A stretch of 64,000 nucleotides of DNA. Source: Beroe forskalii (taxonomy: Eukaryota > Ctenophora > Nuda > Beroida > Beroidae). The notes under the pieces are model-generated. The model ran no database searches. It saw nothing but the letters and a program-made list of their open reading frames with translations, and had not been told where the DNA came from. The DNA lies in contig WFMF01000535.1 of NCBI GenBank assembly GCA_011033025.1, positions 1-64,000 on the forward strand. Direction: 5' to 3'. Of the stretch, positions 1 to 64,000 are shown in pieces; the first letter of the stretch is position 1, and the number at the start of each line of letters is the position of its first letter. The translations under genes and the position numbers were made by a program.

Positions 1-23
1 TTGAGATGAAAATATTCTTACCA

Positions 24-275
24 TGACAACACTGTACCCATGACACTGCTTTGTAACCATGACACCGCTTTGTAACCATGCCACCACTGTAACCTTGACA
101 CCACTGTAACCTTGACACCACTGTAACCTTGACACCACTGTACCCATGACAGCACTGTAACCATGACAACACTGTACCCATGACACCACTTTGTAACCAT
201 GACAACACTGTACCCTTGACACCACTGTAACCTTGACACCACTGTAACCTTGACACCACTGTAACCATGGTAACC
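24..275. repeat. Minisatellite upstream of SAE1
   Basis: Tandem ~19-bp units of the type ACCATGACACCACTGTA and CCTTGACACCACTGTAA run up to 10 bp before the SAE1 start codon. The array ends in the palindrome GTAACCATGGTAAC. It occupies the expected promoter or 5' UTR position. The open frame on the minus strand here is a repeat shadow. Confidence 0.8.
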
Positions 276-283
276 TCTGAAGG

Positions 284-3200
284 ATGGTTGAGATAACAGA
301 CGACGAGGCTGCTCTCTACGACAGACAGATCAGGTTGTGGGGGGTGGACGCACAAAGGTCCCTGAGAGCGGCTAACGTCTTCGTGAAGAGGTGTGGGGCG
401 CTGGTGAGTGATTCCAGAATTCAGGAGAAAACTTAAAATTCAGGGGAAAACTAAATTCAAGGGAGACACTACTAGAGTGTTTAAATATGCTTTGAAAGTA
501 CAGCGCTTGAAGCGATGTGATATGAAGGGTTGGGAGTTGTAAACCAGTTCCCCATTCTCAGGGGGCGGAGGTCTGTAAGAACATCGTGTTGTCCGGTGTC
601 AACTCCCTGACCATCCTGGACACAAGGCCGGTGGAGGAGCAGCACTCCGCAAGCAACTTCCTCATCCGGACTAGTGTGGGGAAAACGTTCGGGGAAACCT
701 CAGTTCCTAACCTCCAAATACTGGTCAGTGACTGAAAGGATTCTTAGCAGGGAAGCCTTGAACTAAAGCAACTTAAAGTACTTTAGTAACTCAACTCGAA
801 ATATAGGAACTACAGTAGACTTAACTATTTCTTCTGAACCCCTTAAAGGGGCGAAAGAAGGCAGTTTTTAAGCCCAAAAACGCGATTTTTACCCCCCATA
901 ACAGACAGAAAATGGCTGATTTCGGGATTCTGAAGTATGGTATGTCTTTCTTCGGTCGTCCATGGATGGCGTGCAAATTTTCAGCTCAATCGGCCAAAGC
1001 TTTTCGATTTCGGATCTTGGGTGCCTCAGAAATGAAGAACGTCCTGGATCACTGTTTTGAGAGGCACCAATAGGGTTTTTTGGATTTTACAGGAAAACAA
1101 AGGAAAACTGGCGAATATCATTGGTTCAGTGGTTTCAGGCGCATAATTTATGACCAAATACACTTCTATTTGACCGCCCATAAGACATCTACGCCCAATA
1201 AGGGGCGAAAAAAGGCAGTTTTTAAGCCGAAAAACGCGACTTTAACCCCCCATAACAGACAGAAAATGGCTGATTTCGGGATTCTGAAGTATGGTATGTC
1301 TTTCTTAGGTCGTCCATGGATGGCGTGCAAATTTTCAGCTCAATCGGCCAAAGCTTTTCGATTTCGGATCTTGGGTGCCTCAGAAATGAAAAACATCCTG
1401 GGTCCCTGGATCACTGTTTTGAGAGGAAAAATAGGGTTTTTTGGATTTTACAGGAAAACAGAGGAAAACTGGCGAATATCATTGGTTCAGTGGTTTCAGG
1501 CGCATAATTTATGACCAGATACACTTCTATTTGACCGCCCATGAGACATCTACGCCCAATAAGTGGCGAAAAAACGCAGTTTTTAAGCCGAAAACGCGAC
1601 TTTAACCCCCCATTACAGACAGAAAATGGCTGATTTCGGGATTCTGAAGTATGGCATGTCTTTCTTAGGTCGTCCATGGATGGCGTGCAATTTTTCAGCT
1701 CAATCGGCCAAAGCTTTTCGATTTCGGATCTTGGGTGCCTCAGAAATGAAGAACGTCCTGGATCACTGTTTTTAGAGGTACAAATAGATTTTTTGGATTT
1801 CACAGGAAAACAAAGGAAAACTGGCGAATATCATTGGTTCAGTGGTTTCAGGCGCATAATTTATGACCAGATACACTTCTATTTGACCGCCCATGAGACA
1901 TCTACGCCCAATAAGGGGCGAAAAAAGGCAGTTTTTAAGCCGAAAAACGCGATTTTTACCCCCCATAACAGACAGAAAATGGCTGATTTCGGGATTATGA
2001 AGTATGGTATGTCTTTCTTAGGTCGTCCATGGATGGCGTGCAATTTTTCAGCTCAATCGGCCAAAGCTTTTCGATTTCGGATCTTGGGTGCCTCTATCAG
2101 AAATGAAGAACGTCCTGGATCACTGTTTTGAGAGGTAAAAATAGGGTTTTTGGATTTTACAAGAAAACAAAGGAAAACTGGCGAATATCATTGGTTCAGT
2201 GGTTTCAGGCGCATAATTTATGACCAGATACACTTCTATTTGACCACCCATGAGACATCTACGCCCAATAAGGGGCGAAAAAAGGCAGTTTTTAAGCCGA
2301 AAAACGCGATTTTAACCCCCATAACAGACAGAAAATGGCTGATTTCGGGATTCTGAAGTATGGTATGTCTTTCTTAGGTCGTCCAAGGATGGCGTGCAAA
2401 TTTTTCAGCTCAATCGGCCAAAGCTTTTCGATTTCGGATCTTGGGTGCCTCAGAAATGAAGAACATCCTGGATCACTGTTTTTGAGAGGTAAAAATAGGG
2501 TTTTTGGATTTTACAGGAAAACAAAGGAAAACTGGTGAATATCATTGGTTCAGTGGTTGCAGGCGCATAATTTATGACCAGATACACTTCTATTTGACCA
2601 CCCATGAGACATCTACGCCCAATAAGGGGCGAAAAAACGCAGTTTTTTAGCCGAAAAACGCGACTTTAACCTCCCATAACAGACAGAAAATGGCTGATTT
2701 CGGGATTCTGAAGTATGGTATGTCTTTCTTAGGTCGTCCATGGATGGCGTGCAAATTTTCAGCTCAATCGGCCAAAGTTTTTCGATTTCGGATCTTGGGT
2801 GCCTCAGAAATTAAGAACGTCCTGGATCACTGTTTTGAGAGGTAAAAATAGGGTATTTTGGATTTTACAAGAAAACAAAGGAAAACTGGCGAATATCATT
2901 GGTTCAGAGGTCTCAGGCGCATGATTTATGACCAGATACACTTCCATTTGACCACCCATGAGACATCCACGCCCAATAAATGGCGAAAAAAGGCAGTTTT
3001 TAAGCCCAAAAACGCGATTTTAACCCCCCATAACAGACAGAAAATGGCTGATTTCGGGATTCTGAAGTATGGTATGTCTTTCTTAGGTCGTCCATGGATG
3101 GCGTGCAAATTTTCAGCTCAATCGCCCATTCGCCCAAAGTTTTTCGATTTCGGATCGTGGGTGCCTCAGAAATGAAGAACATCCTAGATCACTGTTTTGA

Positions 3201-6200
3201 GAGGTAAAAATAGGGTTTTTTGGATTTTACAGGAAAACAAAGGAAAACTGGCTTCAGAATATCATTGGTTCAGTGGTTTCAGGCGCATAATTTATGACCA
3301 GATACACTTCTATTTGACCGCCCATGAGACATCTACGCCCAATAAGGGGCGAAAAACGCAGTTTTAAGCCGAAAAACGCGACTTTAACCCCCCCCCATAA
3401 CAGACAGAAAATGGCTGATTTCGGGATTCTGAAGTATGGTATGTCTTTCTTAGGTCGTCCATGGATGGCGTGCAAATTTTCAGCTCAATCGGCCAAAGTT
3501 TTTCGATTTCGGTTCTTTGGTGCCTCAGAAATGAAGAACATCCTGGATCACTGTTTTGAGAGGTAAAAATAAGGTTTTTTGGATTTTACAAGAAAACAAA
3601 GGAAAACTGGCGAATATCATTGGTTCAGTGGTTTCAGGCGCATAATTTATGACCAGATACACTTCTATTTGACCGCCCATGAGACATCTACGCCCAATAA
3701 GGGGCGAAAAAACGCAGTTTTAAGCCGAAAAACGCGACTTTAACCCCCATAACAGACAGAAAATGGCTGATTTCGGGATTCTGAAGTATGGTATGTCTTT
3801 CTTAGGTCGTCCATGGATGGCGTGCAAATTTTCAGCTCAATCGGCCAAAGCTTTTCGATTTCGGATCTTGGGTGCCTCAGAAATGAAAAACATCCTGGGT
3901 CCCTGGATCACTGTTTTGAGGAGGAAAAAAAGGGTTTTTGGATTTTACAGGAAAACAGAGGAAAACTGGCGAATATCATTGGTTCAGTGGTTTCAGGCGC
4001 ATAATTTATGACCAGATACACTGCTATTTGACCGCCAATGAAACATCTACGCCCAATAAGTGGCGAAAAACGCAGTTTTTAAGCCGAAAACGCGACTTTA
4101 ACCCCCATAACAGACAGAAAATGGCTGATTTCGGGATTCTGAAGTATGGTATGTCTTTCTTAGGTCGTCCATGAATGGCGTGCAAATTTTCAGCTCAATC
4201 GGCCAAAGTTTTTCGATTTCGGATCTTGGGTGCCTCAGAAATGAAGAACATCCTGGATCACTGTTTTGAGAGGTAAAAATAGGGTTTTTTGGATTTTACA
4301 AGAAAACAAAGGAAAACTGGCGAATATCATTGGTTCAGTGGTTTCAGGCGCATAATTTATGACCAGATACACTTCTATTTGACCGCCCATGAGACATCTA
4401 CGCCCAATAAGGGGCGAAAAAACGCAGTTTTTAAGCCGAAAAACGCGACTTTAACCCCCCATAACAGACAGAAAATGGCTGATTTCGGGATTCTGAAGTA
4501 TGGTATGTCTTTCTTAGGTCGTCCATGGATGGCGTGCAAATTTTCAGCTCAATCGGCCAAAGTTTTTTGATTTCGGATCTTGGGTGCCTCAGAAATGAAG
4601 AACATCCTGGATCACTGTTTTGAGAGGTAAAAATAGGGTTTTTTGGATTTTACAAGAAAACAAAGGAAAACTGGCGAATATCATTGGTTCAGTGGTTTCA
4701 GGCGCATAATTTATGACCAGATACACTTCTATTTGACCGCCCATGAGACATCTACGCCCAATAAGGGGCGAAAAAACGCAGTTTTTAAGCCGAAAAACGC
4801 GACTTTAACCCCCCATAACAGACAGAAAATGGCTGATTTCGGGATTCTGAAGTATGGAATGTCTTTCTTAGGTCGTCCATGGATGGTGTGCAAATTTTCA
4901 GCTCAATGGGTTAAAGTTTTTCGATTTCGGTTCTTGGGTGCCTCAGAAATGAAGAACATCCTGGATCACTGTTTTGAGAGGTAAAAATAAGGTTTTTTGG
5001 ATTTTACAAGAAAACAAAGGAAAACTGGCGAATATCATTGGTTCAGTGGTTTCCAGGCGCATAATTTATGACCAGATACACTTCTATTTGACCGCCCATG
5101 AGACATCTACGCCCAATAAGGGGCGAAAAAACGCAGTTTTTAAGCCGAAAAACGCGACTTTAACCCCCCATAACAGACAGAAAATGGCTGATTTCGGGAT
5201 TCTGAAGTATGGTATGTCTTTCTTAGGTCGTCCATGGATGGCGTGCAAATTTTCAGCTCAATCGGCCAAAGCTTTTCGATTTCGGATCTTGGGTGCCTCA
5301 GAAATGAAAAACATCCTGGGTCCCTGGATCACTGTTTTGAGAGGAAAAAAAGGGTTTTTTGTATTTTACAGGAAAACAGAGGAAAACTGGCGAATATCAT
5401 TGGTTCAGTGGTTTCAGGCGCATAATTTATGACCAGATACACTTCTATTTGACCGCCAATGAGACATCTACGCCCAATAAGTGGCGAAAAAACGCAGTTT
5501 TTAAGCCGAAAACGCGACTTTAACCCCCCATAACAGACAGAAAATGGCTGATTCCGGGATTCTGAAGTATGGTATGTCTTTCTTAGGTCGTCCATGAATG
5601 GCGTGCAAATTTTCAGCTCAATCGGCCAAAGTTTTCGATTTCGGATCTTGGGTGCCTCAGAAATGAAGAACATCCTGGATCACTGTTTTTGAGAGGTAAA
5701 AATAGGGTTTTTAGTTTTACAAGAAAACAAAGGAAAACTGGCGAATATCATTGGTTCAGTGGTTTCAGGCGCATAATTTATGACCAGATACACTTCTATT
5801 TGACCGCCCATGAGACATCTACGCCCAATAAGGGGCGAAAAAAGGCAGTTTTTAAGCCGAAAAACGCGACTTTAACCCCCCATAACTGACAGAAAATGGC
5901 TTATTTCGGGATTCTGAAGTATGGCATGTCTTTCTTAGGTCGTCCATGGATGGCGTGCAAATTTTCAGCTCAATCGGTTAATGTTTTTCGATTTCGGATC
6001 TTGGGTGCCTCAGAAACGAAGAACGTCCTGGATCACTGTTTTGAGAGGTAAAAATAGGGTTTTTTGGATTTTACAGGAAAACAAAGGAAAACTGGCGAAT
6101 ATCATTGGTTCAGTGGTTTCAGGCGCATGATTTATGACCAGATACAATTCTATTTGACCACCCATGAGACATCTACTTCCAATAAATGGCGAAAAAAGGC

Positions 6201-9200
6201 AGTTTTTAAGCCCAAAAACGCGATTTTAATTAACCCCCCATAACAGACAGAAAATGGCTGATTTCGGGATTCTGAAGTATGGTATGTCTTTCTTAGGTCG
6301 TCCATGGATGGCGTGCAAATTTTCAGCTCAATCGAACAAAGTTTTTCGATTTCGGATCTTGGGTGCCTCAGAAATGAAGAACGTCCTGGATCACTGTTTT
6401 GAGAGGTAAAAATAGGGTTTTTTGGATTTTACAGAAAAACAAAGGAAAACTGGCGAATATCATTGGTTCAGTGGTTTCAGGCGCACAATTTATGACCAGA
6501 TAAACTTCCATTTGACCACCCATGAGACATCTACACCCAATGAGGGGCGAAAAAAGGCAGTTTTTAAGCCCAAAAACGCGATTTTAACCCCCCATAACAG
6601 ACATAAAATGGCTGATTTCGGGATTCTGAAGTATGGCATGTCTTTCTTAGGTCGTCCATGGATGGCGTGCAAATTTTCAGCTCAATCGGCCAAAGCTTTT
6701 CGATTTCGGATCTTGGGTGCCTCAGAAATGAAGAACGTCCTGGATCACTGTTTTGAGAGGTACAAATAGGGTTTTTTGGATTTTACAGGAAAACAAAGGA
6801 AAACTGGCGAATATCATTTATGACCAGATACACTTCTATTTGACCGCCCATAAGACATCTACGCCCAATAAGGGGCGAAAAAAGGCAGTTTTCAAGCCGA
6901 AAAACGCGACTTTAACCCCCCCCCATAACAGACAGAAAATGGCTGATTTCGGGATTCTGAAGTATGGTATGTCTTCCTTAGGTCGTCCATGGATGGCGTG
7001 CAAATTTTCAGTTCAATCAGCCAAAGCTTTTCGATTTCGGATCTTGGGTGCCTCAGAAATGAAGAACGTCCTGGATCACTGTTTTGAGAGGTACAAATAG
7101 GGTTTTTTGGATTTTACAGGAAAACAAAGGAAAACTGTCGAATATCATTGGTTCAGTGGTTTCAGGCGCATAATTTATGACCAGATACACTTCTATTTGA
7201 CCGCCCATGAGACATCTACGCCCAATAAATGGCGAAAAAAGGCAGTTTTTAAGCCGAAAAACGCGACTTTAACCCCCCATAACAGACAGAAAATGGCTGA
7301 TTTCGGGATTCTGAAGTATGGTATGTCTTTCTTAGGTCGACCATGGATGGCGTGCAAATTTTCAGCTCAATCGGCCAAAGTTTTTCGATTCCGGATCTTG
7401 GGTGCCTCAGAAATGAAGAACGTCCTGGATCACTGTTTTGAGAGGTAAAAATAGGGTTTTTTGGATTTTACAGGAAAACAAAGGAAAACTGGCGAATACC
7501 ATTGGTTCAGTGGTTTCAGGCGCATAATTTATGACCAGATACACTTCTATTTGACCACCCATGAGACATCTACGCCAAAAAAGGGGCGAAAAAAGGCAGT
7601 TTTTAAGCCCAAAAACGCGATTTTAACCCCCCATAACAGACAGAAAATGGCTGATCTCGGGATTCTGAAGTATGGTATGTCTTTATTAGGTCGTCCATGG
7701 ATGGCGTGCAAATTTTCAGCTCAATTGGCCAAAGCTTTTCGATTTCGGATCTTGGGTGCCTCAGAAATGAAGAACGTCCTGGATCACTGTTTTGAGAGGT
7801 ACAAATAGGGTTTTTTGGATTTTACAGGAAAACAAAGGAAAACTGGCGAATATCATTGGTTCAGTGGTTTCAGGCGCATAATTTATGACCAGATACACTT
7901 CTATTTGACCGCCCATGAGACATCTACGCGATTTTTACCCCCCATAACAGACAGAAAATGGCTGATTTCGGGATTCTGAAGTATGGTATGTCTTTCTCAG
8001 GTCGTCCATGGATGGCGTGCAAATTTTCAGCTCAATCGGCCAAAGCTTTTCGATTTCGGATCTTGGGTGCCTCTATCAGAAATGAAGAACGTCCTGGATC
8101 ACTGTTTTGAGAGGTACAAATAGGGTTTTTTGGATTTTACAGGAAAACAAAGGAAAACTGGCGAATATCATTGGTTCAGTGGTTTCAGGCGCATAATTTA
8201 TGACCAGATACACTTCTATTTGACCACCTATGAGACATCTACGCCCAATAAATGGCGAAAAAAAGTCAGTTTTCAAGCCCAAAAACGCGATTTTAACCCT
8301 CCATAACAGACAGAAAATGGCTGATTTCGGGATTCTGAAGTATGGTATGTCTTTCTTAGGTCGTCCATGAATGGCGTGCAAATTTTCAGCTCAATCGGCC
8401 AAAGTTTTTCGATTTCGGATCTTGGGTGCCTCAGAAATGAAGAACGTCCTGGATCACTGTTTTGAGAGGTAAAAATAGGGTTTTTTGGATTATACAGGAA
8501 AACAAAGGAAAACTGGCGAATATCATTGGTTCAGTGGTTTCAGGCGCATAATCTATGACCAGATACACTTCTATTTGATCACCCATGAGACATCTACGCC
8601 CAATAAGGGCGAAAAAGGCAGTTTTAAGCCGAAAACGCGATTTAAACCCCCATAACAGACAGAAAATGGCTGATTCCGGGATTCTGAAGTATGGTACGTC
8701 TTTCTTAGGTCGTCCATGGATGGCGTGCAAATTTTCAGCTCAATCAGCCAAAGCTTTTCGATTTCGGATCTTGGGTGCCTCAGAAATGAATACCGGCCTG
8801 GATCACTGTTTTGAGAGGTAAAAATAGGGGTTTTTTTTATTTTACAGGAAAACAAAGGAAAACTGGCGAATATCATTGGTTCAGTGGTTTCAGGCGCATG
8901 ATTTATGACCAGATACACTTCTATTTGACCACCCATGAGACATCTACGCCCAATAAATGGCGAAAAAAGGCAGTTTTTAAGCCAAAAACGCGATTTTAAC
9001 CCCCCATAACAGACAGAAAATGGCTGATATCGGGATTCTGAAGTATGGTATGTCTTTCTTAGGTCGTCCATGGATGGCGTGCAAATTTTCAGCTCAATCG
9101 GCCAAAGCTTTTCGATTTCGGATCTTGGGTGCCTCAGAAATGAAGAACGTCCTGGATCACTGTTTTGAGAGGTACAAATAGGTTTTTTTTGGATTTTACA

Positions 9201-11437
9201 GGAAAACAAAGGAAAACTGGCGAATATCATTGGTTTAGTGGTTTCAGGCGCATAATTTATGACCAGATACACTTCTATTTGACCACCCATAAGACATCTA
9301 CGCCGAATAAGGGGCGAAAAAAGGCAGCATTTAAGCCGAAAAACGCGATTTTAACCCCCCATAACAGACATAAAATGGCTGATTTCGGGATCCTGAAGTA
9401 TGGTATGTCTTTCTTAGGTCGTCCATGGATGGCGTGCAAATTTTCAGCTCAATCGGCCAAAGTTTTTCGATTTCGGATCTTGGGTGCCTCAGAAATGAAG
9501 AACGTCCTGGATCACTGTTTTGAGAGGTAAAAATAGGGTTTTTTGGATTTTACAGGAAAACTGGCGACTATCATTGGTTCAGTGGTTTCAGGCGCATAAT
9601 TTATGACCAGATACACTTCTATTTCCACCCATGAGACATCTACGCCCAATAATATGTTGCTATAGTAACGTTTTTTTCAGAACCCTCTAGGTTGCTATAG
9701 TAACGTTGTTTTCAGAACCCTCTAGGTTGCTATAGTAACGTTGTTTTCAGAACCCTATAGGTATTTATCGTAACGTTGTTTTCAGAACCCTCTAGGTTGT
9801 TATAGTAACGTTGTTTTCAGAACCCTCTAGTAAACGTGAAGTTCGTGGAAGAAGAACTGACAGAGGAAAACATAGGCAACTACTCCATCGTCTGCATAAC
9901 AGGTCCATTTTACATTGACCAATCAGCGCTCTAGTTTTTGTAAAACTCACGCCCTGATTGGCGATGTATATTTCATTTGATGGACTTTATATGAGCCTAG
10001 GGGTGTTAACTTTACCATGCATCACCATGTGTTACTATGTTAGTATGTTGTTACCATGACATGTTACCATGTTACCATGCGTTACCATGCTCTCTCTGCA
10101 GACGGCACTAAGTCAGAGTACGAAGCAACTAACTCGCTGTGTCGTCGCCATGGAGTCGCCTTCCTAGCAACCAACACGTGGGGCATGGCGGGCTTCATGT
10201 TCCAGGACTGCGGAGACAAGTATTCTTACATCGCAGAGAAGGCAAAACTCATCCGGGAAAGGTATGCGAAACACGAACCCTTACTAAACTCTGAAGCGAT
10301 TTAGTATTGGGGTTTTAGGGAGATAACAGATAAGATGCAGTCACATATCAAAGTGTTATTCATCTTCTCATTATTCCTTATATGGAATAACCACTCTCAG
10401 ACCTCTGATAAGCCGGACACTAAACGAAGGAAAGTTGAGGACGAGGAAGCTGAGTTCGAGGAAAGAGAAGCTCACTTCACCCAACTCAGTGACACCGCTC
10501 CTCTTTCCAACCTAAGACATTCCTCCCCCACAGTACTCATTGCGCAAGGTTATTATGCCATATTAGGGCAACACGTGACTCCCACAGGACTCATTGCGCA
10601 AGGTTATTTTGCCATATTAGGTAAACATGTGACTTCCACTGTACTTATTGCACAAGGTAATTATTCCATATTAGGTAAACACCTGATTCCTGTTGTTCTC
10701 AAAGTTGCTCGATGTTGACTATTGCGTTTTTTCATTAACATTGGCGCCCCTTTTGAAGGCAAACTAGATGGCGCGTCAGACGTTAGCGCCTACTGTAAAG
10801 ATATGTCAGAGAAGTTGAAATGCAAGGCGGTACCATCGGACCTCTTGAGGTAAGGCAACCTTTTTAAGTTTCTACATGTCATATTGACAGAAATTATCAT
10901 CATCTTTTCTAGAGTCAAAATAATATCGTAGGTCAGACAATGTTACTATGGTGCAATGCTACCATGATTTCTATGTTACCATGGTGATTCCATGCTTACT
11001 AATTTCAGTAATGTCGAGGGTGAGCTGGTGCCAGTATGTGCTATCATTGGAGGAATAGTTAGTCAGGAAATCATCATGGAAACCAACCAATTACCGTGAC
11101 TTGGTCCGATTCAGTAGTCGTTTTTTAAGACATTGAGACTTAAGACTAGATTTCTCATACTATAAGTTCCCAAAGTTTGTTATACAGTAGAAACAACCCT
11201 CTCTGCATTGTGAAATATTTAGCCGGAACTGGACCAACGATCTCTAACTCAATATCAAATCATCATTGCACCCTCTCTACAACTCTACAATTGGGTATAT
11301 AACTCAATATCATTAACAATTTTCAGGAAATAATCAAGATAGTTAGCAAGAAAGACCCGCCTATTGTGAACAGTTTCTTCTACGATGCCTTGTCAGGGGC
11401 CGGCATCATCGAAAACATGACCGCAGCTAAACAGTAG
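284..11437 (+). CDS. SAE1: SUMO-activating enzyme subunit 1 (SAE1/AOS1), multi-exon gene
   Basis: SAE1 pairs with UBA2 to form the E1 enzyme that adenylates SUMO and starts SUMO conjugation, mainly in the nucleus. Exons: 284-403, 562-723, 9821-9902, 10102-10261, 10319-10352 (tentative micro-exon), 10401-10548, 10759-10849, 11009-11057 or 11066, 11327-11437. The ATG at 284 opens a frame with YDRQIRLWG, the N-terminal signature of E1 ThiF-fold subunits, followed by GAEVCKNIVLSGVNSLTILD at the nucleotide-binding region. Later exons give an acidic/basic linker with PDTKRRKVEDEE, then VCAIIGGIVSQEII and a C-terminal NSFFYDALSG, as in animal SAE1. Phases agree across all junctions in this model and give about 320 residues (human protein 346). 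The middle exons (10.26-10.76 kb) are the least certain. Poly(A) signal AATAAA lies at 11861. EDRF1 starts 545 bp after the stop on the same strand. Confidence 0.88.
841..9650. repeat. 354-bp satellite array in SAE1 intron 2
   Basis: About 25 head-to-tail monomers of roughly 354 bp fill nearly all of SAE1 intron 2. Landmarks recur in each unit: ATGGCTGATTTCGGGATTCT, GGTCGTCCATGGATGGCGTG, TCGATTTCGGATCTTGGGTG, AGGCGCATAATTTATGACCA. Monomers differ by point changes and small indels; one near 7.9 kb has an internal deletion. Numerous open frames of 60-240 codons on both strands are by-products of the array: they shift frame between neighbouring monomers and have no consistent start. No coding role is supported. 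Confidence 0.95.
9655..9830 (+). repeat. 35-bp array containing the SAE1 exon 3 acceptor
   Basis: Five units of the form GTTGCTATAGTAACG, then TTGTTTTCAG, then AACCCTCTAG. TTTTCAG is the real acceptor before exon 3 (9821), and AACCCTCTAG is the first 10 bases of that exon (codons N-P-L then part of V). Each unit therefore carries a complete 3' splice site plus the start of the exon. Confidence 0.85.
10537..10690 (+). repeat. 54-bp repeats containing the SAE1 exon 5 donor
   Basis: Three imperfect ~54-bp units, each beginning CTCATTGCGCAAG followed by GTTATT or GTAATT and then CCATATTAGG. The end of coding exon (CATTGCGCAAG) and its GT donor are repeated. Related sequence (CCATATTAGGTAAACACGTG) reappears at 17125-17195 inside EDRF1 intron 8, so this is also a dispersed repeat. 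Confidence 0.65.
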
Positions 11438-11982
11438 TGCAGTTTAGCCATGCAAACAGGAGTGCTGTTCAAGCCTTGTGCTTTATTCTATCTGCTTTAT
11501 TTGTTTTATTCAACCTGACGATCTCAGTGACTAGGCAAACCTAGGTTTAAATATTTTGTTACCCTCTGAATTCCATCTTGAATCCTTCAGCTTATTATGA
11601 CTTGAACCCAATCAATGGAAATATTTATTTGATGAGCCTGGAAAGTTAGCTCAATGCACTCTCCAGCTCATTATTTTAAGCAATATGTGAAACTTTCTAG
11701 CCAATTATAATTATTGCATTGACTAATTTAATAACTTTATTATTACACCGTTTTACTGTTTTATTGCAATTGTTTGACACTGAGCTTCATTGCTTCTGAA
11801 AATTGTCCTATTTTGTGCAAAGAAATGCGAAATGGCGGCTAAATTGAATTCTTGAACTAAAATAAAATGAATGATACATTCTTTCTTTCAATACGGTTCA
11901 ATAGATCTTACTTCTTTCAGCATAATCCTTGTGATTTCACCCTAGCTAACTCAATCCCTACCTTCCCAAAAGAAGCTAGTTC
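11438..11982. other. SAE1 3' UTR and short intergenic spacer
   Basis: AT-rich sequence between the SAE1 stop and the EDRF1 start. It holds AATAAA at 11861-11866, the only convincing poly(A) signal for SAE1. No gene or repeat is seen in the remainder. The EDRF1 promoter would have to lie in this interval. Confidence 0.6.
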
Positions 11983-14900
11983 ATGATATTACCACTGAAA
12001 GAACCCACACATATCTCTGCCCCTTCTACATCCTTGACTCGGAACATCCCTACTCCTTCAGAAAACCAAACTTCTGCCCTTTCTCCTGACCACCAATCCC
12101 TGAAACCCTGCTCTTCATCTGACGTTGCCATGGTGACAGTCCTGGACTCCTTAAATCAGGCCTGTCACCAAGAAACAGAGAAAAGTCGGGGAAATGCAGA
12201 TGAGGAGAATTCCCGAATGCTTGCAGAGGAAGTAGGAAAAAGTGAAGAGAAATCTGGGAAACCAGACGAAACAGGAGAAAGTTCAGAAAAGAATAGTAAA
12301 CCAGAGAAAATAGGAGAAAATTCAGAAAAGATTAGGAAACCAGAGGAAATAGGAGAAAGTTCAGAGAAGAATAGTAAATCAGAGAAAATAGGAGAACATT
12401 CAGAAAAGAATAGGAAGCTGAAAGAAATTGGAGATAGTGCAGAGGAGGATAGGAAGCCGGAGTTAGTTCAGAAGATGTTCAAGACTTTGTCTATAGAAAC
12501 GGATATAAATGTAGCCCCTGTCAACTGGCTTAGAGGAGACATCATAGACAGAGGTGAGGATGGGAGGGGTTTGATTTAAATCAATGTGTGCTGACTTCCA
12601 ATTTCCTGTACTAATGAGTAATGATCCTATTTGTGGAGTTGTAGGGATGCAGATGGCATCATGCCAGCACTCTGATGCAGATGGCATCATGCCAGCACTC
12701 TGATATACCTCAGAGCCTATAACTTCCTCCTCTTTCAGTCACAGAATCCTGCTACTGGAGTGTCACTGACGCCCCTGAACTGTCCTCCATCAGAATGGCT
12801 GCACGACATTCCTGGAAACTACTGTCCGCTGACCTCATCTCAGATTCAAGGTTAGTCATGGTTACATGTGTGTTGTCACGGTGTTGTCATGGTTACACGA
12901 GGTGTTGTGATGGTGCTGTCATGGTAACTTTCTAACTTATGCATCGTGTTGTCACGGTAACACATTCAGGAACATTAAGAAGCTACTGAAGATGGACAGG
13001 GATAAGGAAGAGGTGAGCATGGCAGTGCACAGGATTGGGAAGACGCTCCTACTAGACGAATTCCCTATTGAAAGGTGAGGTGTTGTCATGGTGAGATTCC
13101 ATGGCAACGCTATACCTCCCTATTGAAAGACGAGGTTTAGCTTTGCCAACGTGTGAACTGAGGTGTAGTTTAATTCTTGATTTGTAACTCGTGTCGTTGA
13201 AGGCTGGAGATTTCACAATTTCCTGCAATGAACTAGCACGAATGAATTCACCATTTCAACTAATATTCTTGCATGTTCTCTGTGAGATGGAGTCGCCGTT
13301 CATAACTCAATGCTGGCTCTCATTACTCCTTTATAATACTCGCCCCAGGTACATACCACAACGACAAGAGAAGATGACAAAGAAAAAGAAGAAGAAGAAC
13401 AAAAGCAGCACTCACGTGAACACGATATCTAAGTTCCTTTACCACACCATCCTCCATAACAGCTACATCACTGCACCGGAGTCTAACGTTGTGGTGAGTA
13501 GAAGATATGTTTCAATCTCCAGAATCATGTTCATCGATAAGATAACTAAAGAATGATTGAATATAACTTGAGTTGGTAGGTATGAAATGAATGTTCACCA
13601 TGTGGGCATGAAAAGATGAAATGAGGAAATGTTATATAGATTTTCCTACCATCCCTTTACTCCGCACACAAAAAATAGACGGTTATTTTCAACAATTGGG
13701 CAGCGCGAACATATCAAATGACGTGATAAACATTTCGAGCGCCTATTTATTCTGCTCGCATCCCAATGTGCATGACATATAAGGAAGTGTTATTGCTATT
13801 CACCTACCATACCAGGCCCGGAAGAACTCGTTGTCAAGCAGTGACATCATGGTGGGGATGGGAGACCCCCTCTCCAAGATAACCCTGGAAGTGCCCCAGA
13901 TCCTCGACACTAAGCTCTACCCGCCAAGGGACTACAACAGGACCGTGTATTGGGACTTCGAGGATATCCAGATGCTGCTAGGTGAGATGTTGTAAACCCA
14001 CGGCGGGGTGCCACTAACTAACAAAGTGCAATCCTGGGTTCTTGAAAATACGCTCAAAAACTTGAATACCAATTCCGTGTTGTGATAGTAACAGACAATG
14101 AATACTTAACCAACGATTCCCAGGCAACAACATGCCCATTATTGGGGGTTGCTAAACTCACGTTTCCCAGGCAACAACATGCCCATATCAATATAAGGGG
14201 GTTACTTAACCCACGTTTACCAGGCAACAGCATGCCCATATTTGGGGGTTGCTTAATCCACGTTTCCCAGGCAACAACATGCCCATATTTGGCGGTTACT
14301 TAACTCACGTTTCCCAGGCAACAACATGCCCATATTTGGGGGATACTTACTAACTTAACCCACGTTTCCCAGGCAACAACATGCCCATATTTAGGGGTTG
14401 CTTAACCCACGTTTCCCAGGCAACAACATGCCCATATTTGGGGGTGGCGAGTACCCTGCCATTTCCCTCAAGTTGCGGGACATGAAGGAGCCAATCAACG
14501 TACTGACAGGGATAGACTGCTGGCTGGACAACCTCATCTGCAATGTGCCCGAGCTGGCCATGTGCTGGCACCTGGATGGCTTCGTGCAGGTTGCTGTGTT
14601 GCTATAGCAACATGCGTGTTGTCATGTGTTGTGTTCTGGTATCCTGATATTCGTTGTCATAGAAACATGTCATCATATCTCGTGTTGTCATGCTATCGCT
14701 TGCTGACACCACCTTAACATAAACAGATAAACCTCCTCCCCAGGGCTATGAACTGTATAAGACGGAAGAGATTCCTAACCTTGAGAACTGTAAGTTCGAC
14801 CCTGTGGTTATCAAGGACTTGGCTGGCAACGTTCTGAAGTTCCTGAAAGCGAGGTGTGTCAAGGAGGGCCACACTTACTGGCTTTACAGAGCCAAAGGGG

Positions 14901-17900
14901 ACGACATCGTCAAACTCTACGACCTGTCCTCCATCTGCACGGGCATGAACCTCAACGAAATCAACCCGTTCTCCACCCCCGTGGCGATGCTATGCTTCAA
15001 GGTAACGAAATCAACCCGTTCTCCACCCCCGTGGCGATGCTATGCTTCAAGGTAACGAAATCAACCCGTTCTCCACCCCGTGGCGATGCTATGCTTCAAG
15101 GTAACGAAATCAACCCTTCTCCACCCCGTGGCGATGCTATGCTTCAAGGTAACGAAATCAACCCGTTCTCCACACCCGTGGCGATGCTATGCTTCAAGGT
15201 AACGAAATCAACCCGTTCTCCACCCCCGTGGCGATGCTATGCTTCAAGGTAACGAAATCAACCCGTTCTCCACCCCGTGGCGATGCTATGCTTCAAGGTA
15301 ACGAAATCAACCCGTTCTCCACCCCCGTGGCGATGCTATGCTTCAAGGTAACGAAATCAACCCCTTCTCCACCCCCGTGGCGATGCTATGCTTCAAGGTA
15401 ACGAAATCAACCCGTTCTCCACCCCGTGGCGATGCTATGCTTCAAGGTAACGAAATCAACCCCTTCTCCACCCCCGTGGCGATGCTATGCTTCAAGGTAA
15501 CGAAATCAACCCGTTCTCCACCCCCGTGGCGATGCTATGCTTCAAGGTAACGAAATCAACCGTTCTCCACCCCCGTGGCGATGCTATGCTTCAAGGTAAC
15601 GAAATCAACCCCTTCTCCACCCCCGTGGCGATGCTATGCTTCAAGGTAACGAAATCAACCCGTTCTCCACTCCCGTGGCGATGCTATGCTTCAAGGTAAC
15701 GAAATCAACCCGTTCTCCACCCCCGTGGCGATGCTATGCTTCAAGGTAACGAAATCAACCCCTTCTCCACCCCCGTGGCGATGCTATGCTTCAAGGTAAC
15801 GAAATCAACCCTTCTCCACCCCCCGTGGCGATGCTATGCTTCAAGGTAACGAAATCAACCCGTTCTCCACCCCCCGTGGCGATGCTATGCTTCAAGGTAA
15901 CGAAATCAACCCCGTTCTCCACCCCCGTGGCGATGCTATGCTTCAAGGTAACGAAATCAACCCCTTCTCCACCCCCGTGGCGATGCTCTGCTTCAAGGTA
16001 ACGAAATCAACCCGTTCTCCACCCCCGTGGCGATGCTATGCTTCAAGGTAACGAAATCAACCCCTTCTCCACCCCCGTGGCGATGCTATGCTTCAAGGTA
16101 ACGAAATCAACCCGTTCTCCACTCCCGTGGCGATGCTCTGCTTCAAGGTAACGAAATCAACCCGTTCTCCACCCCCGTGGCGATGCTATGCTTCAAGGTA
16201 ACGAAATCAACCCGTTCTCCACCCCCGTGGCGATGCTATGCTTCAAGGTAACGAAATCAACCCCTTCTCCACCCCCGTGGCGATGCTATGCTTCAAGGTA
16301 ACGAAATCAACCCCTTCTCCACCCCCGTGGCGATGCTATGCTTCAAGGTAACGAAATCAACCCGTTCTCCACCCCCGTGGCGATGCTATGCTTCAAGGTA
16401 ACGAAATCAACCCGTTCTCCACCCCCGTGGCGATGCTATGCTTCAAGGTAACGAAATCAACCCGTTCTCCACCCCCGTGGCGATGCTCTGCTTCAAGGTA
16501 ACGAAATCAACCCGTTCTCTACCCCCGTGGCGATGCTATGCTTCAAGGTAACGAAATCAACCCGTTCTCCACCCCCGTGGCGATGCTCGCTTCAAGGTAA
16601 CGAAATCAACCTGTTCTCCACCCCCGTGGCGATGCTATGCTTCAAGGTAACGAAATCAACCCCTTCTCCACCCCGTGGCGATGCTCTGCTTCAAGGTAAC
16701 GAAATCAACCCCTTCTCCACCCCCGTGGCGATGCTATGCTTCAAGGTAACGAAATCAACCCCTTCTCCACCCCCGTGGCGATGCTATGCTTCAAGGTTTT
16801 ATCCTCCTATCAATCATTAGATTGCCAAACATCACTGCTCCTGCATCCTTTATAAACTTATAAACATTGCTCCTTTATAAGCTGAATCTCAGGTAGCACA
16901 GCGTTTGTACGAGGAAGGACGCTCAGAAGACCGGAGTACGATATACACCCTCCTCCAGAACACACTGAACCTCATTCCCCCCTCCTCCTACCCCCAAATG
17001 TCAGGAACTGCTCACTTCATGATAGCTGATCTGTTCCTGTCCAACAGCTTCCAGCTAAGCAATGAAAAGAAGATTAAACTTACAGTGCAGCCTCTATACG
17101 AGTGCCAGTGAGTTGACATGAGTTAATTATTCCATATTAGGTAAACACGTGATTCACTCATTGCACTAGGTGATTTTACCATATTAGGTAAACACGTGTG
17201 CTCACTTACTGTGTAGCTTCTATACGGGATGTTTTAATTCTACAGATTGGTTCTTGCTCACGGCTGTCGGCTATGATAGAACCTCAGTGGTAACTGTTTG
17301 TTAGGAATGGATCTCATTTGTTGATGTTTGTTAAGACTGGCTCTGATTGGTTGATGTTTGTAAAGACTGACTCTGATTGGCTGTTGTTTGTCAGGACTGA
17401 CTCTGATTGGCTGTTGTTTGTTAAGACTGACTCTGATTGGCTCCCAGGTTTGAGAACCTGCGGGATGTGTGTGAGGTATCTATTGAGAGAGATCTGCTGG
17501 ACAGCTCTTGGGACCCTCCCTTGCAGCAGTACTACTGGAAGAACATCGCCACCGACTTGAAACACCAGAAGAAGATGTCTTTGAAACACATCATCTCCGG
17601 TGGGTCACCACAAACACACACACACACACACACACAAACATACAACACATGCACACATATCTCCTTTTCCATCAGAACTTCCTCATCCCCTTTCCCTTCT
17701 AGATTTCATAAACTCACTCCAACATAGTAAATAGTTGAGATGTTCTATTCTTCTATTGTTCTTTACGTCATGTCGCAGGGAATCGAACTCGGGATCTTTC
17801 GATCACGAGACGGACCGAAAACCAATACACCAACTGACCACTACTATCTCCTCTTCAGCGCTTGAAGTGGTGGGAGGGCAGACCGACAGTTGGGCTGTCA

Positions 17901-18430
17901 AGCTGCAGAAGTTGCTGCTGTTCAAGGCGTCAGCCATCTTCCTCCATGAGTCTGAGGCTGCACAAGGCTCTGCTGCTTTCACTAACGCGCTCCTGTCACT
18001 AATAGCACTGGATGCTTACAACAGCTTACTCTACTCTAAAGGTTGTGTGCAGTGTTCCTTACTTGCAAATCCCAGTTCAAATATCCATATCTGAGGGCAG
18101 GAAATATTAAAACCCAACACCCCTCAGACACACTGTACCAGCACGGGTACGGCTACGACATTCTGAGATGTGTAGTGTTGTGTCGTGTAGCTGATGTTCT
18201 GCTGAACGAGATAGTCTCCCCTGCTGGATCCAGGTAACGCGCGCCTCTGCAAAGTTATTACCTAATTCTAGGGAACCTTACTAGCTTGATAACACCCGAG
18301 CTGTTATGATGGTGCTTAGTTATATCATTCCTTGACTCAACAACCGAAAGTGAACCTCCTCCTCCCTCAGGACTTCGACCACCCTCTCCACTCTAGATAA
18401 CATCCTACTCTCCTTCACCAACTGTACCAG
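11983..18430 (+). CDS. EDRF1: EDRF1 (erythroid differentiation-related factor 1 family), exons 1-12
   Basis: EDRF1-family proteins are large TPR-containing proteins linked in vertebrates to erythroid gene regulation; their biochemical role is poorly defined. Exons: 11983-12553, 12739-12850, 12970-13074, 13349-13493, 13816-13981, 14420-14589, 14744-15001, 16893-17107, 17448-17599, 17859-18041, 18128-18233, 18371-18430. All have GT-AG borders with matching phases. Family hallmarks are the helix MAVHRIGKTLLLDEFPIE, the core NMPIFGGGEYPAISLKLRD followed by PINVLTGIDCWLDNLICNVP, KTEEIPNLEN, and KEGHTYWLYRAKGDDIVKLY. Exon 1 encodes a lineage-specific charged region of ~14-residue repeats. Joined to exons 13-19 of copy 2 (44394-50029), the sum is 3552 nt, exactly 1184 codons, close to human (~1238 aa). 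The first ATG is used; further upstream exons cannot be excluded. Confidence 0.9.
12265..12470 (+). repeat. In-frame 42-bp coding repeats in EDRF1 exon 1
   Basis: Five imperfect 14-residue repeats of the type KPEKIGENSEKIR, rich in Glu, Lys and Ser, all in the exon 1 frame. The vertebrate protein has no such insert here. The region is probably disordered. Confidence 0.8.
14118..14441 (+). repeat. Array containing the EDRF1 exon 6 acceptor
   Basis: Seven units of ~46-50 bp with the core ACGTTTCCCAG, then GCAACAACATGCCCATATTT, then GGGGGTTGCTTAACCC. The exon 6 acceptor (TTTCCCAG before 14420) and the first ~25 exon bases are repeated; only the last unit continues into GGTGGCGAGTACCC and the rest of the exon. 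Upstream units are decoy acceptors with decoy exon starts. Confidence 0.9.
14954..16795 (+). repeat. 50-bp array containing the EDRF1 exon 7 donor
   Basis: About 37 units of 50 bp: AACGAAATCAACCCGTTCTC, CACCCCCGTGGCGATGCTAT, GCTTCAAG, then GT. The unit is the last 48 bases of exon 7 plus the GT donor. Because 50 is not a multiple of three, reading through one unit shifts frame, so only the first donor (15002) gives the family protein. The many ~70-codon frames here are shadows. Confidence 0.95.
17300..17447 (+). repeat. 30-bp array in EDRF1 intron 8
   Basis: Five units of the type AAGACTGACTCTGATTGGCT followed by GTTGTTTGTC, abutting the exon 9 acceptor (CTCCCAG, exon starts 17448). The last unit runs directly into the polypyrimidine/AG of the acceptor, but the AG itself is not precisely repeated. 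Confidence 0.75.
17771..17845 (-). ncRNA. tRNA-like sequence (likely SINE head or tRNA relic)
   Basis: On the minus strand there is an A-box-like TAGTGGTCAGTTGG and a good B box GAGTTCGATTCC spaced as in a tRNA. The acceptor and T stems do not pair well, so this is not a convincing functional tRNA. It sits in EDRF1 intron 9. A (CA)n run at 17617-17636 lies nearby. Confidence 0.3.
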
Positions 18431-19057
18431 GTTACCTAGCAACTGTACCAGGTTGCCTAGCAACTGTACCAGGTTACCTGGCAACTGTACCAGGTTACCT
18501 AGCAACTGTACCAGGTTGCCTAGCAACTGTACCAGGTTACCTAGCAACTGTACAAGGTTACCTGGCAACTGTACCAGGTTACCTAGCAACTGTACAAGGT
18601 TACCTTGTAACTGTACCAGGTTACCTAGCAACTGTACCAGGTTGCCTAGCAACTGTACCAGGTTACCTAGCAACTGTACAAGGTTACCTGGCAACTGTAC
18701 CAGGTTACCTAGCAACTGTACAAGGTTACCTTGTAACTGTACAAGGTTGCCTAGCAACTGTACCAGGTTTCCTGGCAACTGTACCAGGTTACCTAGCAAC
18801 TGTACCAGGTTACCTGGCAACTGTACCAGGTTACCTAGCAACTGTACCAGGTTACCTAGCAACTGTACCAGGTTACCTAGCAACTGTACCAGGTTACCTA
18901 GCAACTGTACCAGGTTACCTAGCAACTGTACCAGGTTACCTAGCAACTGTACCAGGTTACCTAGCAACTGTACCAGGTTACCTAGCAACTGTACCAGGTT
19001 ACCTAGCAACTGTACCAGGTTTCCTGGCAACTGTACCAGGTTTCCTGGCAACGGTTG
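18417..19057 (+). repeat. 21-bp array containing the EDRF1 exon 12 donor (copy 1)
   Basis: About 30 units of AACTGTACCAG followed by GTTACCTAGC. ACCAG is the end of exon 12 and GTTACC the donor. The unit (7 codons) continues the exon 12 frame as repeated LPSNCTR without a stop for more than 200 codons, so whether the array is intron or coding tail depends on which GT is used. The antisense frame is open too, so openness alone proves nothing. Confidence 0.9.
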
Positions 19058-19084
19058 TCGGTTACCTAGAAAAGTTCGGAGCTA

Positions 19085-20150
19085 TACGCGATAATTACTT
19101 TAATTGGTCAATTATCTCATTAGCCGGTTGAAAACCGGTACGCAAATTAAAAGCATATAACGTTATTTTGGCTCCAGTTAATGATACCGTTGAAATTAAG
19201 TCGCTATCATTTTTACTTTCTGAGTTACAAGCGATAATTACTTTAATTGGTCAATTATCCAATTAAGGATTTGGCGAAAATATTTTTAACATGCCCTTGT
19301 GCACGCACCTCATTCTAGAGTTTCATATGCCGTTTAGATTACGGTTCTATCTTTTATGGTTCTCCCGTGAAGTGTTTTACCGTTTTGTGGTGGGTGGAGG
19401 AGGAGTCGTACCGTCCATAACACTAATTTTTGGCAAAACGGGATTTTTTTGATAATTCATTGTGAAAAAACGGTAGGACCGATTTTCATGAAATTTTAAG
19501 GGATTATTCTTTATACTATGGACTACAACTGTGCAAATTTTCATGTCCAACAGAGCTCGTTAACATGTCTTAAACGCGACTCGAAAATCGCGATTTTCGC
19601 AAATCACTGTATTTTACAAGTGGGCGCTGGCAAACTCATTTTTCAAAACATGAAAATTCGTTCTGCTACGACTTTCAGCACTTCGTGCTGGTACTCCTGG
19701 CTCTTTTACTGTGTCTGCCAAGCAGTCCCGGAATTTTCAAAATTCCTTCGCCGTCGAGTTGCTTATGATGAATAAAAATTTTGAGAATTTTGTCCGAATT
19801 ATTGGTTCACCCTGAGGGGCGTGGGAGGCCACGCCCTTTTTTTCGCAAAAATTAAAGTTTCGAATTTTTTCGAAATTCCTTCGCCATCAAGTTGCTTATG
19901 ATCAGTTAAGCTTTTGAGAATTTTGTTCGCATGATTGGGTCGCCCTGAGGGGCGTGGCAGGCCACGCCCTTTTTTCCGCGAAAAATTGAAATTCGAATTT
20001 TTTCAAAATTCCTCCGCCATCGAGTTGCTTATGATGACTAAAGGTTTTGAGAATATTTTCTGCAATATTGGGTTACCGTTGGGGGCGTGGGAAGCTTTTT
20101 TTCGAAGAAATTAAAGTTTCGAATTTCCCCTCCAAACTCGCACGGTCAAA
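19085..20150 (+). repeat. Uncharacterised dispersed element R1 (intron 12, copy 1)
   Basis: Non-coding block with GCGATAATTACTTTAATTGG, CTCGTTAACATGTCTTAAAC and several GGGGCGTGGGAGGCCACGCC segments followed by AT-rich sequence. A shortened version is at 42716-43463, and a reverse-complement version at 38190-39235. I do not recognise the family and see no open frame with protein-like content. Confidence 0.75.
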
Positions 20151-20712
20151 TCACTGTCAAAGGGACATGTGGCCGTTAGCTCATGCGGCTGCCATCATTT
20201 GCCGTCCGTAGGACGGGAACCGACTAGTCCATATAAGGACATCTGATATATAGCACAGTTTATCCATTGAATAATGTAACACTGTTATATTATAAAGTAA
20301 GATTAGCTTCTCTTTTCTTAAGTTTGAGAGCTGTAAACGTAACGTCCGAGCTGTGTGAGGGCAAATCTGGGGTTGTGTTGAGAAACTTTGTATATACCAA
20401 CATCTGACACCATAGCTGTTCAGTGTTCGTACTGAACGCAACCTCTCAGCTTCAGTTCCTAATTTAACATGCCGTTCAGCAAGGACATCCACTAAGCTCG
20501 CCAGGCTAGGCCATATACGAACAACCATAGGGACAGAAGTTGGTTTTATACCTTAAGGGTCTTGAAGACACTTCCTTGTGTTTGAAATTAGATATCAACA
20601 CAATACTGTTATCTTCGATCTTGATGTTATTTGTTATCCAAGGTCATATGAATCGAGTGATGGCTTTATAATATTTTAACAAGGGTCACCACAAGCCAGT
20701 GATGAGCCGGAT
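20151..20712. other. Non-coding intron 12 sequence unique to copy 1
   Basis: No counterpart in copy 2. A 115-codon minus-strand frame (20181-20528) exists, but I recognise no family in it. It may be part of a transposable element together with the flanking repeats. Confidence 0.4.
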
Positions 20713-21936
20713 TGGTGTGTCAGTGATGTGTCAGTGATGTGTCAGACTTGTGTCAGTGATGTGTCAGACTTGTGTCAGTGATGTGTCAGACTTGTGTCAG
20801 TGATGTGTCAGACTTGTGTCAGTGATGTGTCAGTGATGTGTCAGACTTGTGTCAGTGATGTGTCAGACTTGTGTCAGTGATGTGTCAGACTTGTGTCAGT
20901 GATGTGTCAGACTTGTGTCAGTGATGTGTCAGACTTGTGTCAGTGATGTGTCAGACTTGTGTCAGTGATGTGTCAGACTTGTGTCAGACTTGTGTCTTAA
21001 CAGTATGCACTTTATTGAGAGTGTTATGAAATTACCTAACCAATTTATTTTCAGCATATTATTTGACATATTATATTTATTTCCTTAATGGGTAGCCTTG
21101 ATAACAGTCTTAATGATTGACTAAGTGCTGTCGCTCAGCACAACCGAGAAGTCTCTTTATATAAATTATTGAAAAAATGTATATTGTAATTGTGCTGTAA
21201 AATGATATTCAAATTCAAATTCAAATGTGTCAGACTTGTGTCAGTGATGTGTCAGTGATGTGTCAGACTTGTGTCAGTGATGTGTCAGACTTGTGTCAGT
21301 GATGTGTCAGACTTGTGTCAGTGATGTGTCAGACTTGTGTCAGTGATGTGTCAGACTTGTGTCAATCAGTGATGTGTCAGACTTGTGTCAGTGATGTGTC
21401 AGACTTGTGTCAGACTTGTGTCAGTGATGTCAGACTTGTGTCAGTGATGTGTCAGACTTGTGTCAGTGATGTGTCAGACTTGTTGTCAGTGATGTCAGAC
21501 TTGTGTCAGTGATGTCAGACTTGTGTCAGTGATGTCAGACTTGTGTCAGTGATGTGTCAGACTTGTGTCAGTGATGTCAGACTTGTGTCAGTGATGTCAG
21601 ACTTGTGTCAGTGATGTGTCAGACTTGTGTCAGTGATGTGTCAGTGATGTGTCAGACTTGTGTCAGTGATGTGTCAGACTTGTGTCAGACTCAGACTTGT
21701 GTCAGATGTCAGACTTGTGTCAGTGATGTGTCAGACTTGTGCTGCGATGTGTCAGACTTGTGTCAGTGATGTGTCAGACTTGTGTCAGTGATGTGTCAGA
21801 CTTGTGTCAGTGATGTGTCAGACTTGTGTCAGTGATGTGTCAGACTTGTGTCAGAGGTGATGTGTCAGACTTGTGACTTGTGTCAGACTTGTGTCAGTGA
21901 TGTCAGACTTTGTGTCAGTGATGTGTCAGACTTGTG
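20713..21936 (+). repeat. TGTGTCAGACTTGTGTCAGTGA minisatellite (copy 1), split by an insertion
   Basis: Tandem units of 17-18 bp built from GTGTCAGTGAT and GTGTCAGACTT fill 20713-20995 and 21226-21936 and are interrupted by a short retrotransposon end. The shorter copy-2 version is at 43464-43740. It lies inside EDRF1 intron 12. Confidence 0.92.
20996..21225 (+). mobile_element. 5'-truncated LINE 3' end with (ATTCAA)n tail
   Basis: A 230-bp unique segment inside the minisatellite ends in ATTCAAATTCAAATTCAAAT, a short tandem 3' tail typical of CR1/L2-type non-LTR retrotransposons, preceded by an AT-rich 3' UTR-like stretch. The copy-2 array lacks it, so it is a recent insertion. The family assignment is inferred from the tail only. 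Confidence 0.6.
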
Positions 21937-22587
21937 CTCGGAGCAAAAATGGCGTCCAAAAATCGAAATTTTTCCTGATGGAGATAGAGCTTAGCTTTTG
22001 GTTGCATTCGATCTGTCTCGATGAGCTGATCATTTTAGTGTATTTGTTAAAATCGGATGAAAAATGGCCAAGTTATGCCCATGCGAAGCGCGCGCGCCAA
22101 AGTGGCAGTTGGCCTATTTTCGGCCTTAAGATGGCCATTTTGGCCACATTTTTGGAGATATGAGCTTCAAACTTGTTTTGCCCATCATTTAGGTCAAAAT
22201 TGATGGGCAAACCAATTTTTAAGTGAATTGGACTTTATTTGGCCATTTAGCCCATAAAAACCTTCAAAAATCCACTTAATCGCTTATATCTCAGTTAGCG
22301 CTTTTGCCCAAATGGACTTTACTCTTTTCGCTACTCCTCCGCCATTTTCAATGTTTCTGCATGAAATTTTCAGAATCGCTTTGAAAGTAGAAACGGTATT
22401 CTAACTCAAATTGCTGTTTTTGTGTATTTCAATGGTGCAGAGATTGGGGATTCAATCTGCCCTCTCATTACCTCATAACGTATACCTGTTGATGTGATGA
22501 TCGATTTGGATAATAATGATATTGTCGGTTCATCTAAAACCTTTGTATTGTAAGTTTGTAAACCGTATTATTTTCCTATTCCCTCAG
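21937..22587. other. Intron 12 conserved block before exon 13 (copy 1)
   Basis: Near-identical to 43741-44393. It contains CTCGGAGCAAAAATGGCGTC and repeated GGCCATTTTGGCC-like text. The 96-codon frame at 21873-22163 is not supported as a gene. No element ends are visible. Confidence 0.5.
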
Positions 22588-22730
22588 TTATCTGGATGTT
22601 AACTCCGCTAAGATATTCGAGTACTGCTACTCTATGTATGGAGGGATCTTTAACTAAACGCGTTATCAGGTGAGATCTTATACTCTGATTGGATCTCTTG
22701 TAGATCCATCCCCCGTTTAGTAGTAGTATA

Positions 22731-24353
22731 GGGGGGGAGGGGGGGGGGGGGTAAGGCAAACTTTGGCAAACTTTGGCAAACGCTTCCACTTTTTTTGGAG
22801 TTTGCCAAAAAAAGTGTTTGCCAAAGTTTGCCAAAGTTTGCCAAAGTTTGCCATAATTTGCCAAAGTTTGCCAAAAATACTCCAAAAATTTTGTAATTTC
22901 TGTTTTCTTGTCCACAGTGCATACAGGACGTGTGCATAATGGTTTTCAAAGGAGCTGAACCGATATCCAATGCTTAATTTTCGTTCAGACCTTCCCCTTC
23001 GAGGCGGCTTTACGCGGTTTTGACCTCTCCAAGCACCTTACTGTTAACAAAAAGGTATCCTAAGGCTAAAGGAACAGGGTTAGAAATTTCGGGAACCTTT
23101 TGGTTCGAGAAAAGAGATGTTTTTTATTCCCAGGCATGGATCTATGTATCTACTATCTACTTTGGCAAAATGGTACCACAGGAACATGATAAAAATTAGC
23201 CTCCATTAGCATCCATGGAGGCTGAGTGGAGGCTAATTTCAAGAATTAGCCTCCATTGAGGCTAATGGTTGCAATAGTCTTCTTTACGAAAAATAACCTC
23301 CACTGTTTGGGCTAGCTTCCATTAGCCTCCACTCAGCCTGCATGGAGGCTAAAATTTTGGTTTAGCATCCACAAAAGACTGAGCCTCCATAAGCCTCCAC
23401 GGAAACTGAAATATATATAGAGGCTATTTGGAGGCTGACTGAGGCCTAAATCAATTAGCGTCCATCAAAAGAATTCTTGCTGAAACTGGTAAAATGTGCA
23501 CTGATTTGAAAACAATTTATAGATTCAAACTTTCAGACAGCTCCAACTATCCTCCACTATGCACCAGTCTGCCTCCACTAGGCTCCACACAGCCTCCACT
23601 AGGCTCCACTCAGCCTCCACCAGGCTCCAGCCAGCCTCCACTAGGCTCCACACAGCCTCCACACAGGCTCCACACAGCCTCAACTAGGCTCCACACAGCC
23701 TTCACTAGGCTCCACACAGCCTCCACTAGACTCCACACAGCCTCCACTAGACTCCACACAGCCTCCACTAGGCTCCACTCGGCCTCCACTAGGCTCCACT
23801 CAGCCACCACTAGGCTCCATTCAGCCTCCACTAGGCTCCATTCAGCCTCCACTAGGCTCCACTCAGCCTTCACTTAGCATTCTCAACACCTTTATGTCGG
23901 GTTATGTCGCAGGAATCCATTGAAACTGGTCAGTGGTCATGGCGGGGTCTTAGTATTGATTTTTTGCTGGCGCTGCTGGAACAGACGTATGTAGCGTGGA
24001 TGCTTCGGTTTTAGGGCTGGATCATACAACGGTTTGATCGGACTACTTAGTACTTAAATGCACAAAAATTAAAATGAGGTAATGAATATCGTATTTGTTA
24101 CTGTAGCCTTCTACTCTATTCAATATGGATGTGGTCTCTGCTACAGCTTCTGGATAACGTCAAAATTTGAAACAGACCTTGGGAATCGATTCAGCATCCC
24201 TGAAAAGCATATTATGGGTACCTAAAGTGTTGCTAAAGTGGTTAAAAAGGCATTTTATTTTTGGCAAACTTTGGCAAATGCTTCCACTTTTTTTAGAGTT
24301 AGCCAAAAAAAGTGTTTGCCAAAGTTTGCCAAAGTTTGCCTTACCCCCTCCCC
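22731..24353. mobile_element. 1.6-kb terminal-inverted-repeat element, 7-bp target duplication
   Basis: Copy 2 has an uninterrupted site at ~44524-44545. In copy 1, TAGTATA is duplicated at 22724-22730 and 24354-24360, and the insert begins G-rich and ends C-rich. The ends are inverted repeats: GGGGGTAAGGCAAACTTTGG on the left and the complement on the right, each with further GGCAAACTTT subrepeats and a hairpin AGTGTTTGCCAAAGTTTGCC. No transposase frame is present, so it is non-autonomous. It carries an internal minisatellite. Confidence 0.8.
23190..23880 (+). repeat. GGCTCCACTAGGCTCCAC minisatellite inside the TIR element
   Basis: First a degenerate region of AGCCTCCATTAGCCTCCA and its complement (inverted segments, 23190-23460), then an ordered array of CACAGCCTCCACTAGGCTC (17-18 bp) to 23880. 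It belongs to the cargo of the element above and is absent from copy 2. The frames on both strands are repeat shadows. Confidence 0.85.
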
Positions 24354-24587
24354 TAGTATACTTTTATACCAATCATATACCACCTTTCAATTATTCCATG
24401 TTTTAAAAGTTTCTAGATATATTTAGACTTATAAAGCTATAAAATCATAAACCTTTTCTCTTGTCTACTGTGGATAAGATTAGTATGTGTAACACTGGTG
24501 AACCGATTGTTTTATTTCTACTCGTAACCTACACAACTATTCTTTACCTGTAGAAGTGTACTTTGAGCTTTTTTGCTATTCGCACTA

Positions 24588-24737
24588 CTTTGTTCAGCAC
24601 TACTTTGTTCAGCACTACCTTGTTCAGCACTACTTTGTTCAGCACTACTTTGTTCAGCACTACTTTGTTCAGCACTACCTTGTTCAGCACTACCTTGTTC
24701 AGCACTACTTTGTTCAGCACTCCTTTGTTCAGCACTA
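24588..24737 (+). repeat. 15-bp array containing the EDRF1 exon 14 acceptor (copy 1)
   Basis: About 10 units of CACTACTTTGTTCAG. TTTGTTCAG is the acceptor and CACTA the first exon bases (exon 14 starts CACTAAGTTTGAG at 24733). The unit is five codons and stays in the exon frame (T-T-L-F-S). Confidence 0.92.
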
Positions 24738-25130
24738 AGTTTGAGACGAGGGAGGTGAGCCTGCTCCTTTGCCTGGACCTCTATCTCGAGGCTTCCCACA
24801 ACCAGAAGGAACTAACCGTCAAGAAGCTGGGATTTGTGTACAACGAACTAGCCTCCTACAACCTCAACCTCATTTCGTTGGAGGAAGCGATCCAGGTTTT
24901 CTGTTTTCTGTATCAATCTAGTTAAATCTATTAATCTGCCGGCATAAATGTTTGCAGCAATGTTAAAGGAACGTCAAATGTAAAGATAATTTTAAAGGAA
25001 CGTGGAATGTAAAAACTTAAAAAGAATTTCAAAGGACTGTTATTTCAGCAAGACGTTGCTAAGGAGCTGTTGAAGCAAAGCTTTGAGCACTTCAAGTCCG
25101 CTCTGTCCTACTTCTCAGATTGTTCAGATA

Positions 25131-28100
25131 TCCACAACATCGCTCTAATCTACAGCAACCTGGGCAAAGTCATGAGAATATCAGGTAAAAACATTGCTCT
25201 AATCTACAGCAACCTGGGCAAAGTCATGAGAATATCAGGTAAAAACATTGCTCTAATCTACAGCAACCTGGGCAAAGTCATGAGAATATCAGGTAAAAAC
25301 ATTGCTCTAATCTACAGCAACCTTGGCAAAAGTCATGAGAATCTCAGGTAAAACATTGCTCTAATCTACAGCAACCTGGGCAAAGTCATGAGAATATCAG
25401 GTAAAAACATCGCTCTAATCTACAGCAACCTGGGCAAAGTCATGAGAATATCAGGTAAAAACATTGCTCTAATCTACAGCAACCTGGGCAATGTCATGAG
25501 AATATCAGGTAAAAACATTGCTCTAATCTACAGCAACCTGGGCTAAGTCATGAGAATATCAGGTAAAAACATTGCTCTAATCTACAGCAACCTGGGCAAA
25601 GTCATGAGAATATCAGGTAAAAACATTGCTCTAATCTACAGCAACCTGGGCAAAGTCATGAGAATATCAGGTAAAAACATTGCTCTAATCTACAGCAACC
25701 TGGGCAAAGTCATGAGAATATCAGGTAAAAACATTGCTCTAATCTACAGCAACCTGGGCAAAGTCATGAGAATATCAGGTAAAAACATCGCTCTAATCTA
25801 CAGCAACCTGGGCAAAGTCATGAGAATATCAGGTAAAAACATCGCTCTAATCTACAGCAACCTGGGCAAAGTCATGAGAATATCAGGTAAAAACATCGCT
25901 CTAATCTACAGCAACCTGGGCAAAGTCATGAGAATATCAGGTAAAAACATTGCTCTAATCTACAGCAACCTGGGCAAAGTCATGAGAATATCAGGTAAAA
26001 ACATTGCTCTAATCTACAAGCAACCTGGGCAAAGTCATGAGAATATCAGGTAAAAACATTGCTCTAATCTACAGCAACCTGGGCAAAGTCATGAGAATAT
26101 CAGGTAAAACATTGCTCTAATCTACAGCAACCTGGGCAAAGTCATGAGAATATCAGGTTAAAACATTGCTCTAATCTACAGCAACCTGGGCAAAGTCATG
26201 AGAATATCAGGTAAAAACATTGCTCTAATCTACAGCAACCTGGGCAAAGTCATGAGAATCTCAGGTAAAAACATTGCTCTAATCTACAGCAACCTGGGCA
26301 AAGTCATGAGAATATCAGGTAAAAACATTGCTCTAATCTACAGCAACCTGGGCAATGTCATGAGAATATCAGGTAAAAACATCGCTCTGATCTACAGCAA
26401 CCTGGGCAAAGTCATGAGAATATCAGGTAAAAACATTGCTCTAATCTACAGCAACCTGGCAAAGTCATGAGAATAAGGTAAAAACATTGCTCTAATCTAC
26501 AGCAAAAGTCATGAGAATATCAGGTAAAAACATTGCCCTAATCTACAGCAACCTGGGCAAAGTCATGAGAATATCAGGTAAAAACATTGCTCTAATCTAC
26601 AGCAACCTGGGCAAAGTCATGAGAATATCAGGTAAAAACATCGCTCTAATCTACAGCAACCTGGACAAAGTCATGAGAATATCAGGTAAAAACATTGCTC
26701 TAATCTACAGCAACCTGGGCAAAGTCATGCGAATATCAGGTAAAAACATCGCTCTGATCTACAGCAACCTGGGCAAAGTCATGAGAATATCAGGTAAAAA
26801 CATCGCTCTGATCTACAGCAACCTGGGCAAAGTCATGAGAATATCAGGTAAAAACATTGCTCTAATCTACAGCAACCTGGGCAAAGTCATGAGAATATCA
26901 GGTAAAAACATTGCTCTAATCTACAGCAACCTGGGCAAAGTCATGAGAATATCAGGTAAAAACATTGCCCTAATCTACAGCAACCTGGGCAAAGTCATGA
27001 GAATATCAGGTAAAAACATTGCTCTAATCTACAGCAACCTGGGCAAAGTCATGAGAATATCAGGTAAAAACATCGCTCCTAATCTACAGCAACCTGGACA
27101 AAGTCATGAGAATATCAGGTAAAAACATTGCTCTAATCTACAGCAACCTGGGCAAAGTCATGCGAATATCAGGTAAAAACATCGCTCTAATCTACAGCAA
27201 CCTGGGCAAAGTCATGAGAATATCAGGTAAAAAACATTGCTCTAATCTACAGCAACCTGGGCAAAAGTCATGAGAATATCAGGTAAAAACATTGCTCTAA
27301 TCTACAGCAACCTGGGCAAAGTCATGAGAATATCAGGTAAAAACATTGCTCTAATCTACAGCAACCTGGGCAAAGTCATGAGAATATCAGGTAAAAAACA
27401 TTGCTCTAATCTACAGCAACCTGGGCAAAGTCATGAGAATATCAGGTAAAACATTGCTCTAATCTACAGCAACCTGGGCAAAGTCATGAGAATATCAGGT
27501 AAAAACATTGCTCTAATCTACAGCAACCTGGGCAAAGTCATGAGAATATCAGGTAAAAACATTGCTCTAATCTACAGCAACCTGGGCAAAGTCATGAGAA
27601 TATCAGGTAAAACATTGCTCTAATCTACAGCAACCTGGGCAAAGTCATGAGAATATCAGGTAAAAACATTGCTCTAATCTACAGCAACCTGGGCAAAGTC
27701 ATGAGAATATCAGGTAAAAACATTGCTCTAATCTACAGCAACCTGGGCAAAGTCATGAGAATATCAGGTAAAAAACATTGCTCTAATCTACAGCAACCTG
27801 GGCAAAGTCATGAGAATATCAGGTAAAAACATTGCTCTAATCTACAGCAACCTGGGCAAAGTCATGAGAATATCAGGTAAAAACATTGCTCTAATCTACA
27901 GCAACCTGGGCAAAGTCATGAGAATATCAGGTAAAAAACATTGCTCTAATCTACAGCAACCTGGGCAAAGTCATGAGAATATCAGGTAAAAACATTGCTC
28001 TAATCTACAGCAACCTGGGCAAAGTCATGAGAATATCAGGTAAAAACATTGCTCTAATCTACAGCAACCTGGGCAAAGTCATGAGAATATCAGGTAAAAA

Positions 28101-28411
28101 AACATTGCTCTAATCTACAGCAACCTGGGCAAAGTCATGAGAATATCAGGTAAAAACATTGCTCTAATCTACAGCAACCTGGGCAAAGTCATGAGAATAT
28201 CAGGTAAAAACATTGCTCTAATCTACAGCAACCTGGCCAAAGTCATGTAAAAACAGAGAATATCAGGTAAAACATTGCTCTAATCTACAGCAACCTGGGC
28301 AAAGTCATGAGAATATCAGGTAAAAACATTGCTCTAATCTACAGCAACCTGGGCAAAGTCATGAGAATATCAGGTAAAAACATCGCTCTAATCTACAGCA
28401 ACCTGGGCAAA
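25131..28411 (+). repeat. 54-bp array containing the EDRF1 exon 15 donor (copy 1)
   Basis: About 60 units: AACATTGCTCTAATCTACAG, CAACCTGGGCAAAGTCATGA, GAATATCAG, then GTAAA. The unit is the last 49 bases of exon 15 plus its donor. Its length is 18 codons and it continues the exon frame as KNIALIYSNLGKVMRISG, a TPR-helix-like peptide. Scattered one-base indels and TTAA variants break the frame in many units. Each unit also has an internal CTAATCTACAG that resembles an acceptor. Confidence 0.95.
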
Positions 28412-29598
28412 TTAATAGCTAATTACTACCAACCTACCACTGAACTAAGGTCAGCTGCTAATTAATTAATAGCTAATTACCACCACTGCACTAAGGTCAG
28501 CTGCTAATTAATTAATAGCTAATTACTACCACTGCACTAAGGTCAGCTGCTAATTAATTAATAGCTAATTACTACCACTACACTAAGGTCAGCTGCTAAT
28601 TACTTAATAGCTAATTACTACCACTACACTAGGGTCAGCTGCTAATTAATTAATAGCTTATTACTACCACTGAACTAAGGTCAGCTGCTAATGAATTAAT
28701 AGCTAATTACTACCACTGAACTAAGTTCAGCTGCTAATTAATTGATAGCTAATTACTACCACTACACTAAGGTCAGCTGCTAATTAATTAATAGCTAATT
28801 ACTACCACTACACTAAGGTCAGCTACTAATTAATTAATAGCTAATTACTACCACTACACTAAGGTCAGCTACTAATTAATTAATAGCTAATTACTACCAC
28901 TACACTAAGGTCAGCTGCTAATTAATTAATAGCTAATTACTACCACTACACTAAGGTCAGCTGCTAATTAATTAATAGCTAATTACTACCACTGCAGGTC
29001 AGCTGCTAATTAATTAATAGCTAATTACTACCACTACACTAGGGTCAGCTGCTAATTAATTAATAGCTTATTACTACCACTGAACTAAGGTCAGCTGCTA
29101 ATGAATTAATAGCTAATTACTACCACTGAACTAAGTTCAGCTGCTAATTAATTGATAGCTAATTACTACCACTACACTAAGGTCAGCTGCTAATTAATTA
29201 ATAGCTTAGTACTACCACTACACTAAGGTCAGCTACTAATTAATTAATAGCTAATTACTACCACTACACTAAGGTCAGCTGCTAATTAATTAATAGCTAA
29301 TTACTACCACTACACTAAGGTCAGCTGCTAATTAATTAATAGCTAATTACTACCACTACACTAAGGTCAGCTACTAATTAATTAATAGCTAGTACTACCA
29401 CACTAAGGTCAGCTACTAATTAATTAATAGCTAATTACTACCACTACACTAAGGTCAGCTGCTAATTAATTAATAGCTAATTACTACCACTACACTAAGG
29501 TCAGCTGCTAATTAATTAATAGCTAATTACTACCACTGCAGGTCAGCTGCTAATTAATTAATAGCTAATTACTACCACTACACTAAGGTCAGCTGCAG
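28411..29598 (+). repeat. 46-bp array containing the EDRF1 exon 16 acceptor (copy 1)
   Basis: About 26 units: GTCAGCTGCTAATTAATTAA, TAGCTAATTACTACCACTAC, ACTAAG. The exon 16 acceptor that satisfies phase is ACTAAG before GTCAGCTGCAGGCTCGC (29588), so each unit repeats the acceptor and the first 8 exon bases. It directly abuts the donor-side array of the same intron. Confidence 0.88.
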
Positions 29599-30385
29599 GC
29601 TCGCTTCCACTACGGAGATAAACGAGGCCCTCTGCTTTTCGAGGAGAGGGAGTTTTACAAGGAAGCTATTGGGTACTACAACGAGGCCCTTGATACTCTC
29701 AGGAAACCTTCTGTTCAGGTTTAGAACTAGGGTAGTAGGGTGAATATTATATTAGATGAGGGTTGCGATATGTTCAGGCTGAATTTAACGTTAGCTACTA
29801 AATCATTAAATTGCTATCCAATTCGATGTCTTGGTGAGGAGTGAGTTGTCTTTTCCTATGTTGCTATAACATTCTGAAAACGGTGAATACTAATAATCAT
29901 CTCTCCCTAGAAAGACATCTGGTGCACTGTATCCAATGAACTATCCGGAGTTTACTTCTCTATGGCAACCATCTTACAGGTATACTTCTCCATGGCAACC
30001 ATCTTACAGGTATACTTCTCCATAGCAACCATCTTACGGGTATAGTTCTCCATAGCAACCATCTTACAGTTATAATTCTCCATAGCAACCATCTTACAGG
30101 TATACTTCTCCATAGCAACCATCTTATAGGTATGCTTCTCCATAGCAACCATCTTACAGGTAAACTTCTCCATAGCAACCATCTTACAGGTATGCTTCTC
30201 CATAGCAACCATCTTACGGGTAAACTTCTCCATAGCAACCATCTTACAGGCATACTTCTCCATAGCAACCATCTTACAGGTATACTTCTCCATAGCAACC
30301 ATCTTACTGGTATACTTCTCCATAGCAACCATCTTACAGGTATAGTTCTCCATAGCAACCATCTTACAGTTATAATTCTCCATAG

Positions 30386-30393
30386 CAACCATC
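30386..30393. repeat. 8-bp target-site duplication, left
   Basis: CAACCATC immediately before the foldback element; the same 8 bp follow it at 32419-32426. In unbroken array units the sequence occurs once per 30 bp, so the extra copy is explained by insertion. Confidence 0.75.
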
Positions 30394-32418
30394 GGTCATA
30401 CGAGCGAATTACTGCGGGAGACTCCCGGGAGTCCTCCGGGAGCCCTCCGGGAGTACTCCGAGAGTCCTCCGAGAGTACTCCGAGAGTCCTCCGGGAGTAC
30501 TCCGGGAGTACTCCGGGGTACTCTCAGGGAGTACTCCGAGAGTCCTCAGGAGTCCTCCGGGAGTCCCCGGGGTCCCCAGGAGTCCTACGGGAGTCCTACA
30601 GGCAGGAGTCCTACGGGAGTACCACGGGGTGCCACGGGAGTGCCCAGGAGTCCCCAGAGTCCTACAGGAGTACCCCGGGAGTCCTATGGGGTACCCCGGG
30701 AGTCCCCCGGGAGTCCTACGGGGTACCACGGGAGTACCCGGGAGTGCCACGGGAGTACCACAGGAGTCCTACGGGGGTGCCCGGGGTCCGACAGGAGTAC
30801 CCCGGAGGTCCTACGGGAGTACCACGGAGTCCTACGGGAGTACCCCGGGAGTCCTACGGGAGTACCACGGGAGTCCCCCGGGAGTCCTACGGGAGTACCA
30901 CGGGAGTGCTACAGGAGTACCCCAGGAGTCCCTGGGAGTACCACGGGAGTGCCACGGGGTACCCCGGGAGTCCCCAGGAGGTCCTACGAGAGTCCCCAGG
31001 AGTCTACGAGAGTCCCCCGGGAGTCCTACAGGAGTACCGGGAATCCCCGGGAGGTCCTACAGGAGTGTCCCGGGAGTCCCCAGGAGTCCACAGGGAGTAC
31101 CCCGGGAGTACCACGGGAGTGCCACGGGAGCCCCGGGAGTCCCCGGGAGTCCTGGGGGTGCAGGGTCCCAGGAGTCCTACGGGAGTCCCCCGGGAGTCCT
31201 ACGGGAGTACCCGGGAGGATTACCACGTGAGAAATTTTTATAGAACACTTGCCTGATCAGGGCCATAGCGGTTTAAATCCTCACTTGCCTTGCGGGCTCT
31301 GGCCAAACCGGATACATACCTCGGGCAGTATGCCAAAATGGACCTGATAGGCGCGTGTCTATGTATTCAGATGTAGTGATTTTTTAGTACGATCAAAGGA
31401 GGTGGGGAGGAGGTGGCGAGGAAGCGGGTTGTGATGGAGGTGGGGATGCTGATGAGGGAGACAAATTCGGTGAGGAGAACATCATCTGTATTCTGCCCGA
31501 GGATGTATCCGGTTTTGGCCAGAGCCCGCAAGGCAAGTGAGGATTTAAACTGATATGGCCTTGATCAGGCAAGTGTTCTATAAAAATTTCTCCTCCGTAA
31601 TCCTCGGGGTACTCCAATAGGACTCCCGTGGGACTCGGGGTACTCCGTAGGACTCGGGGGGACTCCGTAGGACTCCCAGGGGGACTCCCAGGGGACTCCC
31701 TGCAAGGGGGTACTCCGTGGGACTCCCGTGGTACTCTCGTGGCACTCCCGGGGCACTCCCGTGGTACTCCCGTTGTACTCCCGTAGGACTCCCGGGGGAC
31801 TCCCGGGGTACTCCCGGGGTACTCCCGTAGGACTCCCGGGGGACTCCCGGGGTACTCCCGTGGCACTCCCCGCACTCCCGAGGTACTCCCGGGGTACTCC
31901 CGTGGCACTCCCGTGGCACTCCCGGGGCACTCCCGTGGCACTCCCGTGGCACTCCCGGGGGACTCCCGTAGGACTCCCGGGGGACTCCCGGGGTACTCCC
32001 GTAGGACTCCCGGGGTACTCCCGTAGGACTCCCGGGGTACTCCCGTAGGACTCCCGTGGTACTCCCGTGGCGCTCCCGGGGTACTCCCGTGGCACTCCCG
32101 TGGTACTCCCGTAGGACTCCCGGGGGACTCCCGGGGTACTCCCGTAGGACTCCCGGGGGACTCCCGGGGTACTCCCGTAGGACTCCCGGGGTACTCCCGT
32201 GGCACTCCCGTGGTACTCCCGTAGGACTCCCGTAGGACTCCCGGGGGACTCCCGGGGGACTCCCGGAGGACTCCCGGGGGACTCTCGGAGTACTCCCGGA
32301 GTACTCCCGGAGGACTCTCGGAGGACTCTCGGAGTACTCCCGGAGGGCTCCCGGAGGACTCCCGGAGGGCTCCCGGAGGACTACCGGGAGTCTCCCGCAG
32401 TAATTCGCTCGTATGACC
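30394..32418. mobile_element. Foldback-type transposable element with minisatellite arms
   Basis: A 2025-bp insertion absent from copy 2 (47904-49032). It starts GGTCATACGAGCG and ends with the complement CGCTCGTATGACC. Two ~0.9-1.0-kb arms are inverted copies of tandem 15-bp units (GGGAGTCCTACGGGAGTAC type on the left, complement on the right). The inner arm ends match too (AATTTTTATAGAACACTTGC and its complement), leaving a ~150-bp spacer near 31340-31490. No transposase is encoded. Long inverted arms made of short tandem repeats are the known architecture of Drosophila FB-type foldback elements; an 8-bp duplication is typical of hAT and P superfamilies. All long frames inside are shadows. 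Confidence 0.85.
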
Positions 32419-34382
32419 CAACCATCTTACAGGTATGCTTCTCCATAGCAACCATCTTATAGGTATACTTCTCCATAGCAACCATCTTACAGGTAAACTT
32501 TTCCATAGCAACCATCTTACTGGTATAGTTCTCCATAGCAACCATCTTACAGGTATAGTTCTCCATGATAACCATCTTACTGGTATAGTTCTCCATAGCA
32601 ACCATCTTACAGGTATAGTTCTCCATAGCAACCATCTTACAGGCATACTTCTCCAAGGCAACCATCTTATAGGTATACTTATCCAAGGCAACCTTCTTAC
32701 AGGTATAGTTCTCCATAGCAACCATCTTATAGGTATACTTCTCCATAGCAACCATCTTACAGGTAAACTTTTCCATAGCAACCATCTTATAGGTATACTT
32801 CTCCATAGCAACCATCTTACAGGTATACTTCTCCATAGCAACCATCTTACAGTTATACATCTCCATCTAACAGGTATACTTGTGTAGTCACTACTATTTA
32901 CTGATGATCTCCCTGCGCAGGATTACAGCACTGCAGAGAGTGGATCAGACAACAGTGAGTTAGTGAGAGAAGTGACTAACTACTACAACAAGTCTCTGAC
33001 AATAAGTCAGGGCTTGGTGAGAGAAGGGTATACTCTAGCTGCCAGCAGAACGGGCTGCACTCACCACAAGCTAGCGAGTCTCTACCACGCCCAAGCCAGG
33101 GACACTTGGGCAGTGCCCAGGAAGAGGAAACGACTGTTTGGGTTAGCGGAGACGAATTACAAGCAAGCACTTTCTTACTTCAAGGGGAAGGTAAATGCAA
33201 TATTTTCATGGGGTAACTGAAGACATTTTCCAAACGCAAGCATATGTCTTGTTATGATTGATATCAGCCCCTTTTTTGACTCCTTAACTGTGTCTTATGC
33301 CTTATGGCGATGATTAACCTTCCAATTCCTAAAATTCCTAAAACTTCCAGGGTTTGGAGTTGGAGTACATCCAAGCAGCGATGGAATACGTGGGGTTGCT
33401 GCAGTACCTCTCCCCCACCCCCAACTCAGCCTTAGCCACCTGCTGCAGCGTTCTCAGCAGTCTTAGACCTTTCCTACTGACCTATCACGAGCTAGCGTCA
33501 AGGTCACGTGATCACAGCGAGAAACAAGCGAAGATGTTAACTTTGCTGAAGGATCAAGTGCTGTCCTTGCTCAAGACCATCGTGATGTTGGCAAAGCAAG
33601 GAAAGCAAGTCAATGGCTTCCTCTGCGACACTAAGTCAGACAAACCCGAGGCCAGCAAGTCATGACTTCCAAACCACAGGATTTGGAGTTGCGCGATGCT
33701 AAGACGATGTACGCTCTCAAACCCTGAGGGTCTTTCAGAAGTTCGAGGTTGAGGATGGTATTCAGAACTTGCTTGATAGAAGTGGTCGAGTTTTTATCTG
33801 TTCTGTGAGGGGCATTGCTTTCGGTTCACTGCTGGTTTTATGAATGTTTTAAGATCTTTAAATTTATTTTAAGATAGACGTGATTTTGTGTACATTTAAA
33901 TTTCCATTTATCCGTTATTTCACTATTTTGGCCTTTTGAAACCGTAATTTAAGGAGTACTGAAAAAGGTTACAAAAATTTAAAACAGGGTCGATGGATAA
34001 TTTAATTCACCATAATTGAGTGATAAAGGATGCCATACAAAATGTGAAATGATTGCTCATAAAAACCGTCCTGGACAGGCTCCTAGAGGCTCAACACTTT
34101 AAATCCATTCAATAAATTTTATTTACCAAAACATTTATTTTCTGTGCCAAACGTAACTTTTGTACCAAATTTGAATGTTTTTGTGTTGTTTACGTAACGC
34201 GCGCGGTCTGGAAGATGTTGAACAGCATCGTGCACGTGAACGCAATTGCGCGCACTTGTAGATATTACGAGAATTTACCAGCATGTTCCACAATGATCGA
34301 TTTTCCGGTGTCATGGTATGCCCTATGATCGCACGAGCACTTTTCGGTGAAACATGGTGGAATAACGAATTAACTGTGAACA

Positions 34383-34455
34383 TTGCGAGATTCGAACTCT
34401 AGTCCTCGGAGTGAAAGTTTTACCATAACGGATTAAGCCTCTGCGCCACAAAGCT
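34383..34455 (-). ncRNA. tRNA-like sequence, copy 1 (SINE-like)
   Basis: The minus strand reads TGGCGCAGAGGCTTAATCCG (A-box region) and GAGTTCGAATCTC (B box) with tRNA-like spacing. The T stem is mispaired, so it is probably a relic or SINE head. Copy 2 equivalent near 50610-50675, with part of the A box deleted there. Confidence 0.35.
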
Positions 34456-34560
34456 TAGCGTCGGTGGCTCAGAGCGGTAATCACCGTGGGTTACAAATAA
34501 AAAGTTTATCGGAAGATCCCTGGTTCAAACGACGGTGGGTCGACTGTTAATTACTTAAGA
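34456..34560 (+). ncRNA. Second tRNA-like sequence, copy 1 (SINE-like)
   Basis: GGTGGCTCAGAGCGGTAATC (A box) and CTGGTTCAAACGACG (degenerate B box) lie about 50 bp apart on the plus strand, back to back with the previous tRNA-like segment. Copy 2 has it at ~50683-50770. Likely a tRNA-derived SINE rather than a tRNA gene. Confidence 0.35.
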
Positions 34561-35273
34561 TAAACACCCCTTTTATTCGTGTATTTCAACTCTGGAATCA
34601 ACAGATTTCAAATCATTGATAATTCTTAATATTGGTATAACGCGTATGTGTGCACATGGATCGATCGAAAGAGCACTTACACTTTTAAAGGAGGTAGTAG
34701 GGATTAACACAGCCGTTGGTCCACCCGAGAGCCACTGGATTGGTTCGTCCAATCTATAATACTGTTTCTGTTCCGCGTAGTGTATCCTGTCACTGGGGGC
34801 TGATCGGGAAAGTGTCTGAGGAAGCTCCCAAGCTGTATTTTGAAGGAGTCCAGGTCGTGTATGATGTTAACAGTTCTGGGTAGTTTATTCCATAGTTTTG
34901 CAGCGTGTACAGCAAATGAACTGTCAACAAGGGTCTGGGCAGCTATTGTTGCAGTCTTGTGGAGAAATGGGATCTTGACTTTAATACCAAGTCTATTCTC
35001 GTAGAGCGCGCAAATAACAGCGCGCGCGCAAAGGTGTAAATTTGCTTTTCATTGAAATTTGCGTATTTTTTTCGACGAATCTTTCGATCGATCCATGTGC
35101 ATTGTACACACATACGGGTAACAGCTAGGATTATCGATAAGGTTAGATCATTTGAATTTTGTAACAAATACTATATTATCAGAATGGCAGGCTTGGAAGA
35201 CTCGCATGTTGACGTCGCCCATGATCTGTGATCCCGGCTAAACAGACTCTAAGGTAAGGTTATCTGGTTATCT

Positions 35274-35510
35274 GCTAACTCACCAGGCCACCCCCTTCCC
35301 TGGTATGTTGTTCCCTATAGCTGTTCTTTGTAACCCTAAGCAAAAGGGGTAATATTATAAGCAAAAGAAGTAATATCATAATCAAAACGAACATAAAACA
35401 TAAGAAAATGATTGAAATCCCGGTAAGAATTGCTACGGCGGTGTTAGATGTTACAAAGAACAGCTATAGGGGAACAACATACCAGGGAAGGGGTGGCATG
35501 GTGAGTTAGC
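35274..35510. mobile_element. Short inverted-repeat element (MITE-like), copy 1
   Basis: A ~60-bp terminal inverted repeat begins GCTAACTCACCA and contains CCTGGTATGTTGTTCCC; the right end is its complement, TGGTGAGTTAGC. The ~237-bp element has no coding capacity. It is also present in copy 2 (51416-51650), so it predates the duplication. Confidence 0.75.
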
Positions 35511-35569
35511 GGGTGGGTGACATCTCATCTCAGGTCATTTCATCTCAGGACACTTCATCTTCCTGTCCT

Positions 35570-35616
35570 GACCCTAACCATAACCGGAACTCTAACTCTA
35601 ACCCAAACCCTAACCC
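35570..35616 (-). repeat. Interstitial telomere-like repeats, copy 1
   Basis: Degenerate CCCTAA repeats (CCCTAACC, CTCTAACC, AACCCAAACCCTAACCC), complement of TTAGGG. Uninterrupted in copy 2 at 51709-51768; in copy 1 a LINE is inserted in it. Confidence 0.7.
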
Positions 35617-36887
35617 ATGATTGATTGAAAACCCTCCGTGGAGGGTTGCCGCTTTTATGGGCAGGGAATAATTAAATAAAATCAGTAACAATAATATAAA
35701 AAGGCCCTCAACAGGGCACTGCACACCAATTAAGAGATGAAATGTGATTTAAACTCTGCTAAAAACAATCGATAGAGTCTAAATGCTCGTGAGGACTACC
35801 AAGTCCTGTGTACTAACATGTAGAAACTAGCAAATCATCATGATTCACGCTCAACCACACTAAAAATCATAATATTACAGTGACTGTCTCCTCCTGAATA
35901 TCACATCAATCATAAGTGACTATGTAGCGCTCCTTGGAACACTACACACTTTACCGTTCCTGATATAGTGTCTTTTCTCCTTTTCCTCCTCCGACAACCG
36001 CTTCACCTCCTTCACCAGCACCCTCCGCTGCTCCCTCTCCTCTGGCGACCTGTCAGGATTGACGTACACTTTCTTGTACTTCTCTAGCAAACAGAGCTTT
36101 CGGGACTTGAGGAGTAGCTGGTCAGCAACAGTTGATGATGCTGTGGTGACTTTAACGGGTCTCGTGACCCCACCCGGCTTCTTTTGTCCAACACGGCAGA
36201 CTTCAACGCGGGGTTTCTCTCCCATTGACTGGAACATCTCGTCAACCTTAGCATTCAGCTCCTCGTCGTTTTCTTCCTCTAGGCCGAAGATCATGACGTT
36301 CTTGGCGCGGTCCTCTCCTTGAACAACGTCCTGCACCACCTTCTTCAACACAGTCTGGTTGACAGGACTCTCCTTCACACTGCCTTGAACTGCTGCACTG
36401 TAGGATTTGATCTCCTCTTTCACTGTGCTAGATACTGACGTCTCAACAGCAGACCTGATACTGTCCATCTGCTGGTCTTTCACTGACAATAGTTCTGACT
36501 GAAGCTTAATGATAGTCTTCTGGGCATCGATCAGCTCCGCTCCAACACTGTGAGACGTGTTCTTGTAGTCCGTCATGTGCCGCACAAGACTGTTGATTAA
36601 GAAGACTGATTCACGCAACAACACTGCAGTTTCGTCCTGCCTCGCATTCAATATGATAGCCGTAGTCAGTTGTCCTGTGCTGGTAATCCCAAGGCCGTTG
36701 AAGGCTTTATCAAGGAATGAAACACAATTATTCTTTACCAATTTCTGCATTTCTTGGTGCTGGGCATCTTTTGTACTTGTACACATAACCACACAGTAGC
36801 GGTGTAAATCTTGCTATATCAAACGTGCTGATAAGCGTACTGATAAGAGAGCACTAATAAGCAACGAATGAAAAAGTGATATACTGC
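35617..36887 (-). mobile_element. ORF1-only LINE-derived element
   Basis: A 1271-bp insertion absent from copy 2, placed exactly inside the telomere-like tract. In minus orientation it has a 5' leader, one intact ORF1 (35920-36792) and a ~300-bp 3' end with a CCCTCC-stem hairpin and a TCAATCAATCAT tail. No endonuclease or reverse transcriptase frame is present, so it must be mobilised in trans if mobile at all, like HAL1-type half-LINEs of mammals. Confidence 0.75.
35920..36792 (-). CDS. LINE ORF1-like RNA-binding protein, 290 aa, intact
   Basis: The protein starts MVMCTSTKDAQH and is uninterrupted to the stop. Residues ~80-130 form a predicted coiled coil (IDAQKTIIKLQSELLSVKDQ); ~165-210 resemble the RRM-like core of L1-clade or CR1-type ORF1 proteins (NVMIFGLEEENDEELNAKVD, GEKPRVEVCRVGQKKPG); the C-terminal part has KVYVNPDRSPEEREQRRVLV, a conserved signature of these ORF1 proteins. 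ORF1 proteins trimerise and bind LINE RNA. There is no linked ORF2. Intactness points to a recent insertion. Family name is by recall of the motif pattern, not by search. Confidence 0.8.
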   Translation of the reverse strand: MVMCTSTKDAQHQEMQKLVKNNCVSFLDKAFNGLGITSTGQLTTAIILNARQDETAVLLRESVFLINSLVRHMTDYKNTSHSVGAELIDAQKTIIKLQSELLSVKDQQMDSIRSAVETSVSSTVKEEIKSYSAAVQGSVKESPVNQTVLKKVVQDVVQGEDRAKNVMIFGLEEENDEELNAKVDEMFQSMGEKPRVEVCRVGQKKPGGVTRPVKVTTASSTVADQLLLKSRKLCLLEKYKKVYVNPDRSPEEREQRRVLVKEVKRLSEEEKEKRHYIRNGKVCSVPRSAT

Positions 36888-37287
36888 AGACCCTAACTTT
36901 TGCGTAGAGTTGAAATATTGCGAGATGAAGTGTCGTGAGATGAAATTTCCGTTCCCCACACGGACAGTCTTTACCAGTGACAACTTATCCTAAATATCCA
37001 GTCATGCAGTACCACAGAGGCTGAAGATTAAGGGTCGTTTTGGGAAGTTCTGGGCCCCAATATGGCCCAAGAAGGCCGAAAAATAAAATTGATCAAATTT
37101 GATTTCTATCGACTGGAAAGTAATTCTAATAGACATCCTAGGAAACATTCTGCGTGGTTTTTGCGTGAACTTGAAGTGTATCACTATCAGTATGCTAGTT
37201 ACGTTACGACTCTGCCTGATGTGTACTTGTGGAGTAGGCTAATCCAGTAATTGCTTGTACTCCAGTAATTGCTTGTACTCCTCATTG
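36888..37287. other. Intergenic sequence shared by both copies
   Basis: Matches 51768-52150. It contains a 62-codon plus-strand frame (37062-37250, begins MAQEGRKIKLIKFDF) that stays open in copy 2 despite a 6-bp in-frame difference. No family is recognised. Confidence 0.35.
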
Positions 37288-38038
37288 TATGATTCAGGCT
37301 AGTTGGCGACTACTTGCTTACACTTCAGCTCTAGGTATATTGACGGCTACTTGAATACCCATCTTCTCTGGTATAGGTTGGTTGAATGTCTCACCCTATT
37401 TTTACTAATAGCACGTTACGGTTTTTTATATATATTTTTTTCTTCAATTTCTAATTGTGGACTCACAAGTTACATTTAGTTCATATACTGTTTTTTTTAT
37501 GCTCTCTTTCTCCTTAAAAAACTGATTCAAAGGCTTTTCATAATTCTTCCTCTAACCACATATCAGGAATTCTAATTTCATCTACCTACCTTCTTCACTT
37601 GTTTTCCCATTGATTTATAATTAGTTGTTTTTCATTAGTTCGTTGTACTGGCATCAGCTTAGTGCTTGGGGAGACAGACCGTCTATTTATACTTTTGTGG
37701 CTTACAACAATTATCTTATTCAATTTCCCTCTTACTCCAGCATTAATTACATTACCTTTATTATTAATTTATGCTATGATTTGCTTTCCATGAAGAATGC
37801 CTTTTATTACATTTAGCTGCGTCCCATGATTGTTTTTCTACTTCCCCCTATTTCCCTTCGCTTACACTTACTTCAAGTTTGCTTCTATTCTATTACAATT
37901 ACGTACTTAACACGTTCTTTATTTACTGTCTTGGTGAATGAGTACAAATTAAAGTAAGTGTTTTCACACATTAAATGGGATGTTTACTTAATCAGGGCGC
38001 TGGCAAGCGCACGCAGCCACGTTATGGGGTCTCCGGAC

Positions 38039-38165
38039 GAGGGCATCTGCCCGAAGGGCAGATGCCCTCGGCCCGAAGGGCCGAGGGCATCTCCGAACGA
38101 TCAGCACCATCGGCCCGAAGGGCCGAGGGCAGCAGTCCCGGCCCGAAGGGCCGGGATTGCTGGCC
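38039..38165. repeat. Cluster of GC-rich perfect hairpins with CCGAAGG apex
   Basis: A perfect 31-bp palindrome with a 14-bp stem and GAA loop occupies 38039-38069; GGCCCGAAGGGCC hairpins follow near 38069-38085 and 38119-38130, and TCCCGGCCCGAAGGGCCGGGA near 38134-38158. All share the CCGAAGG loop. Sequence is far more GC-rich than the surroundings. Confidence 0.85.
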
Positions 38166-38189
38166 AGACACAGTAAAGGGCCAGAAGTA

Positions 38190-39235
38190 CCAGCACGAAG
38201 TGCTGAAAGTCGTAGCGGGACCAATTTTCAAGTCTTGAAATATGAGTTTGCCAGCGCCCACTATATAAAAATACAGTGATTTGCGAAAATCGCGATTTTC
38301 GAGTCGCGTTTTAGACATGTTAACGAGCTCTGTTGGTCGTGAAAATTTGCACAGTTGTAGTCCTTGGTAAGATGAACAATCCCTGAAAATTTCATGAGAA
38401 TCGGCCGCACCGTTTTCCCACAATAAATTGTCAAAAAATCCCGTTTTGCCAATAATTAGTGTGATGGACGGTACGACTCCGACGACGACTACTACGACAA
38501 AACGGGAAAACACTTCAAGAAAGAACCATTAAAGATAGAACCGTAATCTAAACGGCATATGAAACTTTTAGAATGAGGTGCGTGCACTAGGACATGTTAA
38601 AAATATTTTCGCCAAATCCTTAATTGGATAATTGACCAATTAAAGTAATTATCGCGTATAACTCAGAAAGTTAAAATGATAGCGACTTAATTCCAACGGT
38701 ATCATGAACTGCAGCCAAAATAACGTTGTATGTGCATAATTTGCGTACCGGTTCTCAACCGCCTAATGAGATAATTGACCAATTAAAGTAATTATCGCGT
38801 ATAACTCAAAAAGTAAAAATGATAGGGACTTAAATCAAACGGTATCATTAACTAGAGCCAAAACAGCGTTATATGCGTTTAATTTGCGTACCGGTTTTCA
38901 ACCGCCTAATTACATAATTGGCCAATTTAAGTAATTATCGTGTATAACTCGAAAAGTAAAAATGATAGTGACTTAATTCTAACGGCATCATTTACAAGAG
39001 CCAAAATTACGCTTTTTACGTTTATCTTGAGTGCCGGTTCTCAACCGCCTAATGAGATAATTGACCAATTAAAGTAATTATCGTGTATAACTCGAAAAGT
39101 AAAAATGATAGCGACTTAATTCCAACGGTATCATTAACAAGAGCCAAAATTACGTTTCATACATTAAGTTGAGTACAGGTTGTCAACCGCTTAATTGAAT
39201 AATTGACTGATTAAAGCAATTATCTCAACTTGTAC
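38190..39235 (-). repeat. R1 element, reverse orientation, with ~142-bp internal repeats
   Basis: Reverse complement of the R1 block at 19085-19690, sharing GTTTTAGACATGTTAACGAG and AGTGCTGAAAGTCGTAGC. From 38620 to 39215 a ~142-bp unit containing GACCAATTAAAGTAATTATC and ACTCGAAAAGTAAAAATGAT repeats four times. Non-coding. Confidence 0.75.
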
Positions 39236-39271
39236 TGAATGTAGTGAGTTTTTTGCCAAAAAAAGAGTGAT

Positions 39272-39695
39272 ATGGATAGCCAAAAACAATTGAAAATTGT
39301 TTGGGTTTCGCAGCCACTACATTACCTAAAATTATACGATTAAAAGTATTGATATGAATTTTAATCGCAGCCCGGTCGTGGCGGTGCATTTTGGTTTCAA
39401 AGCTAATCGATTTAAAGATTCACGTTTTTCAAAGTTATTAAGGGGTAGAACGTCTAACACATTTCTGTGTTTAGGTACAGCTCGATCCTGACAAAGTCAA
39501 AGACGGATTAACACAATGAATTAATGCTGTTTTCCATTACTACAATGAAATTGTGGTAGTCTGCTGCCAGTACCACAGTGCACCGCCACGACCGGGCTGC
39601 GATTAAAATTCATATCAATATTTTTAATCGTATAATTTTTGGTATTGTAGTGGCTGCGAAACCCAAACAATTTTCAATTGTTTTTGGCTATCCAT
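39272..39695. mobile_element. 424-bp MITE with ~140-bp inverted ends
   Basis: Left end ATGGATAGCCAAAAACAATT and its complement at the right end; inversion continues through TTCGCAGCCACTAC, GATATGAATTTTAATCGCAG and CCGGTCGTGGCGGTGCA. No coding capacity. Confidence 0.85.
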
Positions 39696-40454
39696 TATAT
39701 GTTTATCTATTCTTTGATTTCCATTAACTCTTTTCATTGAACTGGGAGCTTTTTTATTAGTTTGGTTACGGTTCGGGGTACATATGGAATGGTTTCACCT
39801 TCTATATGTGCGGCCTCCGGGGTGTAGGTTTCTTGGGCTTGGAGGCCGAAAAATCGTGTGTGGTACACTTTGTGCTGCACAATCACCCTTGCCCAACTGA
39901 TGACCCATGTTAGCCCTAGAGCACTAACGTTCACTTTCAGGCCTTAAATTATTATTAAAAATCATAGAATCCTTTTAAGCATGAATTACTGGAATGATAT
40001 TACATAAATACATATGATTTAACCTTGCATGGTTACACGTATAATCGTTCATTTTATATTGCTTTTTGTAACCCTGAGATATGGACTGATCGGACTACAG
40101 CACTTCTGTACTGTAGTTCATAGATTAAAATACTCTCCTCGTTACTCCTTTACCTCGCAACCACCCCTCATCGTGCGTTCCACCCTGTGTAAGAGTGCGT
40201 ACTGTGTTCCATTCCACGCATTCTTGTGATTTTCTGGGGGTGGGGGAGGCCCCCTATCCCACCTACCCCCGGCCCTGTAATAGAGTTGTAGTATGCGCGG
40301 AATGCGCTCGGAAATGCATTTCAATCTACAAACCAGTATAACGGATTTTTATGATTTTATGTATCGCAGTGTATTTTTATAGCAATCATATAAGTCAAAG
40401 GAATGCTCATTTTTCCTTTAATCTTATTCTTAGCCTCATTTGTTAGGCGGTTGA

Positions 40455-40532
40455 TGACGTCATTATCTTAGCTTAGAGTGGTGAATTGATTACGTCATTA
40501 TCATAGCTTATACTGGTGAATTGATGACGTCA
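40455..40532. promoter_or_regulatory. CRE/ATF-type palindromes, copy 1
   Basis: TGACGTCA at 40455-40462 and 40525-40532 with a TTACGTCA variant between, in ~35-bp repeats that also share ATTATC and TTAGCTTA. TGACGTCA is the full CREB/ATF site. Position is ~1.1 kb upstream of the death-domain gene ATG. Regulatory role is inferred. Confidence 0.45.
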
Positions 40533-41509
40533 TAATCACAGTTCCTACTGGTGTGTTAATCACGCCGCCTGGGTCTCTTGGTGTGTGGAATGTAGTACAT
40601 TGCTATTGTTGCCCGATCTAATTACCGCACATAATAACAGTCTCCTGTTCCCGTGTGTGTTGGAACTCTGCCAAACTCTCCCCCTTTCTATGAGAACATA
40701 GCCCTTTCTTTTGTACATTTTCTGTTTCATTTTCCGAGATTTGTCATTGCTGATTGCCTATGAGTATGATTTGTGAACGCTGTGATTTTAAAACCCTATT
40801 TTATTAAGAGATTTGAGATGATTGCTTCATGCTCGCATAGCTTATCCCTGGTTTAAATTTAAAAGATCTCCTGTATAATGAGATACACTGCGTGTATAGC
40901 ATTACAATAGAAGGATTTAGGATTGGTTAGTAGGGGGCAGCCTCTCTCTCTACCAATACCAGCCTATTGTGGGGCAGTGGGTTGTGTTAGGAGCTCTAGG
41001 CGGGATTAGGTTCTGTTAAAGTGAGAATTAGGGCCGTATTTGAATATGTACAATTAAAGGGCTCGTGAGAATATCATATTTGTTGGTTGAACTAGTCGTT
41101 TTTCTGTTAAACTTTAGAACTCTCTCTGAATCAAATTTTGTGATTTATTAGGGTTCTTTTTCTTTGTCTTCTTAATTCGATCATTCAATCTTGCTTCATC
41201 ATTTTTCCCTCTTCAAGTTCATAGCTGCATAGAGTGTGCTTTAACTGCTTTATCTTGAGTCCTGGATCCCACCATTGGTGACTGATTCATGGGAATATTT
41301 TTACCGGTGTACCCCAGGCCTTCATTAGTTCATTAGTTGTGAAATGTCTGAATGCTGTAATTGAAGTATCTATTGCTCTACTGCTCATTTTAAAGCTTTC
41401 TGATCGCAGTAGGACAATGGTGCAGGCAAGATTGGGAACATGAATTGGACACTGAGTAACACTGATCCACACTGAGTAGTTACAAGGAGACAAGGGTTAG
41501 GGATTGAAC

Positions 41510-41612
41510 TGCACTGAACAGTGAGCACTGAACACTGGGCACTGAACAGTGAGCACTGAACACTGGGCACTGAACACTGGGCACTGAACAGTGAGCACTG
41601 AACAGTGAGTTG
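41510..41612 (+). repeat. GCACTGAACAGTGAGCACTG minisatellite before the ATG, copy 1
   Basis: About five ~20-27-bp units of GGGCACTGAACAGTGAGCAC type end three bases before the ATG at 41615. Copy 2 has fewer units at 55300-55348. Likely 5' UTR of the death-domain gene. Confidence 0.75.
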
Positions 41613-41614
41613 AA

Positions 41615-41972
41615 ATGAGTGAACTGAAGAGTTCCGGATCTCGGGATGATATCAACAATCTCCTCAACCAGATAAGAGGTAGGAGCACTTCTGTTGTCAT
41701 GGTAACAGTGTAACCTTGGTGATATGTGGTGATCTGTTATTATGGATACTATAAGGTGAAGTCTATGGATACTATTTGGATGAAGTCTGTGAGTTAAATA
41801 CACCTTCCCTGTTCACACATGTCACCATTCTCTTTCCTAAAGCACACCTTTCAGACATAGCAGATGAGAACAGGAAGACGTTGGATAACATCAAAGCAAT
41901 TAAGTTGCGGAACGACGAACTGGCGGCCATTTCAAAGGAGCTGCCGCCTCCAGACACTTCTTCACCGGAAAT
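41615..41972 (+). pseudogene. Exons 1-2 of the death-domain gene, duplicated fragment
   Basis: Exons 41615-41678 and 41855-41972, near-identical to 55353-55416 and 55598-55715, with intact donors and acceptors (MSELKSSGSRDDINNLLNQI; ENRKTLDNIKAIKLRNDEL). Exon 3 and the rest are absent because the next sequence is EDRF1 copy 2. It could still be transcribed and spliced onward to the downstream gene copy. Confidence 0.75.
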
Positions 41973-42037
41973 GTGAGAAACTTTGTGTCTTATCTAAACT
42001 GATAAACTGCTAAAAACGATAACCTACAGCTTGATAA

Positions 42038-42108
42038 ACGATTATTGTGATGCGCTTATCAGTTGTTGCAGAGAGATAAAAACGCAACGAAATGCAAATT
42101 ACACATAA
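42038..42108 (-). mobile_element. Inverted LINE 5'-end fragment at the duplication junction
   Basis: Reverse complement of the leader of the copy-2 LINE (52420-52490): GTTTTTATCTCTCTG and ACTGATAAGCGCAT are shared. It occupies exactly the ~70 bp between the end of copy 1 and the start of copy 2. Confidence 0.65.
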
Positions 42109-42192
42109 ACATAACACCCGAGCTGTTATGCTGGTGCTTAGTTATATCATTCCTTGACTCAACAACCGAAAGTGAACCTCCTCCTCCCTCAG

Positions 42193-42253
42193 GACATCGA
42201 CCACCCTCCACTCTAGATAACATCCTACTCTCCCTTCCGCTTTAACCTGCCAG
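42193..42253 (+). pseudogene. EDRF1: EDRF1 exon 12, copy 2 (frameshifted)
   Basis: CCACCCTCCACTC replaces CCACCCTCTCCACTC of copy 1, a loss of 2 bp that brings TAG-ATAA into frame. The exon end is also altered (TTTAACCTGCCAG instead of CACCAACTGTACCAG). Acceptor CTCCCTCAG and donor CAG-GTTACC remain. Confidence 0.7.
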
Positions 42254-42712
42254 GTTACCTAGCAACTGTACCAGGTTGCCTAGCAACTGTACCAGGTTAC
42301 CTAGCAACTGTACCAGGTTACCTGGCAACTGTACCAGGTTACCTAGCAACTGTACCAGGTTACCTAGCAACTGTACCAGGTTACCTAGCAACTGTACCAG
42401 GTTGCCTAGCAACAGTACCAGGTTACCTAGCAACTGTACCAGGTTACCTAGCAACTGTACCAGGTTACCTGGCAACTGTACCAGGTTACCTAGCAACTGT
42501 ACCAGGTTACCTAGCAACTGTACCAGGTTACCTAGCAACTGTACCAGGTTACCTAGCAACTGTACCAGGTTACCTAGCAACTGTACCAGGTTGCCTAGCA
42601 ACAGTACCAGGTTACCTAGCAACTGTACCAGGTTGCCTAGCAACTGTACCAGGTTACCTAGCAACTGTACCAGGTTACCTGGCAACTGTACCAGGTTTCC
42701 TGGCAACGGTTG
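42251..42712 (+). repeat. 21-bp exon 12 donor array, copy 2
   Basis: About 22 units of CAG-GTTACCTAGCAACTGTAC. Same unit as in copy 1, fewer copies. Confidence 0.92.
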
Positions 42713-42715
42713 TCG

Positions 42716-43463
42716 GTTACCGTTGAAATTAAGTCGCTATCATTTTTACTTTCTGAGTTACAAGCGATAATTACTTTATTTGGTCAATTATCCAATTAAG
42801 GATTTGGCGAAAATATTTTTAACATGCCCTTGTGCACGCACCTCATTCTAGAGTTTCATATGCCGTTTAGATTACGGTTCTATCTTTTATGGTTCTCCCG
42901 TGAAGTGTTTTACCGTTTTGTGGTGGGAGGAGGAGGAGTCGTACCGTCCATAACACTAATTTTTGGCAAAACGGGATTTTTTTGATAATTCATTGTGAAA
43001 AAACGGTGGGACCGATTTTCATGAAATTTTCAGGGATTATTCTTTATACTATGGACTACAACTGTGCAAATTTTCATGTCCAACAGAGCTCGTTAACATG
43101 TCTTAAACACGACTCGAAAATCGCGATTTTCGCAAATCACTGTATTTTTATATAGTGGGCGCTGGCAAACTCATTTTTCAAAACATGAAAATTCGTTCTG
43201 CTACGACTTTCAGCACTTCGTGCTGGTACTCCTGGCTCTTTTACTGTGTCTGGGGGGCCACGCCCTTTTTTTCGTCAAAATTAAAGTTTCGAATTTTTTC
43301 AAAATTCCTTCGCCATCGAGTTCCTTATGATGAATAAAAATTTTGAGAATTTTGTCCGCAATATTGGGTCACCCTGAGGGGCGTGGGAGGCCACGCCCTT
43401 TCTTTCGCAAAAATTAAAATTTCGAATTTTTTAAAAATTCTTTCGCCATTGTGTTGCCTATAA
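42716..43463 (+). repeat. R1 element, shortened, copy 2
   Basis: Matches 19195-20060 with internal deletions; contains TTGGCAAAACGGGATTTTTT and the GGGGCGTGGGAGGCCACGCC segment. Non-coding. Confidence 0.75.
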
Positions 43464-43740
43464 TGTCAGTGATGTGTCAGACTTGTGTCAGTGATGTGTC
43501 AGACTTGTGTCAGTGATGTGTCAGACTTGTGTCAGTGATGTGTCAGTGATGTGTCAGACTTGTGTCAGTGATGTGTCAGACTTGTGTCAGTGATGTGTCA
43601 GACTTGTGTCAGTGATGTGTCAGACTTGTGTCAGTGATGTGTCAGACTTGTGTCAGTGATGTGTCAGACTTGTGTCAGTGATGTGTCAGACTTGTGTCAG
43701 TGATGTGTCAGACTTGTGTCAGTGATGTGTCAGACTTGTG
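43464..43740 (+). repeat. TGTGTCAGACTTGTGTCAGTGA minisatellite, copy 2
   Basis: About 16 units of 17-18 bp, uninterrupted; empty site for the LINE end found in copy 1. Confidence 0.92.
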
Positions 43741-44393
43741 CTCGGAGCAAAAATGGCGTCCAAAAATCGAAATTTTTCCTGATGGAGATAGAGCTTAGCT
43801 TTTGGTTGCATTCGATTCGTCTCGACGAGCTGATCATTTTAGTGTATTTGTTAAAATCGGATGAAAAATGGCCAAGTTATGCCCATGCGAAGCGCGCGTG
43901 CCAAAGTGGCAGTTGGCCTATTTTCGGCCTTAAGATGGCCATTTTGGCCACATTTTTGGAGATATGAGCTTCAAACTTGCTTTGCCCATCATTTAGGTCA
44001 AAATTGATGGGCAAACCAATTTTTAAGTGAATTGGACCTTATTTGGCCATTTTAGCCCATAAAAACCTTCAAAAATCCACTTAATCGCTTATATCTCAGT
44101 TTGCGCTTTTGCCCAAATGGACTTTACTCTTTTCGCTACTCCTCCGCCATTTTTCAATGTTTCTGCATGAAATTTTCAAAATCGCTTTGAAAGTAGAAAC
44201 GGTATTCTAACTCAAATTGCTGTTTTTGTGTATTTCAATGGTGCAGAGATTGGGGATTCAATCTGCCCTCTCATTACCTCATAACGTATACCTGTTGATG
44301 TGATGATCGATTTGGATAATAATGATATTGTCGGTTCATCTGAAACCTTTGTATTGTAAGTTTGTAAACCGTATTATTTTCCTATTCCCTCAG

Positions 44394-47300
44394 TTATCTG
44401 GATGTTAACTCCGCTAAGATATTCGAGTACTGCTACTCTAAGGTGGCGGAGGGATCTTTAACTAAACGCGTTATCAGGTGAGATCTTATACTCTGATTGG
44501 ATCTCTTGTAGATCCATCCCCCGTTTAGTAGTAGTATACTTTTATACCAATCATATACCACCTTTCAATTATTCCATGTTTTAAAAGTTTCTAGATATAT
44601 TTAGACTTATAAAGCTAGAAAATCATAAACCTTTTCTCTTGTCTACTGTGGATAAGATTAGTATGTGTAACACTGGTGAACCGATTGTTTTATTTCTACT
44701 CGTAACCTACACAACTATTCTTTACCTGTAGAAGTGTACTTTGAGCTTTTTGCTATTCGCACTACTTTGTTCAGCACTACTTTGTTCAGCTTGTTCAGCA
44801 CTACTTTGTTCAGCACTACCTTGTTCAGCACTACCTTGTTCAGCACTACTTTGTTCAGCACTACCTTGTTCAGCACTACCTTGTTCAGCACTACTTTGTT
44901 CAGCACTACCTTGTTCAGCACTACTTTGTTCAGCACTACTTTGTTCAGCACTACTTTGTTCAGCACTACCTTGTTCAGCACTACTTTGTTCAGCACTACT
45001 TTGTTCAGCACTACTTTGTTCAGCACTACTTTGTTCAGCACTACTTTGTTCAGCACTTCCTTGTTCAGCACTACTTTGTTCAGCACTACTTTGTTCAGCA
45101 CTACCTTGTTCAGCACTACCTTGTTCAGCACTACTTTGTTCAGCACTACTTTGTTCAGCACTACTTTGTTCAGCACTACTTTGTTCAGCACTACTTTGTT
45201 CAGCACTACTTTGTTCAGCACTACTTTGTTCAGCACTACTTTGTTCAGCACTACTTTGTTCAGCACTACTTTGTTCAGCACTACTTTGTTCAGCACTACT
45301 TTGTTCAGCACTACTTTGTTCAGCACCACTTTGTTCAGCACTACTTTGTTCAGCACTACTTTGTTCAGCACTACTTTGTTCAGCACTACTTTGTTCAGCA
45401 CTACTTTGTTCAGCACTACTTTGTTCAGCACTACTTTGTTCAGCACTACTTTGTTCAGCACTACTTTGTTCAGCACTACCTTGTTCAGCACTACTTTGTT
45501 CAGCACTACTTTGTTCAGCACTACCTTGTTCAGCACTACTTTGTTCAGCACTACTTTGTTCAGCACTACTTTGTTCAGCACTACTTTGTTCAGCACTACT
45601 TTGTTCAGCACTACTTTGTTCAGCACTACTTTGTTCAGCACTACCTTGTTCACCACTTCTTTGTTCAGCACTACTTTGTTCAGCACTAAGTTTGAGACGA
45701 GGGAGGTGAGCCTGCTCCTTTGCCTGGACCTCTATCTCGAGGCTTCCCACAACCAGAAGGAGCTCACCGTCAAGAAGCTGGGATTTGTGTACAACGAACT
45801 AGCCTCCTACAACCTCAACCTCATTTCTCTGGAGGAAGCGATCCAGGTTTTCTGTTTTCTGTATCAATCTAGTTAAATCTATTAATCTGCCGGCATAAAT
45901 GTTTGCAGCAATGTTAAAGGAACGTGGAATGTAAAAAGAATTTGAAAGGAACGTGGAATGTAAAAAGAATTTCAAAGGACTGTTATTTCAGCAAGACGTT
46001 GCTAAGGAGCTTTTGAAGCAAAGCTTTGAGCACTTCAAGTCCGCACTATCCTACTTCTCAGATTGTTCAGATATCCACAACATTGCCCTAATCTACAGCA
46101 ACCTGGGCAAAGTCATGAGAATATCAGGTAAAAACATTGCTCTAATCTACAGCAACCTGGGCAAAGTCATGAGAATATCAGGTAAAAACATTGCTCTAAT
46201 CTACAGCAACCTGGCCAAAGTCATGAGAATATCAGGTAAAAACATCGCTCTAATCTATAGCAACCTGGGCAAAGTCATGAGAATATCAGGTAAAAACATT
46301 GCTCTAATCTACAGCAACCTGGGCAAAGTCATGAGAATATCAGGTAAAAAACATTGCTCTAATCTACAGCAACCTGGGCAAAGTCATGAGAATATCAGGT
46401 AAAAACATTGCTCTAATCTACAGCAACCTGGGCAAAGTCATGAGAATATCAGGTAAAACATTGCTCTAATCTACAGCAACCTGGGCAAAGTCATGAGAAT
46501 ATCAGGTAAAAACATTGCTCTAATCTACAGCAACCTGCGCAAAGTCATGAGAATATCAGGTTAAAACATTGCCCTAATCTACAGCAACCTGGGCAAAGTC
46601 ATGAGAATATCAGGTTAAAACATTGCTCTAATCTACAGCAACCTGGGCAAAGTCATGAGAATATCAGGTAAAACATTGCTCTAATCTACAGCAACCTGGG
46701 CAAAGTCATGAGAATATCAGGTAAAAACATTGCTCTAATCTACAGCAACCTGGACAAAGTCATGAGAATCTCAGGTAAAAACATTGCTCTAATCTACAGC
46801 AACCTGGGCAAAGTCATGAGAATATCAGGTAAAAACATTGCTCTAATCTACAGCAACCTGGGCAAAGTCATGAGAATCTCAGGTAAAAACATCGCTCTAA
46901 TCTACAGCAACCTGGGCAAAGTCATGAGAATATCAGGTAAAAACATTGCTCTAATCTACAGCAACCTGGGCAAAGTCATGAGAATCTCAGGTTAAAACAT
47001 TGCTCTAATCTACAGCAACCTGGGCAAAGTCATGAGAATCTCAGGTAAAAACGGAGATGTTTCCATGGCAGAAATGGAGTACTCTGTGACTACCTCTATA
47101 CCACGGTTTCAGTCGATTGTCATGATACAATGGATAAAATAACTGTTAAAAAAAAGAATGAAATAAAGTTTGCCTCGAAGATAACTGAGTAGATTTCTTA
47201 ATTACTAATTAATCATTTAATTACCAATTAATTAATAGCTAATTACTTCCACTGAACTAAGGTCAGCTGCTAATTAATTAACAGCTAATTACTACCACTG

Positions 47301-50029
47301 AACTAAGGTCAGCTGCTAATTAATTAACAGCTAATTACTACCACTGCACTAAGGTCAGCTGCTAATTAATTAATAGCTAATTACTACCACTACACTAAGG
47401 TCAGCTGCTAATTAATTAATAGCTAATTACTACCACTACACTAAGGTCAGCTGCTAATTAATTAATAGCTAATTACTACCACTGAACTAAGGTCAGCGCT
47501 AATTAATTAATAGCTAATTACTACCACTGCAGGTCAGCTGCAGGCTCGCTTCCACTACGGAGATAAACGAGGCCCCCTGCTTTTTGAGGAGAGGGAGTTT
47601 TACAAGGAAGCTATTGGGTACTACAACGAGGCCCTTGATACTCTCAGGAAACCTTCTGTTCAGGTTTAGAACTAGGGTAGTAGGGTGAATATTGTATTAG
47701 ATGAGGGTTGAGTTAGGTTTCAGGCTGAATTTAACGTTAGCTACTAAATCAGTAAATCATTAAATTGCTATCCAATTCGATGTCTTGGTAAGGAGTGAGT
47801 TATCTTTTCCTATGTTGCTATAACATTCTGAAAACAGTGAATACTAATAATCATCTCTCCCTAGAAAGACATCTGGTGCACTGTATCCAATGAACTATCC
47901 GGAGTTTACTTCTCTATGGCAACCATCTTACAGGTATACTTCTCCATAGCAACCATCTTACAGGTATACTTCTCCATAGCAACCATCTTACAGGTATACT
48001 TCTCCATAGCAACCATCTTATAGGTATACTTCTCCATAGCAACCATCTTACAGGTAAACTTCTCCATAGCAACCATCTTACAGGTAAACTTCTCCATAGC
48101 AACCATCTTACAGGTATACTTCTCCATAGCAACCATCTTACAGGTATACTTCTCCATAGCAACCATCTTATAGGTATACTTCTCCATAGCAACCATCTTA
48201 CAGGTATACTTCTCCATAGCAACCATCTTACAGGTAAACTTCTCCATAGCAACCATCTTACAGGTATACTTCTCCATAGCAACCATCTTACAGGTATACT
48301 TCTCAATAGCAACCATCTTACAGGTATACTTCTCCATAGCAACCATCTTACTGGCATACTTCTCCATAGCAACCATCTTACAGGTAAACTTTTCCATAGC
48401 AACCATCTTATAGGTATACTTCTCCATAGCAACCATCTTCCAGGTAAACTTTTCCATAGCAACCATCTTATAGGTATTCTTCTCCATAGCAACCATCTTC
48501 CAGGTATAGTTCTCCATAGCAACCAACTTACAGGTACACTTCTCCATAGCAACCATCTTCCAGGTATACTTTTCCATAGCAACCATCTTACTGGTATAGT
48601 TCTCCATAGTAACCATCTAACAGGTAAACTTCTCCATAGCAACCATCTTCCAGGTATAATTCTCCATAGCAACCATCTTACAGGTATACTTCTCCATAGC
48701 AACCATCTTATAGACATACTTCTCCATAGCAACCATCTTACAGGTAAACTTCTCCATAGCAACCATCTTACAGGTAAACTTCTCCATAGCAACCATCTTA
48801 CAGGTATAGTTCTCCATAGCAACCATTTTACAGGTATAGTTCTCCATAGCAACCATCTTACAGGTATACTTCTCCATAGCAACCATCTTACAGGTATACT
48901 TCTCCATAGCAACCATCTTATAGGTATACTTCTCCATAGCAACCATCTTATAGGTATACTTCTCCATAGCAACCATCTTATAGGTATACATCTCCATAGC
49001 AACCATCTTACAGGTATACATCTCCATCTAACAGGTATACTTGTGTAGTCACTACTATTTACTGATGATCTCCCTGCGCAGGATTACAGCACTGCAGAGA
49101 GTGGATCAGACAACAGTGAGTTAGTGAGAGAAGTGACTAACTACTACAACAAGTCTCTGACAATAAGTCAGGGGTTGGTGAGAGAAGGGTATACTCAAGC
49201 TGCCAGTAGAACGGGCTGCACTCACCACAAGCTAGCGAGTCTCTACCACGCCCAAGCCAGGGACACTTGGGCAGTGCCCAGGAAGAGGAAACGACTGTTT
49301 GGGTTAGCGGAGACGAATTACAAGCAAGCACTTTCTTACTTCAAGGGGAAGGTAAATGCGATATTTTCATGGGGTAACTGAAGACATTATCCAAACGCAA
49401 GCATATGTCAGATGTCTTGTTATGATTGATATCAGCCCCTTTTTTCACTCCTTAACTTGTCCTATGCCTTATGGCGATGATTAACCTTCCAATTTCTAAA
49501 ATTCTGAAAATTCCTAGGGTTTGGAGTGCATTACACCCTGTGCAATGTACACTCAACACTGATGTATTTCTAGGGTTTGGAGTTGGAGTATATCCAAGCA
49601 GCGATGGAGTACGTGGGGTTGTTGCAGTACCTCTCCCCCACCCCCAACTCAGCCTTAGCCACCTGCTGCAGCGTTCTCAGCAGTCTTAGACCCTTCCTAC
49701 TGACCTATCACGAGCTAGCGTCAAGGTCACGTGATCACAGCGAGAAACAAGTGAAGATGTTAACTTTGCTGAAGGATCAAGTGCTCTCCTTGCTCAAGAC
49801 CATCGTGATGTTGGCAAAGCAAGGAAAGCAAGTCAATGGGTTCCTCTGCGACACTAAGTCAGACAAACCCGAGGCCAGCAAGTCGCAGACTTCCAAACCA
49901 CAGGATTTGGAGTTGCGCGATGCTAAGACGATGTACGCTCAAGCCCTGAGGGTCTTTCAGAAGTTCGAGGTTGAGGATGGTATTCAGAACTTGCTTGATA
50001 GAGTGGTCGAAGTTTTATCTGTTCTGTGA
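44394..50029 (+). CDS. EDRF1: EDRF1 exons 13-19, copy 2 (intact TPR-rich C-terminal half)
   Basis: Exons: 44394-44477, 45684-45846, 45992-46127, 47533-47663, 47865-47933, 49082-49351, 49574-50029. All borders are GT-AG with matching phase, and no stop is met before the terminal TGA. Helical repeats include AKELLKQSFEHFKSALSYFS, YKEAIGYYNEALDTLRK, VTNYYNKSLTISQGLVREG and AETNYKQALSYFKGK, corresponding to the TPR region of EDRF1; the last exon is a long helical segment ending EVLSVL. On its own this copy lacks the N-terminal half, but exon 13 is in phase with exon 12 of the upstream block at 18371-18430. AATAAA at 50335. Confidence 0.82.
44757..45688 (+). repeat. 15-bp exon 14 acceptor array, copy 2 (about 62 units)
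   Basis: CACTACTTTGTTCAG repeated about 62 times, against about 10 in copy 1. Every unit ends in the acceptor TTTGTTCAG or CTTGTTCAG. All three plus-strand frames and two minus-strand frames are open over 300 codons, purely because 15 is a multiple of three; the (STTLF)n frame joins exon 14 in phase. Confidence 0.95.
46076..47051 (+). repeat. 54-bp exon 15 donor array, copy 2 (about 18 units)
   Basis: Same unit as at 25131-28411. Several units are mutated at the donor (CAGGTTAAAAC) or have one-base indels. It ends at GTAAAAACGGAGATG; the intron then continues through unique sequence. Confidence 0.95.
47052..47206. other. Intron 15 sequence between the two arrays, copy 2
   Basis: About 155 bp of unique intron sequence separates donor-side and acceptor-side arrays. 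In copy 1 this spacer is missing and the arrays touch. It may be the remnant of the original intron. Confidence 0.55.
47207..47540 (+). repeat. 46-bp exon 16 acceptor array, copy 2
   Basis: About seven units. The last reads CCACTGCAG-GTCAGCTGCAGG, a stronger acceptor than the ACTAAG of copy 1, at the same phase. Confidence 0.9.
47904..49032 (+). repeat. 30-bp exon 17 donor array, copy 2 (about 37 units)
   Basis: Uninterrupted GTATACTTCTCCATAGCAAC CATCTTACAG array; the empty site for the foldback element of copy 1. Confidence 0.95.
49512..49586 (+). repeat. Two-unit duplication of the EDRF1 exon 19 acceptor, copy 2
   Basis: CTAGGGTTTGGAGT occurs at ~49514 and again at ~49571, 57 bp apart; copy 1 has one acceptor (CTTCCAG-GGTTTGGAGT). 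Only the second leads into the long open exon; the first meets TGA. Confidence 0.8.
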
Positions 50030-51415
50030 GGGCATTGCTTTCGGTTCACTGCTGGTTTTATGAATGTTTTTAAGATCTTTAAAGTATTTATTTTAAGATA
50101 GACGTGATTTTGTGTACATTTAAATTTCCATTTATCCGTTATTTCACTATTTTGGCCTTTTGAAAACCGTAATTTAAGGAGGACTGAAAAAGGTTACAAA
50201 AATTTAAAAACGGGGTCGATGGATAATTTAATTCACCATAATTGAGTGATAAAGGAATGACATACAAAATGTGAAATGATTACTCATAAAACCTCCTGGA
50301 CAGGCTCCTAGAGGCTCAACACTTTAATCCATTCAATAAATTTTATTTACCAAAACATTATTTTCTGTGCCAAAACGTAACTTTTGTACCAAATTTGAAT
50401 GTTTTTGTGTTGTTTACGTGACGCGCGCGGTCTGGAAGATGTTGAACAGCATCGTGCACGTGAACGCAATTGCGCGCACTTGTAGAAATTAGGAGAATTT
50501 ACCAGCATGTTCCACAATGATTGATTTTCCGGTGTCATGGTATGCCCTATGATCGCACGAGCACTTTTCGGTGAAACATGGTGGAATAACGAATTAACTG
50601 TGAACATTGCGAGATTCGAACACTAGTCCTCGGAGTGAAAGTTTTACCATAACGGATTAAGCCTCTAAGCCTTAGCGTCGGTGGCTCAGAGCGGTAATCA
50701 CCGTTGGTTACAAATAAAAAGTTTATCGGAAGATCCCTGGTTCAAACGACGATGGGTCGACTGTTAATTACTTAAGATAAACACACCTTTTATTCGTGTA
50801 TTTCAACTCTGGAGTCAGCAGATTTCAAGTCATTGATAATTCTTAATATTGGTATAACGCGTATGTGTGCACATGGATCGATCGAAAGAGCACTTACACT
50901 TTTAAAGGAAGTAGTAGGGATTAACACAGCCGTTGGTCCACCCGAGAGCCACTGGATTGGTTAGTCCAATCTATAATACTGTTTCTGTTCCGCGTAGCGT
51001 ATCCTGTCACCGGGGGCTGATCGGGAAATTGTCTTAGGAAGCTCCCAAGGTGTATTTTGAAGGAGTCCAGGTCGTGTATGATGTTAACAGTAGTTCTGGG
51101 TAGTTTATTCCACAGTTTTGCAGAGCGTGTACAGCAAATGAACTGTCAAGAAGGGTCTGGGCAGCTATTGTTGCAGTCTTGTGGAGAAATGGGATCTTGA
51201 CTTTAATACCAAGTCTATTCTCGTAGAGCGCGCAAATATGAAATAACAGCGCGCGCGCAAAGGTGTAAATTTGCTTTTCATTGAAATTTGCACATTTTTT
51301 TTGACGAATCTTTCGATCGATCCATGTGCATTGTACACACATACGGGTAACAGCTAGGATTATCGATAAGGTTAGATCATTTGAATTTTGTAACAAATAC
51401 AATATCAAGTTATCT
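50030..51415. other. EDRF1 3' UTR and intergenic region, copy 2
   Basis: Contains AATAAA at 50335-50340, the two tRNA-like segments (~50610-50770) and otherwise the same non-coding text as 33800-35270. No gene seen. Confidence 0.55.
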
Positions 51416-51650
51416 GCTAACTCACCAGGCCACCCCCTTCCCTGGTATGTTGTTCCCCTATAGCTGTTCTTTGTAACCCTAAGCAAAAGGGGTAATATTA
51501 TAAGCAAAAGTAATATCATAATCAAAACGAACATAAAACATAAGAAAATGATTGAAATCTCGGTAAGAATTGCTACGGCGGTGTTACATGTTACAAAGAA
51601 CAGCTATAGGGGAACAACATACCAGGGAAGGGGTGGCATGGTGAGTTAGC
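51416..51650. mobile_element. Short inverted-repeat element (MITE-like), copy 2
   Basis: Same element as 35274-35510, with a few base differences. Confidence 0.75.
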
Positions 51651-51708
51651 GGGTGGGTGACATCTCATCTCAGGTCATTTCATCTCAGGACACTTCATCT
51701 CCCTGTCC

Positions 51709-51768
51709 TGACCCTAACCATAACCGGAACTCTAACTCTAACCCAAACCCTAACCCAGACCCTAACCT
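51709..51768 (-). repeat. Interstitial telomere-like repeats, copy 2 (empty site)
   Basis: CCCTAACC-type repeats continue through CCCAGACCCTAACC without the LINE found in copy 1. Confidence 0.7.
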
Positions 51769-52576
51769 TTGCGTAGAGTTGAAATATTGCGAGATAAAGT
51801 ATCGTGAGATGAAATTTCCGTTCCCCACACGGACAGCCTTTACCAGTGACAACTTATCCTAAATATCCAGTCATGCAGTACCACAGAGGCTGAAGATTAC
51901 GGGTCGTTTTGGGAAGTTCTGGGCCCCAATATGGCCCAAGAAGGCCGAAAAATAAAATTGATCAAATTTGATTTCCATCGACTGGAAAGTAATTATAATA
52001 GACATCCTAGGAAACATTCTGCGTGGTTTTTGCGTGAACTTGAAGTGTATCAGTATGCTAGTTACGTTACGACTCTGCCTGATGTGTACTTGTGGAGTAG
52101 GCTAATCCAGTAATTGCTTGTAGTCCAGTAATTGCTTGTACTCCTCATTGTATACTCTCCTCGTTACTCCTTTACCTCGCAACCACCCCTCATCGTAGGT
52201 ACGTTCCACCCTGTGTAAGAGTGCGTACTGTGTTCCATTCCACGCATTCTTGTGATTTTCTGGGGGTGGGGGAGGCCCCCTATCCCACCTACCCCCGGCC
52301 CTGTTATAGAGTTGTAGTATGCGCGGAATGCGCTCGGAAATGCATTTTAATCTACAAACCAGTATAACGGATTTTTATGATCTTATGTATCGCAGTGTAT
52401 TTTTATATAGACTACATTCACCTACATTTCGTTGCGTTTTTATCTCTCTGTGCAGTTAACTGATAAGCGCATGTCACACACCATTAACAACTACAAGTCT
52501 TGCAAGTGACATATACTTGGAGTACAACTAGTAACTACATTGTAATACAAGTGTACATTGGAAAGCCTCTTCTGGA

Positions 52577-54066
52577 ATGGATCACTACTCTCTAGATAGA
52601 ACACAGGACCTCTTGTTCGATGTGTCTACGATGCTGCATGAGTTTTCCCTCGAAACACAGTGTAAAGATATCAGTACAGTAGCGTCCGAAAGATTTGCGA
52701 GTGCAAAGTACAACAAAGAGGTATTATCAGTGTGGCTGGCAGAAACTTTGAAGCAACTAAAACTGCTACGATGGATTGAAAGTGTCCACAGGAAAGATAG
52801 ACGAGCTAAAAGAGGAAGTCATCAGCCTGCAGAAGCTGAAATTCAGAAACAAAGAAATTCAGAACTAAGATGAGAAGTACGTACGGTACGTACTTTTAAA
52901 TGAACCGTACTAGTACGTACTTTTTAAATCCTGGTGAAAAGTAAGTATAGGAAAATTCATGAATTATATTGCTAAACGCGGGAAAAGACGGAGCATGCGG
53001 AACAAAGAATAAATGAGGCAAATTCTAGAACTCTGCTGAAGCGTTTTAGGGCGTGATTCACGTACAAATGTGTGTAACAATAAGTATCGAACCTCCACAA
53101 TAAATTTTGATTTTCAAGAAATATTGTTCAATCGTACGCCTGGTACGGGTACGTACTTTTCAAATGGTCCGTACTAGTACGTACTTGTGGCCCGGTATCA
53201 TACGTACTTCTCATCTTAGCTTCAGAAACAAAGAAAACAATTCGATGATGCTCAGAGTGAGACGGTGGGAAAACTTCAGACTGCGCTTAAATCAGAGTTA
53301 AAGAACTACAGCGACGCTGTTACATCCAGTCTCAGTACTCAGGCCCCTAAAGTTTCAGCTAAGGAAATTGCTAGTGTCGTGAAGGATGTTGTGGCGACGG
53401 AGGACAGAAGCAGGAGCATTATCCTCTACGGTGTGAAGGAAGAGGAAAGTGAGGAGGTGGAAAAGACTGTGAGTGATGTGTTCACCAAGATGGGAGAGAA
53501 GCCCAGACATATATTTGGAATATATATTTAATGAATATAACTATTTATATTAATGTATAACCTTTTATAGGGTTTTCCTTTATGACCAAACTTGGAGTTT
53601 CTCTGGCTACTTACTTCAAGATCTCAGCTTATTTAACTAGCCCCGTATCGGGTTCTGTGGGAGATTAGGCAAGACGACGGCAGACAGGCCCCGCCACATA
53701 AAGGTCTGCCTTACGAGCAGTGATGCAGCTACAAGACTCAGGAAAAGTGGGAAAAAGTTGAGAGATGTCCCAGCAACTCGAAACGTGTTCGTGGCACCGG
53801 ACATGACCCCGGAGGAGAGAATGGAGCGGAAGAAGCTGGTGGAGCAGATGAAAGATAAGAAGAGTGCGACACCAGAGAAGCATTTCTACATCTACAAAGG
53901 CAGTATCAGGTGCAGTGACACAACCGCAACCCGCACAAAGACTGTACCCTCGACTGCTGCTCATCCTGAAGGTGTCCTGTCAACATACTTCAAGTCGTTA
54001 CTGAAAGAGGAGGAGAAAAATAAGAACTGTAGGTTGAGGACTCAAGCAAATGGCGTGAAATCTTGA
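52577..54066 (+). pseudogene. LINE ORF1, interrupted
   Basis: Remains of an ORF1 related to, but clearly different from, the intact one at 35920-36792. The block order is the same (coiled coil, RRM-like core, APDMTPEER-type C-terminal motif). It is broken by a frameshift before 52800, a MITE at 52868-53216 and a ~150-bp AT-rich insertion at ~53508-53655 that splits the EKPR-RLGKTTADRPRHIKV junction. Confidence 0.75.
52868..53216. mobile_element. 349-bp MITE with TA target duplication
   Basis: Terminal inverted repeat AGATGAGAAGTACGTAC with its complement at the right end, flanked by TA on both sides (52866-52867, 53217-53218). GTACGTACTTTT motifs recur inside in both orientations. TA duplication suggests the Tc1/mariner group. 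Confidence 0.82.
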
Positions 54067-54243
54067 GCACGTTTCGCAGCCACGCATTTGTAGCGTTTTG
54101 AGTGTGTTTTCAAGTCAGACCGTTGTGCGACAACTTTGCTTACCAGGAACATTTTTATTTATGATTATTCTATGTTTATATGTCTGACATTACGTTATAT
54201 TGTAATTTGACATTGTATATTATATTTCTATTTCTATTTCTAT

Positions 54244-55352
54244 AGCAATCATATAAGTCAAAGGAATGCTCATTTTTCCTTTTATCTTAGCCTCATTTGT
54301 TAGGCGGTTGATGACGTCATTATCTTAGCTTAGAGTGGAGAATTGATGACGTCATTATCATAGCTTAGAGTGGAAAATTGATGACGTCATCATCACAGTT
54401 CCTCCTGGTGTGTTAACACGCCGCCTGGGTCTCTTGGTGTGTGGAATGTAGTACATTGCTATTGTTGCCCGATCTAATTACCGCACATAATAACAGTCTC
54501 CTGTTCCCGTGTGTGTTGGAACTCTGCCAAACTCTCCCCCTTTCTATGAGAACATAGCCCTTTCTTTTGTACATTTTCTGTTTCATTTTCCGAGATTTGT
54601 CATTGCTGAGTGCCTATGACTCTATGAGTATGATTTATGAACGCTGTGATTTTAAAACCCTATTATTAAGAGATTTGATATGATTGCTTCATGCTCATAG
54701 CTTCATGCTATCATAGCTTATCCCTGGTTTAAATTTAAAAGATCTCCTGTATAATGAGATACACTGCGTGTATAGCATTACAATAGAAGGATTTAGGATT
54801 GGTTAGTAGGGGCAGCCTCTCTCTCTAGGAGCTCTAGGCGGGATTAGGTTCTGTTAAAGTGAGAAGGGCCGTATTTGAATATGTACAATTAAAGGGCTCG
54901 TGAGAATATCATATTTATTGGTTGAACTAGTCGTTTTTCCGTTAAACTTTAGAACTATCTCTGAATCAAATTTTGTGATTGATAAGGGTTCTTTTTCTTT
55001 GTCTTCTTAATTCGATCATTCAATCTTGCTTCATCATTTTTCCCTCTTCAAGTTCATACTCATAGCTTCATAGAGTGTGCTTTAACTGCTTTATCTTGGG
55101 TCCTGGATCCCACCATTGTGTGAAATGTCTGAATGCTGTAATTGAAGTATCTATTGCTCTACTGCTCATTTTAAAGCTTTCTGATCGCAGTAGGACAATG
55201 GTGCAGGCAAGATTGGGAACATGAATTGGACACTGAGTAACACTGATCCACACTGAGTAGTTACAAGGAGACAAGGGTTAGGGATTGAACTGCACTGTAC
55301 AGTAAGCACTGAACAGTGAGCACTGAACACTGGGCACTAACAGTGAGCAGAA
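54244..55352. other. Upstream region of the death-domain gene
   Basis: Contains three TGACGTCA sites, then AT-rich sequence and a short minisatellite (55300-55348) ending just before the ATG. The promoter probably lies here. Confidence 0.5.
54312..54389. promoter_or_regulatory. Triplet of CRE/ATF palindromes
   Basis: TGACGTCA at 54312-54319, 54347-54354 and 54382-54389, spaced 35 bp, each preceded by ATTGA or GTTGA. The middle one is TTACGTCA in copy 1. About 1 kb upstream of the ATG. Confidence 0.5.
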
Positions 55353-58300
55353 ATGAGTGAACTGAAGAGTTCCGGATCTCGGGATGATATCAACACTCTC
55401 CTAAACCAGATAAGAGGTAGGAGCACTTCTGTTGTCATGGTAACAGTGTAACCTTGGTAATATGTGGTGATCTGTTATTATGGATACTATAGGGTGAAGT
55501 CTATGAATACTATTTGAATGAAGTCTGTGAGTTAAATGCACCTTCCCTGTTCACACATGTCACCATTCTCTTTCCTAAAGCACACCCTTCCTTTTAGACA
55601 TTGCAGATGAGAACAGGAAGACGTTGGATAATATAAAAGCAATTAAGCTGCGGAACGACGAACTGGCGGCCATTTCAAAGGAGCTGCCGCCTCCAGACAC
55701 TTCTTCACCGGAAATGTGAGAAATTTTATGTCTTATCTATTAACTGATAAACTGCTAAAAACGATAACCTACAGCTTGATAAAAGATAGATGTCGATTTA
55801 GTTACCATGGCAATGTCGTTACTTTACTTCAGTTGCCATGGCAATGCCTGACGTCTGTACACTTCATTCATTAACCATGGCAATGCCTGTACACTTCATT
55901 TCAGTAACGAGATAAACATTCCTTACCACACGGCGCCTGCACCGGGGTTGACATCGGCTGAAATCGAACTCAGAAGGAGCAAAGATGATCCCATCGAGAT
56001 ACCAGGTGATTGAAGTGGTGTCAGAGTAGAATGGTGTCAGAGCAAAGTGGTGCCAAAGCAAAATGGTGTCAGAGCAAAGTGGAGACAGGATAGAGTGGTG
56101 TCAGTGTAGAGTGGTGTCAGAGCAAAGTGGTTTCAGAGTAGAGTGGTGTCAGAGCAGAGTGGTGTCAAAGTAGGATGGTGTCAGGGCGAAGTAGTGTCTG
56201 AGTATAGCGGTGTCAGAGAATCAGAGTAGATTGGTGTCAGAGCGAAGTGTTGTCAGAGTAGAGTATACTTATAGCGGTGTCAGAGTAGAGTTGTGTCAGA
56301 TTAAGAAGCTTCGAGTCGACTTCGACTGGTGTCAGACCTTAGTGGTTTGGGTATCAGAGTATGGTGTCACAGTAGAAGTAGAACAGTTTTAGATTAAAGT
56401 GGTGTCAATGTAGAGAAGTCTCGCAATTAAAGTTTATCAAAGGTTAATGATTTCTGAATGGAATTGTGTCCATAGCGTCTAAGCTAAATAGCTTTATTTA
56501 TCACTTTTAGAACTAAAAACATATAATTTTAATCTTTAAACCAACTCTCCCCGGCTACTAGATACTGAGGCTGAGACTCCCAAAACAGAGAAAGCGGGGG
56601 GAGACGGGGAGGATCCTAGGAGTCCCACTGAGAGTGGTGAAAGTGAGATGGACCCAACCCACTCGAATGGTGAGGAGTGTGAGATGGACTCAACCCACTC
56701 TACTGGTGAGGAGTGTGAGATGGACTCAACCCACTCGAATGGTGAGGAAAGTGAGGAGGACTCTGATTCACCACTCCACACTTTTGAGGATGATGCGGCT
56801 TCTGATTCGTCACTGGAAGTTAATCTGCCTTCAGAACCACCGCTGCTTGCTCCTGATTATGACGACAACCAATCAAACAACTCTACCAGAGGTGGGGACC
56901 AATCAGAGTGCGAGATGATTGATGACGAACAACCAATAGAAAGACAGGATGAGGAGGATTTTGGAGACAAGCCAGGGAAGGAACCTGGTGGTGTCGTACT
57001 CCCCTCTGAACCAGGCGATGTTTCCCCTCTGGAGGAGGAAGAAGCGCCCTCTGAAAGTGAGGACTTCACTCCCCTGGAGGTGGTTCCACTGAGTGAGGCT
57101 GAAGAGGAAGACAGAGCAATGGCATCCTCTGAGGAAGAAGACAGAGCAATGGCATCCTCTGAGGAAGAAGACAGAGCAATGGCATCCTCTGAGAAAGCAC
57201 CTGCAGGAGAGTTGAACTGTGAGCCAGAGGGGCAAATTCCGAGAGGGAGGAACAGGGGAAGGAAGAAGGGTGGAACTCCAGTCAGTGAGGGAAAGGAATC
57301 TGATACAGCACAGCAGCGCGGAGATGGCGAGGAGCCCATTCCAAAGGAAATTCCAGGAAATGGCCCTCACTCAAGGAACAGACGAGACCCAGCCGCAAAA
57401 GGAACCGAACTAGGCAAGGATGAGTCTCGTAAAGAACCAGGGTCTAGCAAGGATGAGCCTCGTAAAGTGCCAGGGTCTAGCAATGATGAGTCTCGTAAAG
57501 AACCAGGGTCTAGCAATGATGGGAAGGTTTCAGCACATGGCAATGATGGGTCTCGTAAAGGGGTCTTGATATCCCTGAAGATGTTTGTTTCTATGGAATC
57601 TGCATGTAACTCTATCTGTGATGTATGTTTCTATAGAATCTGTAACTATGGCAACATGATATTGTTACTACGGTAACTTGTGTAACCATGGTAACATGTG
57701 TAACCATGATAACATGTTTTCTAATGAGGAATGACTGCTACTCTACCCAAACAGTCTTTCTCTTCAGATCAATGATAATTCACTGATTCTTGTAGTTGTA
57801 CGTTGTATTTTGGTGATGAAACTCATTAAGATGAAATTTCTTTCTGTGTCTTCAATCTACAGTCTATGAATTCTATATAGTTCTTTCATGATTATTTTAA
57901 ATTTACATAATCATTAATCATGATATTTCCTGAACCACGAATAATTCTTTTCTTATAATTGTCCAACTCAAAACCCAATCCATATCATTTAACAATGCAT
58001 GGTTCTTTCAGCGGGTTATACGGGAAACCTAGTCTTACACGAAAGTACAGAGTATACTTTTCAGAACTGATGATAACTGTTTATCTATACTTTTATCTTT
58101 ATTTTCAACTCCTATTTCAGTAAAATATAGCGGGGTTGAAATTTGAATTGAACTCCGACAAACGTCTCAATTCTCACTTTTCTGTAAATAACTGCACGGA
58201 GAAAACTCCAATTCCTCCAATAAATGTCCTTTCAGCTCTATATCAAGTGAGTCACCGCCTGTATATTTGCAGATATCCCTGATGACGCCCCCGACCAATC

Positions 58301-61300
58301 AGCAGAGGAGATGCCTACAGTAGCAACGTGTGAAGTTGGGCCTCTGGAGTCTGCCTTGGAACCAGAAACCAGGAAAGAGAGGAGTGAGGAAGAAGGGACC
58401 ATGGAACCAAAAACCAGGAAAGAGAGGAGTGAGGAAGAAGGGACCATGGAACCCACCATCCAGGGAGGAGATTAGAGAGAAAAGGAGGGAAAAGAGTGTG
58501 GAGAGAAAACGTTTGTCTTTTTGATATTTGGTATTTCTGTATTTTTACCCTAACCGGAACCCCACCGCTCATGTAAACCTACGTTAACAAGGCTTCATTT
58601 ACTCACGCCCTGATCGTCACCAGTGGGATGATAACAGTGTTCAATTTGCAGGGAAGCTGGAAGAAATGCGGAGGCGCAGGAGCGAGAGACGAAGTAAGAA
58701 GGATGAGACAGTGCCAACTGGCACAGTGCCAACTGGCACAGTGCCAACTGGCCCGGTGGATACGCATTCCATCCAGCAGGAGACGCCTGATTACTCCGTG
58801 GAATACAGTAGGCAACTTCTCAATGATCTGAACTTCATTTTGTCATGAAATGTCACACGGAGCTGTAAAACATGGAAATTATTTCTCATGATGAAATATT
58901 TCTCATGAATCTACTGCCTAGAATGTGCAGCTCATGTTTCACTTGAGATAAAACATGTTCCTCGATGAGTGTGTTGCTGGTTTGAATAACTTCCACTTTA
59001 GGTGTTTCCTGTGTTGATACTCTATACAGAGACTTTATAAAGGAGTACTCTCTGGAGACCGAGTTCCTACCCCCTCCCTCCCCCTCCTCCTCCTCTTCCT
59101 TTTCTCCATCTCAATCTGCACAATCTCAGCCTGCAGAGCTGTTCCCACCTGAAGCATCCTACCACCAGGGTAAATTTTAATCAGTTGCACTCATCCCTCG
59201 TCAGTATTTGGATTGACAATGTGTACCATTTCCCGTGCAATCAGTATCATTGGATTCTTCACATTCCTAACTATGAATTCCTCCAGGAGCTCCTTTGCTG
59301 CGACAGAGCGCCCCTCAAAAGAGGGAAGATACTCCCAAACATCACATGCCGCAAACCGAGGAACTCAGGAACTCGTTACCTAGCAACCAAGAACTCCGTA
59401 ACCTCATACCCAGCAACGGGAAACGGCGCATTATTGTGGAAAAATGTCCTGATTGCGAGGGAAGAGGTGAATAGATGCTTCAGAAGTTGCATTACATTTC
59501 ATTGACACCACGCCACTTACACCACTCAATTGACACCACTCATTTGAGCTTGGCACCGTATCAATATGACAACACTCACTACTCTGACACCACATCTCTC
59601 TGAGACCATGTGTTACCATGGTAACGCAGGTCGCAGTTCACTTGGTCCGATTCTCCCAATTACCATGGTAACACAGTTCACTTCGATTCTCCCAATTACC
59701 ATGGTAACACAGTTCACTTTGTCAGACTGTCCCTGTTTCCATGGTAAAACAGTTCACTTTGTCAGACTTTCCCTGTTACCATGGTAACACAGTTCACTTT
59801 GTCAGATTCTCCCCCGGAGATTGAGATTCGAATAACTCGCCGGTCAAGGAGCTGCAGAAGATTCCGACCAGACTTGCACAAGGCCTCAGAAGATGCTCCG
59901 GATTTGAAGTCTGACAGCATGCTCAACACTCCAGGTAAATAAAGATGATGGGAATGTGTGCCTATCTTAAACCTTTCCGCCAAGTTTCAATTTGAAGATC
60001 ATAACATCATAAGGATTAGATGGAGAAATTCCAACATTTAGTATTTCCCATTCCTTAGTGAGACCACTCTTTTGACTATTTACGAATTAACTCAGATGTG
60101 CCGGAGAGATCCAAATCCCCCTCTGAGATGGAGATTGAGCGACTGACCCTCAGACTGCAGGAGCTGAAGCAGGAAGTAAAGAGAGTCCTGAAGGTCCAGG
60201 AAACGAGCTACGAGTGAGTTATAGCTTTATAGGGTTTAATTTCATCATGAAATGAATATTAGTGAAATTCCTAGAAGTTTAACTCATGCAAGCTGTCATG
60301 TCATCATAAAGTCCCTTCCCAGACGTTGTCTGGCGATCGCGCGAAGGAGGCCAGGCACTGGCAATGTCTGGCAAAGAGTACCCTGTTCCTTTAACAGTTG
60401 AATAGAGGTGTAAATCATATCTTATTCTTATAAGCAGTTTTCTGAAGTCACCTGTTCCTTTTAACAGCAATTCTTCTCAGGAGGGACGGCAACATGTCCT
60501 CATCCCACCCTGAGTCTGAGTGTGGGAGAGTGTACCACCCCCAACTGGCAGAACAGCGCCCCCTCACCCTCTCCACCCACTCCCTCACCTCCTCCTCATC
60601 GGAGGAGAGTGAGGAGGAGGAGGAGGAGGAGGAGGAGGAGGAGGAGGATGGGCAAGTCACCATGGAGGTGGAATCCCTCCCTGAGCATTACCAAGCTCCC
60701 CAGCCTGTCTACTCAATGGCTCTCAAACAGGTGCAATCTGCTCCTAACCTCCCGCCCCGCGACCAATACGATCCTGAGTGTGATTCTGCTTACCATGGCT
60801 ACCATGACCCCGGTTACCATGGTAACCATGGTTACCATGACAAGAAAAGGGAGGAGGAGCTGCTGACGCCGCCTCCCCGGGACATAACCCTGAGAAATGA
60901 TTGCTTGTACGACCCTTTCCACATCGGCACTACCTACGTCGTGTTGTCCAGGCAGAACCACGGGAGGTTTAATTACGATGTGCCTGCGGACCCTGACAGA
61001 AAGTCACCAGCTCGCTCTTCTGCAGACCTGCCCTCTGAAAACTCACACTTCAAACCCCTCTCCTCCGCCCCACCCACTCCTTCTCTCAGCCCTGGGTCCC
61101 GCAGGAACTTATACCAGCCCAAGTCTCTCAACTCCAGCAGTCTCAGCTTGAGGGCTGATGTTTCCAGGGAAGACGAGAACATCAAAATGCCACCTTCACC
61201 AGCGCTGACATCTGCATCCTCTCCAACCCGTCCATCCCCTCTCCCGTCCACTCCTGTCCCATCTACACCTCCCCCTGTCCCATCCCCTCCCAGCAGTCTC

Positions 61301-61861
61301 GCACCTCCTCCTCTCCCATCTCCTCCCAGCAGTCTCAGAACCCCACCTTCCAGCCTCCCACCTAGGACCCCTCCCAGCAGTCTCAGGACCCCTCCCTCTA
61401 ACTCCCCTCCACCCCTCCCCCCTCGCTCCAGGGTGGCTGATCACCCCACTCCGCCCCCTCACCCCACTCCGCCCCCTCTCCCGCCTCGCAATAAGCCCCT
61501 CCAGACAGTGATGGCTGTGGGGACGCCCCCTCCCCTCGACACTTCCTCAGGGGCGCCTCCCCCGGGGCTGCTGCCGCGCGCCTCCAGCGTCAGGTCCTCT
61601 TCCAACTCCTTGCGGAGTAGCATCCCCCACATCCGGTTGCTAGGCGACGAGTGGAAGGAGCTCGCGCAGAGTCTGGGCTATGAGAACTCTCAGATCGCCA
61701 GTTTCTCTCGAGACTTCCCTGACCCGGGAGCCGCTCTACTGGACCACTGGTGCAGACTACCTGACTCAAGGCTAGACACTCTCATGGCAAACCTCAAGAG
61801 GTTAAACTTGTGGAAGACCGCCGAGACTTTAGACAAGACTTTCGATAAAACAAACGTTTGA
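55353..61861 (+). CDS. Acidic low-complexity protein with C-terminal death domain, 11 exons
   Basis: Exons: 55353-55416, 55598-55715, 55905-56005, 56562-57554, 58273-58383, 58652-58807, 59002-59169, 59287-59466, 59806-59934, 60096-60213, 60481-61861. Total 3519 nt = 1172 residues plus stop, phases consistent. The N-terminus is helical (IADENRKTLDNIKAIKLRND); residues ~95-430 are very acidic with internal repeats; a short coiled coil (EIERLTLRLQELKQEVKRVL) precedes a Pro/Ser-rich region with many PPLPPR-type SH3-binding motifs; the last ~80 residues fit a death domain (DEWKELAQSLGYENSQIASF, ALLDHWCRLP, LKRLNLWKTAETL). Death domains assemble apoptotic or inflammatory complexes by homotypic contact. 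I do not recognise the ortholog. Exon 4 and 5 ends are the least certain. AATAAA at 61931. Confidence 0.8.
56010..56300 (+). repeat. GTGTCAGAGTAGAGTG minisatellite in intron 3 of the death-domain gene
   Basis: About 17 imperfect ~16-bp units (GTGTCAGAGCAAAGTGG type). It starts just after the exon 3 donor. GTGTCAG resembles an acceptor, but the array does not include a real splice site. Confidence 0.8.
56645..56755 (+). repeat. In-frame 42-bp coding repeat in exon 4
   Basis: Three copies of a 14-residue unit SNGEECEMDSTH-type in the coding frame. Confidence 0.8.
57110..57195 (+). repeat. In-frame 30-bp coding repeat in exon 4
   Basis: Three near-identical copies encoding EEDRAMASSE, acidic. 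Confidence 0.88.
57418..57560 (+). repeat. 33-bp coding repeat with candidate exon 4 donor
   Basis: Four to five units GATGAGTCTCGTAAAGAACC followed by AGGGTCTAGCAAG. Phase requires exon 4 to end at TCTC before GTAAAG (57555), so each unit carries the same CTC-GTAAAG candidate donor. Confidence 0.65.
57555..58272. other. Intron 4 of the death-domain gene
   Basis: Several GTAACCATGGTAAC-type palindromes at 57670-57720, then AT-rich unique sequence. No gene or element recognised. Confidence 0.5.
58361..58452 (+). repeat. 45-bp duplication carrying the exon 5 donor
   Basis: Two units of CCAGGAAAGAGAGGA-GTGAGG followed by AAGAAGGGACCATGGAA. The phase-correct donor GTGAGG occurs at both 58384 and 58429; 45 bp is 15 codons, so either donor keeps frame. 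Confidence 0.7.
58709..58757 (+). repeat. 15-bp coding repeat in exon 6
   Basis: Three units of ACAGTGCCAACTGGC encoding TVPTG, in frame. Confidence 0.85.
59610..59810 (+). repeat. ~45-bp array containing the exon 9 acceptor
   Basis: Four to five units with CAGTTCACTTTGTCAG, then ATTCTCCC or ACTTTCCCTG, then TTACCATGGTAACA. TTTGTCAG is the acceptor of exon 9 (59806) and ATTCTCCC its first bases. The palindrome TTACCATGGTAA is part of the unit. Confidence 0.82.
60786..60842 (+). repeat. TTACCATGGTAACC palindromes inside coding exon 11
   Basis: TACCATGGCTACCATGACC and GGTTACCATGGTAACCATGG run in the coding frame as HGYHDPGYHGNHGYHD. The same palindrome is non-coding elsewhere in the window. 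Confidence 0.8.
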
Positions 61862-62600
61862 AATTATAGTTGCAATTCTCCATAGTTGTTACTCTTTAAG
61901 GTTTTGGTTCAGGGTTCTGCAAAGTTGATGAATAAAATTAGAATGGAATAACTGGGGGGTTATAGTGAAAGCAAAATACCTGATGCACGTTTCGATAAAA
62001 GCCAGTCATAAACTTCTCAGAACCAGATTTCCAAGTGCCAAAGCATGACGAAAAGAATACTGTATATGGTGAAATGATGGGCAGTATACGCACTTTTTCA
62101 GTGAATTAATTTTTAAGCTTTTAAGGGTTTAAAACATTGCCCTGTCAGGCAGCAACTATGGAAAACTGTTCAGGTAACAGGTTCACCATCTGACACAGGA
62201 CACATTGACACAACCGAAATATAGATCTCGATATAGAGATATAGATCACTGCTTCAAAAGGATTGTCAACTTCAAGTTTAAAATGCCCAGCGTGAGGGAA
62301 TGAAATGATAGACGAGCTAGACTGTGACGCGAAACAGCACAAATGAAACAAAGTTGTTTCCATTTCAATAGATTTAAATGTTAAATTATGATACTTTGGT
62401 AATGAGAGTCAAGTACTGTTTAATTATTTCCTCAATTTTTAATTTCTTAAATATTCTGTTGTTTCTATGTTTCCACTTCATTACATTTTAATTGAATTAG
62501 CTCACACGCCTTTAATTCAGTGTTTCAGTGGCCCTATTTATCTTTGTGTCATGGCGTCAGTGTGTCTGGTTGTTTACCGAGGTAGAGCAGTCTCATAGCG

Positions 62601-62605
<5 letters not shown>
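61862..62605. other. 3' UTR and intergenic spacer
   Basis: AATAAA at 61931-61936 ends the death-domain gene. The rest is AT-rich without recognisable genes. Confidence 0.55.

Positions 62606-62634
<29 letters not shown>
62606..62634. repeat. (CT)n microsatellite
   Basis: About 14 CT dinucleotides, just before the promoter-like region. Confidence 0.95.
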
Positions 62635-62639
<5 letters not shown>

Positions 62640-62640
<1 letters not shown>

Positions 62641-62990
62641 CTTGTGTTGAAGGTGACGCTCTCATTGGTCAGCTCGGTGTCACGTGAACTGAATACGCGC
62701 TCCTATTGGTTGAACTACAACTCCATGGTACAATTATCTCTAACCAATGGGAGTCGCGGATTCAAGTCACGTATTCAAGCTGCAGCCAATCAGCGCGCGG
62801 CTCTGTTGAGCTGACCCATGAGAGAGCGTCACGTGACCGCACAAGAAGCAGGTCACGTGCGTGACACAGAGAGTAGCTTACACAGAGCACTCATTTCATT
62901 GTCACGATCGTTTCCTTGTGTTGCTCTGAGCTGCTCTGCCTCGTGTTGCGTGTTGATCCGTTCAACATCAGAGCTCCTGAACAGTGCAGG
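62640..62990 (+). promoter_or_regulatory. Probable promoter and first exon of a downstream gene
   Basis: Dense CCAAT boxes in both orientations (CATTGGTC, TATTGGTT, ACCAATGG, GCCAATCAG) and E-boxes CACGTG at 62681, 62830 and 62854, in GC-richer sequence than the flanks. A donor GTAATG after AACAGTGCAG at ~62990 could end a non-coding first exon. The 62-codon frame here is probably not translated. Confidence 0.5.
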
Positions 62991-63600
62991 TAATGTTTTT
63001 AATTAACTTTAAATAATTAATTATTCATAACTTCAATTAATTAATAATGATTATGACTACAATTTCATAATTATAACTTTGCTCATAATCAAAATTCAAG
63101 CTTTATCATGATATAATCTTCACCTCTTTATCTATTCCAATCTATAGTATCGATTCTAATCTATAGTACATCGTCTGATCATATACTTATGATTTATGGC
63201 TGTATTGCGCCTCTCATTTTACATTCCATTTCCCAACTGTTGAACTACGCATATTTCATTCTAACTGTTACACTTCGACGCATTCCTTCCGATGACTTGA
63301 CTTCATTAGTGTACAGTATTTTAAATTATTTGCTCGGATTTCTTTTCATTCTTGCTTCTTTTGAACTTGTTAACTTAACGATGGATGTATACCGGAGCAT
63401 TTGTGCGACCAAAGTAACTTTTTAACTTTATTTCGTGACTCTTGTCTGGGCACCAGCCACCAACCACATCTAGCCAATCCATCACGATGCACGTAGCAAC
63501 ACCATTCTATTCTTTGCCGTGCAATATTCTTACATTTAAATTCCCTTTTTTACTTCATTTTGAATCTCGTTTTATTCACTATTTGCTCAAGCCATTCTCA
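62991..63600. other. AT-rich probable first intron of the downstream gene
   Basis: Strongly AT-rich with no recognisable feature; small frames present are not supported. Confidence 0.4.
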
Positions 63601-63602
63601 CC

Positions 63603-63769
63603 CAGGGACCTGTATCGAGATCCTCCCTGACTGTCAAGAGAACCCTCTCAGAGAGTCAGAGGGTTGCTGATGTGGTCCTGGATTCTGTTGCTGTCTCTGT
63701 TTTGTGCTGCCACTCACTGCTTCTGGATGATATCAGAGAGGAGTCTCTCATGCTTCTTCAGAAACAAAG
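63603..63769 (+). CDS. Possible partial exon of a downstream gene
   Basis: The + frame reads TVKRTLSESQRVADVVLDSV and DIREESLMLLQKQ and is open to ~63769; another frame reads MWSWILLLSLFCAATHCFW, signal-peptide-like. I cannot tell which, if either, is used. No family recognised. The window ends before more exons are visible. Confidence 0.25.
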
Positions 63770-64000
63770 CTAAGTATTTTCAGTGTTATTCTCATTCTAT
63801 TTGTAACTTTTATTGGGTGGGGTTGGGTAGGGAATACGGATTGGAGACTGAAAGGAAGGTTGAGAGAGTTGGGAGGGAGGGCAGGGTTTCAAGATGGGGA
63901 CCTCAGTGCCCTCAGCCCAACCCAGCTGTGCATTGTACTTGGTGAGTCAGCCCTGGACAATGTATCATTCCCACCCACTCACTGACTGACTTTCTGACTG

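Follow-up and report, generated by a model that had tools for sequence, protein, structure and literature searches.

Stretches of DNA that straddle exon ends have been copied inside the adjoining introns of several genes, and this copying is real. In the window (the whole 64,000-nucleotide stretch of DNA analyzed here), six arrays, one in SAE1 and five in EDRF1, have units that contain a homology-supported splice site together with 9 to 49 exon bases. These arrays are likely to be minisatellites that arose from boundary-blind tandem duplications of ∼30 to 80 bp, were tolerated, and were then multiplied. Chance duplication within small introns probably accounts for their frequency, and the arrays themselves are probably neutral.

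Splice-site-spanning arrays in SAE1 and EDRF1

All exon and array coordinates given below refer to the forward (+) strand. In SAE1, exon 3 starts at about 9821, and its homology-supported acceptor lies in a 35-bp array of five units (9656..9830), each composed of 25 intron and 10 exon nt, with the TTCAGA core present in 5/5 units. A further SAE1 array at exon 5 (10527-10690) is a plausible candidate boundary array.

The first two EDRF1 exons considered here, 14420..14589 (beginning GNNMPIFGGGEYPAISLKLRD) and 14744..15001 (ending NEINPFSTPVAMLCFK), were located by tblastn with the relatives P0001 and P0002 and by spliced alignment, and three others were placed by spliced alignment, namely, 25049..25184 (ending NIALIYSNLGKVMRIS), 29588..29718 (beginning GQLQARFHYGDKRGPLLFEE), and 29911..29979 (ending YFSMATILQ). 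The homology-supported acceptor at 14420 is spanned by seven 47-bp units (14103..14445) that take in about 25 exon nt, with the splice core in 6/7 of them, while the donor at 15001 is spanned by 37 units of 50 bp (14954..16797), all 37 of which hold the core and which comprise 48 exon nt plus GT. Neither relative has a repeat at the place of this 50-bp array: the exon end NPFSVPVAMLCFK is single in P0002 and continues directly into VAQ, and NPFSTPVALLCFKVAQ occurs once per half of a 230-residue internal repeat in P0001. Thus, the simplest reading of the 37-copy array is that it is intronic. Downstream, the donor at 25184 is spanned by 60.6 units of 54 bp (25136..28411; 49 exon nt plus GTAAA; core in 58/60), the acceptor at 29588 by 25.5 units of 46 bp (28434..29596; 37 intron plus 9 exon nt; core in 19/25), and the donor at 29979 by 14.7 units of 30 bp (29953..30393; 27 exon nt plus GTA; core in 7/14). 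The 30-bp array is split by a foldback insertion (30394..32418) with 35-nt perfect inverted ends and CAACCATC flanking both sides, beyond which the right half of the array continues (32419..32866) with an identical unit.

The sequence-only reading had proposed arrays with genuine splice sites at many boundaries of three genes, and this proposal held for SAE1 exon 3 and for five EDRF1 junctions (acceptors 14420 and 29588; donors 15001, 25184, and 29979). The supposed independent acceptor array of EDRF1 exon 17 (32419-32866) was a misreading of the right half of the exon 16 donor array, parted from it by the insertion, and the array at EDRF1 exon 12 (15 bp; 24582-24737), located in a poorly conserved region where the reading frame alone backs the acceptor, was left unconfirmed. 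In the third gene, taken to encode a death domain, a scan of 10 pieces of the gene yielded no such domain and just two sub-threshold Pfam matches; its boundary arrays are therefore unconfirmed and were dropped as evidence. One of them appears to start within an intron (56014), and another may contain a putative acceptor (59634-59813). Two further points of that reading were borne out, in that decoy splice sites are plentiful (the core site is retained in 58/60, 37/37, and 18/18 units of three young arrays) and several introns consist mostly of array.

Survey of five genes for exon-end copies and their expected frequency

The survey covered EDRF1, EEF2, iPGM, CLTC, and mtEFG1, with SAE1, GLDC (where one exon alone aligned well), and the third gene outside the counts. 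CLTC and EEF2 were picked before their sequences were seen, and the search with EEF2 also brought in mtEFG1. The source of iPGM was one of 16 stretches that, five beside the window excepted, were positioned blind to content, and the gene was selected for its conserved open reading frames when its repeat table had already been printed. Of 53 called introns, 40 were kept, including all of those in CLTC (11) and mtEFG1 (8), and those dropped for a weakly aligned flank belonged to EDRF1 (4/16), EEF2 (6/11), and iPGM (3/7). Exon-end 16-mers recurred in the adjoining intron at 5/40 donors and 3/40 acceptors, i.e., at 8/80 junctions, affecting both boundary types. Conversely, in the same 40 introns, recurrence was seen for 0/294 exon segments lying 40 or more nt from the donor, 0/411 lying 16 or more nt from the acceptor, and 0/985 reverse-complement control 16-mers, although overlap among the 16-mers means that these tests are not independent. 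The exon-derived copies are thus tied to exon ends, being confined to the junction-adjacent part of the exon. Such arrays were found in three of the four genes outside the window, whereas 0/17 arrays in CLTC span a junction. The unit size was 30 to 77 bp in eight arrays, and the mtEFG1 array was called at 244 bp with a shorter inner period as judged by eye. In EEF2, the outermost intronic copy of the acceptor and exon start is located ∼180 nt away from the donor, which suggests that the ancestral intron was small and that insertions opened it later.

The sequence-only reading had held that random minisatellites could not hit so many boundaries and had deduced a process targeting junctions. Array-free introns have a median length of 203 nt (n = 21; 18/21 within 146 to 322 nt), so that duplications of 30 to 80 bp often include a splice site; a blind duplication of 30 to 77 bp takes in a splice site with at least 5 exon nt at a chance of 0.21 to 0.51. 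An array was scored as spanning if it held at least 5 exon nt or if its unit held the 8+2 nt junction word with at most one mismatch. By the latter rule the EEF2 array spans; its TRF row stops ∼220 nt short of the exon, and a further copy forms the true junction. The expectation under blind seeding was calculated for array-collapsed introns as 2(u-6)/(L+u-3) and summed over arrays, with hand-entered units (47 bp for the 149 given by TRF in one EDRF1 array; 48 for 244 in mtEFG1) and hand-entered ancestral introns (177 nt in EEF2; in EDRF1, 87 nt for the intron holding the 30-bp array). After de-duplication of 44 array rows to 38, 8/38 arrays spanned a junction versus 5.76 expected (P = 0.17), and outside the window 3/29 did so versus 2.23 expected (P = 0.39), with little statistical power in 38 arrays from five genes. 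The observed counts lie within error of the expected ones and are, on the present data, compatible with blind seeding, and the deduction of junction targeting falls because blind duplications in small introns can themselves hit splice sites.

An alternative is that amplification is seeded at the boundaries, where an R-loop, a cotranscriptional break, or a spliceosome-linked or proto-splice microhomology process would start duplications. With split arrays left unmerged, the count exceeds the blind expectation (10/44 versus 5.77, P = 0.02), more so with present-day intron lengths (3.18 expected, P = 0.0001), the merging and the hand-estimated ancestral lengths being our own choices that both favor neutrality. 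Moreover, under a post hoc count that also admits arrays lying no more than 5 nt from a junction, 12/38 were observed versus 7.39 expected (P = 0.02); assuming a fixed 200-nt intron lowers the expectation to 6.24 (P = 0.006). In addition, three of the four donor units end 2 to 5 nt into the intron, an offset that uniform seeding does not predict and that provides a weak, post hoc lead toward a junction-linked process. However, the de-duplicated counts match blind seeding both overall and outside the window, none of the 17 CLTC arrays spans a junction, and the exon lengths in the acceptor units of four arrays differ (9, 10, 25, and 26 nt), which together make boundary seeding unlikely in our estimation. 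Similarly doubtful is the broader proposal that duplications are drawn to junctions with the donor breakpoint tending to fall 2 to 5 nt inside the intron, in a manner tied to transcription or splicing that drives intron growth genome-wide in this animal.

For boundary-blind duplication, we infer the mechanism, the neutrality, and the choice of splice site as follows. Tandem duplication of ∼30 to 80 bp, blind to boundaries, would seed arrays in genes with small introns. Within an exon, such a duplication would usually be purged by selection; within an intron, it would be neutral; across a splice site, it would be tolerated because the exon-proximal copy (the first donor or the last acceptor) stays usable, and with that copy in use the extra copies would become intronic. 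Slippage or unequal exchange would then multiply the unit, homogenize the inner copies, and lengthen the intron, leaving the inner copies behind as decaying decoy splice sites.

The second EDRF1 copy and the decay of inner units

A segment of EDRF1 appears twice in tandem in the assembly, at 88 to 97% identity, and a DNA search of the assembly for the exon 29588-29718 found two copies, both on this contig. The two copies may be alleles, a tandem duplication, or a product of misassembly. CLTC and an EF-G-like gene are likewise present twice within one contig. The second EDRF1 copy contains counterparts of the 54-bp donor array (46079..47052), the 46-bp acceptor array (47226..47529), and the 30-bp donor array (47907..49027), the last uninterrupted, since the foldback insertion has no counterpart there. 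Unit numbers differ between the first and second gene copies, with 60.6 and 18.1 units of 54 bp, 25.5 and 6.6 of 46 bp, and 14.7+14.9 and 37.4 of 30 bp, respectively. In the 30-bp array, called the older one, the core is retained in 7/14, 6/14, and 27/37 units. In either gene copy, the unit next to the exon translates to YFSMATILQ, while the methionine survives in 2/14 and 1/37 units, and stop codons occur in 4/14 and 13/37 units of the two copies. In this one array, as judged by translation, the exon-proximal unit is therefore conserved and the inner ones have decayed.

The reading of the arrays as translated coding repeats was rejected on account of frame breaks and stop codons. A selected function, in which the arrays would offer a choice of donors or acceptors, or repeats that stay in frame, would draw on the 54- and 30-bp units being multiples of 3 that preserve the frame, on the retention of the splice core by most units of young arrays, and on the report that boundary repeats can alter splicing in duplicated human genes (PMC2812944). 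We consider it very unlikely, given the indels and stops within arrays, the frame-breaking units of 50, 46, 47, and 35 bp, the absence of the 50-bp repeat from the relatives, and the loss of the core in the older 30-bp array. Least probable of all is that the array lengths and the duplicated half of EDRF1 reflect misassembly of two haplotypes, as the similar segments in tandem, the confinement of both located exon copies to this contig, and the genes found twice in one contig might suggest, because genes on other contigs, as well as each of the two EDRF1 copies, also have junction-spanning units, and misassembly by itself would not create units straddling splice sites.

Comparison with known boundary repeats

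Arrays of this kind have already been described. The sequence-only reading, which ascribed the process to the genome at large, was right that the pattern extends beyond the window. Lancelet "mirages" have been reported in the Adh, TnC, globin, and PGBD5 genes, with units of about 10 to 160 bp at 5′ and 3′ boundaries, regular splicing unaffected, and copy numbers unstable between alleles or individuals (PMC3087553, PMC3902484). As described in these reports, they share with the present arrays tandem units in which exon bases accompany a genuine donor or acceptor, the many AG/GT decoys, differences in copy number (here between the two gene copies), and a concerted evolution from which edge units are excluded. 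The EDRF1 relatives lacking the repeat lend indirect support to the idea that splicing may be undisturbed here too. Unlike them, the arrays here reach up to 60 units, a donor array and an acceptor array adjoin each other within a single intron, and splice use in the window is predicted from DNA; moreover, the genome probably does not belong to a lancelet, for which the identity of CLTC (74%) and EEF2 (68%) to the human proteins looks too low.

Human genes in segmental duplications are likewise reported to carry variable minisatellites where exons meet introns, with boundary units of ∼30 bp that vary between paralogs and with elongated introns, as here (PMC2812944). Those repeats are described from paralogs of recent origin and are linked there to novel introns and altered splicing, whereas the present ones, known from DNA, also occur in conserved housekeeping genes. 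Intron gain from duplicated AGGT segments (the Rogers model, cited in PMC3087553), with cases in Drosophila (PMC2891723) and in potato RdRp (PMC4974935), similarly copies splice-site sequence in tandem, but it is described as creating a new intron position within an exon, while existing introns grow here. Ordinary intronic minisatellites resemble the arrays in unit size, slippage-like growth, and homogenization and differ in that the units here include exon sequence and the splice site; quantitatively, the arrays may simply be the subset of such minisatellites expected in small introns.

What is new here is another lineage, probably another animal lineage, together with a rate and a neutral test. 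The latter gives later surveys a simple null that has to be beaten if junction targeting is to be invoked. The arrays represent one route by which introns lengthen, and they are natural tests of how splicing selects one among dozens of near-identical sites.

Arrays at exon-intron boundaries

Within the window (positions 1-64000 of a 113-kb contig, in a 216-Mb assembly of 1134 contigs), TRF returned 87 tandem-repeat rows. With EDRF1 exons placed by tblastn with two relatives and a purpose-written spliced profile alignment, five arrays were found to span EDRF1 junctions, their units containing the splice site together with exon bases, and the acceptor of SAE1 exon 3 carries the sixth such array. 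The sequence-only reading, which had placed such arrays on splice boundaries in all three genes, was thus borne out for these six, while the third gene's arrays were unconfirmed, as were those at SAE1 exon 5 and EDRF1 exon 12, and the array credited to EDRF1 exon 17 is actually part of the exon 16 array. At the site of the 50-bp EDRF1 array, two EDRF1 proteins of relatives (P0001, the best match among results restricted to proteins of ~317 to 1010 residues, and P0002) pass from exon to exon with the repeat absent, so that its 37 copies would most simply be read as intron. Other repeats of the window include 39-bp units within an open frame near the EDRF1 N terminus (12224-12462), giving a 13-residue repeat, and an 8.8-kb array of a 354/355-bp satellite (846-9652) that separates what were read as SAE1 exons 2 and 3. 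The ~13 residues predicted from human SAE1 between these exons were not found on inspection by eye.

Tandem arrays make up 16% of 159 kb (16 stretches, five of them the remainder of the window's contig), and tandem repeats are therefore common in this genome. Junction-spanning arrays were present in three of four further genes, namely, iPGM (donor, 36 bp by 24.4 copies), EEF2 (acceptor, 77-bp unit with 26 exon nt) and the EF-G-like gene mtEFG1 (acceptor); in the N-terminal half of the clathrin heavy chain, none of 17 arrays spans a junction. GLDC, a fifth gene with a single usable exon, was left out of the counts. Relative to the human proteins, the clathrin half (CLTC) is 74% (438/588) and EEF2 68% (567/835) identical, values that would seem low for a lancelet. 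The clathrin half occurs twice, inverted, on another contig (G000:C784; 28.6-45.0 kb minus, 49.3-66.0 kb plus), and the arms of large inverted repeats in the stretch L009 are 71 to 99% complementary.

Across 40 introns, exon-end 16-mers recurred in the adjoining intron at 5/40 donors (one, at 13075, being a lone partial copy) and 3/40 acceptors; no such recurrence was found for deeper exon segments on the donor (40+ nt; 0/294) or acceptor (16+ nt; 0/411) side or for reverse-complement controls (0/985). The test misses the 46-bp EDRF1 array (9 exon nt) and a 31-bp mtEFG1 array that extends 2 nt into an exon.

Counts under blind seeding

If duplications are seeded without regard to boundaries, the probability of spanning is 2(u-6)/(L+u-3), where u is the unit and L the collapsed intron length, and spanning means at least 5 exon nt and at least 2 intron nt inside the seed. 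Among raw rows, 10/44 spanned a junction versus 5.77 expected (P = 0.02) or, with present intron lengths, 3.18 (P = 0.0001); outside the window, the count was 4/33 versus 2.35 (P = 0.16) or 1.71 (P = 0.06), respectively. After insertion-split arrays were merged and ancestral intron lengths estimated by hand, 8/38 spanned versus 5.76 expected (P = 0.17), and 3/29 versus 2.23 outside the window (P = 0.39); fixing introns at 200 nt where the collapsed length was <600 gave expectations of 4.88 (P = 0.08) and 2.50 (P = 0.48). When the criterion was relaxed, after data inspection, to take in arrays no more than 5 nt from a junction, the count was 12/38 versus 7.39 (P = 0.02) or, with the fixed 200-nt intron, 6.24 (P = 0.006), and outside the window 5/29 versus 2.79 (P = 0.10) or 3.17 (P = 0.17), respectively. 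Considering these expectations, junction targeting is not needed to explain the counts, though it is compatible with them, and the earlier argument that random minisatellites would not land on so many boundaries fails on the refined count. The donor units provide a lead only, being post hoc and from four arrays: breakpoints lie near the intron start, with 2, 5, and 3 intron nt per unit in three arrays and 16 in the fourth (uniform-break chance, array by array, 0.02, 0.08, 0.08, and 0.5).

Decay and growth of arrays

The first, exon-proximal unit of the 30-bp array at the EDRF1 exon 16 donor encodes YFSMATILQ in both EDRF1 copies, with its Met retained in 2/14 and 1/37 units and stops in 4/14 and 13/37 units, respectively; hence, inner copies drift and the exon-proximal copy is conserved. 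The splice core is present in 58/60, 18/18, and 37/37 units of young arrays and left in 7/14, 6/14, and 27/37 units of the older 30-bp array. The splice site in use would be that of the exon-proximal copy. Array copy number is unequal between the two EDRF1 copies. Each comprises the EDRF1 3' half plus the beginning of the following gene, and the two lie in tandem (18681-42042 and 42252-55787; 88 to 97% identical with large indels), representing either a genuine duplication or two haplotypes joined during assembly. P0001, the closest EDRF1 match found, has an internal tandem duplication of ~230 residues, so partial duplication (or misassembly) of EDRF1 recurs in a relative. A foldback insertion (30394-32418) with 35-nt perfect inverted ends and inner inverted 11-bp arrays sits inside the 30-bp array, has no equivalent in copy 2, and is flanked on both sides by CAACCATC, either a target duplication of 8 bp or sequence belonging to the array itself.

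In EEF2, an outer intronic acceptor copy with a different preceding tract lies ~180 nt from the donor, suggesting that the present 6.2-kb intron probably expanded from a small ancestor. This intron (800-7021 in gene orientation; L029-L031, stretches outside the window) has copies of the acceptor and exon start at both ends and other repeats inside, resembling a short intron, filled by an array, that insertions later split apart.

This kind of array is already known: such arrays were named "mirages" in lancelets, with regular splicing reported from RT-PCR (PMC3087553); PGBD5 was added as a case, with Adh and TnC cited (PMC3902484); and human segmental duplications carry minisatellite-type repeats at exon-intron boundaries, with 27 intron modifications (PMC2812944). 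Intron gain through tandem duplication is described in Drosophila (PMC2891723). No test against blind seeding turned up in the accessible literature on such arrays, which takes in few of the subscription papers, and one may exist elsewhere. Tandem duplication arising blind to boundaries, tolerance of copies that straddle a junction, and enlargement of the array by slippage would suffice to account for the arrays.
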